In this document: in pieces, positions 1 through 64,000 of the stretch | Numbering within the stretch: the first letter of the stretch is position 1 | Layout of the letters: the number at the start of each line of letters is the position of its first letter | Assembly (NCBI GenBank): GCA_023078555.1 | Contig: CM041198.1 | Coordinates: 2,034,800 to 2,098,799 of the forward strand | Source: Ulva prolifera | Taxonomy: Eukaryota > Chlorophyta > Ulvophyceae > Ulvales > Ulvaceae | Length of the DNA stretch: 64,000 nt | Direction: 5' to 3' | Made by a program: the position numbers and the translations under genes | Notes under the pieces: generated by a model | Databases searched by the model: none | What the model saw: only the letters and a program-made list of their open reading frames with translations | What the model was told of the DNA's origin: nothing

Positions 1-159
1 GACCTTTCTGTTGTGTTAATCTTGCGGGCTGCCTGCACGGGAAGGAAGACAACCGCAGTGCTCTGTGTGGCATATGCCCGTCTGTATCCATGTGCATGCT
101 GTTCAAAAAATACAGCCCAATTGCGGATTAGGCATGTTACTGGCAATTACTTCGTGCAG

Positions 160-1929
160 ATGCATGCCGTCCAGCACCTCGCGGGCACCCCCTCGCTCAG
201 CGACGGCACTGGCGCCCAGCTGTTCCTGCGGGTCGCCTTTGACATCCTCATGGTGCACGGAACCCAGCTCGCGTGCCTGCGCCAGCCGCCGACCCAGATC
301 GTCGCCCTCGACAACTTCCTGCAGCTCATCGGCCTGCTCATCGCGCACGAGAGCATTGAGAAGGCAACTCACTTTGCCAAGAGCATGATCTTTGCCGCCG
401 TGGAGGCTTGCCGGGATGCGTGCCGGCGCCGCAAGGGCGCCCTGCTCACCCGCCCCCTGCACCGCATCTTCATTGGCATCGTCAACGAGCTCCTCGCGCT
501 CGACCGTGTGCCTCTGTACATTGGCCTGGATGCTCTCGCGCACGGCCTGCGCCACCTGGAGCCTCGCGCGTACCCCGCCTTCAGCTTCTCGTGGCTGGAG
601 ATCCTCGCACACCGCAAGGTCATGGTGCCGATGGTCAGCGTGCGTTCCACTCTTGCAGCGACAGGACTGCGACATCGAGGTGGCTCTGTTGTGGCTTGCT
701 GATTTGAATCTGCGCCAGCCTGCATGGCAGGGCAAGTGCGTGTGCATGAGATATCAGAACAACTTAGGCACTCAACACCAGGTGAGAATTGATAGTGTTT
801 CAGACCCTGCGTGTCTGGAGGTGCGATTATGTGCAGTGCAGTATGGTCTGTCTCAGGACACGCTGACGCCCTTGTGCTGGAGAAGCGCCCGGGCCACACA
901 GCTGTGCTGCTCTCTTGCTCGCTCGACAGCGGTGCTTGCGATGTGCAGGGTCCTCTGAAGCACCAGATGCAGGACATATTTGTGCAGCTGCTGTGCATGG
1001 CGTTCCACATGCTCGCGATGATGCTGCGCGAGTCCCGCACGGCCGAGGCGTCGTCGACGTTCTACAACGGCATCTTCCGCATGCTCATCGTGCTCATGCA
1101 CGACTTCCCGGATGTCCTGTGCGCGAACCACGTGAAGCTCTGCCTGCACCTGCCCGCCCGCTGTGTGCAGCTCCGCAACATCATCCTCTCAGCATTCCCA
1201 AAGTCGATGCGCCTGATCGACCCGAACATCGCGAGCAGCAAGTTTGACAAGATCCCGGAGCTCGCGGAGGACCCGACGGTCAGCACGCCGCCGTGGGACG
1301 TGCTCGCAGAGCGGCAGCTCCTGAGCGAGGTTGACGCGTATCTCAAGGCCCCGAACACGGAGGGCGCGCGCGCGTTTGTGCTGTCGCTGCCGAAGCGTCT
1401 CACCGTGCCGAATGGCGGCGGCGCGTTCAGCACGGGCGCGATCACTGCGCTCGTGCTCTGTGTCGGCCTGTCGCACATCACGAGCGGATGCCGTGGTACG
1501 CCGGTGCCGAAAAAGTCCCCGGCGTTCCACCTGTTCCTCTACCTCGCGAAGGAGCTGCCGGCGGAGGGCCAGCGCATGCTGTACGACGCAATGGCGAACC
1601 AGCTGCGATACCCGAGCTCCCACACATACTACTTTTCGTCGATGATGCTGTCACTCTTCCAGGAGGTTGGGAAGGAGGGCCCGGCGCGGGAGGTGATCAC
1701 GCGGGTGCTGCTGGAGCGCGTGGTCGCGCTCAAGCCGCACCCCTGGGGCACGATGGTCACGTTCTGCGAGCTACTGCGCAACTCGCAGTACAGCTTCTGG
1801 AGCCACGACTTCATCAAGTGCACTCCGGAGATCAACGCGCTGTTTGACACGCTGTACCGCGCGGAGAGCGTGAGCGCGACGCTGACGCAGTCTCTCGCGC
1901 TGCCGGGGGTGGCGCGCGCGCACGGGTGA
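160..1929 (+). CDS. CNOT1: NOT1/CNOT1, C-terminal part (CCR4-NOT scaffold), partial
   Basis: This is the C-terminal end of the scaffold of the CCR4-NOT mRNA deadenylation complex. Two exons are clear: 160-639 (acceptor ...TTCGTGCAG, donor GTGCGT) and 949-1929 (acceptor GATGTGCAG, stop TGA). They join in phase 0 and give 486 residues. Conserved Not1 C-terminal motifs are visible: FAFSWLEILAHRK-like text around the first exon end, LMHDFPDVL, QLRNIILSAFPKSMRL, NQLRYPSSHTYYFS, ITRVLLER and HPWGTMVTFCELL. In yeast and animals this domain docks NOT2, NOT3 and NOT5. The rest of this very large gene (family usually over 2000 residues) lies to the left of the window. The motif order and the matching splice phase make the call firm; only the 5' exon boundary at 160 is less certain. 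Confidence 0.95.
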
Positions 1930-3000
1930 AGCGGCGGCGGGGTGCGCGGGGCGCGCGCCCGCGTGCCCGCGTGCCCGCTGCGCTGTGGTCATGTGCAGCA
2001 CCTGCGTGCAGCCGTCGGCTGTGGGCGAAGGGTTTTTGCTAGCAGGCAGCGTGGTGCGGCGTTGCGCTGCCGCAAAAACCGCCCTGGTGTCGCTGCCCCG
2101 GTGGCGGCGACTCAGTGGCGTAGACGAGAGACAGAAGTGCATTGTATTCAGCGCCGTTTGAGTGATGATAGGCATATTTCCAGGAACGGAGGGGCGAGGC
2201 AAGATGGTAGCTGACCGGCGTCGCCTGGGGTCGATGGAGTGAATGGGGAGGTGGGATCCGACAACCCGGTAACAGAGAGGGGGTAAGGTATGGTTTCATG
2301 TTTCAGTTTGTCTGCAGTTGTGGGTGGACTAGACGGGCTGCAGGGAAGGGGTGCCAGTGTCAACGGTGCCTGTTGTGGCCGTCCCCGAGTGTTGGCCTGG
2401 CTGTGGTCGCTTTGGAAGTATTGGTAGTTAGATGCCAAGACGGCCCCCAGGACGTGATAAGGCCATAGCACAGAGGAAGAGTTCAGGTCACACATGCCCA
2501 TGCCTACGCTCATCTGGATCCACAGGTGATCCAATGTGTGCCAGGTTGCATGTCATGTACGATAGCCGCGTGCGAGAGGCAAATCCATGTTTGCGTGTTG
2601 ATCATTCTTGGTTGTACAAAGTCATGAAAGTGCCATGACTGGCGAAGCATACCACCAACGGGTGACACTTTTCCCATGTAAAGTTGCCCCAGACTGTTGT
2701 GCTCACGTTTGTGAATGATGCGGCACCACAACTGCTTGAGCAAGCATACAAACAGGGCGACAGTGCTTGATACTGCCGATCGATTGTCTGCTGGGTTGTA
2801 TTGCACATATGGTGTTCGGAAGGGCTGAGCTGATTCATCGGTTCAAGCGTGGTCTAGTTAAGAAGTGACTGCTGTAGTGGCAACTTCCATGCATGCACGC
2901 AGCCTCAGTGACACACCGTACCCCTTTGCAAGCGACAGTACGAGTCGCAATGCCAAGCCTGTGTATCACTGCATTCAGCTCCCAGAGTATCTTGGTCTAC

Positions 3001-3030
3001 ACAGGAGATGCAAATATATGCATCTCCTGT
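3001..3030. repeat. Palindrome, 12-bp perfect arms
   Basis: Arms ACAGGAGATGCA and TGCATCTCCTGT flank a 6-base centre. A second palindrome follows only 5 bases later. A hairpin RNA or a protein-binding site is possible; nothing shows which. Confidence 0.7.
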
Positions 3031-3035
3031 GTGTC

Positions 3036-3065
3036 CTCTTGAGTGGCCATATGGTCACTCAAGAG
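3036..3065. repeat. Palindrome, 30 bp with one mismatched pair
   Basis: CTCTTGAGTG pairs with CACTCAAGAG, and the centre GCCATATGGT is itself almost self-complementary. It sits immediately downstream of the 3001-3030 palindrome, so the DNA could form two successive stem-loops. Confidence 0.7.
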
Positions 3066-5014
3066 TTGCCATCACAGTGGATCACAGTTTCCGGGTCACA
3101 AATAGTCTCATAATGACAATGTGCAATGACACCAGTGGTGTTTGTTTGTATTGAGGTCCAAAATCAAAGTGGTGAATGTTTCAATGATCGGTGTTGCCAT
3201 TGTCGAACTGACCAATCATTCAGGCACAACTCGTATCAATGCCTTTCTGCTCTGATGGTTGACATGTTATGATGGGCTCAGTGACAGATGCCATGCCGAT
3301 TAGCACCGTCAGCACAGTGAGCCCGTTTTAGTGCACATGCCATCAAGTGAGTCATGCGAACGCCGGTGATCCCAGGCAGCCAGGGCTTCCAGACTGGCGG
3401 GCTGGCTGGCCTCCAGCACATCACCGCCAAGGCTGGTCTCATCAGTGCTTCATGCGGATCAATCACTCACTTTGTTAGCCCTATGTCACTGAGATGAGGT
3501 ACCTAAACGGACTCAACCCATCAAATGTACAATTCATGTGTGTCATGACTCATGAGTCTTAAAATAATTGCGACCGCAGGTGTGGTGCACGTACACAATG
3601 AACACAATGCCCCAGCCAGCGATCACACGGCCTCTGCAGCTCACCCCCCCAGCCTCTATCTTCCGGCCGTGACAAAGATCGTCTCCCTGAAGCGAATGTC
3701 AGCGCTTTGCAATGTCAAGTCAAAAGCTGTTCGGCCACTGGCAGCGCTAACGGAGTGGCTGATGCCAGATGACTCTGCAGGTACGTTAGCAGTGGCTTCT
3801 AGCGGAGCCAATGATTGTCCCAGATGTAAGAACGTATCTGCTGCTTGCAGTCTTCAGGCAGGCCACCTCGTCCAGCTCCGCCGGAAACCTGGGCCACTAC
3901 TCTGCAGCCAAAAAGCACACTTCTGTTTGTTGTAATACGCATGCATGTGGATGTGGATACATGCTGGCAATTCTGATCACAAGGAGTACCTCCATGCTTC
4001 GGGAACAGTCGAAAAGATTGGCCGTGCCCAGTAGGTATTATGCAGTGATTGACAATACTCAAGATGTGGGTGTGTGCTGAATGAAGGCAGCATAAAAATA
4101 CTAAATACATAAGTACATGGTCGGCTGCCTGCATGATCTTGTTTGGTCGTGTTGAGTTCTGGGTGTCTCTTGTGGACCCTGCATGGACGTGTCCTGAAGC
4201 ATGCCTGACATCCTGGCTGGACATGCGGCCTGTGGCCATCCAGTTCGCCCAAACATGTCGGCAGTTTGCAGAGACGACACCACCATACACAGCATGAATT
4301 GTGGAGACTGTTCCTTCAATCGTATCGTATTGATCAGGTCACTGCCACACACACGAGTTGCACACCACTTGCACAAGTTGGCTCTCCATCAAACAAACGG
4401 CATCCAGTGCCAAAGTCGCAACAAAATCTTACATTACATTTCTCCGTACTAGACTCAGAATTTCCAAAAATCGCACGCGAATCAAGTTTTGCACCCGTGC
4501 AACCAGTGCTCGGAATGAACTCGACTGTATCTCAGGAGCCATAGTCACTCTGGTGCATCCAACAAACTCCACAAACTTCCAGGGCTAACCTGGTGCCGCG
4601 CTCCGTAGCCCGCTCGTAATGTCAGCTCCACGTAGAGACTGCATGTGGTCTCAACGCAGGATGAACGCTCACACCACAGCTCCCTGACATCATAGCAACG
4701 GCATGCGACAGGCCACCCCCCAACTTCGGCCTGTGGCAAGCTCAACGTGTGTTTGCTCATGTAGCCACAAGCAATCGCCCACACAGGTCACCGCCTGTGC
4801 TGTCTTGATGGACCCATTCGAGCACAACACTCGCACGGAACAACGAACCCGTCTCGATGATCCGACCGAACTCTCCTCGCGAGCATCGCGCACGCACCAT
4901 CACCCCACCCGCCAGACGGCCGAGGCTCGCCGGCAACTACAGCGCCTGCTGGGACGTGAAGACGCAGTGCTCGGGCAGTGGAGCCTGGGGGCACCTCTAG
5001 CCACCTCAGCCCCT

Positions 5015-6870
5015 CTACATCCCCCCCTGCGCACCTTGGCCCACCTTCCACCTCCCCACCTCCCCCAGCGCAGCACGCAGGTGCTCGTACGCCGCCTGCG
5101 CAGCATGAAAGCGCCCGACGCCCTCCCGACCCGCCGCGTCCGGGTGGTGCCTCCGCGCCGCGCGGAGGTACGCGGCCTTCAGCCCGGCCGCACTGTCCGG
5201 CAACGACGCGAGCCCGAGAGCCTGCAGGTGGCGCTGCGCCTCTGCGTCGAGCGCGGCTCTGGGGCCGCCGCCGCACCCTGCGCGCGAAGTGCCGGGGCCG
5301 GGCCCATGGTGGCCTGGCGGGGGCTGCGCGCGGAACGCGTGATTGTAATCGGAATTGTCGTCCGGGGTGAACCACGTCTGCTGGCCGTGGGCGCCTCCGC
5401 CTCCGCCGTGGCCCCAATGCATGCCGCCGGCCGCGGCGTGCCACGCCTCTGTGCTGGGACCCTGCACGCATGGCGTCTCGCTTGGTGCCAAGCCACTAGG
5501 TACTGCCAGCAACACAGCCGTAGCAGCAGTACGTTGCTACTACATGCAACGTCGTGTGCAGCATGTGCCTCCACTTTGCATACTCCACGACAGGCATCGT
5601 AGAGGATACAACATAGAACGTAACAAAAACATAACAAAGCAGAACGCATGTGCCACGCAGGGGGCAGGTCGTGCGCAGATGTAGCTGCGTGGGATTGAGG
5701 ACGGCGATCGCCCACACACACCCGAACGTGCCTAAAACTTGCCTGAAAATATGCAGAAGCTGGCTCCAGGAGCTGGTGTTGACAAGCACAAGCACATGGG
5801 CGGGCCGCTGCAGGCCCCCCAGCACACAGGCACAGGCAGCAAGCATGCACCTCGTAGAATGGGCCAGCAAAGTTCCCGCCGCCAAAGGTGTCCCCGCCCA
5901 CGTGCTCATACACGTGCGCCGTCGCCCATGCATGCGCACGCTGCTTGAAGCGCGGCGTGAAGGCCTGGGGGCCGTGACCGCCCCCGCACCGACCCGCCTC
6001 CCCCCCGCCCCCGCCTTTGCTCTGACCGCCGCTGCAGTTCGAGTCGTTGTCGCTCTGCGCGTGTCGCTGCCGCTGCCGGCGGCCCTTCCGGTTCGGCATG
6101 CCCCACTGATGCGTCTTGATCTCCCGCCACCCCCCCGCCGCCTTTGCACGCTGCTGCGCCGCCTCGACCTTGAGGAAGACGCCCTGGTACGCTCTGCGTG
6201 CTGTGTGCTGCGCTGCAGGCTCTGCGTCTTCCGCGCAGCGCGCAGCGGTGTGTGAGCGCCGCGATGCACGTTCGGTGTGCATCTTCGGCCTGCCGCGGGT
6301 TGCTCCGCGCGGATTCTTCCAGCCGTTGTCAGACTTGCTCGCGGTGCGAGCTTCGACGGGGGGGTCTGTGAAGATGCCTGCCAGGTCAGCAGCTGAGAGG
6401 GGCGTCCATGCTGTGGTTGCGGTGAGCTTGGCGCCAAAGGCCAGTGTGCTCATTGGGGCGGGATTGCCTGCTGGCCGTGCTGCGCTGGGTACCAGACGCT
6501 GGAGAACAGTGTGTAGGTGGATATCTTTTGCCCTGCGGGCCGCGGTGGACCGCTCTACATCTGCCTCGGCATCAGGCTTGGGTGATGCAGCAGCACGATG
6601 CTTCGGCGCCTTCTGCGTGCCTGCTGCACGAGCCGGCCCCGATTTTGCAGTGACCTTGGAGGCTTTGCCCTTTTGAGGTTTAGCTTTGGATGACCTGGCA
6701 CGGCTCGACGCAGTGGGGCTGGGTATCGGGGCTTGGTCGATGGAGTCTGACCATTGTGCTGACCGGACGAGTTCGCGACGAGAACGCTTGATGCGCTTGT
6801 TGTAGTGCCTCCATGTAGCGAAGTCTGAGGCCTGCATGCACCGGGGTTTGACAGGGATGACTGGAGTCAT
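5015..6870 (-). CDS. J-domain (DnaJ/HSP40-type) protein with long unique N-terminal region
   Basis: Exon 1 is 6870-5851 (donor GTGCAT after ...FAGPFYE) and exon 2 is 5461-5015 (acceptor GCGTGCAG). They join in phase 0 and give 488 residues. The ATG at 6870 is chosen because the frame is coding-like from there; an in-frame upstream ATG at 6969 would add 33 residues. The J-domain is C-terminal, about residues 410-473: helix II LKAAYLRAARR, the HPD motif at about residues 446-448, and helix III FHAAQAAYEHLRAAL. HPD is what stimulates Hsp70 ATPase, so this is an Hsp70 co-chaperone by family knowledge. The first 340 residues are basic and low-complexity, with islands such as GWKNPRGATRGRPK and TWFTPDDNSDYNH; I recognise no second domain. 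A C-terminal rather than N-terminal J-domain is less usual. Client and location are unknown. Confidence 0.85.
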
Positions 6871-9200
6871 GGAGTGGCCTTGCAGTGGCAGTGTGGGAGT
6901 GCATCTAGCAGATGATCTGCGCTGAAAGATGGGGTGACAGCGAAGCTGAGCCCCCCATTTTTCACACACATCAGGTAGAATAGACGATATGGGTGCGCAT
7001 TACGGATGTGCGCTCTTCTCAGTGTGTTCAAGCGACAACCGCGACGGCACGCACACGCACTTCCAAGAGCAAATACGCATCTCAGATGCTGAGTGGAGTC
7101 GACCCCTCCAGTTGGCAATCCTCAGCGCTGGATGTCTTTGCAGCTCAATCATGCGTCAATGTTTCGCCAGCACAAGTCGCCCTTTCTGCGAAAACAGATT
7201 TGCCTCAGCACACAACGCGACAGGGAAGCACACCTCCTCGGCGTCGAGCCTGGACGCCGCAGCAAAGCACCGGTGGAGACCGGAGCTCAAATCAGCTTCC
7301 GAAAGCGTGACGCCGGCTTGGCCTCGGCATCTGGCTGACGCAGCAACGAATCGCAGCGCAGATTGCATGCTGCCGGTGCCAGGCAGGGAGATTCATGCGC
7401 TCACATCCAGCGCCTTCGCTCCAGTAGATGCTCTAGCGCATGGAAGCTGGGAGTTCCACAAGTCAACGCTGCAAAGCGCAGCTTTGGACAAACTAGTCTG
7501 TAGAATAAACCATGCGCCACTCTACGCAGCTCCGTGGCGACGATGACACTGCGAACATAAACGTGCGGACAAATATGCAGTCAAGACCAACATTCTCTGG
7601 TCCTAGGTCCTGCGCGATGGTGCAACACAGCTGTGCAAAGGTGTTGCATCTCGACGTGAGAGCAAATCGCGATGTATCGCCACGCCTGGTCACCGATAGC
7701 ACCCCTAGCCACACAGTCACGCCGGCACAGGACGAGCGCCCTCTACCATGACAACACAAACATCGACCTGACACAGTGCCAGAGCATCATGGGCTGCTTT
7801 GGCTCCAGCGAGTCTCCAGCACCTCGCGGGGAGCCATGACTGCATCCAGCGGCCGTGCTCTCTGCAATGCATGCATATGCATGAGTCAACTTGGATCCGG
7901 ATGCACTGCCTAGCAGCGCTACGCCCTCCACTTCGGAAACATCTGTCTTGCAGCAGATAGCACTTGTGTTTAGAACACAGCTCAAGGGGCCTCCGTTGCA
8001 TCTGACCCATGGGTGTGGTGGCAGCTCGGCTTCAGAATTCGGCTTGGTTTCATCCAAATTGGCGACATCTCCAATCAACAATCGTTGTCAACCATCCTTG
8101 CGGGTGCTGCAGCTGACCCGAAGGACACCCACTGTTCAGGCCGTGGCGTCCTGAACTTCCAGAGCAATGCCCCCAGATCAAAAGCTGCTTGAAAGTGACC
8201 CACGTGGCTGTACAGCTTGTTTAAACGCCAGCATCATCTTTATACAGCGTCAAATGCCGCGGCTGTGAGATCAATCTCCAGTGTCGCCCTGCGTCCTCTG
8301 TTTAGCAGGGCTGCCTCCTCACAAGTGGAGCCAGACCATCATTTACTTCGTACATTCAAGGCAACTTGACCGGGCCCAACAATCCAATCCAAAGCTCCCT
8401 CAACACCCAACCACCACAGACGACACATAGACGCACTGGACAGTGAGCGCCGAACATGTGGCCAGGCAAAGTGGTGGCATAGTGGTGGCATATATATAGT
8501 GGTGGCATCTCCGCAGGCAGCCAGGCCGGCGTCACTAATGGATATGAGCACGGACACACTAGCGAGCTTGCATTTGTTTACACCATGCATGGTGTGAATT
8601 CATGTGGCACTGCTACGGCCGTGCCCTTGTCCAGGCCTGCAGGCATGAGGCGGGAGCCCTCGGCCCCTAGGGCTGTATACATATCTGAAATATCTGCAAT
8701 GCACTATGGTCTGCATGCACTGATGCCGGCATAGAGCGTGAGCCTGGGCCCTGGGGGCACGACGTCTGCGGGTCGGGGCTTGCTAGAGCATCACCGTGGG
8801 GTGCTTGTTGGGGGGAAAAGGGCGGCGAGCCAGGCAGCATGCATGCATCGCAGGAACACGACCAGCAGCCCAGCCCAATGCGCCCATGCATGCCTCAGCC
8901 GCAGCCAGCGCAGGCAGGACCCACAGCGACCAAAACAACATCTCCACCCACACCGCACCCCCACACACACCCCACCAGCCATGTGGCAGTGTTGCTGTGC
9001 TCGGAAGCCGTGCGCGGGACAGATGTGGGGCAACGTCCGCTGTCGATGGTGGCGTTCGTGTGCTTGTGCGTTGCCCCGGCCGAGCTACCGGCCGCTCCGA
9101 CTGTGTCCTTGCAAGACACACTCCAACAGCATCCCCACACACCCTCTAGAGGGAGCTCCGACCCACACAGAAACGTACACGTTCTCGTGCTCTCCCTTCT

Positions 9201-9247
9201 GGTCCTGGCGGTGCTACCGGCCCCTCCGGCTGTTTCCTTTGTAACAC
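9201..9247. repeat. Short dispersed motif (CTGGCGGTGCTACCGGCC...)
   Basis: The core GGCGGTGCTACCGGCC followed by a C/T-rich tail and GTAACACA recurs in weaker form at 9081-9115, and at 24325-24369 as CCCTGGCGGTGCTACCGGCC with tail TTGTGACACA. It may be a fragment of an old repeat family. Confidence 0.5.
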
Positions 9248-10223
9248 AGAAACGTACACACCCAGTTTAGCGCACGCGCTAGTGGGGTCATACACTCCCA
9301 TGCCGCGGTGGTGCCCCCCTGGACGCGCAGAATTGGCCGCGATTATGGCAATGTTTGGACTACTGTCAACGCTGAATGGACGTTGATCTCGCACCAGTGA
9401 GGAGAATGGTCTGTGTGCTTGTTGGTCGACCTGGAGGGTGCACCTGCCCTGACAGCAGTCCCCGGCTGCTGATATTGATGCCACTGCTGCAGGTGCTGCA
9501 AGGGAATCAAGGCTGATAAGGTTTGCAAAGCTGACAGCTACCCCTGGCACAACTTGAGTGCAGCCTCAACAAAGCTTGCCACATGGGGAGCTGTAGTCAT
9601 GCAACTGAAAAGGTTTCCTGACCAAGATTGCAATTGCACTGCAAACTGACCGCATGTGAGGCAGCACTGAGAGCCTGAACTTGAATTTGATGCATGATGG
9701 TGCTTTGTTAACAGGCCTGTCAGCTATGTGTTCACAAGTATGGAGTCATAAACATGGGCTGCCACCTGTCCAACATACCTCGCCAGAATCCTTCTATGTC
9801 ATTAGAGAGTCCCCAGGTTCCGCGCAGTGGCTGTATTGCTGAGTGTGACTGACCATCAGCCAGATTTAGCAGCGCTGTGATATCACGGTGAGAAGCGACA
9901 TCTCAAGATTATCAGGTGAGAGCTGCGTGCGTAGAGCAGGCAATGTGCTTTGCTGACACAAGCAGTCTCGTTTGTGGCATGGTCGCGTGGGCCATGTGGC
10001 ATGCTTACATTTACGTGGTTCGCTCGGAGTCTCAGGCCGTGCGATGCCATGCAGTAGCGGTAATCGGATCGCATGGACAATGGTCGGCGAGGTTGACCTG
10101 CAGGCCACGCATGCAGGCAGGTTGTCGGAGCGCGGAGGTCGGATGTCGCACAAAGATGTCATCGCTAGCGCTTCATCGCTATCGATATCGCGATAGCAGA
10201 GATGAAAGTGTGCAGGACAGCGC

Positions 10224-10298
10224 ATTGCCGCAGTAGTACATCTGCAACAACACGGTTCATCAAGCGTCATATTGTTGCAGATGTACCACTGCGGCATG
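10224..10298. repeat. Inverted repeat / hairpin, arms about 25 bp
   Basis: The left arm reads GCCGCAGTAGTACATCTGCA and continues ACAA; the right arm is its complement with one difference (GTAGTAC against GTGGTAC). About 20 bases separate them. It lies about 300 bases upstream of the MATH gene start. It could be a small MITE remnant or an RNA stem-loop. Confidence 0.65.
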
Positions 10299-10593
10299 TC
10301 GTGCTTTACGTAGGTCTGCACAGACCACGCGGTGTCATTGTACAAGTCGTGCTGAGAGGCACCCCTGTGGTCACGTGTGTTTGACAAACGCAACGCGCTC
10401 CACACGCCGACTTCGAACCGATCAATGCGCCAACAATGTGCATACGCCCAGGCCCGCACAGAGCATAGATATCGGAAGTGCACATATTCGCAGCATTATG
10501 TGCAGCACTGGACGTCGTGTACGCCACAAGTGAGCCGCTCACTGCGTTGTAACGTCGAAAGGGTGCAAGGGCACATCTGCTCCAGTTGAAGCC

Positions 10594-13271
10594 ATGGCAG
10601 ACGAAACAACAATCAAAGCCTTCGATAGTGCTGGGTTTCCTTCTGTGTGCTGGGGTGCGTGCTTCATCAATCGCTGTGTCGATGTCGAGTTGCGTCAGTA
10701 CTTGATCGCTTCACAACTGTGGACAGTATGCAGACAAGAAACAACCTATGCGCACCACAAGCACATACACGGTGCGTTGTGTCTTCAGATCATACTGCGA
10801 ATTTGTACCGCTGACATCGGCTTGGCAGGCGTGGCCTGCGGGAGGCTGACTGAGCGCGGTACCAGGTTTGACTAGGCTCGCGTGCAGTTCACTCTACAAG
10901 GCTTTGAGAAGCTCACAAATGATACAATGGGAACGCTTCGAATGCTTTCAGATGAGTTCGAGCTGTGTGGACTCCCGTGGTGCGTTGATAGCGACAGGCG
11001 CAGCTCTGGAGCGTCTGTCCACCGAATCCGTTGCTTGGATTGCATGTTCTGTTTCGCCTTCGTACTGACGTTGGGTGCTGCAGGAACCTCGAAGTGCTTC
11101 CTCAGGGACATATCCTGGATGCGACAGAGAAAGGCCGTTTTATGTCGTGTTACCTGAAGCTCTTGGACGTCAAACTGCTGCCTGCTGACGAACTGCCATA
11201 CGTTCGGTTCGAGATCACACTTGTCAACCGCGGAGACCCGAAACGGAATTTCACGAGAGGTAAGAGTATCTTATTTGCATAGAACCTGCTTGTGACTTTT
11301 GATTCAAGGAGCCGGGAGTCGCCTAGGCATGATCCGATGCAGGGATAGTCGCTTGCAAGGACACTCATGGGAGCTAAATCCACCTGTACTGCCAATCGCT
11401 GATCCCACTTCATGCTTGAATACCACAACACGCAATCGACAATAATGGATGTAGCTGTACGCAGCGCTCATGATCAGCGTAGCTTCGCGAATACATCGGA
11501 CCAGTGACTCCCTTTTAAACGCGAGCCGCTGTCAGCCGTCCATGCAAGCTGCATGATCCAGGTTGCTACAGCCAATTCAACTTTCACATCAAATCTCCTG
11601 CAACTGCTGTCTTTTTTTCTCGCATGCATTGCCCCTTGTGTCGTGACGATCGTCACTGTTTGAGGCTGCACTCGGACGTACATGCAGGCATGCATACACA
11701 ACCAACCCAGCGCATGCAGTTGTCGACAGGCCGTATCAAAATACATGCATCGAGATCTTTTCACATACACGATGACTGTGGCTGTGCAGTGTTTGAGAAT
11801 CAGTATGGCCAGCACCCCAATGCCACCTGGGGTGTCCCCACGTTCCTGGAGCTCTCGAAGCTTCAAGCAATGCGGGATGAGTTCATGCCCGACGGCGATC
11901 TCAAAATCCAAGTCAAGATCAAGAAGTGTGTTAAGGCCAGAGACGCTGCAGTGCTGCGAAAGTGCTCCGTGGCTGATGTGCTTCAAAAGGTACATCTGCC
12001 CAGCATCAGCCACACACCGGTGGCAAGTGGATGCACGGCAGCGTCTGACACATAGCACTCTGCAAAAGTTTCTGATGCTCCAGGACGCGCAATCGTGCAC
12101 CAATCAGTGATGCGTGACGTTCCACATCATGCATACGTGCCACGTGCTGGCAGCAGGCAACCGCGCCTTGCGGCACACCACACTTGATTTCATCCCGATC
12201 CTGTGTCTGCATACACTTCCGCCGACATTTTCGAGGAGATCGAGTGCAATGGCACAGCAACCTACCTCCAAACAGTCCATCAACAGGACAGCTCCTCCGT
12301 GCAACACCGCCGCTGCTGTACAGGCATCCACCACCGGCAGAGAGCCCAGCCGCGCATGCATGAACGAGCAGATCGCCGAGTGGCTACAGGGCGACCGATC
12401 CCGCCTGCGCGCCGACGCCGTCGTCGTCTGCAGCTCCATCTCCAAGGACAAGATGCTCTCCCGCCGCATCTGCCGCTACATCGACGGCCAGCGTGCCGAG
12501 TGCTGCGGCACCACCAAAGCCGAGTGCCGCGGCGACCCCGGCTCGGGATCCCCCCCGGCCTCCCCCGGCGCCTCGTTCGACGACGCCGCCATGAGCGCCG
12601 CCCTCGGCCCCGCGCTGGTGAAGCTGCGCGACGTGATGGCACACAAGCCGGCGATGCGCAAGCTGCTTGCACACTTCGGAGGGAACCGCCCGCACGCAGG
12701 TGCTGCCCCCTAATGGCACACATGCATGCATACCTGGTATCTCTGAGTTTGAATCCCGGCATGTGTGGTATGTGTGCTCCAGTCCGCCTGCGAATGAACA
12801 ACCGATGCCGGGGCGAGATGCTCAGTCGGTCCGTTTCACTTGGCACCTGCAACACCAGCGCTTACACCACGCAGCGCCGGGGGCTGGGCGCTGCTCTGAC
12901 AGCAGGCTGATGCTGCCCACACAGCGGCCGCACTGTGCAGCTCTGTGTGGCAGCACAACACATGCCACAGTTGCTGCATGCATGACATGCATGCACGGCG
13001 GCACAGCCTCTGCCATGATGCGCTGCCGCGAGCTTGCCGCGGCCGGTGGCTTGGCTGACAGCTACATTGCCGTGCAGCGGTGGCATCGTGCCTAGCAGTC
13101 GACCCGGCAGGCCTCGAGCGGCACATCAACGACGCGGTGGGGCCGCAGGAGGGTGCTGCGGCGGCCCCCTGCGCCACCCGCCGCCGCTCGATGCAGGAGC
13201 GCTGGCGTGCGGTCATCTTCGGCCACGCCAGCCCTGCCGGCAGATTCTTCTCGTCCTCCAAGCATGCGTAG
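10594..13271 (+). CDS. MATH-domain protein
   Basis: A MATH (TRAF-like) beta-sandwich can be followed across exons: about 10876-10976 (FTLQGFEKL...FELCGLP), 11084-11259 (LEVLPQGHILDATEKGRFMS, CYLKLLD, YVRFEITLVNR) and 11730-11989 (RSFHIHDDCGCAVF, ATWGVPTFLELSKL, DGDLKIQVKIK). Phases match at the 10976/11084, 11259/11730 and 11989/12258 junctions. Further exons 12258-12699 and 13099-13271 (phase 1 join, stop TAG) give a C-terminal region with no domain I recognise (AALGPALVKLRDVMAHKPAMRKLLAHFGG, split here by its own Ala-rich helix pattern). The proposed first exon from ATG 10594 (MADETTIKAFDSAGFPSVCW) is plausible, but its join to 10876 is unresolved. MATH domains bind substrates in ubiquitin-linked adaptors (BPM/SPOP, USP7), but no BTB or peptidase domain is visible, so the role is open. 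The block from 12249 could alternatively be a separate gene with its own ATG. Confidence 0.7.
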
Positions 13272-15278
13272 CTGCGCTCTCCAGGTGAGGCGGGTGGCTG
13301 TTCTGTGAGTGGTACCTGGTCACCAGGCGACCTCCGGTTGGGAGCGTAGGCCGATGGCACGCGGGGAAACCACCATCAACTGCATGCCTCTGCAGGGCAT
13401 GTGGCCGGCATGGGCTGGCACCGATGCTGGGTGTAGAGATGCGTGAACACAGTGATGGTTCACTTTGACTATCCATCGGTGGCGGGCCACACACTCTGCT
13501 GGCATGTCTGTTCCTTCTAAAAGATTTACATTGTGAAGATTGAGGCGAGGTAGCGGCTGTGTGACATTCGTGCGCAGTGTCAATGTGACTGTCGCCGCAA
13601 CATGTGCGGCTACACAGGTGCGCACTGTGCGGATTAATGCACACTCAAGAACGATGATGAGACCTGTTCTATTTTTCTTGTTTCTGCTGCGAGCCACATC
13701 TGGTCAATTGATGCTTGCTGGCATTAGCTGGAGGAGTTCCTGGCAGAGCAGGGGTGTGTGCACATGCAGCAGGATTTGGTTGAGGCAGCATGCACACAAG
13801 AAATGTCAGCATGCCAAGTTTCTTCACTGGGGCATACATTGTGAAGGGTTTCCGCATTGTTTGCGCGCGTCCAGATGCGTCTGGTGACTGCAGACGATCA
13901 GGTTGACTGGTATTTAGTGATTGCCTGGACATGTGATGGCATCGAGAAGCCACTGGCACATCCTATTCCGGGACGTGAGGGATTACAGCTGGGCGGTGAG
14001 AGCATAGAATGCTCCACGCTCGACGCATGTCAGTGAGAGTCTCTTGTCGTATGTTTGATGTCTATTTTATTTTGAAGCAGAGCGGTGTGGGGGCTTGACA
14101 GCCTTTTCAAGTGTCTGCGTTTTTGGATCATCTGTCGGCCAGGTATGTGCCAGGGGGGCCGATCCTTGTGATAGTCAGGGATGTGAACAAGTGTGAGGTG
14201 CCAACCAGTGTTGATGTCATCAAAGTGATGACGAAGACCTGCTGTGAAATGGGGAAGGTACTGTTTGTGACGGGCTGTCGTGAGTGTGGTGGGGTGACTT
14301 GTGGCAAGTAGGTGTATTGTATGTGCTGTGTGGAACTGGTTAATAATCATGCAAATTGGTATGCTATGGGATCAGGAAAGCATGTGCGGCTCCGATGATG
14401 TGCAGGCTATCTCTTGAAATCTCTGGTGCAAATCATGGAGCGAAGTTGCCTGGGATGCTTGTGGGGGCACATGGCGTCTGCGTTGAAGTTGACTGCCATC
14501 GGCAAGCATCCGCAGAGATCATGCTGGGTATTCATTAAATTTCGGGGAACGCAGATACAATGATACACCACCTGACCTTCATCACTGAGCTCCAGTTCGC
14601 TGGACGTTCTGTGCTCTTGGTGCAGGTGTTTCAACATTGCCCTTCGTCATGCACTCCATTGTTGACATCATTCGGACCAAGCTCCCCTGACAACTCCATT
14701 GTCATGCTCAGTGACCCGGCTATTTTCACCAGCTCACATGTGCTGTCCGTTGGACGTGGCTGTTTCCCTGATGCACATGCAATGTTGTCTCCACCTCATG
14801 CAAATGAACAACTACTGTAGCAGTCAAACCAAATCAGGGCATCAGATGCAAAAACCTCACCTACAGGCATACCTAGCGATGGTATGGCCCGATCTCCAGG
14901 CGCCTGTCCATCTGGCCAATCAACCGACCGGGTTGGAGGCAGAAGTCGATTCAGCATGATACACTGGTAGCCATTTGGTGTTACTGTCGATGGCAGCCAG
15001 CGGCAGATGCATATTTAGATGACAATATATATGATTCGTACCACGACAGAATGCCACCAGATAATCTGGTCGTGGCCTGTGAAAGTGATGCCCGCGACGT
15101 GATGTTACACACTCGAAAACTAGGATGACATTCTGCAGGCAGCACTGAACTATATCGGGCGTTACGGTCACCGTAATGATTTAGAATCTGCTTTTGATTG
15201 CAACTTGGGAAGCTGTGTGGCTGATCGTCTGCGGGCCAGGCGAGGTCGTGTAGTCCAATCGAAACGCGAACTGGCAGC
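13272..15278. other. Intergenic region between MATH and TUT genes
   Basis: No recognisable gene. Frames are short, and base composition is lower in GC than in the flanking exons. It should contain the 3' end of the MATH transcript and the promoter of the nucleotidyltransferase gene, but I see no clear signal. Confidence 0.5.
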
Positions 15279-18200
15279 ATGGATGCAAACAACGAGGAAT
15301 TATGGCACTGCAAAAGCTCAGTGGTGCTTGTGCTCTTGAAGGTAAGCGTTGCTCACAGCACCGGCTCTAGTTTGTCCCGGTACCGTGTGGGAGACACATC
15401 AGCGTATGCCGCTGAGATGCTTTCGGTCTATGCTTTCTGAGGAACGTCTCCCGTGCAGGAAGCTATACCTTCAGAAGACAAGTTGCTCAAGTTCAATGCA
15501 ATGCAGCAGTTTATGCATCATCAGTTCAACTCTTTCCTTCCTGTCGGCAGAATCGAATCGTACGGCAGTTTAGCGTCGAATTGCCTGCTTCCGGACAGCG
15601 ATGTAGACTTGTGCGTTGTGCTGGACAACATCAAGGTAAATCATGCTCCACTTACTGCGCGTCAAAACTGATCTGGCCATGCGCAGATGTCCACAAGCAT
15701 CCTTGACACATGCCCCATGTTTCCCTGCTCCTCTCGCCAAGGTGTCACTCGGCAACATCCGTGACACTCCTGCTGATCTTCAACGCCTACATTTTGCAGG
15801 CAGAACCTGACACTCGCAGCTGGAGGCTCAATGTGCTGCGGACAATGGCGGACATAATTTGGAGATCAAGGAGGACTGTTGCCCCAAACTCATTCGAGTT
15901 CAGAAGCAGCGCCCGGATCCCGGTGATTGCATTCACCCACGATGCCTCAGGTGCGAACTGCAGGCTAACGTTATGCTGCATCCCAGCCTGTGCTCAGATC
16001 AGCTCATCCTCCACCCGCCAAACCACCCATTGAACACAGGTATCTCTGTGGACATCAACACCATGACAAGTGGCACCTTCAAAGCAGACTTTGTCCGCTC
16101 AATGCTAACCCTGCATCCAGTCCTCAGGCCCATGATCCGCCTCGTGAAGCAATGGGCCCGCAAGTCCGGCCTCAATGACCCTACACAAGGAGGGCTGAAC
16201 TCCTACTGCCTTACACTCCTTACCATCGCCCACCTTCAGCAACTGGCCAAGCCCCTCCTGCCTCCAGTGTGGCAGCTGTACAGGCAAGGGCCGCCAATCG
16301 ACCCAGCGGCAGCCGCACCCACAGAGCCTTCGTCTGAAGCTCGCCCGATGCACAAAGGAGCGCGGCCCTCGCCCGAAGACGCTGCCCTGTGCGCCCTCAA
16401 CGCAGCGCAGTGGCTATCAGCATACGCCTCAGACCCGCATGCAGCCCCCGGGCTCGACGAGCTCCTCATCGCCTTCCTCGTGCGCCTGTCTGCACTCCTG
16501 CTTGCGCGCTGGACGAACTCCGGTGACATCTGCTGGCGCACGGTGTCCACGTGGTACAGTGTCACCGGTCAGTGCATGTGCCAGAGCAAGAAGGGGGGGA
16601 AGCGCGGGGGTGCCTGGAAGGGCGGAAAGAAGAAGGGTGCCTTGGCGCAACCCACGATGGTAGAGGGTGACGCGGACTGGCCGGAGATGCTGCGGAACCT
16701 GCTCAACGTGCTTGCGCAGCACTGGCCGCGTGGGCACCCCGGGCGGAGGGCGGCTCTAGAGGGCGCGATCGGCCGCGTGCAGCGCTGCGCAAGACTCATC
16801 CTGTATGACGACGAGCTGCCCCCTTTCGACAAGTTTCTGCAGGAGCTACGCACAGAGATTGCACAGGAGGGTGGTGAGGGTGCGGAGGTGGCTGTGGGCA
16901 AGAAGGCGCCTGCCGGCAAGCCGCGCAAACCGCGGCACGGGCTAGAGGGCGTTGACATCCAGGGCATGCGTGACGTGGTGGTGCAGATCCTCGTCGCTGT
17001 GCCATACAGCGCACCTGCACTGTCAAACGTGCGCAGCAGATCTACTTCTGGGGCGAAAGAGGCACAGGAGGTGTGCGCTGAGAGTGAGGATGACAGCGAA
17101 GACGGGAGTGGGGACGAGGGGGGGAGTGACAGTGAGGAATCCGCGCGGAGCGACGAAGATGAGCGTGATGCGGCTGAGCACGAAGCAGATGGCGCTGGTG
17201 TGTTGCCCCAGTATCGGTCGGCCTCTGCGATGGAGAGCCCTGTGCGTGCGGGCGGGTCACCAACACAGCTGGGTGGGGGGCCTGGTGGAGTGCGCGGCAC
17301 CGGATCGCCCACAAAGGCTGAACTGGCTGAGGACATGCTGATTCTCAACATCGATGATGATGACGCCTGCGGTGTGGGAGGGTGCGCGCCGGGTGAGGGC
17401 GGGGCTGCCGGGGCGGTGCGGGGGTCAGCAGACGGTGCCGCACAGGCTGTAGTGCCAGCGGGCGGCGGGGCTGCGTCCGCGGCCGCGGCTATGGCTGCGG
17501 CCACGGCGGCGTTATCTGCGGCGGGAGTTCCTGGCATGCCGGGCGGTGCAGGCCAGGCAGGGGCTGCAGATCGGGTGACTGTCGCGGGAGGGGTGGCCGC
17601 CGCGCAACAGGAGCTGCAGCAGATGCGGGCGCGGCGCATGGCGGCCTGGCGTTACCGTTTCGCGGTCGAAGACCCGTTCAACGAGGCCGACAACGCGGCA
17701 CGGTCGCTGACGAACATGGACGAGCTGCTGACGGAGGCGCTGATGGGCGTGCTGTGTGGCGAGGACGCGCTGCGGCCACTGCTGCGGCGGCCGGCGAAGG
17801 CCGTGGGTACAGGGCACAAAGCGGGTGATCTCGAGCGCGACGTGCGTGAGACGGCGGCTGCGGCGGCACAGTACGACTACCCGATCACAAAGGGCTCGCC
17901 TTTTGCAGAGCATGTGTGGCGGCAGGTGCGGGGGTGGCTGAGGGACATTCCGCAGATCGGCTCGCAGCGGCGGGACGACGCGCTGACACAGAAGCTGCAG
18001 AAGCTGTATGTCACGGCCGGGGGCTCGCCGCAGGCGTTCGCAAGGGTGGGGAGCCCGCCGCGCCCGGTCGCGACGGCGGGGGCCTTGCCGCAGGCGACAG
18101 GACAGGCCGGCGCGATGCACTGGCCGGCCTTGCCGTCGCAGCAGCCGCAGGGGCCGCGCAACGGCGGCCACGCAGGAGCGGCACACGGCCATGCGGGCGG

Positions 18201-19161
18201 CGGTGCGGCAGGACGTGGCATGGGCAACGCGAGCGGCCGGGGCCCGCCCAGGTCCCCCGCTCATGCTGCGGCGTTGGCCGCTGCTCACGACAGGGTCCAG
18301 CATCACCTCGCCGGCGGCCCGCAGCACAGAGCGCCTCCGCCGCCCCCCCACTACAAGCAACTCCCAGCGGCCCAGGCGCAGGGCCAACTGCCTACTGCTA
18401 CCCCGCCCCCCATCGTGGGCCCACCACGGCCTCCACCTCCAGGTATGCAGAATTCCGGCCGTGAGGAAGGTCGCGTGCCGGCACATAAAGGCGGCCGCGC
18501 ACGCTCGGAGGCGGTGCCACATGTGCGCCAAATTCAGCCTGAGGAGCTGTTTGGCATTACGCAGGTTGTTGGGGAGGTCCTCCAGCGGGCGGAGCCTGGG
18601 GCCGGCACCGCACAGCCGGGATCATCGCCGCGCAACACCGCGTCGCATGCGGTGCCTGCGGTCGACCTGGCTGCCCTGGCTGCGGCGCGCGGGGGCGGCC
18701 TGTCTGAGGCCAGGGGCCGACACACCGATGCGTCCGGCACTGCGGTGGCCACAGCCGGGCGGGGCCAGGACGGCGGTGCCCCAGGGGCGGGGGCGGCGAA
18801 TGTGCGCGCTACCCAAGCGGGTGCGGATGTCAAAGCGGGTCGGGACAGTGGGGGTTTGAGGGAGAATGGCGGGGCGGCGGCCGGAGAGATGCCTGCAGGT
18901 GGGAGTCAACAAGCGAGAGTTCAGAAACCGTCGAAGGCTGCGAGGCGACGAGCGCGTGAGGCTGCCCGTGCTGGAGAGCCAGGGGAACTGGACCCCACGG
19001 GTGGGCCTGGCAGCACAATTCCGCACAAGGACGCACAAGACCATGCTACCGGTGGAGGCGAGAAAGCACAAGTCACGAAGAAAATAAAAAAGAAACCTGC
19101 GAGGACAGGCAACATGAACAAGGGTCCGAAGGGTGGTACACGGGGCTGCGAGCAAGTCTGA
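15279..19161 (+). CDS. Cid1/TUT-type terminal nucleotidyltransferase (non-canonical poly(A)/poly(U) polymerase)
   Basis: Four exons join with matching phases: 15279-15341, 15459-15635, 15800-15950 and 16040-19161, giving 1170 residues. The start ATG 15279 (MDANNEELWHC) is the one that fits the phase. The DNA polymerase beta-like catalytic core is clear: GRIESYGSLASN (GS at about 57-58), SDVD with Asp 69 and Asp 71, and the third metal ligand in GISVDINT (Asp about 135), so the triad is intact. The PAP/associated domain follows (RLVKQWARKSGLNDPTQGG, NSYCLTLLTIAHLQ). The remaining roughly 850 residues are acidic, Ala/Gly/Pro-rich and end in a Lys/Arg-rich tail (KKIKKKPARTG), perhaps for RNA binding. 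Relatives uridylate or adenylate RNA 3' ends, marking RNAs and small RNAs for decay; the nucleotide preference cannot be read from sequence here. Such a long C-terminal extension is unusual. Confidence 0.9.
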
Positions 19162-20472
19162 CCCGGGCATGATGTGCGAAGAGGTGTATTCTTGTCCAGG
19201 GGACTGTGGCATCTTTGCCTTAGGACGGAGGTGACGCCTGCGGCGTGGTCAAGGATCCTGCAGTCCAACGTGCCTGTCCATGGTCATGTGAGGTTCAGAA
19301 TGTATGACTGCAATGTATGACTTGAGGCAGTGAGTCAGACTGTCCACGATGGCTTGGCTGCCAGCAGCAAGCACAACCAGTGCATGCAACTATGCGAGCT
19401 GTGTCCCTGTACTGACGCTGCACCAACCATCTTGATGTTGATGAGATGGACCTGCCATCACTGATGTTGACCTTTTGAGTGGACACCTGGCCTTCTCGGC
19501 GTCATTTCACAGGTTCATCATATGCACAACACCACAGCATCAATGGTCTGGCAATTCGATGCACAGTAAGTGCACACTGCAGCGCGATGACAGCAGTACC
19601 CTCAAGCACGTGTCACAGCTCAAAAGTGCTCGCACCTTGGATTCTACAGCTGTTGGCAGTGACCAGTGGCAATTGTTTGTCACAATCTGACTGTGTGGCG
19701 TAAACCATGCACGTAGGGCATCTCCCTGCCACCCTGTGGCCACAATGTGCTTGCATACTCATATGCTATCATCTCCCGTATGACACCTACAACGCTCCAA
19801 TGTGGCAGGCTGCTGATTGCAATGCACAGCTCCTGAATGGACGGTCTACCGACAGTGCTTCAACACTGTCTGCTCTTTACGGCCTGATTGCTGCAAACTG
19901 ACATCATTCACGCTGAAGAAAGCAGCTCTTTCGTATCCAAACAACACTCACTGGGACATTTCTTGAGTGCAGAAACCACCGTTTGAGCCGACCACAAGAA
20001 TCTTCAATTCCACGGTCAACAAGTAAGTAGCACTGCCCCCTCTTTCTGACAGCCTCTGTCAGCGTGCCAGCGAAGGTAAATTTTGTTGAAGTAAACCTAA
20101 GCTTACTGAATCGTATCCTGAAGAGGACGTTGACAACTCCGAATGCATACGGGACCACTTATGCCGAAGGAGCTGTGCGATACTACAGATGCTCCAGCAA
20201 GGCCACACTGGCAGCGAAGGACTGGCCGCTGTGTGCATGTACCACCGCTAAGCAGAAAAGCAAAGCCCCAGAAAAGCAAAGGTCCTCACTGCCAACAGAA
20301 AAGCAAAGCTTCATTGGCATGTGATTCTGACTGCAAGCCACATTTCATGGGATAAACGTGGCTGTCGTTGGTGTAGGACCTGACACAGCTGTTGTTGGGA
20401 TATGGTACAGGACCTGACAGAGCCCGAGAATGCTGCATGTCCAAGATTCCAGCTGCTGAGCCACTGACCTGT
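19162..20472. other. Gene-free stretch
   Basis: Downstream of the nucleotidyltransferase gene. Only short frames are present and no motif is recognised on either strand. Confidence 0.5.
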
Positions 20473-23328
20473 CACAGCTGCTCGGCATATGGCTTGATGC
20501 TCTGAGCTGAGGAGCTCAGGTCCAACCCAAATATCCCGCTGCCGGAAAATTCTTATCTTCCATGTATATTACCAGTATTGACTTATCTCTACGGCTGCTG
20601 GCAGCTTCACCGGCTCATTGATACAAAGCATGGTCGTAAGGACACATATGGCGGATGCATTCAAAGGCAGAAACAGGCTGCACGTTACACACAGACATCT
20701 CAAGGACATACACACCATGAGTAAAGCTGGCGTGTGGTCAACCATGTAAGTTTGTTGTGCAGTGCAGATGCGAGCATACTGACGATGCATTCCCTTGTAG
20801 AATGCTCAGATGATGTTCCACCCTGCCATGGCCCGAGCTCTTGTAAGCTGTTCATGCCGTTTGGTGTACTGCGCTGATACTTCCAGATATTCGGTGGACA
20901 TTCGGACATGGAACATTGTCCTCGGGCAGTTGACTGAGGGTGACTAGTCCCAGAACACATCAGACGAAGCATGTCACTGTCTCTGACGAGAATGTTCACA
21001 ATTTTAAATAACATGCCCCCATGAACTCCGTGCCTGACTGAACACTTCATGGGAGGTTGTCATTCCAACGCAGAACACAATTGTTTGCCTTTGAAATGAT
21101 GTAGGAGTGTTTACCTACTGCACAACTGCAACTGAACCTGTGTAAAAGTCGCTTCAATTTGGAACCTTGCGCTTCAGCAGCCCCACTTTCTGCAGCAAGC
21201 TTGGTAGGGCCGGCTGATTCGTCTCAGCTACGGAACGTTTCGTCCCCCTCCAGGACAAACGCCAGATGCGCAGACTGACGATGCTTGATAGCGCGAGACA
21301 ACGCTATGTGGCGACAGGGGGTTGCACTCGTCAGCGGCAACGGATGAGTCAAATGAGTTGATTCGACTCCCATCCGGTCAACTGGCATTAACGCTTCCAA
21401 TGAAGCTTGACAGGTAATTCCACCATTGGCAGCCGCTTTGTAGGTGTTTCGTAAGCAGGTTTTCAATTGACCACATTTTGCTCGTCAGTACCGTGTATGG
21501 TGTTATGTACAGCTATCAACACTGTGTGGTGTACAGCTATCAACACTGTGTGGTGTCATGTACAGCTGAAGTTGGTAGAGGAGGGCAATCCTTGCAAAGA
21601 CAATATGCCTGTCCACGGTCAGCTGCAGCTGAACTCAGCGGCATGTCATTAGTGGCGAGCAGCATTAGTTGCGACTTGCCAGCTCCAGCAAGCCAAGGTC
21701 TACCACGATATCGCGAGCAGTGAGCACGTGGTGGACAAATTACGGTGTGCAGTGGCTCAGGCAGCGTGGTGGGGTATGCTTCTCGATACCGCGGGCGAAG
21801 GCGATGCGCCTGATGCAGCCGTGTCTGACCAGCACACCACCAGGATTCGCAGGTTGCGGCGGAGAATGTCGTAAACACATAATAATTAATAAACACATGA
21901 AATGTTCGTCCGTGGAACTGCGCTTCTCTTTGCACTGCAGGCTGCGCCGAGCAGCTGCCTCACAGCGGCTTGCCGAAGCGCATCACATGCCGTCTCATTG
22001 CTTCAGCCTCACATACGCCTGTGATGAGTTTCCACTCTCTAATGTATTCCGCTCTACCGGCATGTAAAAAAGGGCGTACCGCCTGCGGCAATCGCAGTCA
22101 CTACCAGAACAAGAAAAAAAGAATCGCCGAACGAACCTGCGGGGAGTCACCCCTCGACCTTGGTGTGCGACCATGGGGTATCGTAGCACTCGGTTAAGCG
22201 ATTAGTGCCGGTACTCCCACACAGGTTGTCGGCGATGTTCCAGATGTCGCATCTGCAATACTAATACATCCGCTATTATTTGGCTTCCGCAGCGTCCCAA
22301 CTCCCCATGTTCATACCAACATCATATACTAGCGCAAAGAATCCCGGCAGCCAGATTCGAACGCTGGTATGACAGATACTCGGGGCCTCGTCAGCTGACT
22401 CGGCTGCTTCTTGGCAACGCGAACGGCCCACGAGCTGCAGTCGTGTCAGTCCTGCACATTTCTGATTGGACGGTGTGCTTCGTCGTGGGTAGTGCGCGCA
22501 GCTTTGGCCACTATTGTGGCCGCAGGCCTGTCTGCCGTCAGGAAGGGTTCGCTCATGTGGCTATTGCAATACAAATCATGTAAGTAGTATCAAAGGTTGG
22601 GAGAGGCTGCACAAGCGGCGCACCAGAACACACAGTGTGTATGTGCATCTTCGTATCCATCGGAACGCGAAGCCGAGTCCGACAGGCATTTGCAGTTCAC
22701 GAGAGCTGTCGTAGATGGCCTGTTCAAATACGGGGTATTTTGGTGAGTCTCATAATGCTCGCACAGATCATATTGTGCACTATGTGGGCCGGCATGGCGG
22801 ATTGAAAACAACCGTTAGCGCGTAGCCTGTGGCGGATTTTCTGGCCATATCTCGCAGCTATGATAGCAATCTGGTTCTGAACTAGTTTTTTGTGCCGTCA
22901 TGGACGTGGCGAGTGACTAAAATGCCACCGCGCTGGTACGGCGTCTCGCACCGGCGAGAGTATGTGGAGACATGAGGCGGTGGGTGATGTGTTGTTTTTA
23001 TAAGTTGCAGAGACAAATCAGGCGTTTTGTGTTCGGGCTGGTTGCGCTCTCAGTAGCCTTGGCTCCACCCGGGGGTGCAGAATTGCACGCATACGCCGCT
23101 CACACACACTCTTGCCGCACGGGCCACAGCTGCGCAAAAATCCTGCCCTGCTGATTACAGCAGTACAGGCTACATTGAAGTCGATGCGGCTTGACTGCCG
23201 TGAATTCCGCCAGGCAATCTGCGGGCTGGCCTGATTGATTCACAGAATTGACTGGCCCCAATAGTCCTCAGGTGACTGCCTGGCGTGCTCGGTGCGTCTC
23301 ATTGCGATGAGCATCGAGTTGTCAAGCA
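20473..23328. repeat. 2.85 kb dispersed repeat, copy 1
   Basis: It aligns in direct orientation with 26694-29519. Shared landmarks in the same order are CACAGCTGCTCGGCAT at the left edge, GAGCTGAGGAGCTCAGGTCC, GTGCAGATGCGAGCAT, GGCCCGAGCTCTTGTAAG, TCGACTCCCATCCGGTCAA, a tRNA-like stretch, CCGTCATGGACGTGGCGAGTG, and GTTGTCAAGCA at the right edge. Similarity is interrupted by many substitutions and small indels, so the duplication is old. No long open frame. It may be a non-autonomous transposon or a segmental duplication. Confidence 0.75.
22336..22412 (-). other. tRNA-like sequence in the 2.85 kb repeat, copy 1
   Basis: On the minus strand AGCCGAGTCAGC (box A-like) is followed after about 40 bases by GCGTTCGAATCTGG (box B-like, T-loop TTCGAAT). 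The acceptor and T stems do not pair properly, so it is not a working tRNA; a tRNA-derived pol III promoter or SINE-like head is possible. Confidence 0.3.
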
Positions 23329-26300
23329 GTCAGTAGGCTGTCCACGACGCTGTGCCGTGCGGTGCCTCAGCAGGTGCACGCCGCTGCTCGCTGGCGCAGA
23401 ATGTCATGCGGGCAAGGCAATGTTGACGGGGCTGGCGGTCCCGTCCGATGACCTCACGCCGCTCCAGGCCACCCGGCCTGAGCGGCGGCACGCCCCCGCC
23501 CTGGCTGCTTGTTGGGCGGTGGTCGCTGCTCGCCCGTGCGGCCTCGCGCGCATTGTGGTGGCACTTGCTGTGCCATTTGCAGAGATGGCCGGCCTTGCGC
23601 TCGGCATGCCGCGACGCTGACCCCACCTTGGCCGTACGTTGACGTGTGGCCCGCCGCAAAGCCGCAACAGGGGGATGCGGGAGGGCTTTGGGGGTCCTGG
23701 TGTACGTGTGAGCGACATGGTGTGGGGATTGGGGCCTGCTGATGGACGGGTTGGGGTTTGCTGGGGTAGGCTGTGGCCTTCGCACGGTTGTTCTGGGCGC
23801 CTCTGTGTGTTTTTCTTTCCAGCCTGTGCTGCGTGTGCCTTCGGGGCTCTGGAGCGGGGCTGTGCGTGTGTGGCGTGGCACAGGAGTGACTGTGGGTATG
23901 GGGCCTGTGCGTGTTTGGCTGCAGCCGAGGCAGGTGCTCACGCGTGTGGCTGCTGGGCGTGTTGCGTGTGATGGTTGTGTTGTGTGGGTGTGACGTGCCC
24001 CTGTTCGTGGCCTCCTGTGCTACCTGCCTCGCTACTCATGTCCATGTGACACACAGGGCAAGCAGATGCATGGTCATAGTGTGCCGGCGCACGGACTTCA
24101 AGCTGGGCTGCACATGCAGACGGGTGGAGCGCTAACACAGCAAAGCAAGGGCTATGCGGCGATCCAGCTGTTCAGCCACAAATGTACCGGCACACATTTT
24201 TCAATCAGTAACCTCTGGAGTGGCACAATGTACCAACGGTGGGTGTCTGTCCTGCTGTGATTGGGCACCGTGTTCGGGTTGGCATCTCCTGTCGTGCGTG
24301 CTCTTGGGGCGGTGCGTGTTTGTTGCCCTGGCGGTGCTACCGGCCACTCTGGCTTTGCCCTTGTGACACAATACACTAATTGCTAGCGTTTTGGTCATCA
24401 GCCCAGGTCCCAGAACGTGGCGGTCCGCGCAGCCGAGCACTCGATACGCATCGCATGAGATGTCTCGGAGCACATCTGCGCGGAGGAGCTGCTGGTGCAA
24501 AAGCTGCCAAAGCGCACTACTCACGAGCAGCACAACAGCCGCTCGCAGTAGTAGCCTATCTCGGAATAGTATCGTGTGTGCAGCTGCAGTGCGCAGCACA
24601 TCCGCCAGGCCGATGTGCAGCTGCTCTGACACAGGCGCTCCTGACCTCTCCGCCAGTGCAGCAGTGATTTATTGTGATGGTTCACAAGTGTTCAGGCGGC
24701 GAGGCGGGCAGCACCGCGAAAGCAGCACGCAGCGCAGGAATATCAACGCCGACCCGATCCAACGCACCCGCGCCACAGTCGCGACGTACTGAGTGTGGTG
24801 CAACTAGTACTACATCGCCCACGCTAGCTGGGTATCTGGTAGAGAAATGTGTGACACGGAGGCTTGACAGCGCAGGGAAATATGACGGTGGAAATACTTG
24901 TACCACGACTTCAACGTTTGAGACAGCGCGATGAGTACCTGCGTGAGGTGGTAACGGCCTGAATCGCTCAACCGTGGGCAGATAGACCCGTGGTGCACCT
25001 TAGGTCCATCCAAGGTCCCCGGGTCGGCCCCTCCGAACCGTACCTCTGATGCGCCTTTTGCGTTTTCTTTTTGGAATGGCAGCACGTTTTGCAGGCGCCG
25101 TTGCACGGTACAGAGGGAAACATAACTGAGAGAGGAGAAGTCAGCGCAGCAGCATACGAGACTGATGCGGTAGGTCGGCTTGCGATGCGCTGGAGAGCGC
25201 TGCTGTGAGGCTGTGAGCTACTCGGCGCGGCTGGCAGTGAGCTGAAACAAGGCCTCGCAGATGTGACGAACGCTACAGCCGCGCCTGGAGTGAACAAACT
25301 TGTACGCGAAAGTGTGCGACTTCCAGTGGTATGCTGGTCAGTCGCGGCTGCATGCGCGCCTGCCGTTTGCTGGCGCGCACAGAGGAGTACCAGGTCACGG
25401 TCCGCAAGATGCGGTGCAAAGCATATGTCAAGACTCTGCTTGACTCTAGCTGCGAGCTGTGGGCTGCTCGAGTGTCCACGTCGCCTCCCCGGCTGCGACC
25501 GCTGGGCCGGCATGGCTGCTAACACGCGGTCCGGCTGCAGCTGCGCGGCTGTACCCGCGGAGACGCACGCTACAATTGCAAGAACTCGATATCGTCATCG
25601 TTGAGAAAAATCACCGGTTCGCACTCATGCCCAATAGCGCGGCACAGCCAGATCAGATCGGGCTGACGACACCACGATCGACTGTGTTCCACAATGTCGG
25701 CCGGAATCCGGACCAATGCCACATAGACCGATTTTCAAAACCCGAAACGTCTGTGTCAGGCAGCATCGGTAGCTGTTATGCACAATCCTTCGACGCATGG
25801 TTGTTGTTTGCCCGAGCCCAGTGTTCACACTTCACGCCACTACGAGATGTCTCGCTCTGTCAAAACCAGCTGGTGGGCACCTGGTGGATGTAGAATTCCT
25901 GGCTCACGTAGACATCTAATGAGGCCTTCTCAGGCAAGGACGAAGCATGTCGAATGCTGAAGTTCATGTGAAAAGGCACCGACCAATGAATTTCATGCCA
26001 CATAGCACACATGGTGCCAGTGAGCGTTGGCGCACCGTTCCGCAGGTACATGCTACCCGTGCACCACCGTCGGGGATGCTTGGTCTCTGACGTTACGAGA
26101 TGCTGTGTCCGAGAGTTCCACACGGGTGCCTCCGCTCATTTGGGCTTGCTACCGCTGTGCAGTAGGCAAGACACAGGGCTTCAGGGCGCGGGTTTCCTGT
26201 TCACGTTACGACTGTTACGAAATTTCTGGTTCTGTGTGTATTTGTGGTCGTAAAGTAGATGTGCTTCGCATCTGTGCTCCATGTCCGAAACGCCAGCTGT

Positions 26301-26693
26301 CAGCCATCACGCGGTATGGCTGCTTAGCCACTATTTGCATCGACGGCAAAATATCACAGCTTTGTTTTGATTCGCTAGGGCAATGTTTCTGAGCGTCTAT
26401 CTAGCTGGTTGAGAGGCAGTTCCTCTGTTCACCTGGGTGCACGTGAACATGGACAGACAGAATAAACAGAGCTCAGCGTTCCTGCGGGAATCCATAGGAA
26501 GTCCTGAATACTCATTGGAAAAAGTGCTTCACAGCAGATTGGGGCAGCATCACTGCCAGCACCGCCAGCACTAGGCATGCCCTCTGCACTGCATGAACAG
26601 CTGATGCGCATTGCTGGATGCCGCAAGAATTATGTAGACGCATGGCATATGTCAACTTGTACAACCATGCGCTGTAGAGATCTGCACTGCATG
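23329..26693. other. Spacer between the two repeat copies
   Basis: The part at 23330-24000 is GC- and GT-rich with open frames on both strands (for example a minus-strand frame containing CKWHSKCHHNAREA), but no splice sites or family support a gene. 24325-24369 carries a copy of the short dispersed motif. The rest shows nothing recognisable. Confidence 0.5.
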
Positions 26694-29519
26694 CACAGCT
26701 GCTCGGCATGGTTTGGTGCTCTGAGCTGAGGAGCTCAGGTCCAAACCATACATCTTGCTGCTAGAAAAGTCTCATCTTGCGTTTTACCAGCATTGAGTTG
26801 ACTCTACAGCTGCTGGCAGCCTCACCGGCTCATTGACACAAAGCAGGGTCGTAAGGACACATATGGCGGATGCATTCAAAGGCAGAAACGGGCTGCATGT
26901 TACACACAGACATGTGAAGGATATACACACCATGAGTAAACAAGGAGCGTGATTAATCATGTGAATATTTCTTGCAGTGCAGATGCGAGCATGCTGACGA
27001 TGCATTCCCTTGTAGAACGCCCTGACAGACTCCTCTGATGCTCCACCACGCAATGGCCCGAGCTCTTGTAAGTTGTTCATGCCGTTTGGTGTAGTGCGCT
27101 AGTTCCTCCGGAAATCTGCTAGAAATTCGGACATGGTACATTGTCCTGGAGCAGTTTGACTGAGGGTGACTAGTCCCAGAACACATCGGATGAAGCATGT
27201 CACTGACTCTGACGAGAATGTTGACGACTTAATAACATGCCGCCATGAACTACGTGCTTGACGAAAGACTTTATGGGAGATTTTCATTGCAACGCAGAAC
27301 ACAGCTGTTTGCCTCTGAAATGATGTAGGAGTTTCCACCTGTTGCACAACTGCAACTGAATCTGTGTAAAAGCGGCTTCAATTTGGAACCATTGTGCTTC
27401 AGCAGCCCTTCATTCTGCAGCTAGCTTGGAAGGCCCAGCTGCTTCGTCTCAGCTGCGGAACGCTTCGTCCCCATCCAGGACAAACGCCAGATGCGCACAC
27501 TGACGATGCTTGATACAGCGAGACAACGCCAAGTGGCGTGAGGGGATTTCATCCGTCTGCGGCAACGGATGAGTCAACTGAGTTGATTCGACTCCCATCC
27601 GGTCAATTGGCATTCACGCTTCCAATCCTTCATGAACCTTCATAGACCAAGTTAACATTCGTAGACGATATGTACGTGTTTCGCAAGCACGCGTTCATTT
27701 GACCACATTATGCTCGTAAGTACCATGTACAGCTGTCAAGACTGTCTCTTGTCATGTACAGCTGAAGTTAGCAGAGGAGGGCAATCCTTGCAAAGACAAT
27801 ATGCCTTTCCATGGTCAAGCACGGTCAGCTGCAGCTGGACTCAGCGGCATGGCATTAGACGCGAGCAGCATTAGTCGCGACTTGTCAGCTCCAGCAAGCC
27901 AAAGCTTACCACGAGCAGTGAGCAAGTGGTGGTCATTACGGTGTGCAGTGGCTTAGGCAGCGTGGTGGGGTATGCTTCTCGAAACCGCGGGCGAAGGGGA
28001 TGCGCCTGATGCAGCCGTGTCTGACCAGCACACCACCAGGATCCGCAATTTGCGGCGGAAAATGTCGTAAACACCCAATAATTAATAATTACATGAAATG
28101 TGCGTCCGCGGAATCTGCGCTTCTCTTTGCACTGCAGGCGGCTTGCCCAAGCGCATCACATGCCGTCTCATTGCTTCAGCCTCACATAGATCTGTGATGA
28201 ATTTCCGCGCGCTCATGGGTATTCTGCTATATCTCAGACATATGTAAAATAGGGCGTACCGCCAGCGGCAATCAGAGTCACTACCAAAATGGGGGCAAAA
28301 AGATCGCCGAACGAACCTGTGGGGAGCCGACCCCTCAACCTTGGTGTTCGATCGGGGGGCATCGTCGCACTCGGTTAAGCGATTAGTGCCGGCACTCCCA
28401 CACAGGTTGTCGGCGATGTTCCAGATGTCGCCTCTGCAATACTAGTACATCTGCTATTTTCTGGCTTCCGAAGCTTTCCAACTCCTCATGTTCATGCCAG
28501 TATCATATACTGGCGCAAAGAATCCCGGCAGCCAGATTCGAACGCTGCTATGGCAGATGCTCAGGGCCTCCCCGGCTGACTCGGCTGCATCTTGACAACG
28601 CGAACGGCCCACGAACTGCAGTCGCGCCTGTCTGGTACATTTCTGACTGGACGGTGTGCTTCGTCGTTGGCAGCGTGCGCAGCTTTGGCCACTGGTGTAC
28701 CAGCATGCCTGCCTGCGGTCAGAAAGGATTCGCGAATGTGGCTATTGCTACACCCATTACTGCAAGTGGTCTCAAAGGTGGGCAAAGGCTGCACGACGGC
28801 GCATCAGAACGCACAGTGTGTATGTACATGTGTATCCATGGGAACGCGACGCCGAGACCCATAGGCGATTGCAGTGCACGAGAGCAGTCGTCGATGGCCT
28901 GATACAATACAGGGGTGAGACTTATGATGCTCGCACAGATCATATTGTGCACGGTGTGGGCTGGCATGTCGTATTGATTGCCCTACGAACAACCGTTTGC
29001 GCGCAGCCTGTGGCGGATCTGCTGGCCAGATTTCGAATCTATGATAGTTATCTGATGCTGAATCAGTGTTTGAGTGCCGTCATGGACGTGGCGAGTGCAG
29101 GGCTTGTGAAATGCCACTGGGCCTGTACGGCGTCTCGTACCGGCGAGAATTTGTGGACATATGCGGCAGTGGGTGATGTGTGGTCTATCTAATTTGCAGA
29201 GACAATTCAGGCGAAGTGTGTACTTGGGGCAGGTTGCGCTCTCGGTAGCCTTAGCTCCACCCCGGGGGTGCAGCAATGTACGCATACACCGCTCACACAC
29301 ACCTGCCGCACGGGCCACAACTGCGCAAAACTCCTGCCCTTCTGATGCGAGCAGAACAGTCTGCATTGAAGTCGATTCGGCTTGACTGCTGTGCATTCCG
29401 CCAGGCAATCTGCGGGCTGGCCTGAGTGATTCACAGAGTTGTCTGGCGCCACTGGACTTGATGCGACTGCCTGGTGCTCTCGGTGCGTCTCAGTGCGATG
29501 CTCATCGAATTGTCAAGCA
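26694..29519. repeat. 2.85 kb dispersed repeat, copy 2
   Basis: Second copy of the sequence at 20473-23328, same orientation, spaced about 3.4 kb from it. It keeps the same landmarks, including the tRNA-like block at 28517-28595. It also lacks any long reading frame. Confidence 0.75.
28517..28595 (-). other. tRNA-like sequence in the 2.85 kb repeat, copy 2
   Basis: Same arrangement as in copy 1: GCCGAGTCAGCCGGGGAGGC resembles a tRNA D-arm, and GTTCGAATC resembles a T-loop. A 7-base loop containing TCT sits between them in the anticodon position. The acceptor stem is not formed. Confidence 0.3.
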
Positions 29520-31551
29520 CGGCCGCCTGATGTCGTCATTTTGAGCACACAGTCGCTTAGCATGAGGCCTGCTGGGTTTCGACACACTCTGCTCCTTCCA
29601 CCGCGAGCGGCTCACCTGGTTGTGGCGGACAGTGAGATGACTTGGCCAACAACAGTTGCAGATCAAATGCGTTTGGTGGCCAGATGACCACGCCAGTCAG
29701 ATATACATTCTATAAGCGCAGCTCGAGCTACCCATCTCGGTTTTGTTCGTCCGCGACGGTGGCATCTATCTGCTTTGTTAGACTGCTTAGTTGCACGTCC
29801 AACGACCATGCCTACTTGATGTACTTAGGAACCAGGCGGAACAATGCGGTCAGCGCTGGTGTAACTTTGACAAACACTCCATGCTCCAAATCAATCCAGG
29901 TACGTCAGCTCTCGCTACGTGGCGTCTGTGGCAGGTGTGCTTCGCCACAACCAGGCCCTCGGCTGCCACAGGTGATGCACCAGCCGTGACGTTGTTGCGC
30001 ACCGCAGCACGATCATGTCGAGTAATCAGTTTGATAAGGCTCAACATCGTTTACTTCTCGCATCGTGACTTAAACCAGGAAGCAGGCGTCACCGCTGCAC
30101 GGAAATTACGCTTGTACCGTCGAGCATGTCCCACCGTCGGGCTGCAGATGTACAGAGCATGGCCATGCAGAAACGTGTATATATGTTGTGGAAGCCAAAA
30201 GCGGATAGGTACAGTCGCGACCACGCACTGTTGTTATCTCGGTCGTCCAAGTTGTGTCTGGACAGTGTGTACGTTGTTGTGATGCAATATAACGCACACA
30301 CTGCAGCCTTGAGGCTGTCTGTACATATTGATGGTGACGCGTCGTAGCCTGCAGCTGAGTCAATGTCCTCTGCTGTGCGCATGCTTCCGCATGCTGTCAG
30401 TCAGCACTCTTGCTGGCAACCATGTTGCATGTTGGCTGCCACATTATTGTGGTGTTTCTGGCTTCTCCATTCCAAGAGCCTCGAATAAGAGGCTGCCCAC
30501 ACATGAGTGTGCCACCATGCTGGTTGCCAGGTCACTTTGAGTGGTGCATGTGGAGCATTCGTTGTCGTGTTGTTGCTGTTCCTGCCAACTGTGTCCTGCA
30601 ACTTGAGTGTGATGCTCATGCTCATGATAATTCTGATGTGAGCCTGTTAGTGATGGCGCAGCCTGCCTGACCTGAGGCAGCCTGCTCAAGATGTCGCAGC
30701 TTGCCCGAGTTGGTGCATTGGGACATGCAGGTGAACACACAGCCCATTTGCCCATGGCAAACAGTCACACCCTTGATGGTGACTGCGCTCGCCACATCTC
30801 AGTCTCGGTTGCAGCCATACCACATCTCACTGCCAAGGTGTATGCCTGTCATGCGCCTTCAGCCTGGCCTTGAGTGGCGTTGCTGGAGGGCATGGCTGGC
30901 ATCCTGCCAGCGTTGGCCAGGCACCATGCAATGTCACAGGTGGGGTCGCCTGAATCACCTCATGCAGTACATTGCGAGGTCCCTCTGGTAGTGATAAATC
31001 TCTTAAGAACCTATCACGCTCTCACACCGTAGCTGCAGTGCTGGGCTGTAGCTCAGGAGAACCGATTCGAATGTGCCGAACAATTCTCTAAGCGCCGCAC
31101 AGAACACTGCGGCACGTCGGGCATGGCGTTGTGTGTGAGACCTGCTGCATCGATCAGCATGTCACTGCTGCTGTCTTTCTGATGAATTATGCTGCCTGAT
31201 GTTGTTGCAAAGGGGCTCGGAACGCGATGCACGGTTTATGAGTGATGCACGAGCATCTTCAGGTCAGGTGGTCTACTGGACAGTCTTGCCATCACGGCTT
31301 TGGAGTCCACCATGCACTCACTACGACTGGGCTACTTGGCGGCGTCATGTTGGTGTATGCTAAGGAATGCTGACAGCAAGTGCTCATATTCACGGGAATG
31401 CCATGAATCTAATCTACAAGTTGCATCATGCAACACAGGAGCTCACAGCTCTAGCACGACAGGTTTCCACAGCTCTTGCTTCAGACCACCTACCATGCAA
31501 GCTCACATCCATTCACCCTGCGCCATCTCGGACATGGCCGCATCTGTGTCC
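29520..31551. other. Gene-free stretch downstream of the exonuclease gene
   Basis: Only short frames. GGGCTGTAGCTCAGG followed closely by CCGATTCGAAT near 31048-31075 echoes tRNA boxes but is far too short to be a tRNA. Nothing else is recognised. Confidence 0.45.
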
Positions 31552-33022
31552 TCAGAGTGGCGGCCCATCCTTCTGCCGCTCGCACGCACGCACTGCGTGC
31601 ATTACGAGCGTGCTGATCTCGACTCGTCGCCGTGTGGAGTTGCGCAATGCCGATACGGGACGCGGCCGGGTGTCAGGCACACGGTAGCAGCCGCCCACTG
31701 CAGATGCCATCTCCAGTGCGCCTGCTGCAAGCCCCGCACCGAGTGCTCCAGCTCGCTGCCCAACTACCTTCGGCTGTGCCGCCTCGGTGATGGTGCCTGC
31801 CGCTACAGGTGGGGCGGACTGACTTGCAGAGTAGCGCCGCTGTGTCAATCGCTGTGCTGGGGACAGCTCCACAGCTACAGTTGGAGCGAACTGACTAGCA
31901 TTGCCGCGCTTCCGTTTTGCTGCCATTCCGGGGGCCAGCAGCGCGACAGCTTCTTCAGCCAGCTGCCGCTTGGAAGGCCTGGCCCGCTCACTCTTGATCT
32001 CCCGGCCGCCTTTGCGGTTCATATACTCCAACAGGATGTCGCGAGAAACAAATGGATCATCCGCCGCATATTGGACCTGGTCAAGGCGGAACGGTATGTC
32101 CATCCAGTTGGAGCCGCGGCGCTCGGCCTTCACAAGCTCGAACCCCAGGTAGAACCCGGCGAAGTACTGCAGGCTGCCGGAACATCCGCACGCTGTCTCA
32201 ATGTCCACGAGTCCTCCGCATACGAACTCAATTGATGTTCGATATGACTCTGATCACACGCACGGCAGTCTGCGCGCAGCATGCCATGCATTCTGGTAGC
32301 TGATGGCGCCGCACCCTGCCGTAAAGCGGACGCCAAGAGGCTGGAAGAACGTCCTGAGGGCAAGCATGTCGTGGTGGATGCCGACGCCGCACTTCCGGAT
32401 GTACTCCCGAGACAGCAGATCTTGCAGCAGCTGCAGCAGCGCAAGTTCATCACACTCAGTGGAAGCGAGCTAAACTTGTACAATGTTTGGGGCAAGCCAG
32501 GCGCACCACCACCGCATGGTCTTCGACAGGCTTGCACTGTGTCACAATGCATGAGCCTGCGGGCAGTAGTGTGGTGACAGGTGCACCCATGCACGGACGA
32601 TCTGCGGATCCAGTGTAGGGGTAAGCCGCCAGTCGGGATTGTCTCGATGTAGCGGGAGAGATCCCGCGAGGGTTTCCTGTCGTAACCTTGAATGTTGTGT
32701 GTTCAGTGTGCATATATGGATGTGCACACTGAGATCTGTAATCATTCTCTTTACTGTCTTACGGTAGTAGCATTTATCTCCTCTCAAGCGTTTCCTCGGT
32801 TCTATCTCTGTGCGCAGCAAGTATGGAAACGCTGGCTGACCTGATGTGACCTGAACTGAGACTGCGCGTCTGACCTGCAAGCTGCAACGGTTTCTGACAC
32901 ACTGCGCCGGCCACTTCAGGACCTCGAGCGGGATGATCACGACGAAATCCGCCACCGCCAGCTGCAACACAGCCGCGCTCGCAGTCTTTCGTCTTTGCTG
33001 TGGCGCAAACTCGACGTCCGCC
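31552..33022 (-). CDS. WRN-type 3'-5' exonuclease (DEDDy), interrupted by mobile elements, 5' part missing
   Basis: The Werner-type exonuclease fold is readable on the minus strand. Exo I is WADVEFAPQQRRKTASAAVL with Asp and Glu (33022-32905). Exo II is LQDLLSREYIRKCGVGIHHD (about 32469-32315). The last exon (about 32230-31552) has LVDIETACGCSGSLQYFAGF and Exo III YAADDPFVSRDILLEYMNRK. All four acidic residues and the Exo III Tyr are present, so the catalytic set DEDDy is intact. Exact splice sites around 32.2-32.5 kb are unresolved because two donors are possible. The C-terminal tail is basic (GMAAKRKRG). Such enzymes trim DNA or RNA 3' ends. A CACTA transposon sits directly upstream of Exo I within the exon, and a solo LTR lies between Exo I and Exo II, so this allele is probably inactive or truncated. 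Upstream exons would lie beyond the transposon. Confidence 0.8.
32540..32899 (+). repeat. Solo Copia-type LTR
   Basis: A 360-bp sequence bounded by TGTCACAATG and TTTCTGACA and flanked by the 5-bp target duplication CACTG (32535-32539 and 32900-32904). It is clearly related to the LTRs of the two Copia elements in this window but differs at many positions, so it belongs to an older copy or a sister subfamily. No internal region remains, as expected after LTR-LTR recombination. Confidence 0.9.
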
Positions 33023-33370
33023 CACTAGGAGAATGGTGACGTGGTGGTGAGGAACGTGCGAGGACGGCTCGCGGAAGAGGGGTGGATGCGTGGCGGAGCC
33101 CCCGGAACGGCGAAAGGATTGTTGGCGGAGTGTCCGGAAGGCAGCCCGGAGCGTGGGAGGAAGTTCCGCGAGCGTTTCGACCGGGTGGTATCCAAGTGCA
33201 CTCCACGTGGGTGTTCCGCCGGAACGTTTCCGGAGTGGTGCCGGAACGCGCGAAGGTTCCGCAATGCATCCAGAGGACTGTTTGAGGAAGAATGCTTAAA
33301 ATTTCGGAATGATTTCGGATCCGGGGACGTTCCGGCAGAGCCTTGCGGAAGCCGTCCGGAAGCCTGGACG
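33023..33370. promoter_or_regulatory. CACTA-1 terminal and subterminal region
   Basis: After the CACTA terminus the sequence is packed with short TTCCG / CGGAA motifs in both orientations (for example GGAAGTTCCGCGAG, TTCCGCCGGAACGTTTCCGG). Iterated subterminal motifs are typical of CACTA elements, where they bind the element-encoded proteins. The same block follows the terminus of CACTA-2 at 60834-61180. Confidence 0.7.
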
Positions 33371-33574
33371 AACATGTTGGTTCATGAGGGGTTATTACTT
33401 GGTTACTCTCTGTTCGACCGTGCCCGAGGCAGAGTACGTACGTGGTGAGGTCAGCGAGGCCTCCTTTACATGTGTGCCACGTGCATGTTGCCGTTGACAC
33501 GGATGCGACTCGGTATCGGTGTTTGTTCTCTCTTATTCACTCTATTTTAACAGGTGCACCAGGTTTTCAACGTG

Positions 33575-33705
33575 AATCGCGAATGGTGCGCACATGACAT
33601 ACGGTCTTGCGGGATAGGCAGTTTCGCGTACGCATACCATCATGAACGCGTACGCAAAACTGCCTATCCCGCAAGACCGTATGTCATGTGCGCACCATTC
33701 GCGAT
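33575..33705. repeat. Long inverted duplication, arms about 59 bp
   Basis: The left arm (33575-33633) contains GAATGGTGCGCACATGACAT and runs to GCGTACGC. The right arm (33648-33705) is its reverse complement with almost no differences. CACTA-2 has only the left arm at the same place (61395-61450), so the inversion arose in CACTA-1 after the copies split, or was lost in CACTA-2. Confidence 0.85.
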
Positions 33706-34055
33706 TCTCGTTCAACCGCGAAACTATATTCATGATGTATACAAGCAGCATGTACACCGTGGTTCCGAAACAAGACAGCTTTGTTGATGTGTTCACACGA
33801 GTTTGTAGGCAGGCGGTCATGCATAGGCAATCATAAACTATCATAGACATTGCTTACATTGAGATCTCGTCACCTTGTGACCTCTGCATGTCCATACGGA
33901 ACGACATTACTACTAGAACAGGTCATGCCACGTCTTACATGTCATATACCCCACTCATACACTCGGTCACGACCGCCTGTGTTCAGGGACAGTGTCTTCT
34001 GAGCCCCCGTTGGTGTACAACTAATAGACAGACATCTTCAACCTGAGTCTTCACC

Positions 34056-37000
34056 TCACGACAGCATCTCAATCAAGGTCTGCTGAAGCTCCCAGACCTC
34101 CTCCTGCACGCTCCGCCGCTGTATCATACCGCTGACAGTACACACATATTGAGATATACTTGTTCAGATAAACTGTGGCATACCTTGTCCTGTTTGATTG
34201 ATTCATCGAGCTTCTTTGCCTGCGGACCCTTCCGGTTGCGGGCAGGGCCGGATGCCAGCTTCGCTAATTCGTCCTCAGACTTGGCTATTCTTTCATTGAG
34301 AACCTTGAGGGCATGCCTGAGAGACTCTTCGTCGGCCTCTGCCTGGCGCTTCTCCAGAGCCGGATGAGTATCTTTTTTCTTTGCCTTCTGCAGAACAACG
34401 ATGCTGTCACACGATCTCTCGCTCCTACGGAAACAACATGACCAGCATATATACGATTTTGATGCATCAGCAAGCGCACTGCATCATCATGAACGCGCGT
34501 ACATGAGCCTGGGCTTATGAAAGCACAGTTTATGTCAACCTTGTGGAGGTATGTACAGATCAAGGCGTACCGGTTCATCCTCCTGTATGTCCATCTCTGT
34601 TGGGCCGCTTCGCCGAGTCTTGGGCTGTGGCATCTCGTCGTCCGCAACTTCCGGGGCGGCTGCCACTATGTGGGGTAGGACCTCGAGTTCTACGTCATCG
34701 CTGTCAGGTACATCCTTCCGTGTTCGGTTGAGAACCGGAGGTGAAGGGGGGAGATCGGCGAGTGACCTGTCGCTGCCTCTCTTGCGGGCGCGTCTCCCGC
34801 CGTTGCTGGTCTCGGCCTGCGTAGCAAAGCATGTCGCGATTCTGTATCGACGCGACTTCCACGGCTGACATCGCTTTAAAATCCCTGCGTCATGTACAGC
34901 ATGGCCGCGAAGACGTACCCGGCCACCCTGTTAGCTCCTCCGGTGGGTGGGACGCAACGGAGATTCCGCTGTCTGTTCCCTTTTCATCTCACCCAGGATG
35001 AAATCCCTAAAGTAGTGGTTGTCAGCCACGTACACTCCGTCTTCCCGTGCCCACTGCGCGGCCGACTTCATCGTGCCATCGCCGTAAGCAGTCTTGGTTC
35101 CGATTCTAGACAGCTGCTGTCAGAAAAGCTATCATTTGTGCAAGTCAGGACGCGCAGTCCTTGTTCAGGTCAGGTCAGGACAGCCAGCATCTCATACCTG
35201 CTGCGCACAGAGGTAGAACCGAGAGATGCTTGAAGGAGAGTGCTAGTACCGTAAGACAGTAAAGAGAATGGTTACAGATCTCAGTGTGCACATCCATATA
35301 TGCACACTGAACACACAACACTCAAGGTTACGGCGGGAAACCCTCGCGGGATCTCTCTCGCTACGTCAAGACAATCCTGTTGGCGGCTTACCCCTGCACT
35401 GGATCCGCGGATCATCCGTGCATGGGTGCACCTGTCACCACACTGCTGCCCGCAGGCTCATGCATTGTGACACTCCCCCATAAACCCTGCTACGTCTCCA
35501 CTAGCTGGAGTTTATTACGAACTTCTAGCAAAGCAGGTCCGGGCAGCACTTTAGTAAACACATCTGCTAACTGATCGACAGTGCCAACCCATGCCACCTT
35601 AAGTTCATCCATCTGAACATATTCCCGCACTCGCAAGTGCCGCACACGAATGTGCTTGGATCTGTCAGAGGACACAGCATTCACTGCCAAGATATTGGCA
35701 CTTTTATTATCACCCCACAGAGTTGGCCTATACGGGACAAGCTTAAGGCCGAGAAGCAACTGCTTCACCCACATCAGCTCGTTGGCTGTTGCACTCATCA
35801 CGATGAGCTCAGCCTCTGTTGTATCCCCAGCCACTATACTCTGTTTCTTCGAGCGCCAGAGAACACAGTTCCCATACACTCGAAGAACCATACCAGACAC
35901 ACTCTTCAAATCAGCAGAGTTCGCAAAATCTGCATCAGAGAATGCCTCTAACAGGCACCCATGCCCCACAGAGCCTACAAATTGTATTCCTAAATTCTTT
36001 GTGGACTGCAGGTATCTCAGAACGTGTTGCACAGCCAACCAATGTTCCTTCAGACTACTGGACATGTGCCGGGCCAGGGCATGTGCCACGTAGCTGAGGT
36101 CAGGTCGTGTCACTCCTGCAATGTACTGGATGCTTCCTACAGCACTCATGAACCTGGAATGCTCAGCAGCACTGGCTTTCTCCAGGTCCGGGTGCTCGTT
36201 CACACTCCTCAGTTGTTGCCGCGGCACTAACGGAGTGGGAGACTTTCGACAATCAGACATACTCTACTTTTCAAGCAGGCTATGGATTTTGTTTCGCTGT
36301 GTCATGGTGATTGTCTTGGCCTTGCGATCACGCATGATCTCAGTGCCAAGTGCCCAGGCTAGTTCACCCAGGTCTCTGCCTTCAAATTTTGTGAGAATTA
36401 TGTCGACAAGTTCTTGCAGCCCCGCAGTGCCGCTGAATATGAACAAGTCGTCGACCCACAGGAAAATAAAACAAAGACCAGATGTTCTAACATACAGTCC
36501 GGGATCACTTTGTGCGCACACAAATCCCATCTCTGCTAAGACCTTTACTAAAGCTTTATGCCACTCGCGAGCAGCTTGCTTCAGGCCATACAGGATTTTA
36601 TGCAATCTCCATACACGTGCTGTCCCGTCAGTGAAGTACGGGGGCTGTTCAACGAACACTTCCTCCTCCAGCTCACCATTCAGAAAAGCACACTGTATAT
36701 CTATGTGTCTAATTTCTAAATCTGCCTGAGCAGCAACTGACAGCAACACACGAAGTGTCGCATAGCTCCCAACAGGTGACCAAGTCTCAAAAAAGTCTAC
36801 ACCCTCTACCTGAGAAAAACCCCGCACCACATAGCGTGCCTTGTAGCGCTGAATCTCCCCCGCAGGCCCACGCTTGATCTTGAGCACCCATTTGCCCGAG
36901 ATAGCCCGTTTGCCCGCAGGCAGATAGCACAACCCGAAGGTTCCGTGCTCACCCAGTGCATCTACCTCCTCCTGCATGGCACGCAGCCATGCATCCCTGT

Positions 37001-40000
37001 CCGGACCCGCAAGTCCTTCCTTCATAGAAGGCATATCAGGGTCGGAGGAGGCCTTCTGCTTCCTGGCGGCAGCTGCTCGGCGCGACCCACGACGCTGAAC
37101 ACTCTGCTGCTCACCAGACTCCACATGCTGAGGCTTCAGGCCTGCACAGGACACTCCACAGTCAGCCGCGGCTGATGTGTCCTGATCACAAGCTGAAACA
37201 TCAATAGCAGCTACAACTGTCTCACTACTAGCAACGTCAGAACCCGCAGGCTCATGCATTTGTACAGCTGCTACATCCGCAGCCAATGGAACAAGGCGTC
37301 TGCGTACAAGAGGATTGATTTTTATGCGAGGCAAGGCGGCTGGAATGGCCCTCACCTCGTCAGGCAAATCAACCCCAACTGCGGCTGAGGGGTCCGGATC
37401 CTCTCCCCCTAATTCGGACCCGGTCTCCACCTCATCTGGCTCATCCTCCCAGAAAGGCCTCGGCGCCTCAGCTCCTCGCAAGGGCTGAGCAACTGCCCCC
37501 GCGCCAGATGCTGAGGCCGCTGCCGAATTACCCGCTGATCGGACCCGCTGAGCCTCCAGATTCTGATGGGCCGCGGCCCTTTCATCATCTGAGACGGTGT
37601 AGTCCATGCGCTGTTCATCGTCGTCGTCATAGACACCAGGACCATCGTCATCCTCGTCCATGTCATCGTCAGACGCACTGACAGACACTTGAACAGGAAA
37701 CGCAGCTTCTACACCAGGGTCGTGCAGTGCAGCGTTGCGCGTGACAACATACTGCGCAGTACGTGAGGGCACAGCGACAGGGTGATGCACTTCACCACGC
37801 AAACGAGAGGGAGAAGGGACGTCAGGGTGGGCAACAGCTCTTGATGTCGCACGCGTGCGATGCAAAGCTGTTCTGGCTATTTCCGGTGTGGCCCGAGCAG
37901 GGTCACGCCGGATAATCTCCGCAGAGGAGCCAGCTCCAAATCGTGGAGAATACACAGCCTCACTAGGCTCAGGGTTATCCTGCCGGAAAGTCATTTCCAT
38001 GACAGGAACCCTACCATGACCAGGGGGGGTGTGAAGCTGGTCACGCAGACGGCGCAACACTCCCCCGTCATAGGTGTGCTCAGCCGCGAATGGAGGCACA
38101 TCGGCGTCGGTAACACGCTCACCCTCATCGTCACCCTCGAAGACAACCGTATAGGAGTTCGCAAACTCCTCAGGCTCTCTCTTGTCCACAACGGCGGACG
38201 CATCGTACTTTCGTACGTGGCGGATCATCTGATCCGCAGTGCACACAACCTGACGCACAACAAAAACCCTACCCCCAGGAACATCCTGGGCGTACACACG
38301 CTGCATGCTGGGGCCCAGCCCAGCCCCGACCCAGTATGCAAGAACCCCCCTTTGGGACAACTTCCGCAGCTTGTCATCTCTAGGGTATGCATACACCTCA
38401 ACCCCCCACGGACGCTGCTGCCGCAGCAGATCTTGGAACACCTCAACGGAGGTGTCTCTGAAAAAGGACATATAAGGAATGATATCCTTATCACAAGAAC
38501 GAACTAAAAACTCATCTAACTCTGTCGTCGCAAGCAACTTGTACTTGCGTTTTTCCTCCTCCTTCAACTTTTCGCGTTCGGCCTTTTTCATGCGCTTACC
38601 CTTCCCCAAACTCCGCTCAGCTTCGTCAACATCCGCAGACGCGTTGACAGCATGCTGGCCTTTCTGAGATTTGAGGATACTCGCCAACTTGTCATGGTAC
38701 AGTGCCGAGGACGGCGTGAGATTGTGACCATGGACAACACTGGCGAGGCATTCTATCCACAGGAACAGAGGCAGGCCGCTCGCGAGCAGCGCAGCACGGA
38801 GTGACTCAAAGGCAACTCCGATCCTCCGCTCAATCATGCCATTACAGCGATGAGCAGCTGTGGGGGTCAAGCGGTGGATGATGCCACGACGCTGGAGGTA
38901 GAGTTTTAAGGCCTCGACCATGAACTCTCCCCCTTTGTCGGTGTGTAGGATGCGCACACCCGGTTCACCTGGCTTCACCACATTCACCCGAATGCGTTCG
39001 ATAATATAAGAGATCATGGCCGCAGCCTCACTCTTTTTGCGCAGACCGACCACGAAAGTATAACGAGTAAAGGCACACATCACAAACAAAACATACTTCA
39101 CACCACCAATTCCTACAGGAGACACAGGACCAGCTAAATCGGCATGCAGTTGCTCACCAGGACACTTGGCCTGGCCCATGAGCTCACGATCATTGGCAGA
39201 AAATTTGCCCGCAGGCACTTTGCCAATTCTGCAGCCATGACAACGATTCCCTAATGGCTCGGAATCAACTTTCAAATTTAAATCACCATAAAACTCAGCG
39301 TTGGCTTGCATACGCTTGAGGACCCACGTGGACTGGTGAAAGGACAAGTGTGCGAGAAAAGCAGGCTCCAGCAAGTACGCATCATATGGGACCTCAGCTC
39401 CCCCAGCATTGGGTCGCTTCAGGTCAACGGCCGCGACCGCCACATGATGCCACTGCTGTTGGTCCTCAATAACTGAGGTTGGGCTGCTCTGGTTAGACCA
39501 GACTACCCCCCTATTGACCGGCGCACCGACGAGAATAGGTTTCGTGTCTACTGCCATTTTGAAAGCAAAGACAGGGTGACCATCTACATCAAGTTCCTGA
39601 TACTTGACGTCGTCCTCTATGTCAGTGGCCATATCGCCCAGACCAGGAACATACAACACGTTTCTACGCGTGTCTAGGAACATCTGCTCGTGCCTAAGAC
39701 CCATCGTACTGAGCAGGTTGTACGGACATTCAGGCGCGTAATAAACACCAGGGATTTCCACATCTAACGGATGCGTATTCCCACACTTGTCTACATAAGT
39801 ACCCAGGTTCACCAGAATGGTTCCCCTACCCATGATAGAAAGCTGCCCTGGTCCCGCGAGATTGGCAACTTTCTGGCACGGGCCGTACTCAGTAAACATT
39901 TCACGATTGCCTACTATATGCATGTCCGACCCACTATCTACAATGATGTTCCACGGCAGAGACGCGTCTGGCTGGGGATACTTTTCAGGCATTTCAACAG

Positions 40001-43000
40001 TGCAAACATCTTTGGCCGCAGCCTGTTTGCGTTGGGGGCAGTTCGCACGAAGATGTCCCTTCTTCTTGCAGAAGAAGCAGGTCCTGGTCTCCTCGCGAGG
40101 AGCCTGGCCAGCCGCGACAGCGGCGACCACAGGACCATCACCACGGGCCTGCTTGCGCCAGCCTGGTTTGCCCGCGGGCGCCCCAGACCTTGCCTGCAGC
40201 TGCCGCTGTTGTTTGAGCAAATCGGCGTGCTCAGTTAAACGTGATATAATTACGTGGGGGGAAGAGTGTAATACTTCGCCGCGCACAGCGTTGAACTCCT
40301 CCCCCACTTCTAAAAGTTTCAGTCTAAGCCATCGCTGGCCCACATCGGCACCTAGTGCCTCCAGTTGAGTGTAAACACTCATCACTTCACCACAATACGT
40401 CGCAACGTCTTTGTTGTGTTGTGATAACGAATTGAACCGACTCCACAACCTGTGGATTTCGGCTTCGGTGCTGGGTCTGTACTTGGCAGTCAAGTAAGAC
40501 CATGCTTCACACAGGTGTGACATGCGATAGACAGTCGTCCTATCCGCGTCAGGCAAAGACATTAGGACCTGTGTCCTCGCCCTAGCATGAACACGCTGTT
40601 CGTCCGCAGACGGTGCGTGCTGCAACGAATGGTCTAACTCAAATTGGCCTAACCACAAAAAGACTTTCTGCTCGTACGCAACGAAGCTTTCAGTCTTATA
40701 ATTCCACTCAGGCAACTTTCCTTTTGTCAGATCAGGTTCGCTACGTCCTCGAGATGCGCGCAGCGCCTCAGTCAACGTCGCGAGTGATATGAGGGACTCA
40801 GTGTGACCAGATTCGTTCACAACATGAGAGGAATGAGGCACCTGCCGGCTACTCTGCCCAGTGTTGGAAGATGGTCGTGGCCGGACAATTCGTCCGCCAC
40901 GGAGCAACATGCCCGCGGGCTGTTCTCCGTCAGGGACCTGCTGGTCAGCGTCCCTGGCGACGAGAGGCTGCTGGTCAGCATCGTCACGCCTCTCCTCGCG
41001 AGGAGAGTTGGCTTTAGAATTAGCATTGGAGAGAGACATCCTGCAGTAGGACAGACGGTTGTTCGTCGCGCGCAGCAACTAACCGATGGGTTGGCTCGCA
41101 AGCCGACAGGTTGAGAAGAACAAGCGAACGCGTTCGCTTTTTTTAGCGCTGATCATTGGAACAAGCTTCTCGAATTGTGTCTAACAACAATATACTACGA
41201 GGGAGCTAAATGATGCCTGCGCTTTTGACCGCAGTCTGAGCGCCGGCAGAACAGTGGAATGCCCGCCGTGTCTGCGCACAGACATTGGCCGACGGCTTCC
41301 ATGACAAGACCATAAACAGACATTAAACGCTAACATCATCGATACCATGTCAGAAAAGCTATCATTTGTGCAGGTCAGGACGCGCAGTCCTTGTTCAGGT
41401 CAGGTCAGGACAGCCAGCATCTCATACCTGCTGCGCACAGAGGTAGAACCGAGAGATGCTTGAAGGAGAGTGCTAGTACCGTAAGACAGTAAAGAGAATG
41501 GTTACAGATCTCAGTGTGCACATCCATATATGCACACTGAACACACAACACTCAAGGTTACGGCAGGAAACCCTCGCGGGATCTCTCTCGCTACGTCAAG
41601 ACAATCCTGTTGGCGGCTTACCCCTGCACTGGATCCGCGGATCATCCGTGCATGGGTGCACCTGTCACCACACTGCTGCCCGCAGGCTCATGCATTGTGA
41701 CAGCTGCATGTATAGGTGATGTGTCAGTGGCGTGCGCTTGTCACGTGCACTAGGATGCTGTTGCCTAATGTGTTCGTTGTGCAGTAGCAAAACGTCCGCA
41801 TCAGATGGGTCAGGCGCGGTGCACGAGAATGGTTGGTGGCCCACCAACCATTCGGGCATGCATGCATGTCAGTATTCACGCGCCTCAGAATGGTTGGTGG
41901 CTCACCAACCATTCGGGCATGCCTGCATCTCACTATCCACGGGCCCCGAATGGTTGGTGGGCCACCAGCCATTCGGGCATGCATGCATGTCACTATCAAC
42001 GCGCCTCGGAATGGTTGGTGGGCCACCAACCATTCCGAGCATTCATGCATCTCACTATCCACGGGCCCCGAATGGTTGGTGGGCCACCAGCCATTCGGGC
42101 ATGCATGCATGTCACTATTAACGCGCCTCGGAATGGTTGGTGGGCCACCAACCATTCCGAGCATTCATGCATCTCACTATCCACGGGCCCCGAATGGTTG
42201 GTGGGCCACCAGCCATTCGGGCATGCATGCATGTCACTATTAACGCGCCTCGGAATGGTTGGTGGGCCACCAACCATTCCGAGCATTCATGCATCTCACT
42301 ATCCACGGGCCCCGAATGGTTGGTGGGCCACCAGCCATTCGGGCATGCATGCATGTCACTATTAACGCGCCTCGGAATGGTTGGTGGCCCACCAACCATT
42401 CCGAGCAGTCCTGCATGTACGTCACGATCCGGGAGCAAGCACGCGCCTGTTCTTCCTCCACGTCCTTCACTGCCGCGGTCACCCTCGGGTCCTTGCGGTC
42501 TCGCTCGCTCCGCCGCATCTTCTTGTTGTGATCAAATGCTCGTCGAGGGAAACCGCTGCAAGAACAGGTTGATCACGACTGTGCGTGTGTGCTTACACGA
42601 ACACAGGATGACCACCGATTACGGCCGAACATGTGCATCCTGACATAGTCGTGATGTCGCATGCTCAAGAGGAAACGCACTTGTACTTCACGTCCCTCAA
42701 CATGCTTTTCTGGCCCCGAAATGCTGCTGCTATGTTCCTCGCAGCCGTGTACGCCGTCCCCTCTTTGCCCTCCTGCATAAGTCAATCAAGTCTGGTCGTC
42801 ATCGATGTACTGTGGTGGCCATTGCCTCCCGCGGCGCACGGTCCGTGGCGACCACTTCCAGCAAGAAAACAGCACTTGGGTCAATCACACTACACGCTCA
42901 GCCATACAAGACAACACGAAACCATCCCAATCCACCGTAATCTTCACACTACCGTATGGCAACCGCCCCAGCAAGTCAGCCCGGCGATACAGAGTCAAGT

Positions 43001-43596
43001 TGTTAGCAGGCATAGCACAAGCGTACCCCCGCTGCTGCCGCTGCGATCGCACCAACGTGCTGATGCATCAGCATACTTCCTTCATACATCCGCAGCTTTG
43101 GGTCGCCGGTGTCCTTCAGCAGCGCCTGCATCAGCGGAGACGCCTTGTCCTCGTCCCTCATCTGGCCCAGGATCGCCGACAACTTGTCAGTCCACATCAG
43201 CACTCCCGACTGTAGTACCTCCCATACATGATCGCTGTCGCCCGTCGCAGCGGTAGCAGTGGAGGCCGCTGTGCGTGCCGACGCCCCTGGAGCGGAGCCT
43301 CGATTCCGGGGGTTGATGGGCTGGACCAGCACCGGGGGCTCGATGCCGCCAGCGATCTTCCCCTTCTGGAAGTAGAAAGTAATACATGTCTTCAGGGACT
43401 CCACGTTGTCGACGTCCAAGGTGGCCTTGTTGTCGTTGGCCGACGACAGTGTCATGCCGTCCGCCCCCCCTCCCCTTCGCCAGATACTCCTCGCTAGCAC
43501 ATCCAGCATCTCATTCGCAGAATCGTCGTCCGCTGTCTCTTTGTCGACGACGATCGCGGCATCTCGCTTGAACTGGAATTGAAGGCTGTCCGACAT
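34056..43596 (-). CDS. CACTA accessory protein of unknown fold (position of TnpA), copy 1
   Basis: Exons with matching phases are 43596-43027 (ATG MSDSLQFQFKRD; 190 residues, ends HVGAIAAAAAG), 42772-42681 (EGKEGTAYTAARN) and 42555 to about 42410 (GFPRRAFDHNKKMRRSERDRK). Next comes a palindrome array. An exon follows whose halves, about 41826-41703 and 35117-34919, are now separated by Copia-1 (DADVLLLHNEHIRQQHPSARD). The last exons are 34816-34571 (GGRRARKRGSDRS, a basic NLS-like patch), 34387-34184 (charged, coiled-coil-like KALEKRQAEADEESL-type text) and 34118-34056 (RRSVQEEVWELQQTLIEMLS, stop). I recognise no domain. Its place beside a divergent transposase and its basic plus coiled-coil regions suggest a DNA-binding partner like TnpA, by inference only. 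How the array between exons 3 and 4 is treated in the mRNA is unclear; I find no acceptor before exon 4. Confidence 0.6.
35118..35472 (-). repeat. LTR of Copia-1 (3' LTR in element sense)
   Basis: 355 bp, bounded by TGTCAGAAAAGC and GCATTGTGACA on the + strand. It is almost identical to 41348-41702 and to both LTRs of Copia-2. Confidence 0.95.
35490..41078 (-). other. Copia-1 Gag-Pol coding region
   Basis: A fossil or recent retroelement coding region holding Gag, protease, integrase, reverse transcriptase and RNase H in Copia order. Between integrase and reverse transcriptase it has a long, acidic, low-complexity linker, common in Copia polyproteins. Near-whole. Confidence 0.9.
41348..41702 (-). 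repeat. LTR of Copia-1 (5' LTR in element sense)
   Basis: 355 bp, same boundaries as its partner. The primer-binding site lies just inside it. Confidence 0.95.
41828..42400. repeat. Palindrome array 1: ten 25-bp palindromes, 61-bp period
   Basis: Palindromes begin at 41828, 41889, 41949, 42010, 42071, 42132, 42193, 42254, 42315 and 42376. The core has arms AATGGTTGGTGG and CCACCAACCATT around one central C or G. Linkers alternate between two types (one with GCATGCATGCATGTCACTAT, one with CATCTCACTATCCACGGGCC), so the real repeat unit is a 122-bp dimer. Because 61 is not a multiple of three, long spurious frames run through it on both strands. It lies inside the accessory gene, between exons 3 and 4. 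Confidence 0.95.
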
Positions 43597-43926
43597 CGCG
43601 ACGTATAAACCAGAGAGGACCGGAACCAAACAGACACTTAGCAGCCAACACGTTTACAGTAACTTCAACTTCTTTGGAACTTGGCAAAGCCTATCCGTCG
43701 ATGCTGATATCCAACCTTTTGAAAACACAGTGCCGTGTTGGTGCCCGGCCATTGGCCACAGGGACACTCCCTCGTTACATCCTCACGCCTGATTATCCCC
43801 CGCCACTCCACTCTTCCCCGAGTACGCTTGCACTACGCCTGAACCTCGTTCATACCACGCCGCTCGCTTGCCGCGACGTCTTTCCATTCATCCAGGCAGA
43901 GTTCATCGACGTTTAATGTGCAGATA
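43597..43926. promoter_or_regulatory. Divergent promoter region of accessory and transposase genes
   Basis: 330 bp separate the start codons of the minus-strand accessory gene (43596) and the plus-strand transposase gene (43927). No coding frame is convincing here, so both promoters should lie within it. I see no certain TATA box. Confidence 0.55.
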
Positions 43927-46900
43927 ATGGCTCCGCGTAGGCCTCGCACCGCCAAGCGTGCTGTCGACGACGACCTTGCAGAAGTTGGCGTGCTGCGCCT
44001 TGATCCTCCACTTCGTGATGGGGACCGAAAGTTACTATACAAGTGCACAAAATGTAGTAAACCGTTTGACAGGCTTCTAACTACCCAGAACCACCCCCGC
44101 GCCTGCCCCGCGGGGCGCCCTCAGACTCGTGACGATGGCACTGTAGATGACACAGGCAGCCAGCCAGTGGCGGGCAACCAGCCTCCGGGCGATGTCGACC
44201 TCGGTCGAGTCGACGAGGTCCTCATCGAGGTGTGCCTGTTCCTGAACACCTCGTCTGATCTCCGAGTGCTGACTATCTGGTGATCGTGATTGGTGTCATG
44301 TGGCCAGGTCCCTGAGGGCTCCGACGTATCCGAAGAAGACTACGGAGACGACGATGCGGACAGCCTATACGACGACGCCAGTAGTGTCCTCTCGAGCCTG
44401 TCAGGAGATGACTGGGACACAGACTCTACCGAGGTTTGTCCTTTCGGTGTCTCCCGACGCAGCCTGATTCTCCGAGTTGCTCTTATGCTGGGCACCCACC
44501 CCCTGCTCCCTCTCGGCGTCAATGGCTGGTGACTATGTGCAGAGCGACGCCCTCGACGGCCGCGAGGGTCCACAGGTCGCAGCCGAGGCTGCAGCCGTGA
44601 AGGGGACTGCCGCATGGTGGCGTCAGAGACGGATGGATCCGGTCTCCGACACCTGCCGTCTCACAGTGTTGACTGTATCAATGTGGATCGCCAGCCTGAA
44701 AAGCATGTTCCGGATGAGTGATGTTGTGGTGGACATGTGGTGTCGTTTTGTGCATTATCTACTCTTACCAGATGGGAATATGTTCCCCCCATCCTTCCAC
44801 CTGGTCAAGGCTGTCCTGGCTGTACCAGATGTCTCTTCGGTGACCCGGCACGTGTGCCCACAGTGCTGGACTCTCTTCCCAGGTATAAAGCCGTGTGATC
44901 ATACCCACCACTTGGACGACGTCTGCAACACCCCAGGGTGCACCCAGAAGCGTTTCGAGGTGGACCTGGCAGGCAAGGGTGCACCTTGCCGGAGTGTCTT
45001 CTACTTTGGGGAGGCCGCATCGCTGAAAGACCTGATTCTGCAACCCGGCGTCCTTGCCGCGGTTCGTGCTCATCGAGTGCACGCCCTACTGGATCCCGCC
45101 GGTTTCTGGAAGTCCCCTGCCGGACGTGCCCTGAACGCCGCATGCGGGGGGATTTTCGACAAGGCTGACCCGGACGAGATTGCACTGCTTTTCAGCTTGG
45201 GTGCGCTCGGCTTGAGTTCGACCTATCCTGCGTCCCCGTCACTCAGTTGCCAGGCCATCGATATCGTCTGGGTCCAGTGGGGCCTGCAGTAGCCTCTCCC
45301 CGACACTGAGCCCGCTTGCAGGGGGTGACGGCGCCCAACTGTACGTGAACAAGCAACACGGGACCACAATCTGGGGCATCCGCCTGCTGGACCTCCCCCC
45401 TCATCTGTCTCATTGCAATGATGCCTGGATTCCCCTGGGGGTAGTCGAGGGCCCAACTGAACCCACGAACATGGACAGCATCCTTGCACAGGTACTCGAG
45501 TTCTTCAAGAAGCATGACCCAGGTACGTGTCAGTCTGGCGAGTGTGTACCCAACGCACACTCATGTCCGGCCAGTGCTTGATGTGGCTGTGTTCACTATA
45601 AACCCCCTACAATGCAGCCAGGAAGGGGGAGGACGGGATCGAGGCTTTCAAAGTCGAGATGCCTGACGGAACAGTTCTGCGCATCTGGCCTGTGCTCTGC
45701 TGTGTGGAGGGCGACATTCCATGGATGCAGAAGTTGACAAACAGCATCGGGCACGGCGGCAAGAGGGCGTGCTACCGTTGCGCCCAGAACGGCGTCCGGG
45801 TGTTCGCAGCCAACACAGTACGGTATGTTGGCTCCAGTTGCCGTGCCGTCGCCATGCTGCCTCTGACCACCCCTGCTTTCCCCTGGCATCCCGGCCAAGC
45901 CCGCCTCCGCCACCCCCTCCGACATGGCGTGGGGGCTCCCTACTGTCCTTATCAGACATCCGCCGTGCAGCTGGCTTGGGTTCCACGGCCCGGTCATCCA
46001 GCCTCAGCCTGTTCACGCTGCGGGGCCTGATCAAGGAAAGCCCCTCACAGCGGCGCAAGAGACGGACATTGCCGCGGGTGCGGTGCCAAGGATGGTGCCC
46101 GGCAGTCTGGAACCAGACCCCGGGGCCCCCCCCCCTCGCACGAAGTGGTCCGAGGTTACCACCATCGACCCGGCGACCCTGGCAAAGGACTGCCGGCTGA
46201 AGTACTCTGCTTCAGAGATGTGCGCTCGCGGCCACACAGCAGACCAGTTGACTGAACAGGTGCGGCTACCCTTGTGTTTATTTCTTTCCTCTGTCATGCG
46301 GCCCATGTGCCAGCATGCATGGTCGATGTTCTGCCTATACGCCCACCAGGAGGCTTGCATGCAGACCACCAGCCCCACGTTGGACCGCTACACTGCCAAA
46401 GACACCCTGCTGGAACGGCAGAAACTTGCGAAGAAGGAGCACATCCGCCTGGGGGTTAAAGAGTCTTCCCTGTTCAGCACCCTCTCATACTTCAAGTGCG
46501 CACTCCTACCACAGGACAGCTGCAGTACCGTCATCTGGACCCATGAATACACCGTGAAGGAGGTTGTTTCTGCAGTCCATGCCACTTCTTCCGCTACGGT
46601 GTCGCGCACGTGTTCCTCCTTGGCCTCCTCATGGACTTCTGGAATCAGTGGCTGCCGAGTTCGAAGAGGCGTAAGAAAGCCCGCCCTGCAGGCCCCAGGC
46701 GGTTGTATCAGCTGCCTAAAGAGGTGGTGGCCCAGATCGCTGCCCGCGCGTCCCACATCATGCACACTTATCTGTTCAAGAAAGTGTACACCGACATCAC
46801 CAAGTGCGGTTCCGCGGCCCCCCACAATACGGCAGCGGTCACTGGTTACTGCTGGCAGCTGTCCCATGCACACGTGTCGTGAACCTTACAGCTTGTGGAG

Positions 46901-48292
46901 GCCAGCAGGTGGCTCGCTTCATGTTTGCACTGCTGCAGGCACCGGTCTCGGTGGCTCATGGAGGACTGGCTTGCGTTCACAGAGACGTTCTCCTTGTACT
47001 TGCTGCACGACCTCCATTGGGAGCCCGACCAGGAGGATGTTCGGCTGGTGTTCGAGGAGATGTGGACGCACCTCCGGGCAGGCACCCTGTATTTCCTGCG
47101 GTACGAGGAGCTCCAGCATACCGCACCCCGGATCAAAGCAGCTCAAGACGCGTTGATGAAGTACGGCGCGATGGCAGAAGATCTCTTTGGGGGGGAGGTG
47201 ATCTGCACCTTCAAGCTTCATATTGCAGCCTGGCACCTACCGGACCAGGTGAGATGCTGTGGGCCTGCGTTCTTCTGTCTAGAGTTCTGGATCGAACGCA
47301 TGGTGCAGCTACTTAAACGGCTGATCAAATATCGTTCCACCAAATCACCAGAGAAAGTGTATGTCAACGATGAGCTGCTGCGGCGCACATGCATGAGGCT
47401 GCTTCACAGCAGCGAGACGGCAGAGGCGGCCATGCGCACGTTGCAAGAGGCCGTGGCCTCAGAGAAACGCCGTCGGTCAAAACGGCGCAAGGTCCGGGCC
47501 GCTGTGCACATGGGCGACACCGACTCTGATGACGGTGATGACGACAGGGTGTTTGGGGCGGGTAAGGACCTCGACGCCGAAGAGAAGAAAGAAGTGATGC
47601 CGCTGGGGTACACCGGGGTCGGTGAGTTGTCCGGGCTGCCTTACCTGCTCTACCACCAGGACGCCCTGCAGGAGGCAGGGTGGCCGACCCAGCGGGTCTT
47701 GGGTGCGGGCTACGGCAGGAGAGAGGCCATCATGCGGGCGCTTGGGCTGCCGGTTGCTGGAGAGGTTGTTGCTGAGCGGCAGCTCTGTGAGGTGCACCTG
47801 CGAAAATTCCTGCGAGGGCGGGCTTTGGTAGGGGATGTCCTGACCTGTGCGCAGCACACTGGTCAGGGTAAGAAAGACAATCGATGGTGCCTGCTGAAGT
47901 ACCATGTAGTAGAAGAGGGTACGAATAGGGGCCAGGATCGGTACTATGTCGGCGACTTGCAGTACATAGTCCGTGCCAGGCTCAGCACGGCAGACGGGTC
48001 GCGTATCTGTAGAACCTGCACGGTAGAGGCCAGCGTACTGTACCTCGGTGTGACAGACGTGTACGACTGTAGTACACCCTATACACCCGGATGCAGGGCT
48101 GCGGATGAGGAGCTGAATCGCGCTCCCGAGTTTTACAGGGTGGATGGTGTGCATCACCGTTCCTCGGCTTACACTGGCCGGTATGTAGTGAACATTGATG
48201 CTATGGCCGGGCAGCTGGTTCCGGTGAAACGGACGGCAGGAGGTGTTCAGTACTGGCAGACAGCGAATAAGGCCTCCGGGCGTACTGTGTAA
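43927..48292 (+). CDS. Tnp2-like CACTA transposase, nine exons, open throughout
   Basis: Exons 43927-44229, 44308-44433, 44543-45200, 45322-45522, 45618-45822, 45971-46259, 46314-46495, 46576-46803 and 46909-48292 all join with matching phases and GT-AG ends, totalling 3576 bases or 1191 residues plus stop. N-terminal Zn-finger: YKCTKCSKPF with HPRACP (C-x2-C...H-x4-C). Next is an acidic stretch, then a Cys-rich segment (HVCPQCWTLFPG, CNTPGCTQKRF). The catalytic region has DGAQLYVNKQHG, IRLLDLPPHLS, EGDIPWMQKL with CYRCAQNG, and SLFSTLSYF...VAHVFLLGLLMDFW, the text expected in Tnp2/Transposase_21-like proteins. A DUF4218-like part follows (CTFKLHIAAWHLPDQ, ACGP-type GPAFFCLEFWIERMVQLLK, YRSTKSPEKV). 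By family knowledge it cuts and pastes elements at their CACTA ends. The absence of stops across nine exons suggests recent activity. The family assignment is by motif memory. Confidence 0.85.
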
Positions 48293-48344
48293 ACAGGTCA
48301 TCCCTCAGATGGCGGGATGGGACCACCATGCGGAATGCATGTGC

Positions 48345-48690
48345 CCAGTCAGCGCCATCGCGGAATGGTTGCTGGCCCACCAACCAATCCGCATGCGAGC
48401 AATGCATGTGCCCAGTCAGCGCCATCGTGGAATGGTTGGTGGCCCACCAACCATTCCGCATGCGAGCAATGCGTGTGCCCAGTCAGCGCCATCGCGGAAT
48501 GGTTGGTGGCCCACCAACCAATCCGCATGCGAGCAATGCATGAGCCCAGTCAGCGCCATCGTGGAATGGTTGGTGGCCCACCAACCATTCCGCATGCGAG
48601 CAATGCATGTGCCCAGTCAGCGCCATCGTGGAATGGTTGCTGGCCCACCAACCAATCCGCATGCGAGCAATGCATGTGCCCAGTACAGCT
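48345..48690. repeat. Palindrome array 2: five palindromes, 67-bp period
   Basis: Palindrome cores begin at 48364, 48431, 48498, 48565 and 48632, exactly 67 bp apart. The core is the same AATGGTTGGTGG / CCACCAACCATT as in array 1, but the linker is different (CCGCATGCGAGCAATGCATG and CCCAGTCAGCGCCATC). It starts about 60 bp after the transposase stop codon, so it probably lies in the 3' UTR or the spacer before the next gene. Confidence 0.95.
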
Positions 48691-48954
48691 GAAGTGTCTA
48701 CAGGATGCCCGCGTGCACAGTGTCGATGCTGTGACGTCCTGTGGAGCTCGCCACGGCCAGCCTGGTTTCTAATGGCGCGGTAATTCCCTTTATATGAGGC
48801 ATCGTCGGCCCCGCGTGTCTTCACTGCATCGATCTCCACTCTGACCTGTGTGTACGTACGCGGTATTGTCCCTCGGCTACTGGCGCCGGCAGTACCCAAG
48901 CGCGTGCTGCGTCCCGTTCAATACCCGCGAGCTGTTAAATTAGTGTTACATAAC

Positions 48955-51900
48955 ATGTCGGCCGTAGGCGGCGAGGGTGCTGTTGCCTGCCGTGAAGGGG
49001 ATGTCCAGCCTGACACCAGCGTCACAGTAACCATCCCGCATAGCCGTCTGCGGGCGGCGCTATTGCCCGCTATTGGGACATTAATATCTAGGTCAGGTCA
49101 TTTCACCAATGTAGGGCGGGTCGGGCCCAAAGGGACGCCCGACTCCCACGCTGCTTGCGATGCTTGGTTTGACGTCGGGCTACAGGTCGTAGACCGGGTC
49201 GAAACATCCGTAGATCAGAGCGTTGCATACGTGAAGTATGCTGTAGTCATCGCCTGCCTGCAACTCGGGGGGTGGCTGCGCGAGCAGGAGAGGATGTTGG
49301 TGCCCGCATGGGAGGGACTATCCGCACCCCCGCCTGGATGTGACGCCCCTTTGGCCTGGGTCAAGCTGTATGGTAGGAGGAAGGTGTGCCCATCTCAAGT
49401 GATTTTGATTCCGTCGGCTCTGCTACAGGACCCCTTGGAGGGCACTCCTAGCGCCCATGCCCGGCCGCCACGCCGGCCCATTGTCGGGGCCTTCGACCTC
49501 ATGAGGTTACCCCGAGCATGCAGGAACTGGTCAGTGAACATGTGCGCCCACGTGCCCCACCGGCGCCCGCACAGGCTTCGGATTCGGGTCGCGCCGGGCC
49601 TGCCGGCTCCGAGACAGTGCAGCAGAGCGATAGGGCGGTGCTTGGGGTCCCGTCCTTGCCGAAAACCAAGAAGCGGAAGGAGGCGGACCCTGCCCCGAAG
49701 GCAGACACCGGTGCGTTTCAGTATTGGGTTTATGCCAAGTCATGCATTGTCGCCCGACTTGTGCAGCCGTATGGTTACGAATGCAGGTTTTGTGGAGTAT
49801 GCGGTGACCGGCCCCCGGTCCATTCTGTGGGCCTGGTGCTTCTTTTTCAGCCGCATCCACCCTGACTCCCAGCCCATGAGGGTGCCGTCCAACAAGCGGC
49901 AGAAAACCGGGGCGGAGACGGACAGTCAACAGCCCATAGGCAAAACCAAGGTGGCTGGGCCCACCTGTAATGTGCCTGTCGGCATGAATCCGCTGTGCAC
50001 CTTGTTCTTGACCGAGAAGACACTGGCCCGCACTTATTGCGGTGAAGACGATCTGACCCCAAGCCAGCAGCTGGCGCAGAGGGTGTACCTGCAACCCTCC
50101 TGCCGCGCCGTGCTTGCACAGCATGCTGGCGCCCCCTCTACCACGGTGACACAGCTCTCCGCCGCCGGTAATCTCCTGTACCAGATCCACATCTACTTCC
50201 CTCTTCTGATTGAAGTTTATGTGTGCCCCCCCCCCCCCCCCCCCCCCCCCCTTGGAACCCCACTCGTGTCAGACATGCATGGTCACCCAGATTCTCGAGG
50301 TCCGGTAGTACTGGCTGGTAGCCTGTTAGTGTTGTCCCTAGTTCTGACTAACAATTGATCAGTTAGACCGGTCGTGGACTCGGGGTAGCTTTTGGCTTAC
50401 ATCCCCTCTGTCTCCAGGACATGGACACCCTCGGGGATTTTGTGGAAGCTGTCGCAAATCTTGCGCCTTTCGTAGTGCAGTACGCTGCGACGCATCCTCT
50501 GATCAAACCGGCGCCGGTGCGGCCCCTATGGACATGTATCCTGCTGTAGTCACGCTGATGATAAGTTTACACATTCTACAATCGACTGGCGATTTTTTAA
50601 CAGATCTGCCTTGTAGGAGACCGATGTGTCTGTGATATTGTGTCCGTGGTTCGCATCTGTCGGGGCGTTTCACCTAGCCATCCTCAACGCTGCTGTTTCG
50701 TACATGCCGGTGCGCAAGGGCCGGTCCACCTGCGACTCCGGGCTGCAGCTGTGCATCCGATCCTACCAGGTTATGGTGTACGGTTCGGCGCACTCAGACC
50801 CGGATTTCAGTGCTCGGCTGCCAAACTGGCAACTTGAAGCTCATCGTTTGGACAGCCGCTGCTTCGAGGACCCTCTTTATGCGGCCATATTCGTCACCGC
50901 CGTGAACACCTCGTGTGCGCACCTGGGGTTTCCCATCCAAGCCCATGTACTGGCGATGACGTATCCGAATCATGGTGTGTTCGGATTGCCTCCCCGAGTA
51001 ACTGACCGGGTACACGGCTCGATATGCAGGGCTGACCGCCTGGGGCGTCGGGGCTCCCGTGAAAGACTTCACCAGCCTCCTCATTCCCTTGTGCCCGCCA
51101 GATACACTCTGGCATTGGGGGCTGAGGGCGTGGCGGTACCTTTGCACCGTCTCTGCAACCCCGGCTGCCCCAGAGCAGGGTGGGGTGATGAAGAAAGCCA
51201 AGTGGTTGACCCTGGTGCCCTCGTCGTTCCAGGACATTGACGACTGGGGGTACAACGGGGCCACTACTCTGGCTACAAGAGCCATCGCCATGGGCCTACA
51301 GAATGAAGTCTGCTCCAGGTGTGCGGATGTGCCTACACGCTGTTTGGGGAAGTTCCCATCATACTACAGTTGTATCGGATCGGTGTTTTGTAGCTTTTAG
51401 GACAGTCGGCTGTAACGCATGCTCTGATTATCCAGGATCGAGTTCAGCCACATCCCTAACTGCGTCCTGCAGCAGCTCCCCCCCGGTTCACAGCGTGTAC
51501 CGCAGGTGTCTATTGCCGAGGTGGGTGGCAGTAGTCGCACGCGTACAGATGACAGTCCATGGGGAGTAGGGGCTGGCGACAAGCGGGACAGAGGTGATCT
51601 CGATGTCGCGTCCGGTAAGGGAAGCAAGCCCCGTCATGGCGCCACAGGTGTGGTGGTGGGGCAGTCAGCGGCTGGTGCTGGGGGTGCTGGTGGGGCTGAC
51701 CCCGCCACCGCGGCCGGGGGTGCCGCTGCCGGCGCTGCTGATCAGGCCAAGCCCTCTCATGGCGCCACGGGTGACGGGGGGGAACAGTCAGCGGCTGGTG
51801 CCGGGGGTGCTGGTGGGGCTGACCCCGCCACCGCGGCCGGGGGTGCCGCTGCCAGCGCTGCTGATCAGGCCAAGCCCCCTCATGGCGCCACGGGTGACGG

Positions 51901-52217
51901 GGGGAAACAGTCAGCGGCTGGTGCTGGGGGTGCTGGTGGGGCTGACCCCGCCACCGCGGCCGGGGGTGCCGCTGCCGGCGATGCTGATCAGGCCAAGCCC
52001 TCTCATGGCGCCACGGGCGCCACGGACGGGAGTGGGCCATCGCTGTCCTCTTCCGAGGGGGGGTGGGATGGTGGGATTGTGGAATGGGGGGTCGCCTCGA
52101 GCCTGTATGGACGCAACGCCGCTAGGTGGCCTGATGGGGGAACCCTCCTGGATACTCTTGCCCGAGTATCTGGGATTGCCAGCCCCCCCCAAGACCCCTC
52201 CACCGGGGTCGCAGACG

Positions 52218-52263
<46 letters not shown>

Positions 52264-55200
52264 CTGCAAGCGGTGGTTTGCCCTCCAACTCACATGACCC
52301 TGCTCTCGGCCCGCAATATAACCCTGCATCCGGGCAGGTGCTTCCTAGCTTCGACCCCTGTCAGAAAAGCTATCATTTGTGCAGGTCAGGACGCGCAGTT
52401 CTTGTTCAGGTCAGGTCAGGACAGCCAGCATCTCATACCTGCTGCGCACAGAGGTAGAACCGAGAGATGCTTGAAGGAGAGTGCTAGTACCGTAAGACAG
52501 TAAAGAGAATGGTTACAGATCTCAGTGTGCACATCCATATATGCACACTGAACACACAACACTCAAGGTTACGGCGGGAAACCCTCGCGGGATCTCTCTC
52601 GCTACGTCAAGACAATCCTGTTGGCGGCTTACCCCTGCACTGGATCCGCGGATCATCCGTGCATGGGTGCACCTGTCACCACACTGCTGCCCGCAGGCTC
52701 ATGCATTGTGACACTCCCCCATAAACCCTGCTACGTCTCCACTAGCTGGAGTTTATTACGAACTTCTAGCAAAGCAGGTCCGGGCAGCACTTTAGTAAAC
52801 ACATCTGCTAACTGATCGACAGTGCCAACCCATGCTACCTTAAGGTCATCCATCTGAACATATTCCCGCACTCGCAAGTGCCGCACACGAATGTGCTTGG
52901 ATCTGTCAGAGGACACAGCATTCACTGCCAAGATATTGGCACTTTTATTATCACCCCACAGAGTTGGCCTATACGGGACAAGCTTTAGGTCGAGAAGCAA
53001 CTGCTTCACCCACATCAGCTCGTTGGCTGTTGCACTCATCGCGATGAGCTCAGCCTCTGTTGTATCCCCAGCCACTATACTCTGTTTCTTCGAGCGCCAG
53101 AGAACACAGTTCCCATACACTCGAAGAACCATACCAGACACACTCTTCAAATCAGCAGAGTTCGCAAAATCTGCATCAGAGAATGCCTCTAACAGGCACC
53201 CATGCCCCACAGAGCCTACAAATTGTATTCCTAAATTCTTTGTGGACTGCAGGTATCTCAGAACGTGTTGCACAGCCAACCAATGTTCCTTCAGACTACT
53301 GGACATGTGCCGGGCCAGGGCATGTGCCACGTAGCTGAGGTCAGGTCGTGTCACTCCTGCAATGTACTGGATGCTTCCTACAGCACTCATGAACCTGGAA
53401 TGCTCAGCAGCACTGGCTTTCTCCAGGTCCGGGTGCTCTTTCACACTCCTCAGTTGTTGCCGCGGCACTAACGGAGTGGGAGACTTTCGACAATCAGACA
53501 TACTATACTTTTCAAGCAGGCTATGGATTTTGTTTCGCTGTGTCATGGTGATTGTCTTGGCCTTGCGATCACGCATGATCTCAGTGCCAAGTGCCCAGGC
53601 TAGTTCACCCAGGTCTCTGCCTTCAAATTTTGTGAGAATTATGTCGACAAGTTCTTGCAGCCCCGCAGTGCCGCTGAATATGAACAAGTCGTCGACCCAC
53701 AGGAAAATAAAACAAAGACCAGATGTTCTAACATACAGTCCGGGATCACTTTGTGCGCACACAAATCCCATCTCTGCTAAGACCTTTACTAAAGCTTTAT
53801 GCCACTCGCGAGCAGCTTGCTTCAGGCCATACAGGATTTTATGCAATCTCCATACACGTGCTGTCCCGTCAGTGAAGTACGGGGGCTGTTCAACGAACAC
53901 TTCCTCCTCCAGCTCACCATTCAGAAAAGCACACTGTATATCTATGTGTCTAATTTCTAAATCTGCCTGAGCAGCAACTGACAGCAACACACGAAGTGTC
54001 GCATAGCTCCCAACAGGTGACCAAGTCTCAAAAAAGTCTACACCCTCTACCTGAGAAAAACCCCGCGCCACATAGCGTGCCTTGTAGCGCTGAATCTCCC
54101 CCGCAGGCCCACGCTTGATCTTGAGCACCCATTTGCCCGAGATAGCCCGTTTGCCCGCAGGCAGATAGCACAACCCGAAGGTTCCGTGCTCACCCAGTGC
54201 ATCTACCTCCTCCTGCATGGCACGCAGCCATGCATCCCTGTCCGGACCCGCAAGTCCTTCCTTCATAGAAGGCATATCAGGGTCGGAGGAGGCCTTCTGC
54301 TTCCTGGCGGCAGCTGCTCGGCGCGACCCACGACGCTGAACACTCTGCTGCTCACCAGACTCCACATGCTGAGGCTTCAGGCCTGCACAGGACACTCCAC
54401 AGTCAGCCGCGGCTGATGTGTCCTGATCACAAGCTGAAACATCAATAGCAGCTACAACTGTCTCACTACTAGCAACGTCAGAACCCGCAGGCTCATGCAT
54501 TTGTACAGCTGCTACATCCGCAGCCAATGGAACAAGGCGTCTGCGTACAAGAGGATTGATTTTTATGCGAGGCAAGGCGGCTGGAATGGCCCTCACCTCG
54601 TCAGGCAAATCAACCCCAACTGCGGCTGAGGGGTCCGGATCCTCTCCCCCTAATTCGGACCCGGTCTCCACCTCATCTGGCTCATCCTCCCAGAAAGGCC
54701 TCGGCGCCTCAGCTCCTCGCAAGGGCTGAGCAACTGCCCCCGCGCCAGATGCTGAGGCCGCTGCCGAATTACCCGCTGATCGGACCCGCTGAGCCTCCAG
54801 ATTCTGATGGGCCGCGGCCCTTTCATCATCTGAGACGGTGTAGTCCATGCGCTGTTCATCGTCGTCGTCATAGACACCAGGACCATCGTCATCCTCGTCC
54901 ATGTCATCGTCAGACGCACTGACAGACACTTGAACAGGAAACGCAGCTTCTACACCAGGGTCGTGCAGTGCAGCGTTGCGCGTGACAACATACTGCGCAG
55001 TACGTGAGGGCACAGCGACAGGGTGATGCACTTCACCACGCAAACGAGAGGGAGAAGGGACGTCAGGGTGGGCAACAGCTCTTGATGTCGCACGCGTGCG
55101 ATGCAAAGCTGTTCTGGCTATTTCCGGTGTGGCCCGAGCAGGGTCACGCCGGATAATCTCCGCAGAGGAGCCAGCTCCAAATCGTGGAGAATACACAGCC

Positions 55201-58200
55201 TCACTAGGCTCAGGGTTATCCTGCCGGAAAGTCATTTCCATGACAGGAACCCTACCATGACCAGGGGGGGTGTGAAGCTGGTCACGCAGACGGCGCAACA
55301 CTCCCCCGTCATAGGTGTGCTCTGCCGCGAATGGAGGCACATCGGCGTCGGTAACACGCTCACCCTCATCGTCACCCTCGAAGACAACCGTATAGGAGTT
55401 CGCAAACTCCTCAGGCTCTCTCTTGTCCACAACGGCGGACGCATCGTACTTTCGTACGTGGCGGATCATCTGATCCGCAGTGCACACAACCTGACGCACA
55501 ACAAAAACCCTACCCCCAGGAACATCCTGGGCGTACACACGCTGCATGCTGGGGCCCAGCCCAGCCCCGACCCAGTATGCAAGAACCCCCCTTTGGGACA
55601 ACTTCCGCAGCTTGTCATCTCTAGGGTATGCATACACCTCAACCCCCCACGGACGCTGCTGCCGCAGCAGATCTTGGAACACCTCAACGGAGGTGTCTCT
55701 GAAAAAGGACATATAAGGAATGATATCCTTATCACAAGAACGAACTAAAAACTCATCTAACTCTGTCGTCGCAAGCAACTTGTACTTGCGTTTTTCCTCC
55801 TCCTTCAACTTTTCGCGTTCGGCCTTTTTCATGCGCTTACCCTTCCCCAAACTCCGCTCAGCTTCGTCAACATCCGCAGACGCGTTGACAGCATGCTGGC
55901 CTTTCTGAGATTTGAGGATACTCGCCAACTTGTCATGGTACAGTGCCGAGGACGGCGTGAGATTGTGACCATGGACAACACTGGCGAGGCATTCTATCCA
56001 CAGGAACAGAGGCAGGCCGCTCGCGAGCAGCGCAGCACGGAGTGACTCAAAGGCAACTCCGATCCTCCGCTCAATCATGCCATTACAGCGATGAGCAGCT
56101 GTGGGGGTCAAGCGGTGGATGATGCCACGACGCTGGAGGTAGAGTTTTAAGGCCTCGACCATGAACTCTCCCCCTTTGTCGGTGTGTAGGATGCGCACAC
56201 CCGGTTCACCTGGCTTCACCACATTCACCCGAATGCGTTCGATAATATAAGAGATCATGGCCGCAGCCTCACTCTTTTTGCGCAGACCGACCACGAAAGT
56301 ATAACGAGTAAAGGCACACATCACAAACAAAACATACTTCACACCACCAATTCCTACAGGAGACACAGGACCAGCTAAATCGGCATGCAGTTGCTCACCA
56401 GGAAACTTGGCCTGGCCCATGAGCTCACGATCATTGGCAGAAAATTTGCCCGCAGGCACTTTGCCAATTCTGCAGCCATGACAACGATTCCCTAATGGCT
56501 CGGAATCAACTTTCAAATTTAAATCACCATAAAACACAGCGTTGGCTTGCATACGCTTGAGGACCCACGTGGATTGGTGAAAGGACAAGTGTGCGAGAAA
56601 AGCAGGCTCCAGCAAGTACGCATCATGTGGGACCTCAGCTCCCCCAGCATTGGGTCGCTTCAGGTCAACGGCCGCGACCGCCACATGATGCCACTGCTGT
56701 TGGTCCTCAATAACTGAGGTTGGGCTGCTCTGGTTAGACCAGACTACCCCCCTATTGACCGGCGCACCGACGAGAATAGGTTTCGTGTCTACTGCCATTT
56801 TGAAAGCAAAGACAGGGTGACCATCTACATCAAGTTCCTGATACTTGACGTCGTCCTCTATGTCAGTGGCCATATCGCCCAGACCAGGAACATACAACAC
56901 GTTTCTACGCGTGTCTAGGAACATCTGCTCGTGCCTAAGACCCATCGTACTGAGCAGGTTGTACGGACATTCAGGCGCGTAATAAACACCAGGGATTTCC
57001 ACATCTAACGGATGCGTATTCCCACACTTGTCTACATAAGTACCCAGGTTCACCAGAATGGTTCCCCTACCCATGATAGAAAGCTGCCCTGGTCCCGCGA
57101 GATTGGCAACTTTCTGGCACGGGCCGTACTCAGTAAACATTTCACGATTGCCTACTATATGCATGTCCGACCCACTATCTACAATGATGTTCCACGGCAG
57201 ACGCGTCTGGCTGGGGATACTTTTCAGGCATTTCAACAGTGCAAACATCTTTGGCCGCAGCCTGTTTGCGTTGGGGGCAGTTCGCACGAAGATGTCCCTT
57301 CTTCTTGCAGAAGAAGCAGGTCCTGGTCTCCTCGCGAGGAGCCTGGCCAGCCGCGACAGCGGCGACCACAGGACCATCACCACGGGCCTGCTTGCGCCAG
57401 CCTGGTTTGCCCGCGGGCGCCCCAGACCTTGCCTGCAGCTGCCGCTGTTGTTTGAGCAAATCGGCGTGCTCAGTTAAACGTGATATAATTACGTGGGGGG
57501 AAGAGTGTAATACTTCGCCGCGCACAGCGTTGAACTCCTCCCCCACTTCTAAAAGTTTCAGTCTAAGCCATCGCTGGCCCACATCGGCACCTAGTGCCTC
57601 CAGTTGAGTGTAAACACTCATCACTTCACCACAATACGTCGCAACGTCTTTGTTGTGTTGTGATAACGAATTGAACCGACTCCACAACCTGTGGATTTCG
57701 GCTTCGGTGCTGGGTCTGTACTTGGCAGTCAAGTAAGACCATGCTTCACACAGGTGTGACATGCGATAGACAGTCGTCCTATCCGCGTCAGCAAAGACAT
57801 TAGGACCTGTGTCCTCGCCCTAGCATGAACACGCTGTTCGTCCGCAGACGGTGCGTGCTGCAACAAATGGTCTAACTCAAATTGGCCTAACCACAAAAAG
57901 ACTTTCTGCTCGTACGCAACGAAGCTTTCAGTCTTATAATTCCACTCAGGCAACTTTCCTTTTGTCAGATCAGGTTCGCTACGTCCTCGAGATGCGCGCA
58001 GCGCCTCAGTCAACGTCGCGAGTGATATGAGGGACTCAGTGTGACCAGATTCGTTCACAACATGAGAGGAATGAGGCACCTGCCGGCTACTCTGCCCAGT
58101 GTTGGAAGATGGTCGTGGCCGGACAATTCGTCCGCCACGGAGCAACATGCCCGCGGGCTGTTCTCCGTCAGGGACCTGCTGGTCAGCGTCCCTGGCGACG

Positions 58201-59435
58201 AGAGGCTGCTGGTCAGCATCGTCACGCCTCTCCTCGCGAGGAGAGTTGGCGTTAGAATTAGCATTGGAGAGAGACATCCTGCAGTAGGACAGACGGTTGT
58301 TCGTCGCGCGCAGCAACTAACCGATGGGTTGGCTCGCAAGCCGACAGGTTGAGAAGAACAAGCGAACGCGTTCGCTTTTCTCAGCGCTGATCATTGGAAC
58401 AAGCTTCTCGAATTGTGTCTAACAACAATATACTACGAGGGAGCTAAATGATGCCTGCGCTTTTGACCGCAGTCTGAGCGCCGGCAGAACAGTGGAATGC
58501 CCGCCGTGTCTGCGCACAGACATTGGCCGACGGCTTCCATGACAAGACCATAAACAGACATTAAACGCTAACATTTTCGATACCATGTCAGAAAAGCTAT
58601 CATTTGTGCAGGTCAGGACGCGCAGTCCTTGTTCAGGTCAGGTCAGGACAGCCAGCATCTCATACCTGCTGCGCACAGAGGTAGAACCGAGAGATGCTTG
58701 AAGGAGAGTGCTAGTACCGTAAGACAGTAAAGAGAATGGTTACAGATCTCAGTGTGCACATCCATATATGCACACTGAACACACAACACTCAAGGTTACG
58801 GCGGGAAACCCTCGCGGGATCTCTCTCGCTACGTCAAGACAATCCTGTTGGCGGCTTACCCCTGCACTGGATCCGCGGATCATCCGTGCATGGGTGCACC
58901 TGTCACCACACTGCTGCCCGCAGGCTCATGCATTGTGACAACCCCTCCACCGCTCTGGTTCCGTCGGTCGGGGTTTCTGTTAACACGCAGGATAACAGTC
59001 GGCAAATTGTCATAACCATAGACGACGAGCTGCCTCCGTCCGGGAACAACACCTGCAGCAGGGAGACTCTCCTGCATTGTGCCGCCGCCACCTGGCGCAT
59101 CATGACGCGTTGCAACCCGCGGCTCCAGTCGCCCGGTGATGACCAGAGGATCATGCTCATGATGGTCATCTCTGGGCACGGCCTGATCCCTGATGCTGCC
59201 GCTATGGACGAGGTTATCCTACTAAGTCAGGAGATGTGTCGCATGCTGGCTCCGGGGCCTGAATCACTGTGCTTTGAATGTCCTCGTCGATGTGCATGGG
59301 ATTACGGAGTGAGACAATCAGGGGCAGTGTAACAACGTGGCGCCTGTGCAGACTCCCCAGGACGACGTGGGGGACTTACTGGAGACGCTAGACCTACTGG
59401 CCGCACCTGGAGATCAAGCTGTCGACGATTCATAG
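48955..59435 (+). CDS. CACTA orphan gene, multi-exon, unrecognised; split by Copia-2
   Basis: ATG 48955 (MSAVGGEGAVACREGD) opens a clear first coding block to 49383 (IPHSRLRAALLPAIG, AVVIACLQLGGWLREQE). Further blocks in shifting frames follow: about 49518-49710 (LPKTKKRKEADPAPK), 49880-50215 (NKRQKTGAETDSQQ), 50400-50520 (DMDTLGDFVEAVANL), 50630-50975 (PWFASVGAFHLAILNAAVSY) and 51050-51360. At 51500-52340 comes a low-complexity region holding 123-bp repeats and a poly-G run. After Copia-2 it resumes at 58941 (VNTQDNSRQIVITIDDELPP), has a donor GTGAGA at 59309 and ends in exon 59361-59435 (DDVGDLLETLDLLAAPGDQ, stop TAG). I recognise no domain. Several middle splice joins are not resolved. It lies between the transposase and Ulp1 genes, so a role in transposition or regulation is guessed from position only. 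Confidence 0.5.
50226..50251. repeat. Homopolymer C26
   Basis: A run of 26 C in the orphan CACTA gene, directly after a coding block that ends ...YFPLLIE, so probably in an intron. The length may vary or be an assembly estimate. Confidence 0.95.
51635..52003 (+). repeat. Three tandem copies of a 123-bp coding repeat
   Basis: Units start at 51635, 51758 and 51881. Each encodes 41 residues in frame (HGATGDGGEQSAAGAGGAGG and then ADPATAAGGAA...DQAKP). The copies are almost identical, and a partial fourth begins at 52004. Being a multiple of three, it lengthens the protein without shifting the frame. Confidence 0.9.
52219..52263. repeat. Homopolymer G45
   Basis: A run of about 45 G within the low-complexity part of the orphan gene. 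The frame to its left and the frame that continues to the Copia-2 site differ, so the true length decides whether the gene stays in frame. Such a run is also a common assembly weak point. Confidence 0.95.
52359..52713 (-). repeat. LTR of Copia-2 (3' LTR in element sense)
   Basis: 355 bp with TG...CA ends. The purine tract lies just inside it. Confidence 0.95.
52731..58316 (-). other. Copia-2 Gag-Pol coding region
   Basis: Same parts and order as in Copia-1: Gag with CCHC knuckle, protease, integrase, linker, reverse transcriptase, RNase H. Recognisable along its whole length. Confidence 0.9.
58586..58940 (-). repeat. LTR of Copia-2 (5' LTR in element sense)
   Basis: 355 bp, followed by the TSD ACCCC. 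The primer-binding site TGGTATC lies just inside it on the minus strand. Confidence 0.95.
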
Positions 59436-59729
59436 ATTCCATGGGGTTGGGGTGGCCTGTCGTGCAGCGTGTACGACAGTGGGGGGATACTTGGTGCCAT
59501 TCAGCAGTGCTGGAGCCACCACGCCGCATGGTTCTAGGCAAGTACGGTATTGTGTAGTGTCGGATCTGGCTACGGATTCATCAAGTCCCCTGTACCCCGT
59601 GTCCGCTTAGCATTACACACTATAGCTTATGCACTCGAGCTTCCACACGATATGTTACAACCGCTGCCGCCCTGACAAGAACCTACGCCCGACCGCAGCC
59701 ATGCTTTTATAAAAACGCCTGTATACCTG

Positions 59730-60833
59730 CTATGTCCTTCGATTGAGCGGCGGCAGTGGCGTCTTGAACAGAGCTTTGTACTGAGCCCCGAACACTCCAT
59801 CCGGCTTCTGAACACTGCGGAGTATGTCGGGCCACAGTGTCGTCTGGAATAGGTGCCTGCAACATTGAGTGATTCAGCTACGGAAGGAGGTCGCACTTGC
59901 CTACCTGGTGAAATGCAAAGTTTGCCAGGGTCTATACCTCACTTCTTCTTCTGACTGGTCTGGGCAGATAGCATCATCCAGGTTGATGTCCCATCTGGCG
60001 TCGGTCAGGATTCTCCGTGCTTCCACCACCCCAACGTCACCCGCGTCGTCGCCTGCACGCCCTCTCTTCTCCCATTCTTGAATCACGGATCGTGCCATGA
60101 GGATCCGATACAGGACCACCTCCTCTGCCTTCAGCGCCTTCAGTCTACCGACGACCAACCGGTCAACGCTGCTGCCATCTCTGAGCTGAAGTGGCGTCTC
60201 GTCCTTGCGTTTGTTGTCCACCTGTTTGATTACGTCACACACAGTCTCTGCATACAGGCACGTGAAAACGCCGCAGTCGTACGTGTTCCGCTGCTGAGGG
60301 ACGTCTTTCACCTGTACACACACCTTGTGTATGGGAGCTGAGCCTACGTCTGCCCAGGTGTTGTATGTCAAACCGGGATGCAACCCCTCCTACAGTGTCA
60401 GGCGGCGACTGCCGAGTAGGACGCACCATGCGTAGGTTTAGTGTTTGCTTCGGCATCAATGCTGGCACATTCCCCTGTTTGGCGCCCCGCTTTGGCAGAA
60501 CCCTGGGCCGACCACCCGACTGAACCTTGGGCAAGGGGGGGAGGGCGGGGGCGCCGTCAAGGCACTGACACAGAGCCACGCTCATCACCTCATTGATGGC
60601 GGTCGGGGCGGTTCCCGAGGCGCTCGGCAGGGAGTCATACCAGCTCATTGTAGGGCTCTTTGCTGACAGCAAGAGTCCTGCGAATCGGCATGTGATGTAT
60701 CAGCCCCCCGTTGCGTGGTGGATGGTGGGGGTAACACCAAGGACATAATGCAGTCAGGGTCATTGAAGCCGCACCTGGCGAGTACACCACTGCAAGTGCC
60801 CAGTGCTTCCCGGTGGGGACCGGGATGAGGATA
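59730..60833 (-). CDS. Ulp1/SENP-type cysteine peptidase (family C48), 5' end cut off by CACTA-2
   Basis: Four exons join in phase on the minus strand: 60833-60775 (truncated), 60662-60394, 60311-59905 and 59856-59730 (stop TAG). The catalytic set of the Ulp1 fold is present in order: His in PVPTGKHWALAVVY, Asp in SWYDSLPSASG, and Gln and Cys in VPQQRNTYDCGVFTCLYAE. A Pro-rich, basic spacer (about 60 residues, with PKRGAKQGN) separates Asp and Gln/Cys. After the peptidase come EEVVLYRILMARSVIQEWEK and a short tail ending PLPPLNRRT. Family members cleave SUMO or similar proteins; many CACTA and Mutator-like elements carry captured C48 genes. It converges with the orphan gene (300 bp between stops). 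The N-terminal part is missing because CACTA-2 starts at 60834, so this copy cannot make the full protein. Confidence 0.85.
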
Positions 60834-61772
60834 CACTAGGAGAATGGTGACGTGGTGGTGAGGAACGCGCGAGGACGGCTCGCGGAAGAGGGGCGGAAGC
60901 GTGGCGGAGCCCCCGGAACGGCGAAAGGACTGTTAGCGGAGCGTCCGGAAGGCAGTCCGGAGCGTGGGAGGAAGTTCCGCGAGCGTTCCGACCGGGTGGT
61001 TTCCAAGTGCACTCCACGTGGGTGTTCCGCCGGAACGTTTCCGGAGCGGTGCCGGAACGCGCAAAGGATCCGCAATGCATCCAGAGGACTGTTTAAGGAA
61101 GAATGCTTAAAATTTCGGAATGATTCCGGATCCGGGGACGTTCCGGCAGAGCCTTGCGGAAGCCGTCCGGAAGCCCGGACGAACATGCTGGTTCATGAGG
61201 GGTTATTACTTGGTTACTCTCTCTCTGTTCGACCGTGCCGGAGGCAGAGTACGTACGTGGTGAGGTCAGCGAGGCCTCCTTTACATGTGTGCCACGTGCA
61301 TGTTGTCGTTGACACGGATGCGACTCGGTATCGGTGTTTGTTCTCTCTTATTCACTCTATTTTAACAGGTGCACCAGGTTTTCAACGTGAATCGCGAATG
61401 GTGCGCACATGACATACGGTCTTGCGCGATAGGCAGTTTCGCGTACGCGTATACAAGCAGCATGTACACCGTCGTTCCGAAACAAGACAGCTTTGTTGAT
61501 GTGTTCACACGAGTTTGTAGGCAGGCGGTCATGCCTTGCATAGGCAATCATAGACTATCATAGACATTGCTTACATTGAGTTCTCGTCACCTTGTGACCT
61601 CTGCATGTCCATACGGAACGACATTACTACTATAACAGGTAATGCCACGTCTAACATGTCATATACCCCACTCATACACTCGGTCACGACCGCCTGTGTT
61701 CAGGGACAGTGTCTTCTGAGCCCCCGTTGGTGTACAACTAATATACAGACATCTTCAATCTGAGTCTTCACC

Positions 61773-64000
61773 TCACGACAGCATCTCAATCAATGTCTGC
61801 ATAAGCTCCCGGACCTCCTCCTGCACGCTCCGCCGCTGTATCATACCGCTGACAGTACACACATATTGAGATATACTTGTTCAGATAAACTGTGGCATAC
61901 CTTGTCCTGTTTAATTGATTCATCGAGCTTCTTTGCCTGCGGACCCTTCCGGTTGCGGGCGGGGCCGGATGCCAGCTTCGCTAATTCGTCCTCGGACTTG
62001 GCTATTCTTTCATTGAGAACCTCGAGGGCATGCCTGAGAGACTCTTCTTCGGCCTCTGCCTGGCGCTTCTCCAGAGCTGGATGAGTATCTTTTTTCTTTG
62101 CCTTCTGCAGAACAACGATGCTGTCACACGATCTCTCGCACCTACGGAAACAACATGACTCACATGACCAGCATATATACGATGTTGATGCATCAGCAAG
62201 CGCACTGCATCATCATGAACGCGCGTACATGAGCCTGGGCTTATGAAAGCACAGATTATGTCAACCTTGTGGAGGTTTGTTCAGATCAAGGCGTACCGGT
62301 TCATCCTCCTGTATGTCCATCTCTGTTGGCCCGCTCCGCCGAGTCTTGGGCACTGGCATCTCGTCGTCCGCAACTTCCAGGCCGGCTGCCACTATGTGGG
62401 GTAGGACCTCGAGTTCTACGTCATCGCTGTCAGGTACATCCTTCCGTGTTCGGTTGAGAACCGGAGGCGAAGGGGGCAGATCGGCGAGTGACCTGTCGCT
62501 GCCTCTCTTGCGGGCGCGTCTCCCGCCGTTGCTGGTCTCGGCCTGCGTAGCAAAGCATGTCGCGATACTGTATCGACGCGACTTTCACGGATGACATCGC
62601 TTTAAAATCCCTGCGTCATGTACAGCGTGGCCGCGAAGACGTACCCGGCCACCTTGTTGGCTCCTCCGGTGAGTGGGACGCAACGGAGATTCCGCTGTCT
62701 GTTCCCTTTTCATCTCACCCAGGATGAAATCCCTAAAGTAGTGGTTGTCAGCCACGTACACTCCGTCTTCCCGTGCCCACTGCGCGGCCGACTTCATCGT
62801 GCCATCGCCGTAAGCAGTCCTGGTTCCGATTCTGGACAGCTGCATGTATAGGTGATGTGTCAGTGGCGTGCGCTTGTCACGTGCACTAGGATGCTGTTGC
62901 CTAATGTGTTCGTTGTGCAGTAGCAAAACGTCCGCATCAGATGGGTCAGGCGCGGTGCACGAGAATGGTTGGCCCACCAACCATTCGGGCATGCATGCAC
63001 GTCAGTATTCACGCGCTGCGGAATGGTTGGTGGCTCACCAACCATTCGGGGCCCGTGGATAGTGAGATGCAGGCATGCCCGAATGGTCGGTGGCCCACCG
63101 GCCATTCGGGCATGCATGCATGTCACTATTAACGCGCCTCGGAATGGTTGGTGGCCCACCGACCATTCGGGCATTCAGGCATCTCACTATCCACGGGCCC
63201 CGAATGGTCGGTGGACCACCGGCCATTCGGGCATGCATGCACGTCACTATTAACGCGCCTCGGAATGGTTGGTGGCCCACCGACCATTCGGGCATTCAGG
63301 CATCTCACTATCCACGGGCCCCGAATGGTCGGTGGACCACCGGCCATTCGGGCATGCATGCACGTCACTATTAACGCGCCTCGGAATGGTTGGTGGCCCA
63401 CCGACCATTCGGGCATTCAGGCATCTCACTATCCACGGGCCCCGAATGGTCGGTGGGCCACCAGCCATTCGGGCATGCATGCACGTCACTATTAACGCGC
63501 CTCGGAATGGTTGGTGGCCCACCGACCATTCGGGCATTCAGGCATCTCCCTATCCACGGGCCCCGAATGGTCGGTGGGCCACCAGCCATTCGGGCATGCA
63601 TGCACGTCACTATTAACGCGCCTCGGAATGGTTGATGGCCCACCGGCCATTCGGGCATTCAGGCAGCTCACTATCCACGGGCCCCGAATGGTCGGTGGGC
63701 CACCAGCCATTCGGGCATGCATGCACGTCACTATTAACGCGCCTCGGAATGGTTGGCGGCCCACCATCCATTCCGAGCAGTCCTGCATGTACGTCACGAT
63801 CCGGGAGCAAGAAGAACGCGCCTGTTCTTGCTCCACGTCCTTCACTGCCGCGGTCACTCTCGGGTCCTTGCGGTCTCGCTCGCTCTGCCGCATCTTCTTG
63901 TTGTGATCAAATGCTCGTCGAGGGAAACCCCTGCAAGAACAGGATGATCACGACTGTGCGTGTGTGCTTACACGAACACAGGATGACCACCGATTACGGC
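61773..64000 (-). CDS. CACTA accessory protein, copy 2 (partial, continues beyond window)
   Basis: Exons match those of copy 1 one for one: from 63930 down to the array (KKMRQSERDRKDPRVTAAVK), then about 62960-62645 without interruption (DADVLLLHNEHIRQQHPSAR, LSRIGTRTAYGDGTMKSAAQ, GVYVADNHYFRDFILGEMKR; donor GTACGT), 62542-62297, 62104-61901 and 61835-61773 (ends RRSVQEEVRELMQTLIEMLS). Exon lengths of the last three (246, 204 and 63) are identical to copy 1, and all stay in phase. Conservation of frame between two diverged copies supports a real protein. The first two exons lie beyond the window. The join across the palindrome array is again unclear. Confidence 0.65.
62964..63772. repeat. Palindrome array 3: fourteen palindromes, 60/61-bp period
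   Basis: Same place in CACTA-2 as array 1 in CACTA-1, with cores at 62964, 63022, 63082, 63143, 63203, 63264, 63324, 63385, 63445, 63506, 63566, 63627, 63687 and 63748. The unit is again a dimer. The copy number and the favoured core variants (GGTCGG, CCGACC) differ from array 1, so each array has been homogenised within its own element. Confidence 0.95.

Follow-up and report, generated by a model that had tools for sequence, protein, structure and literature searches.

The locus described here raises the question of why CACTA transposons should carry the same 25-bp palindrome in several separate tandem arrays. It lies in a stretch of 64,000 nt of Ulva prolifera DNA (GCA_023078555.1, contig CM041198.1, positions 2,034,800-2,098,799, forward strand), which is called the window and to which all coordinates refer. 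Two CACTA elements with 18-bp TIRs and 3-bp TSDs are present in it, element 2 being nested inside element 1. The left TIR of element 1, CACTAGGAGAATGGTGAC, is at 33023..33040 on the plus strand (TSD GCC) and that of element 2 at 60834..60851, also on the plus strand (TSD ATA); both right ends are beyond the window, and element 2 is 15,275 bp long. With at most one mismatch, the TIR sequence of element 1 has 104 + 94 occurrences genome-wide, against 1 + 0 for the reversed control. The genome also encodes light-harvesting proteins, in line with a photosynthetic host. The TIRs start with CACTA, and the 18-bp TIR was found at both ends of 13 elements, while for a fourteenth, c5, the left end only was located; the TSDs are identical in 12 of the 13, N28 having GGC/GGG. 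In addition, self-comparison revealed two Copia LTR retrotransposons on the minus strand, one just inside the left gene of element 1 (35118..41702, with RVT_2, rve and gag matches) and a second at 52359..58940 that is 99.6% identical to the first.

Palindromic cores and their arrays

The core is AATGGTTGGTGG-N-CCACCAACCATT, a 25-bp palindrome that was searched for in the window with up to 6 mismatches. Array A of element 1 (41828..42400) contains 10 cores with at most one mismatch each at a spacing of 60/61 bp, and array B of the same element (48364..48656), between the transposase stop and geneY, contains 5 cores with at most two mismatches at a period of 67 bp. Array A of element 2 (62961..63772) has 14 cores, again spaced 60/61 bp apart, with at most three mismatches except for a shortened first core with 6. 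TRF gave periods of 61 bp (plus a two-unit repeat of 121/122 bp) and 67 bp. The pattern search and TRF thus recovered the 10, 5 and 14 cores and the contrast of 67 against about 61 bp that had been claimed in a preliminary description of this DNA. Its three arrays do lie in CACTA elements, but they belong to two of them, A and B to element 1 and A to element 2, and additional arrays adjoin the window on the outside: a short array B of 2 cores and a 9-core array with 91-102-bp spacing in element 2, and an inverted copy of array B with 6 cores in element 1. Elements of the element 1 type have an 8-kb gene module flanked by two inverted array copies, and the array that follows the transposase is one of them; in the element c1 the right array repeats array B and its flank in inverted orientation, with 97% identity over 317 bp. 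The pattern, with the palindrome scored on both strands, matches 1050 places in the genome at up to three mismatches and the reversed control none, which rules out a palindrome arising by chance. IMG/VR contained no match to either the core pattern or the transposase.

Family linkage and conservation of the core

On contig C1, each of the 17 exact-match clusters listed for this core faces a TIR of the same family as those described above, the T family; the DNA within 20 kb inside T-type and C-type TIRs makes up 4.6% of C1. A search for the core outside CACTA copies, which the preliminary description had called for, therefore came out in favour of linkage, and a genome-wide satellite independent of the transposon is ruled out for the exact-match clusters listed on C1. 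The C-type TIRs are those of a sister CACTA family in the same genome, whose TIR reads ...GAATGGCGAC and whose transposase is mostly 57-61% identical to that of the T family. Its palindrome, GAGTGGCCATTCG-N-CGAATGGCCACTC, differs from the T-family core and has roughly 550 sites in the genome; all 14 of its clusters listed on C1 face C-type TIRs, and the distance from its arrays to their own TIR is 564-669 bp or 1.94-2.03 kb. As the copies are related by descent, the 17 of 17 and the 14 of 14 are not independent events. Judged from these sequences, then, two families carry different palindromes at equivalent element positions.

The inner heptamer of a family's TIR, GAATGGT in the T family and GAATGGC in the sister family, recurs within the palindrome of that family. 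These 7 bp common to arm and TIR are reached by random 13-mers of the elements in 0.56% and 0.73% of draws for the two families; the TIR of the other family still has 6 bp in common with each arm. The correspondence of TIR and core between the families amounts to one base at one family split, and GAATGGC arms occur in the T family as well, 26 of 266 cores having T-G at that pair.

Within arrays, the diversity of the cores is lower than that of the linkers in all six classes having at least 22 units (0.000-0.067 vs 0.031-0.151), and for the small derivatives, pooled from three classes, it is 0.002 vs 0.043 (permutation p = 1e-4). The linkers, however, contain ATGCAT in 188 of 230 cases from 14 elements (1.4 expected from shuffles), and so do 11 of the 12 sister-family units printed; this hexamer resembles the plant RY box. 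The earlier statement that the palindrome and not the linker has been kept accordingly holds as far as the lower variation of the cores is concerned, but not for ATGCAT. Since the core is kept while linkers change and is tied to CACTA elements, the sequences point to a functional site, as the preliminary description had proposed from an incomplete picture that lacked the conserved hexamer, the inverted partner of the array after the transposase and the short subterminal repeats described below.

A quite different possibility is that the arrays are recombination junctions or self-expanding palindromic repeats, at which breakage swaps and inverts the right module and whose spread needs no bound protein. 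The right gene module is indeed inverted between E1-type and E6-type elements; their identity is about 87-94% to the left of array B and 66-77% past it, with direct homology ending 114 bp beyond the array, and the number of cores per array ranges from 2 to 24. Pure expansion, however, predicts neither cores that vary well below the linkers of the same arrays nor arrays at gene starts, and we give this explanation a slim chance.

The palindromic cores could also be folded as short hairpins, so that transcribed hairpins would feed small RNAs or stop transcription. On the left-to-right strand of the elements T-G exceeds C-A among the non-Watson-Crick cells (51 vs 15), as such hairpins would have it; on the other hand, among 3192 cells of 266 cores, 117 are unpairable (86 other, 16 A-C and 15 C-A) against 63 T-G/G-T, and the arrays sit upstream of inferred genes. 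The pairing evidence against hairpins is weak in that 36 of the 86 other unpairable cells adjoin the centre of the core, possibly a loop. No Rfam family matched positions 41000-64000 of the window at the gathering score. The precursor of small RNAs suggested earlier finds little support in these results, and we regard hairpins as very improbable.

Genes, element ends and the possible role of the arrays

The start codons given here were inferred from reading of the sequence alone. That of the left accessory gene is on the minus strand in both elements: at 41709 in element 1, where Copia splits the gene and array A is about 118 bp away, and at 62845 in element 2, where the distance to array A is about 115 bp. 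A gene for an accessory protein of 197 aa (43006..43596, minus strand; 43% identity to its sister-family homologue) is divergent from the transposase gene, which consists of several exons with an inferred start (43927..48289, plus strand) and encodes a Cys-containing N-terminus; no core was found between the two genes in the T family. GeneY starts beyond array B (48955..50358, plus strand), its inferred ATG being 298 bp from the array. When single ORFs were scanned, the last long ORF of the transposase gave DUF4218 at E = 0.0034, below the cut-off, and none of the other transposase models gave a hit that would mark a Tnp2-type enzyme. In the element protein fragments scanned, no DNA-binding domain was recognised save a sub-threshold zinc-ribbon at the transposase N-terminus. 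The fold of the 197-aa protein predicted from the single sequence is uninformative (pLDDT 38), and geneX gave sub-threshold signals (Pfam E 0.17, SENP1 E 0.25) that make a Ulp1-like protease no more than a lead.

Arrays thus precede the inferred ATGs of the left gene, geneX and geneY by about 115-300 bp, in both gene orders, and after the module inversion geneX and geneY each retain a B-type array with its flank in unchanged orientation. Together with the frequency of ATGCAT in both families, these positions would suit arrays that act in promoters only, palindrome and hexamer being activating or repressing sites read largely by host factors and having no role in transposition. We consider this unlikely, although worth keeping in mind: in derivatives whose left gene and geneY are reduced to 5' remnants, both arrays persist and their cores are nearly invariant, and the sister families, which share one genome and hence one set of host factors, have different palindromes. 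The 5' remnants themselves leave room for a promoter role. In the sister family, an array in front of geneX was seen at none of three loci, and an array after the transposase as a trait of all related transposases is ruled out, none being present in the 1.8 kb examined at three sister-family loci.

With regard to the ends, in all 13 T-family elements whose right end is known, 499-685 bp separate it from the right array. The left arrays begin 1.25-2.2 kb inside in 12 of 14 elements, two having been pushed further by insertions, and array B of c1 is about 8.6 kb from either end. The arrays therefore differ from TNPA-type repeats, which would be a few hundred bp from both TIRs, but agree with them as a family-specific motif retained by non-autonomous copies: in all six transposase-less small elements examined, both arrays are retained although neither the transposase exons tested nor the accessory gene gave a match. 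Furthermore, the T family has ordinary subterminal repeats in addition. The motif GCGGAACG, distinct from the palindromic core, occupies the last 300 bp. GCGGAA/GGAACG occurs 3-7 times per 300-bp end in all five elements counted (c1, element 2, E6, N28 and N33), and GGAACG alone 4-6 times per end against a density of 0.23 per 600 bp in the internal part of c1; judging from these copies, the terminal 300 bp of element 1 (33023..33322) presumably carry the short repeats as well. Sister-family ends show weaker repeated hexamers only, up to 5 per end. Because separate short subterminal repeats exist, the palindrome arrays would be an added layer.

This bears on the notion that the arrays are transposition sites only, that is, extended TNPA-type subterminal repeats, array B in mid-element being a by-product of inverted duplication. 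It agrees with the two arrays towards the ends in both families, with their retention in the six derivatives and with the inverted copies of c1. It is decidedly unlikely in our opinion, given the distinct repeats of the last 300 bp, the depth at which the left arrays start, and an array between the transposase and the next gene also in E6 and element 2, which have the other gene order.

The explanation we favour, at about even chance, is that the arrays are binding sites for a dimeric protein of the element, serving promoters and perhaps also element ends. The palindrome would be a family-specific recognition site with an arm that takes up the inner heptamer of the family's TIR, and the ATGCAT of the linker would be a second site common to both families. 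Since arrays lie just upstream of accessory genes, the putative bound protein probably sets the expression of the left gene, geneX and geneY; since two of the three arrays are towards the element ends, the same protein may also contribute to transposition by marking or pairing the ends, like maize TNPA for Spm/En. Several points count against this explanation: the GCGGAACG repeats already present in the last 300 bp, array B in mid-element, the array-less geneX of the sister family, the core-free gap between accessory and transposase genes, the one-base match between families, the GAATGGC arms in the T family, the kinship of the copies, the lack of a recognised DNA-binding domain in the scanned fragments apart from the sub-threshold zinc-ribbon, and the reliance on inferred start codons.

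Known repeat systems and separate families in one genome

In maize En/Spm, TNPA recognises subterminal repeats and is a positive and negative regulator (PMC2613891). As in En/Spm, the Ulva elements have an element-specific repeated motif towards both ends which is kept in non-autonomous copies; unlike in En/Spm as presented there, the units measure about 49-102 bp and combine a 25-bp palindrome with, in most cases, an ATGCAT box, the arrays are 0.5-2.9 kb inside, once in mid-element, and on top of the separate GCGGAACG repeats, and a TNPA homologue was not recognised in the Ulva elements. The subterminal repeats of soybean Tgmt* can likewise form palindromes, 2 on the left and 12 on the right, and Tgmt* and the Tgm1 subfamily likewise are two CACTA families of one species with differing subterminal motifs and transposases (PMC2613891). 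The Tgmt* palindromes, however, are no more than 159 and 732 bp away from the TIRs, and the passages describing this element mention neither promoter arrays nor a second motif (PMC2613891). Chenopodium CACTA elements also contain tandem arrays of a satellite near one end; that satellite of about 171 bp, unlike the Ulva units, is called captured, a similar one is found outside CACTA in another species, and a palindromic core is not mentioned in its description (PMC8978399). On the favoured explanation, the Ulva arrays are comparable to the TNPA sites of En/Spm and the palindromes of Tgmt*.

The separateness of CACTA families within one genome and the co-change of poorly conserved DNA-binding partners have been raised as a question (PMC2613891). 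It is conceivable, if on the improbable side, that each family has a matched recognition set in which TIR heptamer, palindrome and DNA-binding protein change together, that a shift in specificity splits families, and that the arrays double as junctions for module swap or inversion. Were this true, the split families would not regulate or mobilise each other within one nucleus. Two multi-copy sister families with different palindromes in equivalent slots make such co-change of site and protein directly testable.

Palindrome arrays and the CACTA elements that carry them

The preliminary description had counted 10, 5 and 14 cores of the 25-bp palindrome AATGGTTGGTGG-N-CCACCAACCATT (core 1) in three arrays, with periods of 67 and about 61 bp; the recount gave the same numbers, and TRF gives 61 and 67 bp. 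These arrays are the left array (A) and the array past the transposase (B) of one CACTA element, element 1, and array A of a second, element 2. The inverted copy of B near the right end of element 1 (B') and the remaining arrays of element 2 lie outside the window. Element 1 extends from 33023 to the window-equivalent position 78803 and element 2, nested in it, from 60834 to 76108; they have in common the 18-bp TIR CACTAGGAGAATGGTGAC, and their 3-bp TSDs, GCC and ATA, respectively, are identical on both sides. Relative to copy c1 from the same genome, element 2 is without about 3.4 kb, into which most of the transposase gene falls, and is therefore a defective copy. Two Copia elements also interrupt element 1 (35118-41702 and 52359-58940); they are 99.6% identical to each other, the LTRs of both are about 355 bp with at least 99% identity, and the insertions are recent. 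At 32540-32879, directly beyond element 1's left TIR, an inverted sequence with about 90% identity to the Copia LTR is probably a solo LTR.

Copies free of large inserts (c1 to c4) are 16.9-18.4 kb long and have three arrays apiece. From the left, c1 consists of the TIR, the left gene (-), array A, the gene of a 197-aa accessory protein (-), the transposase (+) and array B, followed by geneY (+), geneX (-), array B' and the right TIR. This order is called E1-type, and the order found in copy c6 and in element 2 is called E6-type. When the genome (88.9 Mb in 44 contigs, the window being part of contig C3) was searched with up to three mismatches, the core-1 pattern was found at 1050 places and the reversed control at 0; the light-harvesting family PF00504 has 38 matches in the same genome, which is probably that of an alga.

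Two families, each with its own palindrome

The elements described above belong to the T family, whose TIR ends in ...GAATGGTGAC, and that of a sister family, the C family, ends in ...GAATGGCGAC. The transposase matches (93 in all) include a second group, mostly 57-61% identical with a few lower. On contig C1 the nearest inward-facing TIR is T-type for 8/8 matches of at least 77% identity and C-type, CACTAG[A/G]AGAATGGCGAC with one CAAC variant included, for nine of the ten at 51-60%; for the tenth (C1:9497526) the distances are 6.2 kb to a T-type TIR and 7.1 kb to a C-type one. The C-family palindrome (core 2), GAGTGGCCATTCG-N-CGAATGGCCACTC, is arrayed at 64-102-bp spacing and occurs at 552 forward places with up to two mismatches, control matches being 0. 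Among the exact matches listed on C1 (for core 1, to C1:10,286,473), the nearest inward-facing TIR is T-type for all 17 core-1 clusters, which bears out the link of the core to CACTA elements made earlier, and C-type for all 14 core-2 clusters; the 20 kb inside TIRs constitute 4.6% of C1. The array slots of the sister family, at 564-669 bp from one element end and about 1.94-2.03 kb from the opposite end, are similar to those of the T family. In addition, each arm shares seven bases with the TIR of its own family (GAATGGT in T, GAATGGC in C) and still has six in common with that of the other. Of random 13-mers drawn from the element, 0.56% and 0.73% match their own TIR equally well. This matching of arm to own TIR, one base in one family split, is suggestive only.

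Copy c1 (4587-22027) lies between two ends of sister-family type (c1 positions 2144-25009, L008-L010) as if nested in such an element, but the outer flanking triplets, TCA vs TAG, mismatch. About 5 kb of tandem repeats, possibly a satellite, are found directly outside a sister-family TIR (L010:5010-10000, c1 25010-30000).

Conservation of core and linker

Over 14 T-family elements, 266 cores were counted (up to six mismatches). The near-invariant positions are AATGG..GGTG plus its mirror, and variation is greatest at the arm's two middle positions and in the pair adjoining the centre. Diversity is lower in the core than in the linker, the sequence between cores, in all six unit classes compared (classes with at least 22 units); for 73 units of small derivatives, three classes pooled, it is 0.002 per site in the core vs 0.043 in the linker, with a permutation p = 1e-4 that treats sites as exchangeable, the units being related through tandem duplication. 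The earlier view that the palindrome, not the linker, has been kept thus holds for the palindrome and needs correction for the linker: ATGCAT, which may be akin to the plant RY box, is present in 188 of 230 linkers (1.4 expected), although linkers differ from array to array. Those devoid of it are mainly one A-linker class (10/32 have ATGCAT) and the short right-hand linkers of small elements (0/6). The sister family has it in 11 of 12 units examined.

Arrays, neighbouring genes and putative function

The distance from array to start codon, as inferred, is about 115-122 bp for the left gene, 236-242 bp for geneX and 298-300 bp for geneY. For the sister family, a weak homologue of the left gene (E = 0.006; second exon 0.065; small target set) borders directly on the left array, the right palindrome is upstream of the geneY homologue (E = 3.5e-6), and geneX has no array at any of three loci. 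The right module of E1-type is inverted relative to both E6-type and the sister family; at array B identity drops from about 87-94% to 66-77%, and direct E1-E6 homology ends 114 bp beyond it. The stretch before E6 geneX is related to that before geneY of element 2 (69% over 305 columns). GCGGAA/GGAACG is a separate subterminal repeat within 300 bp of the element ends.

The TIR of the larger elements also bounds six small ones of 6.0-8.4 kb; TSDs are identical in five of these (N28 has GGC/GGG), and none of the six matched the accessory gene or those transposase exons that were tested. Their left arrays have 10-24 cores, of which the last is degenerate, and their right arrays two. Such retention favours a cis role of the arrays beyond gene expression. 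Short 5' left-gene remnants still adjoin the arrays, however, as does a detectable geneY start in at least three of the six among the matches listed, and with these remnants the arrays may also act as promoters; geneX matches in these elements sit on translated array.

The reading we favour is that the arrays are putative binding sites for a dimeric element-encoded protein, which would regulate the accessory genes and may also mark the element ends. A candidate DNA-binding feature is a sub-threshold zinc-ribbon match at the transposase N-terminus; structure prediction for the 197-aa accessory protein gave no usable fold. The nearest precedent (PMC2613891) is Spm/En, in which TNPA recognises subterminal repeats and regulates the element, together with soybean Tgmt*, which has 2 + 12 subterminal palindromes; the soybean elements form two subfamilies with different motifs and different transposases. 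Satellite arrays are described inside Chenopodium CACTA elements (PMC8978399). None of the titles and abstract openings listed by searches of open-access papers was recognised as describing palindromic arrays at promoters within CACTA elements of algae.

The geneX end of an E6-type element (L026:4545-6896) weakly resembles proteases of the Ulp1/SENP1 type (E 0.17 in Pfam, 0.25 in PDB), and the Ulp1-like regions reported in other CACTA elements (PMC2528002) may bear on geneX. Within the right gene module, a reading frame rich in Gly and Ala contains a 123-bp tandem repeat (window 51625-52017), which is followed by a 45-bp G run (52219-52263). Outside the CACTA elements, a segment of about 2.9 kb is directly duplicated with 82% identity (window positions 20473-23328 and 26694-29519).
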